Assembly: GCA_016790815.1 (NCBI GenBank)
Contig: JAEUOG010000016.1
Coordinates: forward strand, 1 to 36,321
Reading direction: 5' to 3'
Source: Dechloromonas sp.
GTDB taxonomy: Bacteria; Pseudomonadota; Gammaproteobacteria; Burkholderiales; Rhodocyclaceae
DNA: 36,321 bases
Shown: piece by piece, positions 1 to 36,321 of the stretch
How positions within the stretch are numbered: position 1 is the stretch's first letter
Layout of the letters: every line of letters begins with the position of its first letter
Translations under genes and position numbers: made by a program
Notes under the pieces: generated by a model
What the model was told of the DNA's origin: nothing
What the model saw: only the letters and a program-made list of their open reading frames with translations
Database searches by the model: none

Positions 1-18
1 TGTCGGCGAATGGGCCGG

Positions 19-24
19 TATAAT
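19..24 (+). promoter_or_regulatory. Putative -10 box upstream of the cobalamin riboswitch
   Basis: A perfect TATAAT hexamer sits just ahead of the riboswitch core. With a normal 17-bp spacer the -35 box would fall at or before the first base of the window, so only half of the promoter can be judged. Its placement would start transcription at about base 30, where the riboswitch begins. Confidence 0.45.
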
Positions 25-29
25 CCACC

Positions 30-185
30 CCGATTCGACGTAACGGAACCCGGTGCGAGGCAACTCAATTCCGGGGCGGGCCCGCCGCTGTAATCGGGGA
101 CGGACGCTGCAACAGGCCACTGGTGAAAGCCGGGAAGGCGCAGCGCTCCGGCTGATCCGAAAGCCAGAAGACGTGTCGAGTCCTC
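30..185 (+). promoter_or_regulatory. Cobalamin (adenosylcobalamin) riboswitch
   Basis: The leader carries the conserved blocks of the B12 riboswitch in order: GGAACCCGGTGCGAGGC at about 45–62, the GGGCGGGCCCGCCGCTGTAA block at about 74–93, the B12-box region GCCACTGG followed by GGGAAGGCG at about 116–140, and the closing AAGCCAGAAGAC at about 160–172. These elements form the aptamer family that binds adenosylcobalamin and turns the downstream gene off when B12 is plentiful. The target here is cobT, so B12 represses its own late assembly steps. Outer boundaries are approximate. Confidence 0.93.
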
Positions 186-235
186 TTGGGAAACCTGTGG
201 ACAGGGTTTCGCGGCAGCGTCTTGGCGATTTCGCC

Positions 236-265
236 GGCCTTGCCGCGAGGCCCTTTTTCTTTTTG
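236..265 (+). terminator. Likely intrinsic terminator of the riboswitch expression platform
   Basis: GGCCT (236–240) pairs with AGGCC (248–252) around a 7-nt loop and is followed by CTTTTTCTTTTT. A competing pairing is visible: GCGGCA (211–216) with TGCCGC (241–246), which uses the terminator loop bases. Another small hairpin (CCTGT/ACAGG, about 194–205) lies between this and the aptamer. The layout suits transcriptional termination upstream of cobT when the ligand is bound. The stem is short, so a translational mechanism is not excluded. Confidence 0.45.
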
Positions 266-274
266 GAGAATCGG

Positions 275-1324
275 ATGCATTCGTTTGAAATTGTCGCCCC
301 GGACCGGGCTCTTGAAAATTCGCTCAAAAACAAGGTCGACCGCAAGACCAAGCCGCTCGGCGCGCTCGGCCAGCTCGAACGGACGGCGATCCGGATCGGC
401 CTGATCCAGCAGCGCCTGGCCCCGGAATTCAGCCAGCCCCATCTGCTGGTTTTTGCTGGCGACCACGGCGCGGCCAAGGCCGGTGTCTCGGCCTACCCGC
501 AAGACGTGACCTGGCAGATGGTCGAGAACTTCCTGGCCGGCGGCGCGGCGATCAACGTCTTCGCGCGCCAGAACGGGCTTGGGCTAAGCGTCGTCGATGC
601 CGGCGTCGCCCACGATTTCGGTGAAGACCGTGCCGGGCTGATCGACGTCAAGATCGCGCCGGGCACCGCCAATTACATCGAGCAGTCGGCGATGAGCGCC
701 GAGCAGTGCGCCCAGGCCATCGCCCAGGGTGCCGGCATCGTCCTCGCACTGGCCGCCAACGGCTGCGATGTCGTCGGCTTCGGCGAAATGGGCATTGGTA
801 ACACCGCCTCGGCCTCGCTGCTGACGCATTGCCTGACCGGCTTGCCGCTGGCCGATTGCGTGGGTCGCGGCACGGGGCTGGACGACGCCGGCCTCGTGCG
901 CAAGCAGGCGCTGCTCGACACCGCGCTGACGCGTTACCGCGCTGCCGAGGGCAAGGATGACCCGCTGGCCGTGCTTGCCGAATTCGGCGGCTTCGAGATT
1001 GCCACCATGGTCGGCGCCATGCTGGCTGCGGCCGAAGCAAAGATGGTGCTGCTCATCGATGGTTTCATCGTTAGCGCCGCAGCGCTGGTTGCCAGCCGTT
1101 TGGCCCCGGCCTTCACCGAATACTGCGTGTTCTGTCACCGCTCGGCCGAGGCCGGCCACGCCGCGCAACTGCGCGCACTTGGCGCCGAACCCTTGCTCGA
1201 CCTCGGCCTGCGTCTGGGCGAAGGCACTGGCGCCGCGCTGGCATTTCCACTTGTTCAGGCCTCGGTCAATTTCCTCAACGAAATGGCCAGCTTCGAATCG
1301 GCCGGCGTTTCGGACAAAGAGTGA
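275..1324 (+). CDS. cobT: Nicotinate-nucleotide–dimethylbenzimidazole phosphoribosyltransferase
   Basis: CobT moves the phosphoribosyl group of nicotinate mononucleotide to dimethylbenzimidazole, giving alpha-ribazole phosphate for the lower ligand of B12. It is a soluble cytoplasmic enzyme. The 349-residue product has the family length, an N-terminal [12 protein letters not shown] segment, a central [13 protein letters not shown] motif and the C-terminal LGEGTGAAL motif. The glutamate of that last motif (about E316) matches the catalytic base of Salmonella CobT. The ATG at 275 is chosen because GGAG at 265–268 sits 6 bases upstream; the reading frame stays open further 5' but runs into the riboswitch. 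The stop overlaps the cobS start by 4 bases, so the two are translationally coupled. Expression is presumably controlled by the B12 riboswitch just upstream. Confidence 0.96.
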
Positions 1325-2076
1325 TCCGCCGCGAGCTGGGCGCCTTCTTCGCCGCCCTTGGCTATTTCACCCGGCTGCCGGTGCCGGCCTGGGTCGGCTA
1401 TTCGCCGGACGGGCTGGCCAGGGCAGCGCGCTACCTGCCGGCCATCGGCCTGCTGGTTGGCAGCTTTGGCGCACTGGTGTTCTGGATGGCGCTGCACGTC
1501 TGGCCGCAGCCGGTGGCCGTCGTGCTCAGCATGGTCGCCACCATCGCCCTGACCGGCGCCTTCCATGAGGACGGGCTGGCCGACACGGCCGATGGTCTGG
1601 GCGGTGGCTGGGACAAGGCGAAAATTCTCGCCATCATGAAGGATTCGCGGGTTGGCAGTTATGGCGTCATCGCCATCGTCCTCGCTTTGCTTGGCAAGTT
1701 CGCGCTGCTCGCTACACTGCCGGCCGGGCAGGTGGTGGCGGCGCTGATCGCCGGCCACGCTGTTTCCCGCTTCTGCGCTGTGAGCCTGATGGCGAGCATG
1801 GACTACGCTCGCGACGACGAGAGCACCAAGGCACGGCCCGTCGCCGCCCGGCTTGGTCTTGGTTCACTCCTTTTTGCGCTGATTTTCGCCGTTTTGCCGC
1901 TGTTTTTGTTGGCCCCCGAGCAAGTGCTGCCCGCCGTCGCCCTGGCCGCATTGGCCACCCTCTGGCTCGCCGCCAAATGTCGCCGCTGGCTCGGCGGTTA
2001 CACAGGCGACTGTTTGGGAGCGGTGCAGCAACTGGCCGAAATCGCCTTCTACCTTGGCTTGGTTGCGCATTTTTAA
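1321..2076 (+). CDS. cobS: Adenosylcobinamide-GDP ribazoletransferase
   Basis: CobS joins adenosylcobinamide-GDP to alpha-ribazole (or its phosphate), the step that attaches the lower ligand; the enzyme is an integral membrane protein. The 251-residue product has several hydrophobic segments and the hallmark acidic motif [15 protein letters not shown] at residues 82–96, the likely Mg-binding site. A second conserved stretch, KDSRVGSYG, lies near residue 110. It starts with GTG inside the cobT stop (GTGA overlap), as usual for a coupled pair. The cobU/cobP partner that makes the GDP-activated substrate is not in this window and may lie upstream or elsewhere. Confidence 0.95.
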
Positions 2077-2103
2077 CGCTGCTACAGGCAAAAACGGCAT
2101 TCC

Positions 2104-2136
2104 TACGGTCAACCCGAAAAAATGCTCAGAATTGAA
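2104..2136 (+). repeat. 33-bp dispersed uptake-like element, copy 1
   Basis: This copy lies between cobS and the DUF938 gene. It starts TACGGTCAACCCGAAAAAAT and ends in CAGAATTGAA, in the plus orientation. It aligns without gaps to the six other strong copies (2867, 11940, 18438, 21432, 23957, 27790). Confidence 0.7.
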
Positions 2137-2205
2137 AGGCAGCCGGTGGCTGTCCATCGGCCGATTTACCGTTAAGCTTCTGGCATTGCACTAGCGCCAG
2201 AAACC

Positions 2206-2808
2206 ATGGAAAAACCCGACGCCCCCTCCACTGAAAAGAACCGCGAGCCGATTCTCGCAGTGCTTCGCGAGGTCTTTGCAGACCGCCAGCAGGTTCTGGA
2301 GGTCGGCAGTGGCACGGGCCAGCACGCCATCCATTTCTGTGCCCGGTTGTCGCACCTCACCTGGCAGACATCGGACCGCCCGGAGTTCCTGCCCGGCATC
2401 CGGATGTGGTTAGCCGAAGCAGCCCTGCCCAATGCCCTGCCACCGTTTGACTTCGACGTCCTCGGCCCGTGGCCGGGCGGCACCTACGACGCCGTTTATA
2501 CCGCCAACACCCTGCACATCATGCCGTGGGCAGCGGTCGAAGCTCTCTTCGCCGGTCTGCCTGCCGTGCTGGCGCCGGGCGGCATCCTCTTCATCTACGG
2601 CCCCTTCATGATCGACGGTCGCCACGCCAGCGAGAGCAATGCCGCTTTCGATCAGTCTCTGAAGGAAAAGGCACCGCACCAGGGGCTGCGTGACGTGATG
2701 GCGCTAGGCCGACTGGCCCGGCAGTCCGGCCTGCAATTTCTCGAAGACCGGGAAATGCCCTCGAACAACCGCTGTCTGATCTGGCGCATGGGTGCCCCAC
2801 GTGGCTGA
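2206..2808 (+). CDS. DUF938 family SAM-dependent methyltransferase-like protein
   Basis: The 200-residue product has the class I methyltransferase motif I, VLEVGSGTGQHAIHF, near residue 30, and the rest of a Rossmann-type fold, including YDAVYTANTLHIM near residue 100. The DUF938 family is recognised from these motifs together with the N-terminal KNREPIL segment. Its substrate is not known. It lies between cobS and cobC, and the next gene begins inside its 3' end, so it is probably co-transcribed with B12 genes. That raises but does not prove a corrinoid or methylation role. No strong ribosome-binding site precedes the ATG. The 130-bp gap from cobS contains one copy of the 33-bp repeat. Confidence 0.85.
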   Translation: MEKPDAPSTEKNREPILAVLREVFADRQQVLEVGSGTGQHAIHFCARLSHLTWQTSDRPEFLPGIRMWLAEAALPNALPPFDFDVLGPWPGGTYDAVYTANTLHIMPWAAVEALFAGLPAVLAPGGILFIYGPFMIDGRHASESNAAFDQSLKEKAPHQGLRDVMALGRLARQSGLQFLEDREMPSNNRCLIWRMGAPRG

Positions 2809-3355
2809 GGGCTTCCGTCTCCATCTGATCCGCCACCCGAAACCGCAGATCGATGCAGGCATTTGCTACGGTCAACGGGAAATTTTGGCCGAAATTGAAT
2901 TGGCCGACCTGCGGGATTTGCAGTCCAGGCTGCCGGCGGAGCTTCCGGTCTGGACCAGCCCGCTGCGCCGTTGCCACGATCTGGCGCTGGCCTTGCACCC
3001 GGTACCGCAGCTTGATGCCGATCTGGCAGAAATCCATTTTGGCGAGTGGGAGGGGCTAGCTTGGGACGACATCCCGCGCCACGAGCTCGACGCCTGGGCG
3101 GCCGATGTCGTCGGCTATGCGCCGCCCGGTGGCGAATCGCCGCGCCAGCTTCAGGCACGGGCGCGTCAGGCGATTGCCCGCATCAACGTGCCGGAGGCAG
3201 TCGTCGTGACGCACGGTGGCGTTATCCGGGCTTTGCTGGCGCATTGGCTTGGTCTGGCTGACGACGCCTGGCTGACCGTTTCAGCGGACTTTCTGTCGGT
3301 GACGACGGTCGAGCTGGATGCAAACGGTCGGGTGCGCCGCGTCACGAAACGGTAA
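2792..3355 (+). CDS. cobC: Alpha-ribazole phosphatase (histidine phosphatase family)
   Basis: CobC removes the 5'-phosphate of alpha-ribazole phosphate (or adenosylcobalamin 5'-phosphate) late in B12 assembly. The 187-residue product has the catalytic histidine in LIRHPKPQID near residue 13, the CYGQ motif typical of CobC near residue 25, the EIHFGEWEGL acidic segment and the second histidine in VVTHGGVIRALL. The RHP variant in place of RHG is, from memory, seen in this subfamily. Two GTG starts are possible (2792 or 2801); both overlap the upstream gene and neither has a clear ribosome-binding site. Copy 2 of the 33-bp repeat lies inside the gene and encodes part of the segment after CYGQ. 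Confidence 0.88.
   Translation: MPHVAEGFRLHLIRHPKPQIDAGICYGQREILAEIELADLRDLQSRLPAELPVWTSPLRRCHDLALALHPVPQLDADLAEIHFGEWEGLAWDDIPRHELDAWAADVVGYAPPGGESPRQLQARARQAIARINVPEAVVVTHGGVIRALLAHWLGLADDAWLTVSADFLSVTTVELDANGRVRRVTKR
2867..2899 (+). repeat. 33-bp dispersed uptake-like element, copy 2 (inside cobC)
   Basis: This copy begins TACGGTCAACGGGAAATTTT and ends GGCCGAAATTGAA. It is fully within the cobC reading frame, encoding roughly YGQREILAEIE. The right half is close to the palindrome AATTTTGGCCAAAATT. Confidence 0.75.
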
Positions 3356-3385
3356 AATGCGGCTTTTCCTCCACGTCCGCCGCCA

Positions 3386-5179
3386 GTGACCCAAGTCCCC
3401 GAACCAACGATGTCCAGCCGCCAGATCTATCTCCGGCTGCTTAGCTGGGTCAAGCCGTACTGGCGCGTCTTTGTCATCGCCATTCTGGGCATGGTGGCGA
3501 CGGCGGCGACCGAGCCGGTGGCGCCCTGGCTGCTCAAGACATTGATCGACAACGGCTTCAAGGCGGCGAGCGAGCGCGAAATCATACTGCTGCCGCTGGC
3601 CATCGTCGGCATTTTCATCCTGCGCGGCGTTGCGACCTTCACGTCCGGTTTTTCGATGGCATGGATCGCGGCACGGGTGGTTTTTGACCTGCGCCAGGCC
3701 ATGTTCGGCCGCCTGATGACGCTGCCGACCCGTTTTTACGACGACCAGTCGACCGGCGTACTCATTTCCAAGGTGGCTTACGATGTCACCAACGTGACGC
3801 AGGCCGCCACCGGTGTATTGACCACGGTGGTGCGTGATTCGCTGACCATAGTCGGCCTGCTCGGTTACCTGCTCTATCTCGACTGGAAGCTGACGCTGAT
3901 CGCGCTGACCGTTGGCCCGGTCGTTACCGGCCTCATCCGCATCTTCAGCAAGCGCCTGCGGGCTGCCGCGCGCAGCGGCTATTCGGCCATGGGTCTCATC
4001 ACCCACATTCTCGAAGAGGCGGTCGGCGCCCACAAGGTAGTCAAGATCTTCGGCGGCCAGCAATACGAAAAAGGTCGTTTCGACCAGGTGCTTAACACCT
4101 TCCGCCGCGCCACCATGCGCGAGGCCGCTGCTGCCGCTGCCACGGTGCCGCTGACGCAGGTCGCCGTCTCGATCTCGGTGGCCATCATCACCTACATGGC
4201 GCTGCGTCAGTCCAACAGCGATTCCGGAACGACCGTCGGCGAATTCCTTTCATTCATCACGGCGCTGGTCATGCTGTTGGCGCCGGTCAAGCGCCTGACG
4301 GACGTTTCCGCCCCCCTGCAGCGCGGTCTGGCTGCCGCCGAGAGCGTCTTCCAGGTGCTCGACGAAGTGGCCGAGGACGATCGTGGCACGGTGCGCATCG
4401 AGCGCGCCCGTGGCCACCTGCAATTCGAGCAGGCCAATTTCACCTACCCGAACGCGCCGCGACCGGCGCTGATCGACATCGACCTCGACATCCAGCCCGG
4501 CCAGACCGTCGCCCTGGTCGGTCACTCGGGCAGTGGCAAGAGCTCGTTGGCGGCGCTGGTGCCGCGTTTCTACCACCTCACGCAGGGCACGCTGCGCCTC
4601 GACGGCCATCCGCTCGAAGAACTGACGCTGGAAAGCCTGCGCGACAACATCGCCATGGTCAGCCAGGATGTCGTTCTGTTCAACGACACCGTGCGCGCCA
4701 ACATCGCCTACGGCCACGCGCAAAAGGCCACCGACGCGCAGATAGAGGCCGCCGCCAAGGCCGCCAACGCATGGGAATTCATCGGTCAGATGGAAAAGGG
4801 CCTGGATACCGAAGTCGGCGAGAACGGCGTCAAACTCTCCGGTGGGCAGCGCCAGCGCCTCGCGATCGCCCGCGCCTTCCTGAAAAACGCGCCGATCCTC
4901 ATCCTCGACGAAGCCACCTCGGCCCTCGACACCGAATCCGAACGCCTGATCCAGGCCGCCCTCGACACCCTGATCGTCGGCCGCACCACCCTCGTCATCG
5001 CCCACCGACTATCAACCATCGAACGCGCCGACCTGATCGTCGTCCTCGATCAGGGCCGCATCGTCGAACGCGGCCGCCATGCTGAACTGCTGGCGAAGGA
5101 CGGCGTCTATGCCAAGCTGCAGCGCCTGCAGCGTGACTCGGTCACGAACCAGCCGCTGACCGATAGCGCAGGCGTTTGA
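3386..5179 (+). CDS. msbA: Lipid A/LPS core flippase, ABC transporter fused permease–ATPase
   Basis: MsbA flips lipid A–core across the inner membrane, feeding LPS export. The 597-residue product is a half-transporter. An N-terminal membrane domain with about six helices fills roughly residues 20–330. A nucleotide-binding domain follows, with Walker A VGHSGSGKSS (about 378–387), signature LSGGQRQR (about 483–490), Walker B ILILDEATSALD (about 504–515) and the switch histidine in VIAHRLS. Two starts are possible, GTG 3386 or ATG 3410 (589 residues, closer to Escherichia coli MsbA); neither has a strong ribosome-binding site. Its last 38 bases overlap, tail to tail, the minus-strand glycosyltransferase gene. 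The LPS genes alongside fit the assignment. Confidence 0.93.
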   Translation: MTQVPEPTMSSRQIYLRLLSWVKPYWRVFVIAILGMVATAATEPVAPWLLKTLIDNGFKAASEREIILLPLAIVGIFILRGVATFTSGFSMAWIAARVVFDLRQAMFGRLMTLPTRFYDDQSTGVLISKVAYDVTNVTQAATGVLTTVVRDSLTIVGLLGYLLYLDWKLTLIALTVGPVVTGLIRIFSKRLRAAARSGYSAMGLITHILEEAVGAHKVVKIFGGQQYEKGRFDQVLNTFRRATMREAAAAAATVPLTQVAVSISVAIITYMALRQSNSDSGTTVGEFLSFITALVMLLAPVKRLTDVSAPLQRGLAAAESVFQVLDEVAEDDRGTVRIERARGHLQFEQANFTYPNAPRPALIDIDLDIQPGQTVALVGHSGSGKSSLAALVPRFYHLTQGTLRLDGHPLEELTLESLRDNIAMVSQDVVLFNDTVRANIAYGHAQKATDAQIEAAAKAANAWEFIGQMEKGLDTEVGENGVKLSGGQRQRLAIARAFLKNAPILILDEATSALDTESERLIQAALDTLIVGRTTLVIAHRLSTIERADLIVVLDQGRIVERGRHAELLAKDGVYAKLQRLQRDSVTNQPLTDSAGV

Positions 5180-6137
5180 GGAAGAAGAACGGCGCCAGGA
5201 GCCAGGGGGCTGCCGCGTAGGTCAGGATGCGCAGGCGAAAGTCGCCGGGAAGCTGGCCATAGCGCAGGCAGATACGGATTTTTTCTCCGGTGCCGGACGC
5301 GGCAAACATCGCCTCGATGAATTTTTCCTTGTCCAGTTTCAGGGTCAAGGTGGCCAGCGTTGCGGCGCTGGCGCCAAGTTTGCGCGCATCGTCGAGCATG
5401 CAGCTCAGTTCGGTTTTCGAACTGTTGATCTTGCGCGTCAGACCACGAATCACCGCGTCGGTGCTCAGCGCTTTCCGCTTGCTGGTCAGTCCACCGCGCC
5501 GGTAATTGACCAGTGGCACGGGCAAGGTAATTGCCGTTGCCAGGCCGATGGCGCGAAAAGCCATCACCATGTCCTCGCCGACGGCACCTTTTGGCAGGCC
5601 GCCGAAACGGTCGAAGAGTCGCCGTGTCCATGCCTGCGCGGCCCCGATCACATGCGGCGGCGAGCGGCTCCAGTCGTCGAGCGTCCGATAGTCTTCCAGC
5701 GTGCCGATCCGGATTGTGCCGAGGATGTTGCCAGTCTGATCCATGTCGAACAGGTAGGCACCGATCAGGTCTGGCTTGCCATCGTGGGCCCGCCAGAAAT
5801 CGACGACCGTGCTGACCCGGTTGGGTAGCGAAACATCGTCGCCGCCGGCAATGAAGATCAGCTCCCCGTTCGATTGCCGGACAGCCTGGTCGATATTGCC
5901 GCCGATCCCGAGATTCTCTGCGTTACGCAACAGCTTGATCCGGTGCGGTCCGGCGTAGTCGCGAAGGCATGGCTCGATTTGCTCGACCGTGGCATCCCGG
6001 GAAGCATCATCGGAGATGACGATTTCAAGGTTTGGATAATCCTGGGCGAGGGCGCCGGCCAGTGCTTCGGCTATGGTGTCCTGCTGGTTGTAGCAAAGCA
6101 GCAGCAGGGTGACAGGGGGCAGGGACGGGGGGGTCAT
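5142..6137 (-). CDS. Glycosyltransferase family 2
   Basis: The 331-residue protein starts with a classic GT-A fold: VTLLLLCYNQQDTI at residues 9–22, VISDDASRD near residue 40 and the metal-binding IAGGDD (DXD-type) near residue 95. A GEDMVMAFRA segment near residue 190 is the usual acceptor-side acidic region. It probably adds a sugar to LPS core or a surface glycan; donor and acceptor cannot be read from sequence. The start at 6137 is chosen because the open frame upstream is only the antisense of the neighbour, and because the ATG overlaps the upstream gene's stop as ATGA. The C-terminus is basic and hydrophobic and overlaps the msbA 3' end by 38 bases on the opposite strand. Confidence 0.88.
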   Translation of the reverse strand: MTPPSLPPVTLLLLCYNQQDTIAEALAGALAQDYPNLEIVISDDASRDATVEQIEPCLRDYAGPHRIKLLRNAENLGIGGNIDQAVRQSNGELIFIAGGDDVSLPNRVSTVVDFWRAHDGKPDLIGAYLFDMDQTGNILGTIRIGTLEDYRTLDDWSRSPPHVIGAAQAWTRRLFDRFGGLPKGAVGEDMVMAFRAIGLATAITLPVPLVNYRRGGLTSKRKALSTDAVIRGLTRKINSSKTELSCMLDDARKLGASAATLATLTLKLDKEKFIEAMFAASGTGEKIRICLRYGQLPGDFRLRILTYAAAPWLLAPFFFLKRLRYRSAAGS

Positions 6138-7204
6138 TGGTGCGAGGTGGCCGCCAGAAGACCGAATAGAACGTCGAAGTGTTGCGGCAGCGAGAACGGG
6201 TAATGGATGTGCTGGCCCGGGTTGTCGAGAAGGCTCAGCGTGCCGTTGTCGAAGCGCTCCAGGGCGGTGCGCAGGGCGGTGCGCAGGGCTGGGGCATTGC
6301 GTTCGAAGCGCAGGCAGGCATGGTCCGAGAGGACTTCGGCAGCACCGACGGTCGTCGAAAAAATGGCCGGCGTGCCGCACAGGATGGCCTCAGGGCCGAC
6401 CAGCCCGAAGGCTTCGTAATGGGAGGCAAGAATAACGGCATCGGCTGCCGCATACAGGGTCGGCATCTCTTCGCGAAAGCCGAGGTTGATGACATTTGGC
6501 GCGTTGAGCGGCGATTTTCCGGCAACGACTAGGCGGACCCGAGGGTCGAAATCCTTTAATGCCTCCAGAATGAGGTCTGCACCCTTCAGCGCGTGATTGT
6601 TGGAGGGGAAGAGCAGCATCAGTTCACCGGGCGCGACGCCCAGGGCCTGCCGCGTAGCCTCGCGATTCGCCCGCGCGGCGAGCGAAAACCTGTCGGTATC
6701 CACCGGCGGGTAAAGCGTCACCACCTTGGCCGGGTCGATCCCGTAATGCCTGACGATCTCGCCAGCCACCTTGGCCGAATGGGAAACGATGCGCCTGGCC
6801 TGGCGGTAAAGGGCGGTTTCGCGCCCGATGGTGGCGCGATCGAAAAATCCGATCCGCTTCTTGCCACGATCGAGCAGATGACCACGGTGGGTCCCACCGA
6901 CGATGCACAGTCCGGGCCCAGGCGCGCGCGAAATGCCGATGGACGGCCAGTTGCTACGGCATTGGCCGAAGGCGCGCGACTCGAACAGATAGTTGTTCAC
7001 GCGGGCAAATGGTGTCCGATCCGGCATTACGACGAATTCGACGCCGTCGGGCTGGGTGCCCGGCCATTCCAGCTGCCGGGTGATGATCCGGCAGGGCAGT
7101 TTCTGTGCCGAGGCGTAGGCGATCAGGTCGAGTACGTGGCGCTCCATGCCGCCGCCGGAGCGTATGGAGTGAAATATCAGATTGAAGCCTGGCAACGGGA
7201 TCAT
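6134..7204 (-). CDS. Glycosyltransferase family 4 (group 1)
   Basis: The product is a GT-B fold transferase of about 356 residues. FHSIRSGGGMERHVLDL near residues 10–26 is the N-terminal glycine-rich acceptor loop. The C-terminal half has LLFPSNNHALKGADLILEAL and the donor-site EAFGLVGPEAILCGTPAI with the family's E-x7-E pattern. The ATG at 7204 places the glycine-rich loop at the usual distance from the N-terminus. In-frame starts at 7291 and 7324 would add up to 40 residues and leave only a few bases before the divergent gene, so the start is uncertain. It is coupled (ATGA) to the downstream GT2 gene and diverges from the GT9 gene. A role in LPS core or O-chain synthesis is inferred from context. 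Confidence 0.87.
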   Translation of the reverse strand: MIPLPGFNLIFHSIRSGGGMERHVLDLIAYASAQKLPCRIITRQLEWPGTQPDGVEFVVMPDRTPFARVNNYLFESRAFGQCRSNWPSIGISRAPGPGLCIVGGTHRGHLLDRGKKRIGFFDRATIGRETALYRQARRIVSHSAKVAGEIVRHYGIDPAKVVTLYPPVDTDRFSLAARANREATRQALGVAPGELMLLFPSNNHALKGADLILEALKDFDPRVRLVVAGKSPLNAPNVINLGFREEMPTLYAAADAVILASHYEAFGLVGPEAILCGTPAIFSTTVGAAEVLSDHACLRFERNAPALRTALRTALERFDNGTLSLLDNPGQHIHYPFSLPQHFDVLFGLLAATSHQ

Positions 7205-7330
7205 GTCGACATCGGGAGAGAAGAGGCACGCAGCCATGGCGGCTGCCAGCACCGGCCCGCATCGGCGAAACCAGCGAGGAAAGTGTATCATCCGCCCAAC
7301 CCTGAGAGCCGCCTGGTAACCCACAAGTTA

Positions 7331-8434
7331 ATGTCTTCGTCCGTATTTCCCGCGCCCAAGCGTGTATTGGTGATCCGCTTGCAGAATCACGGCGATGTGC
7401 TGCTTACGACGCCGGTGTTTTCTGCGCTTAAACGCCAATTCCCGGGTGTCGAGATCGATGCGTTGGTGTTCGCCGAAACGGCCCCCATGCTCGCTGCCAA
7501 TCCCGATATGACTAGGGTATGGGCGCTGCAGCGCGGCAAGCAGGTTGGCCGCGGCTTGCGTCGGGCGCGGGTGCTGATTCAGCTGATGCTCGACATTCGT
7601 CGCCGTCGCTACGACTGGGTCCTGCATCTCAACGACCAATGGCCGGGTGCCATTGCCGCAGCGGTGAGCGGTGCTTCGGTGCGTTTCGGCTACGAGATGG
7701 AGAAGCGCGATTTCTGGTTATGGCGCAAGATTTTCCCCGTCCGCATCGTGCCCACCTTTGCCGGGCATATGGTCGAAAAGAATCTGGCCGTACTGGCGGC
7801 GCTTGGCGTTTCGGTCGATGTAAACAATGCACCGTGCACCATGGGATATTCCGGGCAGGATGCGGCGCTGGTTCGAGGCAAGCTTGCCGATGCCGGCGTG
7901 GCGGGCAAGTATGTGCTGATCCACCCGACCTCGCGATGGTTTTTCAAGTGCTGGGAAGATGACCGTTTTGCCGAGGTGATAGCAGCGCTCGCGGCATCCG
8001 GTTGGCAGGTGGTGCTGACTTCGGCGCCGGATCGGCGTGAAATCGATCTCGTTCATGGCCTCTTGCAGCGGGTAAATAACCCAGCGGTCGTGTCGCTGGC
8101 CGGGCAACTCACACTGCCGCAACTAGCGGCGGCAATTGTCGGGGCGACGCTGTTTGTCGGGGTGGATTCGGTGCCAATGCATATGGCGGCGGCGCTGGGC
8201 GTGCCTCTCGTCGCCCTGTTCGGGCCAACGCACGTTCATATCTGGCGCCCCTGGAGTGACCGTGCGGAAGTGATCCATGCTGCCGACTATGGCCCGTTGA
8301 TCGCCCCGAACGATGTGGATACATCGACAGCCGAGCGCTATCTCTCGAATATTCCCGTGCCGCCGGTGCTGGATGCCGTATGGCGCCAACTGGCACGGTT
8401 CGGCGATCAACAACAGGTGGCCCATGTGGCCTGA
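7331..8434 (+). CDS. Glycosyltransferase family 9, LPS heptosyltransferase (WaaQ/WaaF-like)
   Basis: GT9 enzymes transfer ADP-heptose to the LPS inner core. The 367-residue product begins RVLVIRLQNHGDVLLTTPVFSA near residue 12, has the ADP-binding HPTSRWFFKCWEDDRF at about 197 and the C-terminal VGVDSVPMHMAAALGVPLVALFGPT at about 275–299. The tryptophan-rich segment after the HPTS motif resembles heptosyltransferase III (WaaQ), but the exact position of the heptose is not certain. The ATG at 7331 is the first codon after the divergent promoter region; the frame is open further upstream only as antisense of the GT4 gene. The following gene starts 11 bases before its stop. Confidence 0.88.
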   Translation: MSSSVFPAPKRVLVIRLQNHGDVLLTTPVFSALKRQFPGVEIDALVFAETAPMLAANPDMTRVWALQRGKQVGRGLRRARVLIQLMLDIRRRRYDWVLHLNDQWPGAIAAAVSGASVRFGYEMEKRDFWLWRKIFPVRIVPTFAGHMVEKNLAVLAALGVSVDVNNAPCTMGYSGQDAALVRGKLADAGVAGKYVLIHPTSRWFFKCWEDDRFAEVIAALAASGWQVVLTSAPDRREIDLVHGLLQRVNNPAVVSLAGQLTLPQLAAAIVGATLFVGVDSVPMHMAAALGVPLVALFGPTHVHIWRPWSDRAEVIHAADYGPLIAPNDVDTSTAERYLSNIPVPPVLDAVWRQLARFGDQQQVAHVA

Positions 8435-9632
8435 GATGACCCGCCAGGCGGTTTGGCGGGCATTCGCCCTGGGTATCCTGCTGTGCTACCCGATCATGGC
8501 GGTTAAATGGCTTCCTTTCGGCGGCGGGGCGCGCTATCTGAATGTGCTGGCCGCGCCGGTCTGCCTGATCCTGCTGTGGCAGGCGCCGCGCGAGCAAATT
8601 CGTGAATTGCTCGTCTCTGCCCTGCGCTGGGGGTTGCCGTTTCTTCCGTTTGTTCTGGCGTGGGTCATTGCTCAGTTCTGGCATGCCTATGATCCGCTGG
8701 ATCTCAATCCGCTGATGCGGCTAGTCTGGTGCTCCCTGTTGTTTGTCGGGGCGCGACTGGTCGGGGTCAGCTATCGCCATCTGGCCATTGCCGCCGGGCT
8801 TGGTGCGACGGTCTATTGCGGGGTTGCACTGATCGAAGTGTACGGCCTAGGCAGGGAACGCGCTTGGGGTGGAACCTACGAGAACCGATTTGGGCAGTAT
8901 TCGATCTGGGCTGCCGTGCTGTGTTTTCTTCATGTCTTGTTTGTCCATCCGAAAGAGCAGTCGCCGGCCATGAATGCCCTGCTGATCGCGGCCGGCTTTC
9001 TGGGCATTGTTGCCACGCTGTTGAGCGGATCCCGCGGTGCCCTGCTCGCGCTGTGCGTTCTGATTGCGATTGCCCTGTTCAAGTCCATGGACTGGCGGCG
9101 TGGCTTGCTCGCCGGGGGCGCAATCTTGCTTGCCGTTGCGGCGTTTGCGTTTTTGTATGCGCCGATGGCTTCGCGGATCGAACTCAGCTATCAGGAGGTC
9201 TTGCTCTATTTCAATGAAGCTGAATTTGCCGCAACCTCCATTGGAGTGCGCCTAGAGCTGTTCCGCATTGCGTATCTGACCCTGCTTGATCATCCGGTCA
9301 TCGGCCCAGGTTATACCTCTCTGAAACAGTTGTACGATAGCCATCCTGCGTTTGGAGTGCCTCACCCCTATGTGTTAGAGATTCCCGGCTTCCACAACGA
9401 CTGGGCTCAGGCGGTAGGCATTGGAGGGGGCTTGCTCCTGACGGCACTCGTGGTCACTTGCGCAGCGCTGGGGGTTGCGGCGGGCAGCATCTTTCAACTG
9501 GCGTTTCTCGGATTCGCCTTCGTGTTCAGTTTCAGCGAAATATTTTTCTCCAACAAGATGGGTTTAAGTTTGTTGATGGCCTGCTGGGCGCTCTATGCCG
9601 CTGCTGAGCAAAATCGGAAATCCGGAACATGA
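8424..9632 (+). CDS. O-antigen ligase/polymerase-like membrane protein (Wzy_C family)
   Basis: This 402-residue, strongly hydrophobic protein has about ten or more predicted membrane segments. A long periplasmic loop includes FRIAYLTLLDHPVIGPGYTS and, further on, a conserved histidine in PGFHNDWAQAVG. These are the signatures of the WaaL/Wzy O-antigen ligase-polymerase family (PF04932). A GSRGALLAL motif near residue 200 is also typical. It would join O-antigen to lipid A–core, or polymerise repeat units, at the periplasmic face. The ATG at 8424 has AGG at 8415–8417 and overlaps the GT9 stop by 11 bases; a second ATG at 8436 is possible. It is coupled to the acetyltransferase gene by ATGA. 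Confidence 0.85.
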   Translation: MWPEMTRQAVWRAFALGILLCYPIMAVKWLPFGGGARYLNVLAAPVCLILLWQAPREQIRELLVSALRWGLPFLPFVLAWVIAQFWHAYDPLDLNPLMRLVWCSLLFVGARLVGVSYRHLAIAAGLGATVYCGVALIEVYGLGRERAWGGTYENRFGQYSIWAAVLCFLHVLFVHPKEQSPAMNALLIAAGFLGIVATLLSGSRGALLALCVLIAIALFKSMDWRRGLLAGGAILLAVAAFAFLYAPMASRIELSYQEVLLYFNEAEFAATSIGVRLELFRIAYLTLLDHPVIGPGYTSLKQLYDSHPAFGVPHPYVLEIPGFHNDWAQAVGIGGGLLLTALVVTCAALGVAAGSIFQLAFLGFAFVFSFSEIFFSNKMGLSLLMACWALYAAAEQNRKSGT

Positions 9633-10273
9633 AGGCGCTGAAGCAATTTCTTTTTCGACAGGCCGAGCGGCGCCTCAAGAAAATCCCTGCCCTGTTTCGG
9701 GGGCAGGCCCGATTCAACCTGTACTACCCAGGGAAATACACGTTTGGTGTCGGAAGTTACGGCCTGCCCAAGGTGCACGACTGGGATGAGGGGGCGACCC
9801 TGAGCATCGGCGCCTACTGCTCCATAGCCCTGAACGTCCAGATATTGCTCGGTGGCCATCATCATGCCGAGTGGCTCAGCACCTACCCGTTCTCTTCCAT
9901 GTTACCGGGCGATATTCCGGCAACCAGCTTCAGTCGCGGCGACGTGCTGATCGGGAACGACGTCTGGTTGTGTTCGAATACCATTGTCTTATCCGGGGTG
10001 TCGATCGGCGATGGGGCAATCGTTTCAGCCGGGGCGGTGGTGACACGCGATGTCGATCCTTACTCAATCGTCGCAGGAAATCCGGCGCGCCACGTGCGCT
10101 GGCGATTTGACGAGCCGACGCGCCTGGCCTTGCAACACATTGCGTGGTGGACCTGGCCGGTCGAAGAGGTCAGCAAGATTGCCCCGATGTTATGTTCGGA
10201 CAGCATTCAATCGCTGATTGATTACGCCGGGCAGCGCCAGCCGATGATAAATTCCGAAAGAAATGAGAAATGA
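9629..10273 (+). CDS. Hexapeptide-repeat (left-handed beta-helix) acetyltransferase
   Basis: The 214-residue product has imperfect hexapeptide repeats, seen in the SIGAYCSIALNVQILLGG, VLIGNDVWLCSNTIVLSGV and SIGDGAIVSAGAVVTRDV stretches. The GGHHHAEWLSTYPF segment contains the catalytic-histidine region of the xenobiotic/CatB-like acetyltransferase subgroup. IVAGNPARHVRWRF is the usual end of the helix, followed by an alpha-helical tail. It most likely O- or N-acetylates a sugar of the surface polysaccharide, inferred from its place between the ligase and GT2 genes. It overlaps both neighbours by 4 bases (ATGA), which argues for one transcript. Confidence 0.88.
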   Translation: MKALKQFLFRQAERRLKKIPALFRGQARFNLYYPGKYTFGVGSYGLPKVHDWDEGATLSIGAYCSIALNVQILLGGHHHAEWLSTYPFSSMLPGDIPATSFSRGDVLIGNDVWLCSNTIVLSGVSIGDGAIVSAGAVVTRDVDPYSIVAGNPARHVRWRFDEPTRLALQHIAWWTWPVEEVSKIAPMLCSDSIQSLIDYAGQRQPMINSERNEK

Positions 10274-11076
10274 CTGATTCGTCCATCCCTAAAATCACCG
10301 CCTACATCATCGCGTTCAACGAAGCGCAGAAGATTGCCGCGGCGGTGAATAGCGTCCTGTGGGCCGACGAGATCATCGTCGCCGATTCGGGCAGCACGGA
10401 CGGCATGGTCGAGATTGCCGAGAGCCTCGGCGCGCGCGTCGTGCAGGTGCCGTTCAAGGGGTTTGGCGATTTGCGCAACAACGCGATTGCGGCCTGTACG
10501 CATGACTGGATTTTCAGCCTCGACGCCGATGAGCGGTGCACCCCGGAGGCGCGCGACGAAATCCTGCGCGTCATCGCCGATCCGGCCAGCCTCGACATGT
10601 ATTGGATGCCGCGCCGCAATTTCTTCATGGGGCGCTGGATCAAGCATTCCGGCTGGTATCCGAACTACCGCCAGCCGCAGCTCTTCCGCAAGGGCAAGAT
10701 GAGCTACACGATGGAGCCGGTGCATGAGGGCTACGTATCGCACAGCGATCGACCCGTCGGGCATCTGCAGAATCCGATCTGGCAGGTGCCGTTCAAGAAC
10801 CTGCATGAAGTCGTGCACAAGGCCAACCGCTATTCGACGCTCGGTGCGGAAAAGCTCGCCCTGCGCGGCCGCAAGGGCAGCATGGGCAAGGCGCTGACGC
10901 ACGGCCTGTGGTCTTTCATCAAACACTACATCTTCAAGCGCGGCTTTCTTGATGGCTGGCCCGGTTTCATCATCGCCTTCGGCAACTTCGAGGGCACGTT
11001 CTACCGCTACGCCAAGGGCTACGAGATGGACCAGGCCTGGAAGGTGCCGGACACGCCGCCTTTGCGCCGTCCCTGA
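10270..11076 (+). CDS. Glycosyltransferase family 2 (WaaE/KdtX-like)
   Basis: The 268-residue protein opens with ITAYIIAFNEAQKI and ADEIIVADSGSTDG, then has the DXD-type FSLDADER near residue 80. The RNNAIAACTHDWI segment and YWMPRRNFFMGRWIKHSGWYP follow the order seen in WaaE/KdtX-type LPS core beta-glucosyltransferases. The substrate is therefore probably an inner-core heptose, though this rests on family resemblance. It is coupled by ATGA to the acetyltransferase gene. The next gene starts 18 bases after its stop. Confidence 0.88.
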   Translation: MTDSSIPKITAYIIAFNEAQKIAAAVNSVLWADEIIVADSGSTDGMVEIAESLGARVVQVPFKGFGDLRNNAIAACTHDWIFSLDADERCTPEARDEILRVIADPASLDMYWMPRRNFFMGRWIKHSGWYPNYRQPQLFRKGKMSYTMEPVHEGYVSHSDRPVGHLQNPIWQVPFKNLHEVVHKANRYSTLGAEKLALRGRKGSMGKALTHGLWSFIKHYIFKRGFLDGWPGFIIAFGNFEGTFYRYAKGYEMDQAWKVPDTPPLRRP

Positions 11077-11094
11077 TTGTTCGCGCAGCCCGCC

Positions 11095-11967
11095 ATGACG
11101 CCGCAACTGATCTCGGTCATCGTCACGACCTATAACCGGCCGGACGCCTTGCGGGCAGTGCTGGCTTCGCTTGCCGCGCAGACCGATACGGCCTTCGAGG
11201 TGCTGGTGGCCGATGATGGCTCACGCGCTGAAACCGCCGAGGCCGTTGCGGCAGAAGGCGTCCATTTTCCGGTTCCGCTACGCCATCTTTGGCAGGAAGA
11301 CGATGGTTTTCGTGCGGCGGCGGCGCGCAATCTCGCGGTTGCAGCCAGCCGCGGCGATTACCTGGTTTTCATCGACGGCGACTGTATCCTGCGCCCCGAT
11401 TTTGTCGCGGCACACCGCGCCTTGGCTGAAGCTGGCTGGTTTGTCGCTGGGAACCGGGTGCTGCTCTCCGAGGACTTCACGAAAAAGGTGTTGCAGACGC
11501 CGATGGTCGCGCTGCACGGCGACAGCCGTTTGACGTGGCTCGGTCGGCGATTCGCCGGCGCCATCAACCGCTGGCTGCCGCTCTGTCACTTTGCCGGCCA
11601 GGGTTGGCGCAAGCGCCAGCCGCAGCGCTGGCAGGGGGCGCGGACCTGCAATCTGGCGCTGTGGCGCGCCGATTTCGATGCCATCAACGGATTCGACGAA
11701 GCTTTCCAGGGCTGGGGTCACGAGGATGCCGACCTCGCCATCCGCCTGCTGCACGCGGGCGTGCAACGCAAGGATGGCCGCTTTGCCACGGCCGTGCTGC
11801 ACCTCTGGCACCGCGAAAACGACCGCAGCAATCTGGCCGAGAACGAACGCCGGTTGGCCGAGATTCTGGCTGCCGACCGGCGGCGTGCGGCGGTCGGGAT
11901 CGACAGCTACAACGCCGCACGGGTCAGCGCCGCGGAAATTTCGAAATTGGGCAAAATTTCCGGTTGA
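11095..11967 (+). CDS. Glycosyltransferase family 2 with a galactosyltransferase-type C-terminal region
   Basis: This 290-residue protein starts LISVIVTTYNRPDALRAVL, continues with EVLVADDGS near residue 40 and has the metal site FIDGDCI near residue 90. The C-terminal half contains FDAINGFDEAFQGWGHEDADL, the acceptor/base region of the Glyco_transf_7C type. The ATG at 11095 is preferred over an in-frame TTG at 11077. The last nine codons and stop fall in copy 3 of the 33-bp repeat (minus orientation), so the repeat supplies the protein's C-terminus. It is the final gene of the LPS block and ends 23 bases from the convergent polA. Confidence 0.87.
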   Translation: MTPQLISVIVTTYNRPDALRAVLASLAAQTDTAFEVLVADDGSRAETAEAVAAEGVHFPVPLRHLWQEDDGFRAAAARNLAVAASRGDYLVFIDGDCILRPDFVAAHRALAEAGWFVAGNRVLLSEDFTKKVLQTPMVALHGDSRLTWLGRRFAGAINRWLPLCHFAGQGWRKRQPQRWQGARTCNLALWRADFDAINGFDEAFQGWGHEDADLAIRLLHAGVQRKDGRFATAVLHLWHRENDRSNLAENERRLAEILAADRRRAAVGIDSYNAARVSAAEISKLGKISG

Positions 11968-11972
11968 CCGTG
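11940..11972 (-). repeat. 33-bp dispersed uptake-like element, copy 3 (GT2 gene end)
   Basis: Read on the minus strand it begins CACGGTCAACCGGAAATTTT and ends GCCCAATTTCGAA. It spans the 3' end and stop codon of the GT2 gene and part of the short gap before polA. It is among the copies closest to the consensus. Confidence 0.78.
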
Positions 11973-11989
11973 AGATCGTGCTGGGACGG

Positions 11990-14710
11990 CTAGTGCGCCG
12001 CCTCCCAGTTCGGCCCGACACCCACTTCGACGACGAGCGGCACCTTGAGCTCGGCGACCTGGCTCATCAACCGGGGCAGGTGGGTGCGAATTTCCATCAG
12101 TTCGGCGTCCGGCACTTCGAGCAGCAGTTCGTCGTGTACCTGCAGGACCAGCTTTGATTTCAGCCCCGATTTTTCCAGCCAGTCCTGCACGGCGATCATC
12201 GCCAGCTTGATCAGGTCGGCGGCCGTGCCCTGCATGGGCGCGTTGATCGCGGCGCGCTCGGCGGCTTGGCGGCGGTTGCCGTTGCTGGAACGGATTTCGG
12301 GGAACCACAGGCGGCGGCCGAAGGCGGTCTCGACGTAGCCTTTCTGCCGCGCCGTTTCGCGGGCTTCCTCCATGTAGCGGGCGACGCCGGGATAGCGGGC
12401 GAAATAGCGGTCGATGTAGGTCTGCGCCGCGCTGCGCTCCAGCCCGAGCTGGCGGGCCAGGCCGAAGGCGCTCATGCCGTAGATCAGGCCGAAATTGATG
12501 CTCTTGGCGACGCGGCGCTGGTCGGGGCCGACTTCGAGCGGCGTGACGCCGAAGATTTCGCCGGCCGTGGCACGGTGCACGTCCTCGCCGTGCGAGAAAG
12601 CGTGGAGCAGGCCCTCGTCGCCCGAGAGGTGGGCCATGATGCGCAGTTCAATTTGCGAGTAGTCGGCCGAGACGATGCTGGAACCTTCGGGCGCGACGAA
12701 GGCGGTGCGGATCTTCCGGCCTTCCTCGCTGCGCACCGGGATGTTCTGCAGGTTGGGGTCGGTCGAGGCAAGGCGCCCCGTGACAACCGATGCCTGAGAG
12801 AAGTGAGTATGTACTCGCCCGGTCTGAGCATTGACCATGCGCGGCAGTTTGTCGGTGTAGGTGCCCTTGAGCTTAGACAGGCTGCGGTGTTCGAGCAGCA
12901 GCTTGGGCAGCGGGTAGTCGAGGGCGAGTTCGGAGAGGACTTCCTCGTCGGTCGAAGGTCCGCCGGACGGTGTTTTCTTCTTGACCGGCAGGCCGAGTTT
13001 TTCGAAAAGGATGTCGGCCAGCTGCTTCGGCGAGGCGAGGTTGAACGGCTGGCCGGCCAGTTCGTAGGCCTGCGCTTCGAGCGCCATGATCTTCTGGCCC
13101 ATCTCGTGACTTTGCCGGGCCAGCACCTCGGCGTCGATCAGGATGCCGTTGCGTTCGATCTGCCAGATGACCTGGCGGGCCGGCATTTCTATGTCGTGGT
13201 AGATGCGCGACAGGCCGGGTTCGTCGGTGAATTGCGGGTGCAGCACGTTATGGATGCGCAGGGTGACGTCGGAATCTTCGGCGGCGTAGGTGGCGGCGCG
13301 CTCGATATCAACCTGGTCGAAGCCGATCTGCTTGGCGCCCTTGCCGCACAGGTCTTCGTAGGCGATGGTGTCGAGGCCGAGGTGGCGGGTGCATAGCTGG
13401 CCGAGGTCGTGGCCCTTGTCGGACTCGATGACGTAGCTTTGCAGCATGGTGTCGTGCGCGATGCCGGCCAGCGTGATGCCGTGGTTGGCGAAAACGTGCT
13501 GATCGTACTTGGCGTTTTGCAGCACCTTCTTGCGGTCGACGGCTTCAAGCCAGGGTTTCAGCCTGGCCAGCACTTCGTCGCTCGGCAACTGGTCGGCGAC
13601 GCCGGGTGCGGTGTGGGCGAGCGGGATGTAGCAGGCTTCACCCGGTTTGACCGACAGCGAAATGCCGACGATGCGGGCTTCGAAGGAGTCGAGGCTGGTC
13701 GTTTCGGTGTCGAGCGCGGTCAGTTCTGCCGCTTCGATTTTGGCCAGCCAGGCGTCGAATTGTGGCCAGCTCAGGACGGTTTCGTAGGTAACGTCGATTT
13801 TGCCTTGGAGCGTGGGCGCAGCTGCTTCGGAAATCGTGCGGGCAGGGATGTCGGCGGCCGCTTCGGGACCATCGATATCGCCCAGCCAGGTGCGGAACTG
13901 GTAGCGGGTATAGAGCTCGCGCAGGGCATCCGTATCGCGCGGCGTGGTGGTCAGTGTGTTGGGCGCCGGCAGGTTGGACAGGTCGCAGGCGACGGTGACC
14001 AGTTTTTTCCCCAGCGGCAAAAAGCTGAGGTGATCGCGCAGATTCTGGCCGACCACGCCGCCGATTTCATCGGCATGGGCGACGATTTCGTCGAGCGAGC
14101 CGTATTGCGCCAGCCATTTGAGCGCCGTCTTCGGGCCGCATTTGGCGACGCCGGGCACGCCGTCGACGGTGTCACCCACCAGCGCCAGATAATCGACGAT
14201 CTTGCCCGGCGGCACGCCAAACTTGGCTTCGACGCCGGCCTCGTCGAGCAACTCGTTGCTCATCGTGTTGTACCAGCGCACGAGCGGATTGACCAGTTGG
14301 GTCAGATCCTTGTCGCCGGTGGAAATCAGCGTATTTATGCCGTCGACCGCAGCATTCTTCGCCAGCGTGCCGATCACGTCGTCGGCCTCGACGCCGTCGA
14401 CCATGAGCAGCGGCCAGCCGGCGGCCTTGATGGCGGCGTGCAGAGGTTCTATCTGGACAACCATTTCTGGCGGCATCGGCGGCCGGTGGGCCTTGTATTC
14501 GGGGTACCAGTCGTCGCGGAAAGTCTTGCCCTTGGCATCGAAGACGACCGCCTTGTAGTCCGCCTTGTAGTCGGTCTCCAGACGACGTAGCATGTTCAGA
14601 ACGCCGTAGATGGCGCCCGTCGGCTCGCCCGCCTTGTTGCGCAGGTCGGGCAGGGCGTGGAAAGCGCGATAGAGATAGGACGAACCGTCCACCAACAATA
14701 AGAGAGGCAT
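11990..14710 (-). CDS. polA: DNA polymerase I
   Basis: PolA fills gaps in repair and replaces RNA primers on the lagging strand. The 906-residue protein has all three domains. The 5' nuclease is at about 1–290 (LLLVDGSSYLYRAFHALP, VEADDVIGTLA). The 3'–5' proofreading domain starts with ALDTETTSLDSF at about 333, with its acidic residues intact. The polymerase has motif A VSADYSQIELR at about 682, motif B RRVAKSINFGLIYG at about 733 and motif C QVHDELLLEV at about 861. The start ATG at 14710 gives the expected N-terminus, but no clear ribosome-binding site precedes it. The divergent LOG gene begins only 3 bases away. Confidence 0.97.
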   Translation of the reverse strand: MPLLLLVDGSSYLYRAFHALPDLRNKAGEPTGAIYGVLNMLRRLETDYKADYKAVVFDAKGKTFRDDWYPEYKAHRPPMPPEMVVQIEPLHAAIKAAGWPLLMVDGVEADDVIGTLAKNAAVDGINTLISTGDKDLTQLVNPLVRWYNTMSNELLDEAGVEAKFGVPPGKIVDYLALVGDTVDGVPGVAKCGPKTALKWLAQYGSLDEIVAHADEIGGVVGQNLRDHLSFLPLGKKLVTVACDLSNLPAPNTLTTTPRDTDALRELYTRYQFRTWLGDIDGPEAAADIPARTISEAAAPTLQGKIDVTYETVLSWPQFDAWLAKIEAAELTALDTETTSLDSFEARIVGISLSVKPGEACYIPLAHTAPGVADQLPSDEVLARLKPWLEAVDRKKVLQNAKYDQHVFANHGITLAGIAHDTMLQSYVIESDKGHDLGQLCTRHLGLDTIAYEDLCGKGAKQIGFDQVDIERAATYAAEDSDVTLRIHNVLHPQFTDEPGLSRIYHDIEMPARQVIWQIERNGILIDAEVLARQSHEMGQKIMALEAQAYELAGQPFNLASPKQLADILFEKLGLPVKKKTPSGGPSTDEEVLSELALDYPLPKLLLEHRSLSKLKGTYTDKLPRMVNAQTGRVHTHFSQASVVTGRLASTDPNLQNIPVRSEEGRKIRTAFVAPEGSSIVSADYSQIELRIMAHLSGDEGLLHAFSHGEDVHRATAGEIFGVTPLEVGPDQRRVAKSINFGLIYGMSAFGLARQLGLERSAAQTYIDRYFARYPGVARYMEEARETARQKGYVETAFGRRLWFPEIRSSNGNRRQAAERAAINAPMQGTAADLIKLAMIAVQDWLEKSGLKSKLVLQVHDELLLEVPDAELMEIRTHLPRLMSQVAELKVPLVVEVGVGPNWEAAH

Positions 14711-14713
14711 ACA

Positions 14714-15442
14714 GTGACCGAGAGCGATAAGCTGGAAATGGGCGTCGAGACCGAGGCCCTGCTGAAAAACGCGACGGCCCGCGAGTCCTGGCGGATTTTC
14801 GGCATTATGTCAGAGTTCGTCGAGGCGACTGACCGTCTGGCGGCGATCAGGCCGGCCGTAACGATATTCGGCAGCGCCCGCGTCCGGCCGGACTCTCCGT
14901 ACTACATGCTGACTGAGCAGACGGCGCGCCTGCTGTCAGATTCCGGTTTTTCGGTCATTTCCGGCGGTGGCCCGGGGATCATGGAAGCAGCCAACAAGGG
15001 CGCCTTCTTTGGAAAATCGCCATCGGTCGGACTCAACATCCAGTTGCCGCACGAGCAATCCAACAATCCGTATCAGGATATTTCACAGACCTTCCGCCAT
15101 TTCTTCGCCCGAAAATACATGTTCGTCCGCTTTGCCAGCGCCTACGTCGTGATGCCTGGAGGCTTCGGCACGCTTGACGAACTCATGGAAGCCCTGACCC
15201 TGATCCAGACCGGCAAGGCGCGCAAGATTCCGCTCATTCTGGTCTGCTCCGAATTCTGGGGCGGCATGATCACCTGGTTCAAGGAGCGGCTGGTTGCCGA
15301 AGGCATGGTTGATGCCGAAGACATAGACTTGATCCAGTTGATCGACGAGCCGGAAAAAGTGGTCGAAGCCATCTTCAAGCATTATGAGGCTCGCCCGTTC
15401 GGACCCTTGCCGAACGAACACGAGATGTTGCTCAACCTGTAA
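14714..15442 (+). CDS. LOG-family Rossmann-fold protein (TIGR00730, nucleoside-5'-monophosphate phosphoribohydrolase type)
   Basis: The 242-residue product has the lysine-decarboxylase-like LOG fold. VTIFGSARV lies near residue 50, the nucleotide loop ISGGGPGIMEAANKGA near 80 and the diagnostic PGGFGTLDELMEAL near 147–160. Characterised members hydrolyse nucleoside 5'-monophosphates to base and ribose 5-phosphate (cytokinin activation in plants); the bacterial role is often nucleotide salvage or stress. The GTG start is supported by AGAGAGG at 14701–14707, six bases upstream and inside the polA start region. In-frame ATGs at 14738 and 14804 are less well supported. It diverges from polA with only 3 bp between start codons. 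Confidence 0.88.
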   Translation: MTESDKLEMGVETEALLKNATARESWRIFGIMSEFVEATDRLAAIRPAVTIFGSARVRPDSPYYMLTEQTARLLSDSGFSVISGGGPGIMEAANKGAFFGKSPSVGLNIQLPHEQSNNPYQDISQTFRHFFARKYMFVRFASAYVVMPGGFGTLDELMEALTLIQTGKARKIPLILVCSEFWGGMITWFKERLVAEGMVDAEDIDLIQLIDEPEKVVEAIFKHYEARPFGPLPNEHEMLLNL

Positions 15443-15472
15443 AATCAAAGCATCGTCATCGAGGACACAACC

Positions 15473-15802
15473 ATGCGCCGCCTTCTTCCCATACTGCTTC
15501 TAGCCGCCTTGCCTGCCTGGGCGCAGAAGGGCGATCTCCAGCCGCTGCCGGCCGTTCCGCCGCCACCGCCGGGCATGGAAGCCTTTGACGAAAATCTTGA
15601 ACCGCAGGTGACCATCGTCAAGCGCGAGACGGAAACCCGCGAAGAGTTTCGCAGCAAGGGCAAACTCTACATGGTCAAGGTCACGCCGGCTGTCGGCCCT
15701 GCCTACTACCTGATCGACAATCATGGCGACGGCCAGTTCGTCCAGGCCGATATTACCCACCCGGTGACCAAACCGCCGATGTGGATCATCCGTAGCTGGT
15801 AA
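15473..15802 (+). CDS. DUF2782 family secreted/periplasmic protein
   Basis: The 109-residue protein starts with a signal peptide (RRLLPILLLAALPAWA, likely cleaved after residue 17), then a proline-rich linker (LPAVPPPPPG). The compact domain contains EPQVTIVKRE and YYLIDNHGDGQFVQ. These fit DUF2782, a small betaproteobacterial family of unknown function typically found between polA and thrB, exactly as here. A GAGG sequence at about 15460 precedes the ATG. The next gene, thrB, starts 3 bases after its stop, so the pair is probably co-transcribed. Confidence 0.85.
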   Translation: MRRLLPILLLAALPAWAQKGDLQPLPAVPPPPPGMEAFDENLEPQVTIVKRETETREEFRSKGKLYMVKVTPAVGPAYYLIDNHGDGQFVQADITHPVTKPPMWIIRSW

Positions 15803-15805
15803 GTC

Positions 15806-16732
15806 TTGTCCGTCTATACCAAAGTCGGGCGCGATGAACTCACCGCCTGGCTCCAGCCGCTCGGGCTGGGTGAGCTGATCGACCATGCCGGCATCGCCGC
15901 TGGCATGCAGAACTCCAACTATTTTGTGACGACGGCCAGTGGCCGCTTTGTGCTGACGCTGTTCGAGCGCATCGACCCGGCCGCCCTCGAATTTTATCTG
16001 GCCTTGCAGGACCGCCTGGCGCAAAGCGGCATTCCCAGCCCTCGGCCGCTGGTCGATGCAGAGGGTCGTCGTTGGCGCTGGCTGGCCGGCAAACCGGCCG
16101 CCTTGCTGAGTTGCTTGCCGGGCGCGGCGCTGGAGTCGCCGAACGCCGAGCATTGCCGTGTCGTGGGCGACATGCTGGCGCGCCTTCACCTTGCCGCAGC
16201 GCATCTGCCGAATCCCTTGCCCAATCCCTGTGGCGCCGCCTGGCGGCAAACCGTCGGGGAAGCGTTGTTGCCCCTGGTTTTGCCGGACGAGCGAGATCTG
16301 CTGGCCGATGAAATGGCTTTTCAGGCTGCACAGGATTATTCGACGCTACCGCGCGGCGTTGTCCATGCCGATCTGTTCCGTGACAACGTGTTGTGGGAGG
16401 GCTGCGGTCGACTCTCCGGCGTGCTCGATTTCTATTTTGCCGGCGAGGATGCACTGCTTTTTGATCTGGCCGTCGTCGCCAACGACTGGTGCGCTGACGA
16501 CGCTGCACTGGCCGCGCTGGTCGCCGGCTATGCGGCCCAGCGTCCGCTGATAGAGGCGGAGCACGCTGCCTGGCCCGCCATGCAGCGTGCTGCTGCCTTG
16601 CGCTTCTGGCTGCTCCGCCTCGAGGTTCGGCACCAACCGCGCCAGGGTGAAGTGGTAACGATCAAGAATCCCGACGTTTTTCGGCACTTGCTGGGGCGTT
16701 TTCGCCTTGCTCCCAAAGCGCTCCCCCGTTAG
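15806..16732 (+). CDS. thrB: Homoserine kinase type II (APH fold)
   Basis: This enzyme phosphorylates homoserine for threonine synthesis. The 308-residue product starts SVYTKVGRDELTAWL, the usual opening of the beta/gammaproteobacterial ThrB of the aminoglycoside-phosphotransferase fold (not the GHMP type). GMQNSNYFVTT is the nucleotide loop near residue 35. GVVHADLFRDNVLW at about 180–193 holds the catalytic aspartate and asparagine, and GVLDFYFAGEDALLFDLA holds the metal-binding aspartate. The start codon is TTG at 15806, chosen because it exactly gives the family N-terminus and follows the DUF2782 stop by 3 bases. The C-terminal KNPDVFRHLLGRF is coded by one half of a short repeated sequence shared with position 25984. 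Confidence 0.92.
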   Translation: MSVYTKVGRDELTAWLQPLGLGELIDHAGIAAGMQNSNYFVTTASGRFVLTLFERIDPAALEFYLALQDRLAQSGIPSPRPLVDAEGRRWRWLAGKPAALLSCLPGAALESPNAEHCRVVGDMLARLHLAAAHLPNPLPNPCGAAWRQTVGEALLPLVLPDERDLLADEMAFQAAQDYSTLPRGVVHADLFRDNVLWEGCGRLSGVLDFYFAGEDALLFDLAVVANDWCADDAALAALVAGYAAQRPLIEAEHAAWPAMQRAAALRFWLLRLEVRHQPRQGEVVTIKNPDVFRHLLGRFRLAPKALPR

Positions 16733-16741
16733 CATCCGCGC

Positions 16742-17488
16742 ATGAGTGAAACTCCTGTTTTTCCGATGGCGCCGACCCGGTTTACCGGCGAATGTCGCGA
16801 AGTTGATCCGGGCGCCTGCTTTGACTGGCTGCGCCAGGGCTGGGCCATGTTCCTCGTCAATCCGGGCGTATGGATTGGCAGTACCGTCCTGTTGCTGGTC
16901 ATGCTGATGGCCATATCCATCGTGCCGCTCTTCGGCCAGATCGCGGCGCATTTGCTGCTGCCGCTTTTCGGCGCCGGCATGATCAAGCTATGCAAGCGGA
17001 TGCATGATGGTGATGAGCCGGAGATTGCCGACCTGTTCGCCGGCTTTCGTCACAACGCCGGGCAGCTGGTGATGGTTGGTGTATTTTTCGCCATGGGTAT
17101 CTTCGGCATCGCCTTTATGGCTTTCATGCTCGTTAGCGGTGGCGTACTCGGCGGCGTGGTCACCGGCAAGGTCGCAGGGTTCGGCATAGCGCTCGGTGGC
17201 GTCATGATCGCCGGCTTGCTGGTCATGGTGCTCTCGGTCCCGATCATCATGGCCACGTGGTTTGCGCCTGCGCTGGTGTTCTTCCATGACATGAAGCCCC
17301 TCGATGCGATGAAGGCAAGCTTCGTTGCGGGCGCCAAAAATTTCCTGCCGATGGCGATCTTCGGCATTTTCCTGGTGGTTGCCCTGTTCTTCGCCATGCT
17401 GCCCGTCGGCATGGGCATGCTCCTGCTCTTGCCCGTCGCTTCCGGCGCTGTCTTCGCCTCCTACCGCGACATTTTCGTGGGAAGCTGA
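16742..17488 (+). CDS. BPSS1780-family integral membrane protein, first copy
   Basis: This 248-residue protein has a short soluble N-terminus (DPGACFDWLRQGWAMF) and about six hydrophobic segments. Conserved stretches are GAGMIKLCKRMHDGDEPEIADLFAGF near residue 80, WFAPALVFFHDMKPLDAMKASF near 175 and ASYRDIFV at the end. It matches the betaproteobacterial BPSS1780 membrane family, whose function is not known. The next gene, 2 bases downstream, encodes a related protein with the same landmarks, so this is a tandem duplication. It starts 9 bases after thrB and is probably in the same transcript. Confidence 0.82.
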   Translation: MSETPVFPMAPTRFTGECREVDPGACFDWLRQGWAMFLVNPGVWIGSTVLLLVMLMAISIVPLFGQIAAHLLLPLFGAGMIKLCKRMHDGDEPEIADLFAGFRHNAGQLVMVGVFFAMGIFGIAFMAFMLVSGGVLGGVVTGKVAGFGIALGGVMIAGLLVMVLSVPIIMATWFAPALVFFHDMKPLDAMKASFVAGAKNFLPMAIFGIFLVVALFFAMLPVGMGMLLLLPVASGAVFASYRDIFVGS

Positions 17489-17490
17489 AT

Positions 17491-18264
17491 ATGCGCGCCC
17501 AGACACTTCCCCCCGTCGCCGGCTGGGGCTGGATTCTTACCGGCTTCGCCATATTTCGTCGCAATCCCATAACCCTCGGCATGCTGGTTTTGACCTATTG
17601 GTTTACGGTCGTCTTTCTCAATGTCCTGCCGTATATCGGGGCGCTGGTCGCTTCGCTGGTCATACCCGGCTTGTCGGTCGGCCTCATGCAAGCCGCCAGG
17701 CAGGTTGAGCGCGGGCTGCCGATCGGCGTGCAGACTCTCTTTGGCAGCATGAAGGAAAACGGCCGGACCCTGGTCGCCCTGGGCGCCCTCTACCTCTGTT
17801 GCACGCTAGGCGTTCTTGGTTTGTCCACGTTATTCGACGGCGGCGACATGTTCCGCTTCATGATGGCCAGCAACCGGGCTGAACGGGCGGCACTCGAAGA
17901 AGCTGATTTCATCACGCCGGCCCTATTCGTCATGGCCCTGATGACGCCGGTCATGATGGCCTACTGGTTCGCCCCGGTTCTGGCTGCATGGCATCGGCTG
18001 ACCCTTGGCCGGGCGCTGTTCTTCAGCTTCGTGGCATGCTGGATGAACTGGCGGGCATTCCTGGTCTATGGAGTCGGATTGATGTTGCTGGCTGGCGTCG
18101 TCCCGGGCGTCATCCTCGGACTGTTGTTGCTGGTCTTTCCTGGCGCGGCCAATTTCATCACTGCCATCGTCACCATGCCCATGGTGCTGATCATCGCACC
18201 GACCGTTTTCGCCAGCTTCTACGCCTGCTACCGCGACATCTTCGGCATTTCCGAAATTGTCTGA
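17491..18264 (+). CDS. BPSS1780-family integral membrane protein, second copy
   Basis: The 257-residue protein is a diverged paralogue of the previous one. It shares the opening tryptophan-rich helix, IPGLSVGLMQAARQVERG (compare GAGMIKLCKRMHDG), YWFAPVLAAWHRLTLGRALFFSF, a conserved N-W-R-AF-L-Y-G stretch and the ending ASFYACYRDIFG. It has about six membrane segments and no enzyme motif. Function is unknown; tandem membrane partners of this kind may form a heteromer. Its 3' end overlaps the TTG start of nadD by 8 bases. Confidence 0.82.
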   Translation: MRAQTLPPVAGWGWILTGFAIFRRNPITLGMLVLTYWFTVVFLNVLPYIGALVASLVIPGLSVGLMQAARQVERGLPIGVQTLFGSMKENGRTLVALGALYLCCTLGVLGLSTLFDGGDMFRFMMASNRAERAALEEADFITPALFVMALMTPVMMAYWFAPVLAAWHRLTLGRALFFSFVACWMNWRAFLVYGVGLMLLAGVVPGVILGLLLLVFPGAANFITAIVTMPMVLIIAPTVFASFYACYRDIFGISEIV

Positions 18265-18910
18265 GCCGCTTGGCCTCTTCGGGGGAACTTTCGACCCCGT
18301 GCATTATGGCCATCTCCGGCTGGCCGAGGAGGCGATTGCCCATCTCGGCCTTGGTGGCGTGCGCTGGATTCCCGCTGGTCAGCCGCCGCATCGCGGCACG
18401 CCGCAGGTTTCTGCGCAGCAGCGTCTGGAGATGGTGCTGCGGTCAACCGAAAATAATGCCCGATTTTCAATTGATCCCAGCGAGGTCGAAGCCGCTGTGC
18501 CGAGCTACACAGTGCATACGCTGGAACGCCTGCGTCGTGAACTCGGTGCCGAACAGCCGCTCGTCCTGCTTGTCGGTGCCGATGCCTTCGCCGGTCTCGC
18601 TACCTGGCATCGCTGGCGCGACATTTTTGCCCTGGCGCATGTTGCCGTCTCGCATCGCCCCGGTTTTCCGGTCGAAACGAACAGCCTGCCGCATGAGCTT
18701 GCCACTGAATTCAATGACCGCCGCCTGACTGATGTCGGCGGGCTGAAACTAGGTCCGGCCGGGGGGATTGTCACTTTTGCCATGACCCAGCTCGCCATCT
18801 CGGCGACGCAGATCCGCAAGTTGCTGGCCAACGGCCTGTCGGCGCGCTATTTGCTGCCGGATGCCGTTCTCGACTATATTCACCTTCACCAACTCTATAA
18901 AAGTACCTGA
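18257..18910 (+). CDS. nadD: Nicotinate-nucleotide adenylyltransferase
   Basis: NadD adenylates nicotinate mononucleotide in NAD synthesis. The 217-residue product has the nucleotidyltransferase motif GLFGGTFDPVHYGHLRLAE at residues 6–24, PAGQPPHRG near 40, LVGADAFAGLATWHRW near 97 and the C-terminal ISATQIRKLLANG. The TTG at 18257 is the only start that keeps the full N-terminal motif; it overlaps the previous stop by 8 bases. Copy 4 of the 33-bp repeat lies within the gene and encodes LRSTENNARFS, aligning with normal NadD sequence without an insertion. The stop shares a base with the rsfS ATG (TGATG). Confidence 0.94.
   Translation: MSEPLGLFGGTFDPVHYGHLRLAEEAIAHLGLGGVRWIPAGQPPHRGTPQVSAQQRLEMVLRSTENNARFSIDPSEVEAAVPSYTVHTLERLRRELGAEQPLVLLVGADAFAGLATWHRWRDIFALAHVAVSHRPGFPVETNSLPHELATEFNDRRLTDVGGLKLGPAGGIVTFAMTQLAISATQIRKLLANGLSARYLLPDAVLDYIHLHQLYKST
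18438..18470 (+). repeat. 33-bp dispersed uptake-like element, copy 4 (inside nadD)
   Basis: It begins TGCGGTCAACCGAAAATAAT and ends GCCCGATTTTCAA, in the plus orientation. It lies in the nadD reading frame in a stretch where the protein aligns to family members without a gap, so the element was matched by substitution, not inserted. Confidence 0.68.
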
Positions 18911-19275
18911 TGGACATCCGCAAGCTGCAAAAAATCATCGTTTCCGCCCTTGAAGATATCAAGGGTAAGGATATCGAAGTCATCAACACCTCGAAGCTGA
19001 CGTCGATGTTCGATCGCATCGTCATCGCCACCGGCGATTCCAACCGCCAGGTCAAATCTCTGGCCCAGAATGTTGTGGAAAAGGTCAAGGAAGCCGGCGC
19101 CGAGGTTGTCTCTACCGAAGGCGAAGAAGGCGGCGAATGGGTGCTGGTCGACCTCGGCGACGTCGTCGTGCATGTCATGCAAGCCAACGTGCGCGCCTAC
19201 TACAATCTTGAAGAGCTGTGGTCGGCCACGCCGGCTCAGCGGCGCAAGGCCGTGGAGCAGGCCCGGCCGGAATGA
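18910..19275 (+). CDS. rsfS: Ribosome silencing factor RsfS
   Basis: RsfS binds ribosomal protein uL14 and blocks joining of the 30S and 50S subunits when nutrients are low. The 121-residue product is typical: KLQKIIVSALEDIKGKDIEVIN, MFDRIVIATGDSNRQVKSLAQNV, EGGEWVLVDLGDVVVHVMQ and YYNLEELW, all in the family order. The start ATG shares a base with the nadD stop, and its own stop overlaps the rlmH start (ATGA). This nadD–rsfS–rlmH order is conserved across many bacteria. Confidence 0.95.
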   Translation: MDIRKLQKIIVSALEDIKGKDIEVINTSKLTSMFDRIVIATGDSNRQVKSLAQNVVEKVKEAGAEVVSTEGEEGGEWVLVDLGDVVVHVMQANVRAYYNLEELWSATPAQRRKAVEQARPE

Positions 19276-19742
19276 AACTGGCCGTACTCGCCGTCGGCCA
19301 TCGTCAGCCCGGCTGGGTGAACGAAGGCTGCGCCGAGTACCTCAAACGCATGCCGCGCGAACTGCCGGCCAGCGTTAGCGAAATCAAGCCCGAGCCTCGC
19401 GGCTCGAAAACCCGCGAACAACTGCTGGCCGCTGAAAAGACCCGTATCCGCGACGCCTTGCCCGGCAGTTGCCGGATTGTCGTGCTCGACGAAAAGGGCG
19501 AAGATCTGACGACGCTCAAACTGGCCAAGCGCCTTGAGGTGTGGATGCAGGACGGTCGCGACGTGGCGCTGCTCATTGGCGGCGCCGACGGGCTCGACGA
19601 GGAATTCAAGCAACAGGCCGACGACAAGCTGCGCCTGTCCAGCCTGACGCTGCCGCATGGCATGGCGCGGCTAATGTTGTGCGAGCAGTTGTATCGTGCC
19701 GTCAGTGTTCTCAAAAACCATCCATACCACCGGGAGGGATGA
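19272..19742 (+). CDS. rlmH: 23S rRNA pseudouridine-1915 N3-methyltransferase
   Basis: RlmH is a SPOUT-fold methyltransferase that methylates pseudouridine 1915 in helix 69 of 23S rRNA on the assembled 70S ribosome. The 156-residue product has the family length, with the trefoil-knot motifs VVLDEKGEDLTT, LLIGGADGLDEEF and LPHGMARLMLCEQLYRAVSVL, and the terminal NHPYHREG. It overlaps rsfS by 4 bases, and its last base is the first base of the maf start. Confidence 0.95.
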   Translation: MKLAVLAVGHRQPGWVNEGCAEYLKRMPRELPASVSEIKPEPRGSKTREQLLAAEKTRIRDALPGSCRIVVLDEKGEDLTTLKLAKRLEVWMQDGRDVALLIGGADGLDEEFKQQADDKLRLSSLTLPHGMARLMLCEQLYRAVSVLKNHPYHREG

Positions 19743-20347
19743 TGCGTCTCTACCTCGCCTCGCGCAGTCCGCGCCGCCGTGAGTTGCTGCACCAGATTGG
19801 CATCGACTTCGATACCGTGGTTTTTCGCGACGGCCTGCGTGCCGATAGCGAGACCGACGAGACACCGCAGCCCGGAGAGCATCCAGTGGCTTACGTCGAG
19901 CGCGTGGCGCGTGCCAAGGCGATGCACGGCCTGAGAATCGTCGAGGAGCGCCGCCTGCCCTCGCGCCCGGTGCTGGCTGCTGACACGACGCTGGAATTCG
20001 AGGGCGAAATCATTGGCAAGCCGGTGGACATGGCCGACGCCGCAGCAATCCTGCGCCGCCTATCCGGGCGAACGCATCGCGTGCTGACCGGCGTCGCCAT
20101 CGACCATCAGCAGCGAACAGAGTACCTGCTGTCGACCAGCGAAGTTCGCTTCCGTCATATCGACGACGAGGAAATCCGTCACTACGTCATCAGCGGCGAG
20201 CCGATGGACAAGGCCGGCGCCTATGGTATTCAGGGCAAGGCCGGGATGTTCGTCGAGCACCTTTCCGGCAGCTATAGCGGGGTCATGGGCTTGCCCGTCT
20301 GCGAAACGGGCGAGCTGCTCAAGAAACTCGGCTTCCGTCCGCTTTAA
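19742..20347 (+). CDS. maf: Maf-family nucleotide pyrophosphatase (dTTP/UTP type)
   Basis: Maf proteins hydrolyse non-canonical or excess nucleoside triphosphates to monophosphates. The 201-residue protein has the N-terminal LASRSPRRRELLHQIGI, the metal-site VLAADTTLEFEGEIIGKP, SGRTHRVLTGVA and the C-terminal MDKAGAYGIQGKAGMFVEHLSGSYSGVMGLP. The pattern suggests the YhdE-like dTTP/UTP branch. The start is ATG 19742 (an adjacent ATG at 19739 is in frame), with GGGAGGG just upstream. In many betaproteobacteria rng directly follows maf; here rng lies about 8 kb away. The 3' end overlaps the opposing GT-B gene by 4 bases. Confidence 0.93.
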   Translation: MRLYLASRSPRRRELLHQIGIDFDTVVFRDGLRADSETDETPQPGEHPVAYVERVARAKAMHGLRIVEERRLPSRPVLAADTTLEFEGEIIGKPVDMADAAAILRRLSGRTHRVLTGVAIDHQQRTEYLLSTSEVRFRHIDDEEIRHYVISGEPMDKAGAYGIQGKAGMFVEHLSGSYSGVMGLPVCETGELLKKLGFRPL

Positions 20348-21399
20348 GCGGCGCTGGCGTAGTTCATGATGGTGTGCGCCACCTGCGCAATGCCATCGGT
20401 TTCCGGTAGCGGCGACGGCGGTTGCGCCAGAACCTTTTCAAGGGCTGTCGTGAGCTGCCCGCATTCCAGCTCTGCTACGCCGATCTCGAAACAGCGGCCG
20501 TTAACCGTCAGCCAATCGATCAGACAATCCTGCTCCGGCCAGTTTTCGCGCCGCTGGTATATGACCGGGGTGCCGTTGCAGGCGGCTTCGGTGAAGGTGC
20601 CGTAGCCAGGCTTGGTGATGACGGCATCGACCGAGCAGAGCAGGTTGGTAAAGCAGAGGCCGAAGGATTCGCTGGCGATGACGTCGGGGTGTCGGCAGTG
20701 CCAGGCGGCCGGCACGAGCCAGCGGACGCCGGGCAGGCGCGGCCAGTCTTCCACTGGCAGGCGGTGGGCGATGCCGCCCATGGCGATGAGGATGGCTTTG
20801 TCGCCATTCAGGCCGAGATCGTGGCGGCTACCAAGGGCGGCGATCGGGCCGACGGTCTGCATATTGGTCAGTGCAGCCATCGCCATGCCGGGCGTGACGC
20901 GCAGGAAGGCTTGCGCCGAGTGGTAGGCGGCGAGCATCTCGGCGTGGATGGGCTGGGCCCAGAGCTGGTTACTGAAATAATGGTCGAACAGGTCGGCCCA
21001 GTTCAGCGAGCACAAGCTGAGGGCCGGAATGCCTGCGGCTGCAGCGCCGGCCAGCGGCAGGTAGCTGACGTTGGTGAGGACGAGGTCGGGTTTCAGGTCG
21101 GCCAGAAAGCGGGCTTCATCGGCAACGCGGGCTGGCCAGTCGGCGTGCGCCTGACGGTAGGCGGTGGCGCTGGCTGCGAGGTCGACGCGAGTGGCGTCGA
21201 TCATCACGTAACCGAAATCGGTTGCGCTGCTGATCAGCGTGTAGGGCGTCTGGATTCGTTGCTGCAGTTTGGCGGTGGGCAGGGCGCTACGGACCGTCAG
21301 CCGGAAATTCGGCGCTTTTTTGGCGACGGCATTGAGCACCGGCGCCGTGATGGCGAGGTGGCCGAAGCCGTGGCTGGAAATGTCGACAAACAGGTGCAT
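20344..21399 (-). CDS. GT-B-fold glycosyltransferase-like protein (arabinokinase N-domain type)
   Basis: The 351-residue protein opens DISSHGFGHLAITAPVLNAV, a nucleotide-sugar transferase N-terminus like the MurG-like domain seen at the N-terminus of plant arabinokinases. The C-terminal half has a glycine-rich loop (AILIAMGGIAHRLP) and VITKPGYGTFTEAACNGTPVIYQRRENWPEQ, the donor-site region of MurG/UGT-type enzymes. It is soluble with no membrane segment. Donor and acceptor are unknown. The gene stands alone on its strand between maf and the enoyl-CoA hydratase; a degenerate copy of the 33-bp repeat lies near its 5' end. Confidence 0.72.
   Translation of the reverse strand: MHLFVDISSHGFGHLAITAPVLNAVAKKAPNFRLTVRSALPTAKLQQRIQTPYTLISSATDFGYVMIDATRVDLAASATAYRQAHADWPARVADEARFLADLKPDLVLTNVSYLPLAGAAAAGIPALSLCSLNWADLFDHYFSNQLWAQPIHAEMLAAYHSAQAFLRVTPGMAMAALTNMQTVGPIAALGSRHDLGLNGDKAILIAMGGIAHRLPVEDWPRLPGVRWLVPAAWHCRHPDVIASESFGLCFTNLLCSVDAVITKPGYGTFTEAACNGTPVIYQRRENWPEQDCLIDWLTVNGRCFEIGVAELECGQLTTALEKVLAQPPSPLPETDGIAQVAHTIMNYASAA
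21294..21326 (+). repeat. Degenerate copy of the 33-bp element (inside the GT-B gene)
   Basis: GACCGTCAGCCGGAAATTCG followed by GCG and TTTTTT resembles the consensus with two core mismatches. It is 138 bp from copy 5 and in the same orientation. On the minus strand it encodes PNFRLTVR of the GT-B protein. It could be chance or an eroded copy. Confidence 0.35.
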
Positions 21400-21431
21400 G
21401 CGGGCTGCTTTGCGCGGCTACCGAGCGTTGC

Positions 21432-21464
21432 CACGGTCAACCGGAATTTTTGGCCAAAATTGAA
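21432..21464 (+). repeat. 33-bp dispersed uptake-like element, copy 5
   Basis: It begins CACGGTCAACCGGAATTTTT and ends GGCCAAAATTGAA. It is intergenic, 32 bases before the GT-B start codon (on the other strand) and directly beside a strong hairpin at 21469–21495. Its right half contains the palindrome AATTTTTGGCCAAAATT with one extra T. Confidence 0.78.
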
Positions 21465-21468
21465 ATGC

Positions 21469-21495
21469 TCCGGACGCCTTGTTGGGGCGTCCGGA
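21469..21495 (-). terminator. Rho-independent terminator of the enoyl-CoA hydratase gene
   Basis: TCCGGACGCC (21469–21478) and GGCGTCCGGA (21486–21495) form a perfect 10-bp stem with a 7-nt loop. Read on the minus strand it follows the enoyl-CoA hydratase stop by 18 bases and is trailed by GCATTTCAATTTT, a loose U-rich tail that is itself part of the repeat copy. A second 8-bp hairpin (21497–21504 with 21513–21520) overlaps the gene's last codons. Confidence 0.65.
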
Positions 21496-21513
21496 CTCGC
21501 TGAGAAGGCGAAC

Positions 21514-22287
21514 TCAGCGATTCTTGAAAGCCGGTTTGCGCTTCTCGATAAAGGCAGCCATGCCTTCCTTCTGGTCCTCCAGCGCGAAAGCGGAATGGAA
21601 GACGCGGCGCTCGAAGAGCAGGCCTTCGTTGAGCGAGGACTCGAAGGCGCGATTGACCGACTCCTTGATCATCATGACCACCGGCAGAGAGAAACCGGCG
21701 ATGGTGGCAGCGGCTTTGAGCGTTTCCTCGAGCAGCTGATCAGCCGGAATGACGCGGGCGACGAGGCCGGATTTCTCGGCTTCGGCCGCATCCATCAGGC
21801 GTCCGGTCAGGCAGAGGTCCATCGCCTTGGCCTTGCCGACGGCGCGCGGCAGTCTTTGCGTGCCACCGGCCCCGGGCAGGGTGCCGAGCTTGATTTCCGG
21901 CTGGCCGAACTTGGCGGTGTCGGCGGCGTAGATCATGTCGCACATCATCGCCATTTCACAGCCGCCACCCAGCGCAAAGCCCGCCACCGCCGCGATGACC
22001 GGCTTGCGCGTTGTCTTGATGCGCTCCCAGTTGCGGGTGATGAAGTCCGTTTTGTAGGCGTGCATGTAGTCAAAATCCTTCATGAAGCCGATGTCGGCTC
22101 CCGCGGCGAAGGCTTTTTCGTTGCCGGTGATGACGATGCAGCCGATGTTCTCGTCGGCTTCGAAGATGTCGATGGCGGCGCCGATGCCGTCGACGACGTC
22201 GTTGTTCAGGGCGTTCATCGCCTCCGGGCGGTTGATGTGGATGAGGCCGACTTTGCCGATAGTTTCAGTGAGGACTACTTGGGTCAT
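21514..22287 (-). CDS. Enoyl-CoA hydratase (crotonase family)
   Basis: This enzyme hydrates short-chain 2-enoyl-CoA in fatty-acid or polyhydroxybutyrate-related metabolism. The 257-residue protein matches family length. It has the oxyanion-hole region [12 protein letters not shown] and [18 protein letters not shown], the second catalytic glutamate in FGQPEIKLG and the [14 protein letters not shown] motif. Both catalytic glutamates of mitochondrial-type crotonase appear conserved. The start ATG at 22287 has GGAG six bases upstream; a longer open frame to 22344 is not needed. Nearby acetoacetyl-CoA synthetase suggests a shared C4-CoA theme, but the two are on opposite strands. Confidence 0.93.
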
Positions 22288-22307
22288 GTTTGTCTCCGGA
22301 GTGTCAT

Positions 22308-23069
22308 TCAATAGGTCAGTGAAATCCATGCCATACCGAGCCATTCGTGCAGCGCGTAATAGGATATTTGCAGGGCTTTGGGTTGGGGCAGGAAATCGGT
22401 CAGCATGCCTTTGAAAGGGGCGTGGCTGAAAAAGGCGGTGGGGGCGGGGATGACTTCCAGCCCGGCGCGCTCGAACAGCAGTTTGGCGCGCGGCATGTGG
22501 AAGGCGTGCGTGACAAGGACGATACTTCGGACGCCGGCGGCTTTCAGGATGGAGGCCGACAGCGCGGCGTTGCCGGCGGTGTCCATCGATCCAGCTTCCT
22601 GCCAGCGAACCTCGACGCCAAATTCGTTGCGCAGGATGCCGGTCATGATGTCGGCTTCGGAAGCCTCGGTATCAGGCAGTTGTCCGCCCGTGACCAGCAC
22701 GGGCATATCGTAACGCCGGGCCAGCGTGGCACCATAGCGCGTGCGGATCAGGGTGCGTTCGTTGGCCGTATCGTTGCCGTACTCCATGGCGTCGGTTGCG
22801 ACGCCGCTACCGAGGATGACGATGGCGTCTGCCTTGGGCTTTGGTGCATCGGGCGTGATCACGGCGGACTTGTTTTCCAGCGTCGCTATCAGCCATTCGG
22901 AAATGGATGGCGTGCACTGGGCCAGCGCGAGGAAGGTGGCCACCACTGCCAGCCCGAAAGCCCAGCGCCGGCGCCGGAAAAAGCCGGCCAGGCAGAGCAG
23001 CGCCAGAGCGTTGCCGGGAGGCAGCAGCAGCGCGCTGATGAGCGTTTTCAGGGTCCAGGCGAGGGTCAT
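22308..23069 (-). CDS. ElyC/YdcF-like DUF218 membrane protein
   Basis: The 253-residue protein has two N-terminal membrane segments (about residues 5–28 and 36–55), then a DUF218 domain: [17 protein letters not shown] near 85, [21 protein letters not shown] near 125 and [28 protein letters not shown] near 185–212. The overall plan is that of Escherichia coli ElyC, which affects peptidoglycan assembly through the lipid carrier; SanA and YdcF share the domain. Which branch it belongs to is not certain. The ATG at 23069 is preferred over a TTG at 23129; neither has a clear ribosome-binding site. It is separated by 20 bases from the enoyl-CoA hydratase gene and is probably upstream in the same transcript. 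Confidence 0.84.
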
Positions 23070-23222
23070 GCAGGGTGAGGTGGATGGGTTCAGGGCGTCG
23101 AGTTTGTCCGTGTCATGGGCCGGCGTCAATCAGGGCAGTGAAGTGTCCGGTCGATGACAGTTGCCTGCCTGGAATTCCTGCTATCTTTGCGGATCAAAAC
23201 AGAACAAGACTCAGGAGACAAG

Positions 23223-25181
<1,959 letters not shown>

Positions 25182-25188
25182 AATGAAA

Positions 25189-25212
25189 AGGGCGTGGCGA
25201 TGGCCACGCCCT
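25189..25212 (-). terminator. Bidirectional hairpin terminator between convergent genes
   Basis: AGGGCGTGGC (25189–25198) and GCCACGCCCT (25203–25212) form a perfect 10-bp stem with a GATG loop. It begins 8 bases after the acetoacetyl-CoA synthetase stop and 19 bases beyond the stop of the opposing PEP-CTERM gene. The minus-strand reading is followed by CTTTTCATTT, so termination is best in that direction; the plus direction has no T run. Confidence 0.72.
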
Positions 25213-25231
25213 GAATGAGCTACGTAGTTGC

Positions 25232-25864
25232 TTAGCTGAGGCGAAGGCGGCTAGCTGCTAGACCGGCGAATGCGAGGCTGATCAGTGCCAATGAGCCAGG
25301 TTCTGGAATGTTGTTGAAGCTCTGGAAAACTGTTCCAGAACGGCCGAAGGCCGCGTATTGAGAGGCGGGTGGCGCGGAAAAATAAAATTCGTCGCTTGTT
25401 TCATTCCAGAAAATGGGCGTGCCGTTATGTAGCCAGTAGAAATTTACATAGTTGTCTTCGGTCCCAAACAATGATTCGAAGCTACCTAAAGCTAGATTCC
25501 AGGAGTCATTTGGCTCGCTATCAGGCCCAGGATGAAAAACCATGCATCCTCCTTCGTAGCAAAATGACTTTATGTTGTAGCTTGCATTCCATTCGTCTTT
25601 CGACATCGTAGCTGACTCCCAGTCGCCGCGAGTCGTCCAAGCATTCATCGCAAGCGGGTTGGTTACAGCGAATGCGTAGATGGCATGCTCTTTTGTCGGT
25701 GAATTGTTCGTGATTACATACTGGTTCATCAACCAGTTGCCATTAGCATCGGTAATCACGTTTTCCTGCAGGCTGACCAATGGCGTGACGAGATCGGCGC
25801 GGGCGCCGGCCGTGGCGACAATCATTCCGAGGCCGAGTACGAATTTTCTGAGTGTTGTTTTCAT
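25232..25864 (-). CDS. PEP-CTERM sorting-domain protein
   Basis: The 210-residue exported protein has a signal peptide (TLRKFVLGLGMIVATAGARA, likely cleaved after residue 23). A divergent middle domain holds two cysteines (SFCYEGGC) and many aromatic and asparagine residues. A textbook PEP-CTERM tail closes it: the IPEPGS motif at 186–191, a hydrophobic stretch and a basic end (SRLRLS). Such tails are recognised by exosortase EpsH, and the proteins are linked to exopolysaccharide and floc formation; no exosortase gene is in this window. The middle domain is not a family I recognise. Its codon use looks less GC-biased than its neighbours'. A strong sigma-54 promoter match lies 36 bases upstream. 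Confidence 0.9.
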   Translation of the reverse strand: MKTTLRKFVLGLGMIVATAGARADLVTPLVSLQENVITDANGNWLMNQYVITNNSPTKEHAIYAFAVTNPLAMNAWTTRGDWESATMSKDEWNASYNIKSFCYEGGCMVFHPGPDSEPNDSWNLALGSFESLFGTEDNYVNFYWLHNGTPIFWNETSDEFYFSAPPASQYAAFGRSGTVFQSFNNIPEPGSLALISLAFAGLAASRLRLS

Positions 25865-25899
25865 TGGCTTGCGTTGAGTTTTGCAAAAGCACTACAGTT

Positions 25900-25915
25900 T
25901 GCAAGACTTGGGCCA
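25900..25915 (-). promoter_or_regulatory. Sigma-54 (-24/-12) promoter of the PEP-CTERM gene
   Basis: On the minus strand TGGCCCAAGTCTTGCA matches the sigma-54 consensus (TGGCAC-N5-TTGCA), with the invariant GG and GC separated by exactly 10 bases. Transcription would start about 12 bases downstream, near 25888, giving a leader of about 24 bases before the ATG at 25864. From memory of the literature, PEP-CTERM genes in floc-forming betaproteobacteria are driven by RpoN with the PrsK/PrsR regulators, which fits this site. Confidence 0.75.
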
Positions 25916-26000
25916 ATGGGCGCATGTCATTGAATTGCAATATTTTTATGCCGAATGCGTCAGTGCCGCACCGTGATCCTGTAAAGAATCCCGACGTATT

Positions 26001-27107
26001 TCAGGTTTTGCGCAGGGCGGCGCGAAAGGCGAGCAGGCGCGTGGTGGTGCGGGGAATGAGGCCGAATACCCGATTCAGGCCAGTTGTGATCCGCTGGCTG
26101 GCGGCAGGGCTTTCGATCCAGCGGTAGAAGATTGTTGCTGCAGCGATGCTGGCAGCCCATGCCAGAACCAGGCCGATCATTGCCGATGCGGTCGAGTTCA
26201 GACCAAGGCGGGCATAGAGCCCGTTGGCGAGCAGCAAAACGGGGAAATGCACGAGGAAGATCGAATACGAGATCTGGCCGAGGAAGGCCAGCGGTCGGGC
26301 GTTCGGCCACTGTTCAAGCACGCCGGTGCGGCGCCCGAAGCCGAGCAACAGCGCGACAGCCAGAGCCAGCGCGATACGCAGACGGAAATCGATGATCAGT
26401 GCGGCGATGGTGATGGTGGCGATAACGCCGAGCCAGGCGGCCAGTTGTCGGCGGTCAGAGGCCCACCAGGCGGCGGCGCCGAGACCGTAAGAGCCGAAGA
26501 AGTAGATGGCCCAGTTGTCCCAGCTGGCATCGAGGTTGAACCAGAACAGCGAGGCAGCGGTGACGCCAAGCACCAGCGCCGGGGCGACGATGGCGCGGCG
26601 GCCGGCCCAAAGCAGGATGGCCATCAGCGCAAAAAGCTGGAAATCGATGGCGATGTACCAGACGCCGGCCGACAGTGCGTCAAAGCCGAGCAGACCCTGC
26701 AGCAGGAAGGCGTGGGCCAGCCATTGCGCCAGCGTGGCGCGGGCGGGAATGGCCTCGTCGTCCATCCAGTGGTCGGCGATGGCGGCGGTGATGATGGCCA
26801 GGCCGATGGCGGCCAGGTAGGGTACGGCGAGGCGCAGGTAGCGTTTCCAGATCAGCGGCAGCGGCGATATGGTCAGCGCCTGTCCCTCTGCCGAGAGGCC
26901 GCGGGCGGCGAGGAAGCCGGCGATGACGAGGAAGACCTGGACGGCCATGCGGCCGTATTCAAAAAACCAGCCGAACAGGCCGGGCAGGGCTGCGCGCGCT
27001 GCTTCGGCAAGTGGGCCGTAGGAGGAGTAGTGGTTGAGCAGGACGAGCAAGGCCGCGATCGCCTTGAGGACGTCGATCAGGGGCATGCGGTTGGGGATCG
27101 TGCTCAT
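26001..27107 (-). CDS. Acyltransferase 3 family membrane protein
   Basis: The 368-residue protein is highly hydrophobic with about ten membrane segments. It carries the Acyl_transf_3 landmarks: LIDVLKAIAALLVLLNHYSSYG at residues 9–30, with the likely catalytic histidine, VQVFLVIAGFLAARG near 60, and SYSIFLVHFPVLLLANGL in the C-terminal third. Family members acetylate or otherwise acylate sugars of surface glycans or peptidoglycan. The ATG at 27107 gives the normal N-terminus; the frame is open to 27143. The substrate is not predictable. It lies between PEP-CTERM and trhP on the same strand, but the spacing does not require an operon. Its stop overlaps a short repeated sequence (25984–26002). 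Confidence 0.86.
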   Translation of the reverse strand: MSTIPNRMPLIDVLKAIAALLVLLNHYSSYGPLAEAARAALPGLFGWFFEYGRMAVQVFLVIAGFLAARGLSAEGQALTISPLPLIWKRYLRLAVPYLAAIGLAIITAAIADHWMDDEAIPARATLAQWLAHAFLLQGLLGFDALSAGVWYIAIDFQLFALMAILLWAGRRAIVAPALVLGVTAASLFWFNLDASWDNWAIYFFGSYGLGAAAWWASDRRQLAAWLGVIATITIAALIIDFRLRIALALAVALLLGFGRRTGVLEQWPNARPLAFLGQISYSIFLVHFPVLLLANGLYARLGLNSTASAMIGLVLAWAASIAAATIFYRWIESPAASQRITTGLNRVFGLIPRTTTRLLAFRAALRKT

Positions 27108-27138
27108 TATTTTGAGTCTACACGGTTTGCTGCAGTGC

Positions 27139-27152
27139 ACCAAACGTTTGGT
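27139..27152. promoter_or_regulatory. 14-bp perfect palindrome, possible operator
   Basis: ACCAAACGTTTGGT reads the same on both strands and sits in the 67-bp gap between trhP and the acyltransferase gene, 32 bases upstream of the latter's start. It could be a dimeric repressor site for the acyltransferase, or a small hairpin. No T run follows in the gene direction, so it is not an obvious terminator. Confidence 0.35.
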
Positions 27153-27174
27153 CGGCTTGTTTTGTAAGGATCAG

Positions 27175-28446
27175 TTAAACAAAACGCGCGACGAAGCAAT
27201 TGGTGTACAAGGCGGGCAAATCAATCCATACGCGATGGCCGCTACCGGGGGCAACGGTCACCGGTTCGCCCTTGGCGTTTTCCATGCGGCTCAGCGTGAT
27301 GACATGGTTGCCGGAGGGGTGTACGCATTCGAGTCGGTCGCCAACGGAAAAGCGGTTCTTGACCTCGATTTCCATGAGGCCGCGGACGGTGTCGAAGGCG
27401 ACGGCATCGCCGACGTAGAGGCTTCGATCCGATTCCGAGCTGCCGCGCAGGTAGTTCTGATACTCGGCGTCGTGATGGCGCTGCAGGAAGCCGTCGGTGT
27501 AGCCACGGTTGGCCAGGCCTTCGAGCTCGCGGAGCAGGGCCGGGTCGAGCGGCTTGCCGGCGACGGCGTCGTCGATGGCCTGGCGGTAGGCCTGCGAGGT
27601 GCGGGCGACGTAGTACGGGCTCTTGGTTCGGCCTTCGATCTTCAGCGAATCGACGCCGATTTCGACCAGGCGATGGACGTGCTCGATGGCGCGCAAGTCC
27701 TTGGAATTCAGGATGTAGGTGCCGTGCTCGTCTTCCTCTATGGGCATCAGTTCGCCCGGGCGCATCTTTTCTTCGAGCAGGATTTCCTGTTCATTTTTGA
27801 GTAATTTTGCCGGTTGACCGTCGGAAGTCGTCACCTTGTAGTCCCAGCGGCAGGAGTTGGTGCAGGTGCCCTGGTTCGGGTCGCGGTGATTGAAGTAGCC
27901 GGAGAGCAGGCAGCGGCCGGAGTAGGCGATGCACAGCGCGCCGTGTACGAACACTTCGAGCTCTATGTCCGGGCATTTCTGGCGAATTTCAGCCACTTCG
28001 TCGAGCGACAACTCGCGCGACAGAATGATGCGGTCGACGCCCATTTTTTGCCAAAAACGAACCGAGGCCCAGTTGACCGTGTTGGCCTGTACCGAGAGGT
28101 GGATGACCTGTTCCGGCCAGGTTTCGCGCACCATGTCGATGAGGCCGGGGTCGGACATGATCAGCGCGTCGGGCTTGAGCGCAACGACCGGGGCCATGTC
28201 GGACAGATAGGTGGGTAGCTTGGCGTTGTGCGGAATGATGTTGCTGACGACAAAAAACTGCTTGCCGCGGGCGTGCGCCTCGTTGATGCCTTCGCCCAAC
28301 TTCTCGATGCTGCCGAACTCGTTGTTGCGCACGCGCAGGCTGTAGCGCGGCTGGCCGGCGTAGATGGCGTCGGCGCCGAAATCGAAGGCGGTGCGCATCA
28401 TGTCGAGCGAGCCGGCGGGGGCGAGGAGTTCAGGAGCTTTGGGCAT
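27175..28446 (-). CDS. trhP: U32-family tRNA hydroxylation protein (TrhP/YegQ type)
   Basis: TrhP takes part in prephenate-dependent formation of 5-hydroxyuridine at tRNA position 34. The 423-residue product begins APELLAPAGSLDMMRTAFDFGADAIYAG and has the U32 signature EVFVHGALCIAYSGRCLLSGY. The four conserved cysteines C172, C179, C195 and C199, probably iron–sulphur ligands, are present. RPGELMPIEEDEHGTYILNSKD follows, as in Escherichia coli YegQ. Copy 7 of the 33-bp repeat falls in the variable link between the cysteine region and that motif, where it encodes about DGQPAKLLKNEQE. It diverges from rng with a 35-bp gap. Confidence 0.9.
   Translation of the reverse strand: MPKAPELLAPAGSLDMMRTAFDFGADAIYAGQPRYSLRVRNNEFGSIEKLGEGINEAHARGKQFFVVSNIIPHNAKLPTYLSDMAPVVALKPDALIMSDPGLIDMVRETWPEQVIHLSVQANTVNWASVRFWQKMGVDRIILSRELSLDEVAEIRQKCPDIELEVFVHGALCIAYSGRCLLSGYFNHRDPNQGTCTNSCRWDYKVTTSDGQPAKLLKNEQEILLEEKMRPGELMPIEEDEHGTYILNSKDLRAIEHVHRLVEIGVDSLKIEGRTKSPYYVARTSQAYRQAIDDAVAGKPLDPALLRELEGLANRGYTDGFLQRHHDAEYQNYLRGSSESDRSLYVGDAVAFDTVRGLMEIEVKNRFSVGDRLECVHPSGNHVITLSRMENAKGEPVTVAPGSGHRVWIDLPALYTNCFVARFV
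27790..27822 (-). repeat. 33-bp dispersed uptake-like element, copy 7 (inside trhP)
   Basis: Read on the minus strand it begins GACGGTCAACCGGCAAAATT and ends ACTCAAAAATGAA. It lies in the trhP frame, in a region of the protein that varies between species. Confidence 0.68.
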
Positions 28447-28448
28447 AG

Positions 28449-28454
28449 TAGAAT
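28449..28454 (+). promoter_or_regulatory. Putative -10 box for rng
   Basis: TAGAAT followed by GC lies in the 35-bp gap between the divergent trhP and rng starts, 27 bases before the rng ATG. No good -35 hexamer stands at the expected distance inside trhP, so the call is tentative. Confidence 0.35.
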
Positions 28455-28481
28455 GCAGCGAAACCGCGCATTGTAGAGACT

Positions 28482-29945
28482 ATGTCCGAAGAAATCCTGA
28501 TCAATTTCACACCGCAGGAAACCCGCGTTGCCGTCATGCAACAGGGGGTCGTCCAGGAGCTTCATATCGAGCGCACGGCGAGTCGCGGCCTGGTCGGCAA
28601 CGTCTATGTCGGGCGTGTTTGCCGCATCCTGCCCGGCATGCAGTCGGCCTTCATCGAGGTCGGGCTGGACCGCACCGCATTCCTGCACGTTGCCGATATC
28701 TGGCAACCGCGCGAATCAACGCAGGACCGGGCGCCCGAAAGGCCGATCGAGAAGATTCTGCACGAAGGGCAAAGCATCCTTGTTCAGGTGGTCAAGGACC
28801 CCATAGGTACCAAGGGCGCGAGGCTATCGACCCAGGTGTCCATTGCCGGGCGCATGCTTGTCTACCTTCCGCAGGAAAAGCATATCGGCATCTCGCAGCG
28901 CATCGAATCCGAGGCTGAGCGCGAGATCCTCCGGGAGAAAATAACCCGCTTGGTGCCTGCCGACGAACCGGGCGGATTTATCGTCCGCACCATGGCGGAG
29001 AACGCCAGCGATGAGGAATTTGCCACCGACATCGCCTACCTGCGCAAAACCTGGGCCGATATTCGGGAAAAAGCCGGGACTTCAGCCCCCCCGAGCCTTC
29101 TTTATCAGGAGTTGTCGCTCGGCCAGCGTGTCCTGCGCGACTTCGTTAATCCCGAAACGACGCGGATTTTTGTCGACTCGCGCGAGAACTTTCAGAAATT
29201 GACGGCCTTTGCGCAGGAATACACGCCAGCGGTGATCCCGTTGCTTGAGCACTACCTCGGGCTGCGTCCGCTGTTCGACCTGCATGGCGTCGAGGATGAA
29301 ATCCAGAAGGCGCTGGCCCGTCGCGTCGACCTGAAGTCGGGTGGCTACCTGATCATGGATCAGACCGAAGCGATGACGACCATCGACGTTAACACCGGCG
29401 GCTTCGTCGGCGTGCGCAATTTCGACGACACCATTTTCAAGACCAACCTTGAAGCGGCGGTCACCATCGCCCGCCAGCTCCGCTTGCGTAATCTGGGTGG
29501 CATCATCATCGTCGACTTCATTGACATGGAAAACGAGGAGCACAAGAAGGCCGTCCTCGACGAATTCAACAAGGCGCTGGCCGGCGACCACACACGGCTG
29601 ACGGTAAACGGTTTCACCCAGCTCGGCCTCGTCGAAATGACCCGCAAGCGGACCCGTGAATCGCTCGCCCACGTATTGTGCCAACCGTGTCCGACCTGTG
29701 GTGGACGAGGCGAGGTCAAGACGGCGCGCACGGTGGCCTACGAAATTCTTCGCGAACTGTTGCGCGAGGCACGTCAGTTCAATGCCCGCGAGTACCGCAT
29801 CCTGGCCGGGCCCGCCGTCGTCAATCTCTTTCTCGACGAGGAGTCTCAAGCGCTGGCCATGCTTTCTGACTTCATTGGCAAGTCCGTCTCGTTGCAGTCC
29901 GAGCCGAGTTATTCGCCCGAGCAGTACGACATTGTTTTGATGTAG
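28482..29945 (+). CDS. rng: Ribonuclease G
   Basis: RNase G matures the 5' end of 16S rRNA and degrades some mRNAs. The 487-residue protein has the RNase E/G catalytic half only, as expected. An S1 domain spans about 35–125 (GNVYVGRVCRILPGMQSAFIEVGLDRTAFLHVAD), followed by the 5'-sensor/RNase H-like region and the DNase I-like domain with catalytic acids in TTIDVNTGGFVG and IIIVDFIDMENEEH. The zinc link is CQPCPTCGGRG at about 401–411. The C-terminal YDIVLM is the usual RNase G end. It marks the chromosomal edge next to the island; the integrase starts 161 bases after its stop. Confidence 0.95.
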   Translation: MSEEILINFTPQETRVAVMQQGVVQELHIERTASRGLVGNVYVGRVCRILPGMQSAFIEVGLDRTAFLHVADIWQPRESTQDRAPERPIEKILHEGQSILVQVVKDPIGTKGARLSTQVSIAGRMLVYLPQEKHIGISQRIESEAEREILREKITRLVPADEPGGFIVRTMAENASDEEFATDIAYLRKTWADIREKAGTSAPPSLLYQELSLGQRVLRDFVNPETTRIFVDSRENFQKLTAFAQEYTPAVIPLLEHYLGLRPLFDLHGVEDEIQKALARRVDLKSGGYLIMDQTEAMTTIDVNTGGFVGVRNFDDTIFKTNLEAAVTIARQLRLRNLGGIIIVDFIDMENEEHKKAVLDEFNKALAGDHTRLTVNGFTQLGLVEMTRKRTRESLAHVLCQPCPTCGGRGEVKTARTVAYEILRELLREARQFNAREYRILAGPAVVNLFLDEESQALAMLSDFIGKSVSLQSEPSYSPEQYDIVLM

Positions 29946-30039
29946 CGTAATTTTCGTTGATCCGCGATCGTCGTTTGTGAAAATTATCGTGAATAATCAA
30001 TGTTATTCCGTTTGTGCTGTTGATCTGAGGTGATCCTCG

Positions 30040-30045
30040 TATAAT
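30040..30045 (+). promoter_or_regulatory. Putative -10 box for the integrase gene
   Basis: TATAAT lies 62 bases before the integrase start, with CTGTTG 17 bases upstream as a weak -35. The repeated TGGGTAGC sites lie just downstream, where a bound protein would block transcription. Confidence 0.45.
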
Positions 30046-30061
30046 CGAAGCTATCAACTTT

Positions 30062-30087
30062 TGGGTAGCCAGATGGGTAGCTACCCA
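30062..30087. repeat. Direct and inverted TGGGTAGC repeats upstream of the integrase
   Basis: TGGGTAGC occurs at 30062–30069 and again at 30074–30081, 12 bases apart. The second copy forms the perfect 14-bp palindrome TGGGTAGCTACCCA (30074–30087). The position between the putative -10 box and the ribosome-binding site fits an operator for autoregulation, or arm-type binding sites of the integrase or excisionase. Confidence 0.55.
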
Positions 30088-30106
30088 GGCATTTCGAGGA
30101 GCCACC

Positions 30107-31342
30107 TTGGCCAAGATTCAAACCAACCTTCTGACCGATATCCAGATTCGCAAATGGATACGCGCAGGTGCTCCGATTGCAAAGTCTGATGGCGGAGGAT
30201 TGACATTTACTCTGTCGGCTGTTGGTGCTGCCGTCTGGGTACTCCGATTTCGACACGCAGGCCGACGACAAGAAGTAACGCTGGGTCGTTACCCGGATTT
30301 GTCCCTTGCTGCAGCCCGATTGATGGCTGCTAAAAAGCGCCTTGCCTTGGTTGAGGGGGTTAATCCGGCAGATGAAGTGCGCAAGGCAAAAAGTCACCGA
30401 GATTGGACCATTCGGGAGCTGATTCGCGACTACAAGGAATTGGTTTTGAGTACGCTGGCGGAAAGTACACAGCGGAGCTACAGCAGAAATCTCAAGCGCA
30501 TTGAAAACGGCATGGGTGCCATGTCAGTTCAGTCGGTTGCTCCTGCAGATGTCGTTGCGCAAATCGAGCGGGTCAAGGCTGGCTGGGTTGAGTTGTTCAC
30601 CCTTTGGTGCGCCTTGCGCGGCATCTTCAAACACGCGGCTGGCAAAAAACTGATCGTAGCGTCTCCGTGTGCAGGCATTCAACTGGAAGCGATCATTGGT
30701 AAGCGTCCGGAGAAGCGCACTAGATTGATGCTCACCGACGACGAAATCGCTGTGCTCATGAATGCCGACATGAACCTGGAGAACCTGCTTTCGGTCCGGA
30801 TTCTCTTGGCGACAGGTGTACGCATTTCTGAACTGAACAATGCCTTGAAGGCCAATGTTCACCTTGAGGAGAAACGTTGGCACATCCCCAAAACCAAGAC
30901 GGGGAATGCAATTGATATTCCGCTCTCGAAAGCTGTAACGGAGTGGTTTGAAACTTTGATCGATGTCGCCGGCAACTCGGATTACGTTCTGCCGGCCAGA
31001 TCAAGAGCACGCATGGCTCGCTACGATGGCGATGCTGCGGTTTCGAAAGATGCAATGCGCGAGGCGATCGACTACTGGATTGAACAGCATTCACCCAAGA
31101 TAAGGCGTTTCACACCGCATGACTTGCGAAGCACTATGAAAAGTCACCTGAGAAAATTGGGTGTGCCTCGTGAGGTGTCAGAGATGTGCTTGAATCATAA
31201 ACTGCCTGGGGTAGAGGGCATTTACGACCAACACACCTACTACGACGAGCGCAGGGTTGCGTTGGAAAAATGGAGCGACTTTTTGGTCAGTTTTACACCA
31301 GAGGCTGCGCGAAAAGAAACCGACAACAGTGCTGAGGCTTGA
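30107..31342 (+). CDS. Tyrosine-type site-specific integrase (P4-like)
   Basis: The 411-residue recombinase has an N-terminal DUF4102-type arm-binding domain (GAAVWVLRFRHAGRRQEVTLGRYPDLSLAAAR, about 37–68) and a SAM-like core-binding domain (about 95–190). The catalytic domain has the first arginine in TGVRISELN (about 239), a lysine in PKTKTGN, HDLRST (about 337–342), a histidine in NHKLPG and the nucleophile tyrosine in the YDQHTYYDE region (about 375). All catalytic residues appear present, so it may be active. The TTG start at 30107 is backed by GAGGAG six bases upstream. It would integrate or excise the island. Confidence 0.92.
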   Translation: MAKIQTNLLTDIQIRKWIRAGAPIAKSDGGGLTFTLSAVGAAVWVLRFRHAGRRQEVTLGRYPDLSLAAARLMAAKKRLALVEGVNPADEVRKAKSHRDWTIRELIRDYKELVLSTLAESTQRSYSRNLKRIENGMGAMSVQSVAPADVVAQIERVKAGWVELFTLWCALRGIFKHAAGKKLIVASPCAGIQLEAIIGKRPEKRTRLMLTDDEIAVLMNADMNLENLLSVRILLATGVRISELNNALKANVHLEEKRWHIPKTKTGNAIDIPLSKAVTEWFETLIDVAGNSDYVLPARSRARMARYDGDAAVSKDAMREAIDYWIEQHSPKIRRFTPHDLRSTMKSHLRKLGVPREVSEMCLNHKLPGVEGIYDQHTYYDERRVALEKWSDFLVSFTPEAARKETDNSAEA

Positions 31343-31352
31343 GGAAACTTGC

Positions 31353-32312
31353 ATGGGCAGACGTCGTAATTTCGCACCAAAGACACCGCTACCGATTCCC
31401 AGTGAATTCAATTTGAATAAATATGATTTCAAGGGCGACTACGAACTTTGGCTCTCTGTGCTTGCTCTGCGAGTTGAGCTAAAAAAAGAGGTTGAGGAGT
31501 TCTTGGCTTGGAAGGTTTCTGAACTCGAACTCTCTGAAGAGCGATCAGAGATTTATGACTATGCGTTAACGCGGCTGCAAATAAAGATTCTCTCATTGCT
31601 GGACAGTCCGCTTCAGCAGGCTCAGGCAGAGGAAAGCAACGATCAGGCAATGGCAATCAAGGATCAGGTTTCCCGTTGGTTGAGGAAACCGGATGCAGTG
31701 AGCGATAGAACTGTTGTTGATGAGTTACGGTCTGCAACCAAACTTGATAATGATGTTTATAAACGGCTGTTTGACAGGGAGTTCGAGAACTATAACCAGA
31801 GAAGTGACCGTTTCTTTGCCTCTGGTTTATTGGGTATTCCTCTTCGGCGTCTGTTTGGCGAAACCCATGGCGTTGGAGACGCGACGAACTTTTTGACCGG
31901 TTACAGCATCTGGAGAGCTGATATTCAGATGCCGAATTTTTCAGGCGAATTTGGCGTGAAAGTGAACTTGTATCACGATGACGAAGTGCTGATTTCGGAG
32001 TTTAGAAAGTGGTTAAGGGCGACTAGAGCGGCGGCAGTGCCAAATTTCTCGACAAACAAGGGAATAACAGCCACCACTTTGGAAGAGTGGGCAGAAATGC
32101 GGTTGGTTCCTTACATTGACCTGTGGCTATACCAGAAAATGTTCGGTGAGACTTTCCCTTTTGCAGACATAGGTGAGATTCTTTTTCATGATCCAAATAT
32201 GCCCAAGAATGAGGACGATGGCGATTGGACGAAAAGAGCTAGAGATACACATAAACGGGCTATGGAACTGATGAATCCGCTAAGTTTTTACGCACTTCGC
32301 AACAACGGTTAA
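31353..32312 (+). CDS. DUF6387-like hypothetical protein downstream of the integrase
   Basis: The 319-residue protein has no membrane segment or signal peptide. It starts basic (GRRRNFAPKTPLPIPSEFNLNKY), has a charged helical part (ELKKEVEEFLAWKVSELELSEERSE) and later LYHDDEVLISEFRKWLRATR and TLEEWAEMRLVPYIDLWLYQKM. It resembles the DUF6387 family, which I recall as often lying next to integrases; no catalytic motif is recognised. The ATG at 31353 has GAGGAA upstream. It begins 10 bases after the integrase stop, so it is likely co-expressed; a recombination directionality or DNA-binding role is only a guess. Codon use is more AT-rich than the chromosomal part. Confidence 0.6.
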   Translation: MGRRRNFAPKTPLPIPSEFNLNKYDFKGDYELWLSVLALRVELKKEVEEFLAWKVSELELSEERSEIYDYALTRLQIKILSLLDSPLQQAQAEESNDQAMAIKDQVSRWLRKPDAVSDRTVVDELRSATKLDNDVYKRLFDREFENYNQRSDRFFASGLLGIPLRRLFGETHGVGDATNFLTGYSIWRADIQMPNFSGEFGVKVNLYHDDEVLISEFRKWLRATRAAAVPNFSTNKGITATTLEEWAEMRLVPYIDLWLYQKMFGETFPFADIGEILFHDPNMPKNEDDGDWTKRARDTHKRAMELMNPLSFYALRNNG

Positions 32313-32413
32313 GCTCATCTGGATCACGGTTTGCATTTGATTTTTTCTTGGTTACATATATTTGATCTGAAGGCTGGGCAGCTCTAGCCTTCAACACCCA
32401 ATTCCCCCCGTAC

Positions 32414-32447
32414 AAGAGCCCGTTACCTTCAGAGGTAACGGGCTCTT
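32414..32447 (+). terminator. Strong leader hairpin before the glycine-zipper gene
   Basis: A 15-bp perfect stem (32414–32428 with 32433–32447, arm AAGAGCCCGTTACCT) closes on a TCAG tetraloop. The tail is TCACTTCC and not a T run, so it may be an inefficient terminator of the upstream gene or a leader structure. The ribosome-binding site AGGAG of the next gene starts about 10 bases after the stem. The gene-free stretch 32313–32468 shows nothing else clear. Confidence 0.6.
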
Positions 32448-32468
32448 TCACTTCCAGGAGAAAAAATC

Positions 32469-32795
32469 ATGCGTAACAGATGTCCCGTCTGCCATTCAAA
32501 CAACATCCATCGTCTGCACACTGCCCGAAGGATCGGCAGCACGGTTGGCGCCGTCGGTGGTGCCGAAACCGGTGCCGGTGGTGCGCTGTCCGGTGCCCAA
32601 ACCGGTGCAGCCGTCGGTGCCGTCGGTGGTCCTGCCGGCATGCTCCTCGGCGGTTTGGCTGGCGCCATCCTCGGCGGTCTGCTCGGTGGTGCCGCCGGAT
32701 CAATCGCCGGCGGCAAAGTCGGAGATGTCGTCGACGAAAAAGTTCTCAGCAACCTGCAGTGCGGCGATTGCGGCCATGAGTTCAGCGACCGCTGA
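32469..32795 (+). CDS. Small glycine-zipper protein with a split zinc ribbon
   Basis: The 108-residue product starts MRNRCPVCHSNNIH and ends LQCGDCGHEFSDR. The two CxxC pairs (C5/C8 and C98/C101) could together bind one zinc. Between them, residues about 22–90 are almost only G, A, L, V and S, with GxxxG spacing (GGLAGAILGGLLGGAAGSIAGG), a glycine zipper suited to membrane insertion or helix packing. The ATG follows AGGAG. The next reading frame, the DUF932 stub, starts 36 bases downstream behind its own AGGAG, so the two were probably an operon. Function is not known; such proteins are met on mobile elements. Confidence 0.75.
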   Translation: MRNRCPVCHSNNIHRLHTARRIGSTVGAVGGAETGAGGALSGAQTGAAVGAVGGPAGMLLGGLAGAILGGLLGGAAGSIAGGKVGDVVDEKVLSNLQCGDCGHEFSDR

Positions 32796-32827
32796 CCTGC
32801 TGTTATCCCTATTCATTTTCAGGAGCA

Positions 32828-34693
32828 TCAAATGGCACACCAAGTCCAACAAATGGCATATGTCGGTGAGACACCCTGGCATGGCCTGGGTAGCTCCTCC
32901 TGAATGCCATTTGGCCAGGCTAGGTCGAACACAGCTTGTTGTTCGCCAGTTGCCGGGTCTGCAAAGTCGTAGTTCATTTCACCACGTGGCAGTCCTTGGC
33001 TGACAACCCAGTCGTTCAGTTCGGTCAGTTGAGCCTCTTCGGCTTCGCTGCTGATGCCTCCGGGGACCGGGATGGTAAGCGCTTTCTTGGTCGCTGTCCC
33101 GTCGAGCCAATGCGTTTCTCCATGCAGCAGTTCTTCCATCCGCTTATTGGCTTCAGCGGCTAGCAACTCCTTGCGTGCTTCCAGGAAGTCCCGGTAGTTT
33201 TTCATCTTCCAGAGTTCCTTATCCATCGGTATCCACTGGGTAGCCAGTGCTCCGGGATGGCGTTGCTCGAACACGGCAAAGTACTCTTCCGGCAATCGGT
33301 CGCTGATTTCCAGATTGGTTTGCTTGGTCTGGAAGCAGAAATTCGCCAGCGCATTTACTTCTGCACGCTTGTAGTCCAGCTTGTAGAGCTGCGCCTTGGG
33401 GAAAATGTGATGTACCTCCAACTTGCTCATCTTGCCGAGCAAGTTCGCTTTCAGCTCGATTCCGGTACCCCAGTCTCTTGCTCCACCCATGCGGGTCAGC
33501 ATGTACAGCACGGGGTAGAAGCGAGCGCCCAGGCTCCAGCCAGTGAAGTGCTCCGGTTCGATTCGCAAACCACCGCGCCAGAAACGCAACTTGGTGAGGA
33601 GCCCGTCAATGCCGCCGTTTTCGAGGGCAGCCAGGTCTTCGTCAATGGTGGATTCGGTATTGCCGGAATAACGACCCCACATTCCAGCCTGAGCAAACCA
33701 GAACAGCAGCTTGTCACGCTGCTTTTCATCCAGTTGGCCTTTGTTTTGGTCGAGGAACCGGACCATGACCGGGACAGCAAAGCGTCCGAACAGTACCTGT
33801 TCGTGGTCTAGGCCAAGACGACCACCAATCAGATTGAGGGAGGTATCAATGGCCTTGGTCGAGCGCTTCAGGCCGTCCTGAATATCCTCTGCTGTTTTGT
33901 TGTCAAGGTGGCTGAACTTGGCTTCGCCAGTCAGGACCGTGTTGAGAGAACGCAGTAGCCAATCGAGATTGAAGTTGAAGTCGGCTTGTGCCCAGTCCTT
34001 GAGCTTACTCTTCATGGTGTCGCGAGCTTCAGGCCAATCGGCGCAGATTTTCGCCAAGGCCAAGTCGCCCTTCGACAATTTGGTGCCGCCACTATTTACC
34101 CGGTTGAAGATATCGACCACGACATCGAGGGATTTGTCGGCGCCTGTGACCTCCTCAATGTGCAGATCAACATCCGAGATACCGAGAAGTTGGCTTAAAC
34201 GACCTACATAGATGCCGATCTTCGGACCCAGTTCCGGCTGCTGAGTCAGCTTGGTTACAAATCCACCCAGTCCAGCAGTCCCGGCTTGCATCAAGGTGCT
34301 GACATCGATCCACAGCGGATCGCCTTCCATCTTGAGCGGCTGATAGAACGAAAACGTCTCGTTTTCGAGGTGGAAATGCAGGCCGGAAAAAGCCTTGGCG
34401 TTGCCATCGAAGAACTTGGGAGGTTTGCCGCGAATCACCCCGTACAAGGAAGTCATTCGTTGCTGGCCATCGAGCAGTAGTTTGACGATGCCAGAGACCA
34501 CCGGACCATCACCCCGTTGTGCTGCAGTCTTCGCTTCGGTTGCCCAGACCAGGAGACCGCCTACGGGATGACGGCGGTAAAGCGAGTCAAAAAGTCCGCG
34601 CACCTGGTCTCCGCTCCAGACATAACCGCGCTGAAATTCAGGCAAGGCCATGTGACCGCTATCAATATGGTCAAGGATGGTCGAAATTTTCAT
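32828..34693 (-). CDS. DUF262/DUF1524 (GmrSD-like) nuclease, C-terminus replaced at a deletion junction
   Basis: This family cuts modified or foreign DNA, using NTP through the DUF262 domain. The 621-residue frame has DUF262 at about 1–230: LPEFQRGYVWSGDQVRGLFDSLYRRHPVGGLLVW and the ParB-like DGQQRMTSLYGV. The DUF1524 HNH region is at about 400–490, with KLEVHHIFPKAQLY near 426 and NALANFCFQTKQTN, so the catalytic HH and N are present. The start overlaps the DUF4391 stop as ATGA. The last 20 or so residues after about GIQEEL are antisense of the DUF932 stub, so the natural end has been lost at about 32888–32894. It may still be active. Confidence 0.85.
   Translation of the reverse strand: MKISTILDHIDSGHMALPEFQRGYVWSGDQVRGLFDSLYRRHPVGGLLVWATEAKTAAQRGDGPVVSGIVKLLLDGQQRMTSLYGVIRGKPPKFFDGNAKAFSGLHFHLENETFSFYQPLKMEGDPLWIDVSTLMQAGTAGLGGFVTKLTQQPELGPKIGIYVGRLSQLLGISDVDLHIEEVTGADKSLDVVVDIFNRVNSGGTKLSKGDLALAKICADWPEARDTMKSKLKDWAQADFNFNLDWLLRSLNTVLTGEAKFSHLDNKTAEDIQDGLKRSTKAIDTSLNLIGGRLGLDHEQVLFGRFAVPVMVRFLDQNKGQLDEKQRDKLLFWFAQAGMWGRYSGNTESTIDEDLAALENGGIDGLLTKLRFWRGGLRIEPEHFTGWSLGARFYPVLYMLTRMGGARDWGTGIELKANLLGKMSKLEVHHIFPKAQLYKLDYKRAEVNALANFCFQTKQTNLEISDRLPEEYFAVFEQRHPGALATQWIPMDKELWKMKNYRDFLEARKELLAAEANKRMEELLHGETHWLDGTATKKALTIPVPGGISSEAEEAQLTELNDWVVSQGLPRGEMNYDFADPATGEQQAVFDLAWPNGIQEELPRPCQGVSPTYAICWTWCAI
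32832..32903 (+). pseudogene. N-terminal stub of a DUF932 (phage/plasmid-type) gene
   Basis: An ATG with a good AGGAG upstream encodes HQVQQMAYVGETPWHGLG, the opening of DUF932 (TIGR03299-type) phage/plasmid proteins of about 300 residues or more, then stops after 23 codons. The sequence matches the family up to about PWHGLG (32888). After that it is the 3' part of the opposing DUF262 gene, so the remainder was deleted. It is too short for the open-frame size cut-off but unmistakable. Confidence 0.82.
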
Positions 34694-35151
34694 GCTTTCT
34701 CCGTTCTGAGCAGCCTGAGGGACTGTGTTTCGTCTCGTTCCAGGCGCTTGATTTCCGTATTCAGTTCAACTTGCCGAGCTATCTGTTTTTCCTTGGTCGC
34801 AGCGGCTTTGAGTCGGGCAATTTCTACCCTCAGCTTTTTCACTTCCTGCAGTGCCTGATGACGTTCTACCGCATGTTCCCGAGAGGAGGTGATAGCGAAG
34901 ACGCCTGTTATGAAGGCCGTTTGCAGGGCGATCACCGTATCCATCCATCCTTGATAAAGGGCGTGAAGGGAAAGGCGTGGCTGCTTGTCGAGTGCAAGCG
35001 CATCGACAAATTGCTGTACCAGGTCTGAACGGCCAGGGGAATGTAGGTTGGTCTCCAATACTTCGCCATCGAGCACAGTCTTTCCAGCTTCGTTTTGCGC
35101 CCAGCGTTTATGAGCCAGCGAGATGCTGACACCGGATGGGGAATACGACAT
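34690..35151 (-). pseudogene. C-terminal part of a DUF4391 protein
   Basis: The 153-codon frame matches the second half of DUF4391: VSISLAHKRWAQNEAGKTVLDG, then a helical region ending in LRVEIARLKAAATKEKQIARQVELNTEIKRLE. Family members are about 230–250 residues, so roughly the N-terminal 100 are missing. The first few codons here (MSYSPSG) lie at the junction with the helicase remnant, which overlaps in another frame. A truncated protein could be made, as a coiled-coil tail. It sits between the helicase and the DUF262 gene and overlaps the latter by ATGA. Confidence 0.75.
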
Positions 35152-35944
35152 AAGGAAGGTTGGATAAGGATTCCAGCTTGCCGGGATGTGCTTTGAGGTA
35201 TTGCGCCAGGTCGATGCGGAAGTCGGTCAGCGTCAGATCGGTAATCGACACGCCGGAAGACAGATCTTCGAGATCGATCACCGTGTCTTGCAGCTTGAGC
35301 AGTTGCTTTCGGCGGTATTCCAGATCGTTCATTGGGTTGCCGGATTGCTGCTCGATCAGGTTTTCCTCACCGGTTGCTGAGATGTCGAGCAAAACCATCC
35401 GTCCGCTCACCCGTTGTTCAAGATTGATGTACTCGTCCAGCTCCATGTTCGGCCAGAAATTCACCAGCTGAATCCGCTCGTTGGGCGAACCAATACGGTC
35501 GATACGGCCAAAGCGCTGAATGATGCGGACCGGGTTCCAGTGGATGTCGTAGTTGATCAGCCAGTCGCAGTCCTGCAGGTTCTGGCCTTCGCTGATGCAG
35601 TCGGTGGCAATCAACAGATCCAGTTCGCCCTCGTGTGCCAGATCGGCAGGACGTTCCTTGGAGCGGGGTGAAAAGGCGGTCAGGATGGATGCGAGATCCT
35701 TGCGAAGATGCGGAAGGCTGGTCTGATTTCTTCCGCTTCCTGTCACCAGGGCGCTTTCGATACCAAGCTCTGTTTTCGCCCAAGCGGAGAGTTGTTCGTA
35801 AAGGTAGGACGCTGTATCAGCGAAGGCCGTGAAGATGATGATCTTCTTGTTGCCGGGGTTGGATGGGTGTTCGAATTTGTGGGCAATGACTTCTCGCAAT
35901 GCGCTCAGCTTGGCATCCCGAGCAGCATCCAGCTTCGTTACCAA
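35108..35944 (-). pseudogene. C-terminal helicase half (SNF2-type), truncated at both ends
   Basis: This 278-codon frame has only the second RecA-like domain of an SNF2 helicase: IIIFTAFADTASYLYEQL (motif IV), LDLLIATDCISEGQNLQDCDWLINYD (motif V) and RIIQRFGRIDRIGS (motif VI with arginine fingers). No Walker A or DEAH motif is present. Codons LESL just before about 35155 are the last that look native; the tail NLPYVVFPIRCQHLAGS is an out-of-frame reading of the DUF4391 remnant. The N-terminal stub of the same helicase lies immediately upstream in another frame. Confidence 0.82.
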
Positions 35945-36137
35945 GCAACTTCAATTCCCCATCGACTGCGGGAAGCACGATGTTGCTTCGTTTCAGGCTC
36001 TCCAGCTTGGACTGCAGTGCTGAGAAGGCAAATAACGAGAACTCCGGGGTGATGAGGTCGAGCTGGCCATCCTTTTGCAACTTGGGTTCAAGGAGGTCAA
36101 TGAGGCGATCAGTGCCGGAGTTTTTAAGTACGCGCAT
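35817..36137 (-). pseudogene. N-terminal stub of the SNF2-type helicase
   Basis: The first 68 or so codons, MRVLKNSGTDRLIDLL to ELKLLGNE, match the N-terminus of large helicases of the SNF2/DUF4391-associated type. From about 35935 the frame becomes the shifted reading of the C-terminal helicase half (KLDAARDAKLSALREV in the other frame). The central portion, with ATP-binding motifs, is gone. The ATG at 36137 has GGGGAG upstream and starts 3 bases after the ribbon-helix-helix gene's stop. Confidence 0.78.
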
Positions 36138-36140
36138 CGG

Positions 36141-36321
36141 CTAGTTCTCCCCTTTGCTCAGGGATGTCGGCGATGCCTGCAGCTTGGCTTTTTTGGCGTA
36201 TTCCATGACCAGAACCTCAATCATGGAAGCCAGGGAGCGATGCTCACGATCTGCTGCTTGTCGCAGCAGGTCTTTGATCTCAGCAGTCGTCCTGATGGTC
36301 AGCGTTTCGTTCTTTTGGCGT
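36141..36321 (-). CDS. Ribbon-helix-helix protein, partial (5' end outside the window)
   Basis: The visible 59 codons run from the window edge to a TAG at 36141 and include NETLTIRTTAEIKDLLRQAA and DREHRSLASMIEVLVMEYAK, a MetJ/Arc-type ribbon-helix-helix fold (beta strand with alternating residues, then two helices). Such proteins are DNA-binding regulators or antitoxins. It directly precedes the helicase remnant and is probably the first, autoregulatory gene of the operon. The true start lies beyond the window. Confidence 0.75.
   Translation of the reverse strand, partial: RQKNETLTIRTTAEIKDLLRQAADREHRSLASMIEVLVMEYAKKAKLQASPTSLSKGEN

What the first reader, a model, noticed from the sequence alone, without database searches (positions are those of the whole stretch)
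2104..27822. Dispersed 33-bp element with uptake-signal architecture
Seven ungapped copies (2104+, 2867+, 11940-, 18438+, 21432+, 23957+, 27790-) share a 12-bp core near ACGGTCAACCGG, an A/T tract at element positions about 14–20, a GC-rich GGCC/GCCC spacer, a second A/T tract at about 25–31 and a final AA. Core and tracts are spaced by roughly 11 bp, one helical turn each. That is how the Haemophilus uptake signal (AAGTGCGGT core plus two A/T tracts) is built. Copies lie in five genes in different frames and in nadD match by substitution, not insertion, which is typical of uptake sequences and not of a transposon. None occurs in the island after 30 kb. I know of no uptake sequence described for Rhodocyclales.
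Basis: partly seen in the sequence, partly recalled or inferred. Interest (0 to 1): 0.8.

Follow-up and report, generated by a model that had tools for sequence, protein, structure and literature searches.

The report
Self-DNA uptake tag in Dechloromonas
Hundreds of copies of a 38-letter DNA tag are scattered through the genomes of many Dechloromonas/Azonexus bacteria, and the tag is built and distributed like the signals that Haemophilus and Neisseria use to recognise DNA of their own kind when taking it up, which so far are known in only two bacterial families.

Summary
The seven copies belong to a 38-bp element (core RCGGTCRAC, then two A/T tracts). A position matrix finds 151 hits in 412 kb of this genome and none in Markov or reversed controls. 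By named relatives the host belongs to the Azonexus/Dechloromonas clade. In 41 of 76 genus members a core pattern occurs at least 100 times (up to 809; controls at most 10). It occurs at most 15 times in 373 family members of other genera, and (longer pattern) at most once in 368 genomes sampled across the class. Copies arise by substitution inside genes, show no strand polarity, are spaced more evenly than random in three of four well-sampled genomes and avoid islands, including a 34-kb insertion in comEC. They form dialects and, in some species, convergent pairs. Aligned on CGGT beside a Haemophilus-type uptake signal, both have two A/T tracts about one helical turn apart and interlocking inverted pairs. 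Best reading: a third, independently evolved DNA uptake signal sequence. Uptake was not tested, no receptor was found, competence genes do not separate rich from poor species, and complete element-rich G042 lacks a recognisable ComEA.

The parts
310..347 (-). uptake-signal-like element, additional copy, antisense inside a called gene 197-1324
   Evidence: matrix 27.2 bits
   Evidence: 42.6 bits
   Evidence: 46.4 bits; PF00300
   Evidence: 42.1 bits
14317..14354 (-). additional copy inside polA (11990-14710; name recalled)
   Evidence: 33.8 bits
   Evidence: 41.2 bits; 15 of 20 orthologous alignments ungapped; protein changes
   Evidence: 47.3 bits; ORFs (the rough gene caller put what I take for a spurious plus-strand gene here)
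23402..23439 (-). additional copy, antisense inside acyl-CoA synthetase-like gene 23154-25181 (name recalled from sequence)
   Evidence: 24.9 bits; scores 19-24 bits at the same place in L051, L053, L054, L058, L101
   Evidence: 42.4 bits; 16 of 27 orthologous alignments ungapped
   Evidence: 35.6 bits; this stretch is indel-rich: 13 of 61 alignments ungapped
28026..28063 (+). additional copy, antisense inside gene 27175-28446
   Evidence: 30.6 bits; 67 of 80 orthologous alignments ungapped
30107..36321 (.). integrase-led island without any element
   Evidence: phage integrase PF00589 + PF13356 at 30107-31342, GmrSD_N at 32828-34693; no hit >14 bits

Best explanation
The element is a DNA uptake signal sequence of the Azonexus/Dechloromonas clade. 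Shown here: abundance, fixed composite anatomy, origin by substitution, lack of polarity, even spacing in three of four well-sampled genomes, avoidance of imported DNA, clade-limited dialects, and inverted pairs in some species. Inferred: a surface DNA receptor of the type IV pilus binds the RCGGTCRAC core of double-stranded DNA outside the cell; the two A/T tracts, one helical turn apart on one face, help the helix bend or melt so that it passes the PilQ pore; one strand then enters through ComEC and is recombined with the help of DprA and RecA. Because DNA carrying the tag is taken up preferentially, alleles that acquire a good match spread by recombination, so the tag builds up by point mutation to about one copy every 3 kb of native chromosome and is missing from recently acquired DNA. 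Convergent pairs sharing A/T tracts form hairpins that may serve as transcription terminators.
For: Counts against controls. Matrix and architecture, side by side with a Haemophilus-type uptake signal handled the same way (tracts at +7..+11 and +19..+23 there, +13..+17 and +24..+27 here). Spacing more even than random in G000 (CV 0.67 vs 0.96+-0.08), G042 (0.62 vs 0.92+-0.09) and G425 (0.65 vs 0.89+-0.10). No polarity: 75/76 and 34/34 strands, 32 of 68 on the G-rich strand in G042. Substitution in orthologues. The 33.7-kb comEC insertion of G002 has 0 sites, with about 13 in about 42 kb of flanks. Density follows GC (rho 0.40, p 0.01 in G000; 0.78, p 2e-5 in G042), as expected if low-GC imports lack it. 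Dialect in G244 with the same tracts. Convergent pairs with gap 22-24 in G244 (6 convergent, 1 divergent, 2 tandem; 143 cores) and one each in L057 and L058, against 10/0/0 for the Haemophilus-type signal in G740. comEC, dprA, pilQ present.
Against: No uptake assay. No receptor: none of 16 multi-member pilin groups from 4 rich and 3 poor genomes is confined to the rich ones. comEC, dprA and pilQ are also present in element-poor species. ComEA (TIGR00426) is over cut-off in 15 of 17 genomes but not in complete, element-rich G042 (nor in the incomplete G000). Element-rich G002 has an interrupted comEC. comEC disruption versus element load is not significant (Fisher p 0.12, Mann-Whitney p 0.09). 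In G244 spacing does not differ significantly from random (0.86 vs 0.95+-0.10), and the samples of G033, G051 and G002 are too small to tell. Inverted pairs are nearly absent in G000, G042 and G425. Extra conservation of the element between close relatives was mixed. Papers naming both Dechloromonas and natural transformation (5) or naturally competent (2) mention Dechloromonas once each and, from titles and abstract starts, are not about its competence.
Confidence: 0.85

Rival explanations
1. Binding site of an abundant intracellular DNA-organising or segregation protein (nucleoid-associated, MatS/KOPS/Chi-like), maintained by selection for chromosome handling.
For: Hundreds of dispersed copies, phased A/T tracts that could bend DNA, even spacing.
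Against: No strand or replichore polarity (32 of 68 on the G-rich strand; 75/76 strands), unlike KOPS or Chi (recalled). Many congeners have few (28 of 76 genomes with 30 or fewer pattern matches) yet must segregate their chromosomes too. Avoids islands and has dialects.
Confidence: 0.08
2. Small mobile element or REP/MITE-like repeat spread by insertion.
For: Dispersed, constant length, similar copies; inverted pairs in some species.
Against: Orthologous genes mostly align through the element without gaps: 67 of 80 at 28026, 15 of 20 at nadD, 21 of 27 at 23402, 16 of 27 at 23954 (the 27788 stretch is indel-rich, 13 of 61). Little conservation outside -4..+33 (at most 0.32 bit). Individual copies match the consensus to very different degrees, and copies sit inside housekeeping genes in frame.
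Confidence: 0.02
3. Transcription terminator or RNA element.
For: Intergenic copies are about 2.8 times more frequent than expected (37 vs 13 in G000, rough gene calls); most convergent pairs fold into strong hairpins.
Against: 112 of 157 raw hits in G000 lie fully inside genes, on either strand; convergent pairs are only 2 among 196 cores in G000.
Confidence: 0.02
4. Relic: an uptake signal of an ancestor, now decaying neutrally in lineages no longer competent.
For: Patchy loads from background to 809 within one genus; 6 label changes on the best U32 tree, though well-supported branches force only 2; comEC broken in several species; no ComEA over cut-off in G042.
Against: Rich genomes have near-consensus copies and genome-specific dialects, so uptake bias probably acted recently there. 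It explains the poor species, not the rich ones.
Confidence: 0.03

Closest known systems
Pasteurellaceae uptake signal sequence (USS; Hin type AAGTGCGGT, Apl type ACAAGCGGT)
   Same: CGGT core, preceded by G in about half of copies here (inner core GCGG in USS); two A/T tracts on the 3' side about one helical turn apart; substitution origin; clade-specific variants; convergent pairs in which tract 1 of one copy is tract 2 of the other (PMC1626085 passages, PMC12616744 introduction).
   Different: Core extends to +8 (RCGGTCRAC, near-palindromic); first tract 6 bp further out; two G/C-rich spacers and a weak third A run; GC-rich betaproteobacterial hosts; about 1 per 2.8-3.6 kb in G000, G042, G425 rather than the about 1 per kb stated for USS (PMC1626085 passage); inverted pairs rare in most samples.
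Neisseriaceae DNA uptake sequence (DUS, GCCGTCTGAA type; receptor ComP)
   Same: Also in Betaproteobacteria; dispersed, dialects, absent from recently acquired genes (PMC2397512 abstract passages; PMC3630211 passages; PMC12616744 introduction).
   Different: DUS is a continuous 10-13-mer without A/T tracts (PMC1626085 passage, PMC12616744 introduction); no evident sequence resemblance. The ComP-family pilin (PF16732) occurs in 56 of 60 genus genomes whatever their load, and the G000 copy is PilE-like (best match over its C-terminal domain is 4noa PilE).
Polar chromosome motifs (Chi, KOPS) and REP/MITE repeats (recalled)
   Same: Many dispersed copies.
   Different: Polarity or insertion expected; neither seen.

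Membership tests
DNA uptake signal sequence (USS/DUS in general) | Hundreds to thousands of copies, far above chance | tested here: met
   151 vs 0 in 412 kb; 155 vs 15; 496 vs 0
DNA uptake signal sequence (USS/DUS in general) | Arises by substitution, not insertion | tested here: met
   ungapped orthologues 15 of 20, 21 of 27, 16 of 27, 67 of 80 at four sites; 13 of 61 at an indel-rich fifth; 8 of 8 and 2 of 2 at two sites with few orthologues; 0 of 1 at 2864; no orthologue at 3 sites
DNA uptake signal sequence (USS/DUS in general) | No strand or replication polarity | tested here: met
   75/76, 34/34; 32 of 68
DNA uptake signal sequence (USS/DUS in general) | Scarce in recently acquired DNA | tested here: met
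   0 sites in the 33.7-kb comEC insertion of G002; density-GC correlation
DNA uptake signal sequence (USS/DUS in general) | Even spacing | tested here: met
   G000, G042, G425 yes; G244 not significant; G033, G051, G002 samples too small
DNA uptake signal sequence (USS/DUS in general) | Competence machinery encoded | tested here: met
   comEC, dprA, pilQ, pilins; ComEA not over cut-off in G042 and in incomplete G000
DNA uptake signal sequence (USS/DUS in general) | DNA carrying it is taken up preferentially | not testable with these tools
   needs an uptake experiment
DNA uptake signal sequence (USS/DUS in general) | Inverted pairs at terminators | tested here: inconclusive
   pairs found in G244 and in L057/L058, nearly absent in G000, G042, G425; terminator function not tested
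Pasteurellaceae USS | Core AAGTGCGGT or ACAAGCGGT | tested here: not met
   AAGTGCGGTNNNNWWW 2 vs 4 control in G000; Apl core not counted; core here is RCGGTCRAC
Pasteurellaceae USS | Two 3' A/T tracts about one turn apart | tested here: met
   +13..+17 and +24..+27
Neisseriaceae DUS | Continuous DUS 10-12-mer without A/T tracts | tested here: not met
   the motif is composite, 38 bp; the DUS 10-mer itself was not counted
Mobile repeat (REP/MITE) | Insertion with gaps or duplications | tested here: not met

The most novel reading that the evidence does not exclude
A third uptake-sequence system, the first outside Pasteurellaceae and Neisseriaceae, arose independently in the Azonexus/Dechloromonas clade and converged on the Pasteurellaceae design: a (G/A)CGGT core, two A/T tracts on one helical face, and interlocking convergent pairs. 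This suggests that the design reflects a physical need, bending or melting DNA at the outer-membrane pore, rather than descent, and that self-specific uptake is more widespread than assumed. The clade holds rich, dialect and poor species side by side, so its gain, drift and loss can be followed.
Probability: 0.7. Interest if true: 0.92.

Novelty: new variant of a known kind. Interest (0 to 1): 0.87.

Why it matters
Self-specific DNA uptake is stated to be known in only two bacterial families (PMC12616744, introduction, October 2025), and the debate whether such tags serve 'safe sex' or spread by molecular drive rests on those two. A third, independent case in environmental bacteria, with dozens of species of graded tag load and sisters with hardly any, gives a new natural experiment. 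Convergence on a core plus phased A/T tracts points to a mechanical role of the tracts. It also offers a practical handle: adding the tag to donor DNA may make these environmentally important bacteria easier to transform.

Tried and rejected
De novo 9-mer search for a replacement tag in element-poor species (samples of 19-71 kb): nothing stood out, but the method only weakly recovers the tag in a rich genome of similar sample size, so this is weak. Pilin census for a receptor confined to rich genomes: 106 pilin-like frames from 4 rich and 3 poor genomes (7 of the 10 genomes, only regions around its hits), 16 multi-member groups, each with at least one poor member, and 20 singletons. ComP-family pilin as receptor: present in 56 of 60 genomes regardless of load, and the G000 copy is PilE-like. 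comEC integrity versus load: suggestive only (p 0.12; 8 of 60 genomes with unclear comEC were left out). Chi/KOPS-like polarity: rejected; an apparent all-plus listing for G244 is most likely a listing artefact, since one search gives 34/37. Mobile repeat: rejected. Re-estimating the matrix on G244 drifted to the palindromic core and counted both strands; redone with the G000 matrix. Pairwise conservation of the element in three close relatives was mixed (0.930 vs 0.943 in L051, 0.933 vs 0.885 in L053, 0.988 vs 0.890 in L054; 4-6 sites each). My gene caller is crude: one gene in the window looks spurious, so coding fractions are approximate.

Literature (open-access library only): searches gave 0 papers. 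The rest were judged from listings: 1 of 1, 25 of 52, 15 of 141, 5 of 5, 12 of 137, 20 of 90 (sequence strings; mostly unrelated to bacteria by their titles, primers I suppose), 5 of 5, 2 of 2. None of the listed papers, by title and abstract start, reports an uptake sequence for Rhodocyclales or Dechloromonas. Read: abstract, outline and introduction of PMC12616744; found passages of PMC3630211, PMC2397512 and PMC1626085.
Full report
What is there. The seven copies are real. Using the exact 10-mer as seed, a 38-bp matrix was iterated on the window plus 20 stretches of the same genome (412,033 bases). It converges on T-N-C-Y-RCGGTCRAC-SSS-R, an A/T tract at +13..+17, mostly G/C at +19..+22, an A/T tract at +24..+27, then weaker positions. 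It finds 151 hits above 14 bits, against 0 in Markov-simulated sequence and 0 in the reversed sequence. The window has 11 hits. ACGGTCAACC occurs 155 times in the genome against 15 for its reversal, and a looser pattern 496 times against 0.

Whose it is. Named loci around the window's U32-peptidase-like gene show that the host belongs to the Azonexus/Dechloromonas clade. Among the 76 genus members searched, 41 have at least 100 matches to YRCGGTSRACNNNNAWW, up to 809; 28 have 30 or fewer; control totals are at most 10. In the family sample of 395 genomes, 22 belong to this genus; the other 373 have at most 15 matches each. In 40 genomes from 40 other families of the order the 10-mer occurs 0 to 23 times, control 0 to 51. 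In a class sample of 369 genomes a longer pattern gives 334 in G000 (0 in control) and at most 1 in any of the other 368 (27 have one).

How it is built. I aligned it on CGGT beside a genome found in the class sample to carry the Haemophilus-type signal (G740, 212 exact 9-mers in 359 kb). There the A/T tracts lie at +7..+11 and +19..+23, centres 12 apart, as reported for the Hin type (PMC1626085, passage). Here the core runs from -4 to +8 and the tracts lie at +13..+17 and +24..+27, centres 10.5 apart, the core centre another 10.5 away. Outside -4..+33 there is little conservation (at most 0.32 bit). The core begins GCGG in about half of copies and ACGG in most others; GCGG is the inner core of USS (PMC12616744, introduction).

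How it sits. Strands are balanced: 75/76 in G000 and 34/34 in G042 after merging close hits. There is no link to GC skew in G042 (32 of 68 on the G-rich strand). Spacing is more even than random placement: CV 0.67 vs 0.96+-0.08 (G000), 0.62 vs 0.92+-0.09 (G042), 0.65 vs 0.89+-0.10 (G425); in G244 0.86 vs 0.95+-0.10, not significant; the samples of G033, G051 and G002 have 8-9 gaps each, too few. With rough gene calls, 112 of 157 raw hits in G000 lie fully inside genes (137 expected) and 37 are intergenic (13 expected); inside genes two reading frames are favoured, one per orientation.

How it arises. Of the window's eleven sites, three had no orthologue spanning the element among the 80 named loci, one had a single one, and seven had two or more. 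At nadD 15 of 20 alignments cross the element without gap; at 28026 67 of 80; at 23402 21 of 27; at 23954 16 of 27; at 14317 8 of 8; at 21429 2 of 2; at 27788 only 13 of 61, because that protein stretch is indel-rich across the group. Species with and without the element thus differ mainly by substitutions. In nadD the seven element-bearing species read RST..N..F where six others read RATAGNPRF, TATRDNPRF, RAVDGNPRF and similar, which suggests that the tag overrides amino-acid preference. Distant congeners keep the tag at the same place while flanks fall to about 73% identity (L060).

What it avoids. The two pieces of comEC in G002 lie 33.7 kb apart. The stretch between them, which starts with a large serine recombinase, has 0 elements, with about 13 in about 42 kb of flanks. 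At that density about 10 would be expected (Poisson probability of none about 3e-5, my arithmetic). Across 10-kb bins, element density rises with GC (rho 0.40, p 0.01 in G000; 0.78, p 2e-5 in G042) although the element itself is A/T-rich; the three empty bins of G042 are below that sample's mean GC.

Dialects and pairs. G244 uses TTTYACGGTCGACCGTGAAA with the same two tracts; L073 shows GCGGTGAACC copies; G033, at 64-68% GC, uses TGCGGTCRAC. In G244 six convergent core pairs occur at gaps of 22-24 bp (1 divergent, 2 tandem; 143 cores), and L057 and L058 have one each at gap 23. At that distance tract 1 of each copy is tract 2 of the other. Five of the six fold at -20 kcal/mol or better, one only at -7.3. 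The Haemophilus-type signal in G740 shows the same geometry at gaps of 19-20 (5 pairs; 5 more at gap 8): 10 convergent, 0 divergent, 0 tandem. In G000, G042 and G425 convergent pairs are few (2, 1, 0).

Competence. comEC matches in 59 of 60 genus genomes; by my reading of the rows 44 are intact, 8 are interrupted or broken on one contig and 8 cannot be judged. dprA 14 of 14, pilQ 13 of 14 (not over cut-off only in incomplete G000), ComEA over cut-off 15 of 17 (not in incomplete G000 nor in complete, rich G042). These genes do not separate rich from poor species: intact comEC goes with a load of 50 or more in 27 of 44, broken comEC in 2 of 8 (Fisher p 0.12). The U32 tree (37 rows, 3 unlabelled; presence scored in 11-36 kb of sequence) needs 6 changes of presence, of which well-supported branches force 2, and the label is clustered (0 or 1 of 500 shuffles as low). 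One origin in the genus and repeated loss is the story I think likeliest; it is not shown.

Receptor. Unknown. ComP-family pilins occur in 56 of 60 genomes irrespective of load; no multi-member pilin group is confined to rich genomes. Specificity could lie in substitutions within a shared minor pilin, as is argued for ComP and for PpdA/ComN (PMC12616744, abstract and introduction).

Verdict. The genomic hallmarks of an uptake signal that I could test are met in most samples, with inverted pairs confined to a few species, and the alternatives fail on polarity, insertion or phylogenetic spread. The functional hallmark, preferential uptake, is untested. The system looks as if it works like a Pasteurellaceae USS but is not a member of that family: its core, spacing and host differ. 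As of October 2025 only Pasteurellaceae and Neisseriaceae were stated to have such signals (PMC12616744), and my searches found no report for Rhodocyclales or Dechloromonas (open-access papers only, several listings cut).

Noticed in passing
G002:C33 109264-143311 (L165, L166); also G043:C1 2218699-2251157, G004:C9 209006-249642, G017:C8, G056:C1, G035:C153: Pieces of comEC lie 5 to 41 kb apart on one contig in several species of the genus, as if interrupted; in G002 the insertion begins with a large serine recombinase. A comEC-targeting integrative element would block natural transformation of its host.
   Followed up: partly
G042 (one contig, 3.46 Mb): No ComEA-family protein over cut-off although comEC, dprA, pilQ and about 800 core-pattern matches are present; either a divergent periplasmic DNA-binding protein or recent loss of competence.
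   Followed up: no
L052 (11.5 kb, MAG CTSoil_123): Close relative of the window (93% U32 identity) nested among element-bearing rows of the tree, yet no element in 11.5 kb: possibly a recent loss, or chance in a short stretch.
   Followed up: no
window 30107-36321: Island with a tyrosine integrase carrying an Arm-DNA-binding domain and a GmrSD-type restriction protein, plus further uncharacterised genes.
   Followed up: partly
L173 (G042:C1:1700001-1720000): 20 kb at 52.9% GC without any element in a genome with one per 3.2 kb: a likely genomic island. Element-free stretches could serve to map imported DNA in this genus.
   Followed up: no
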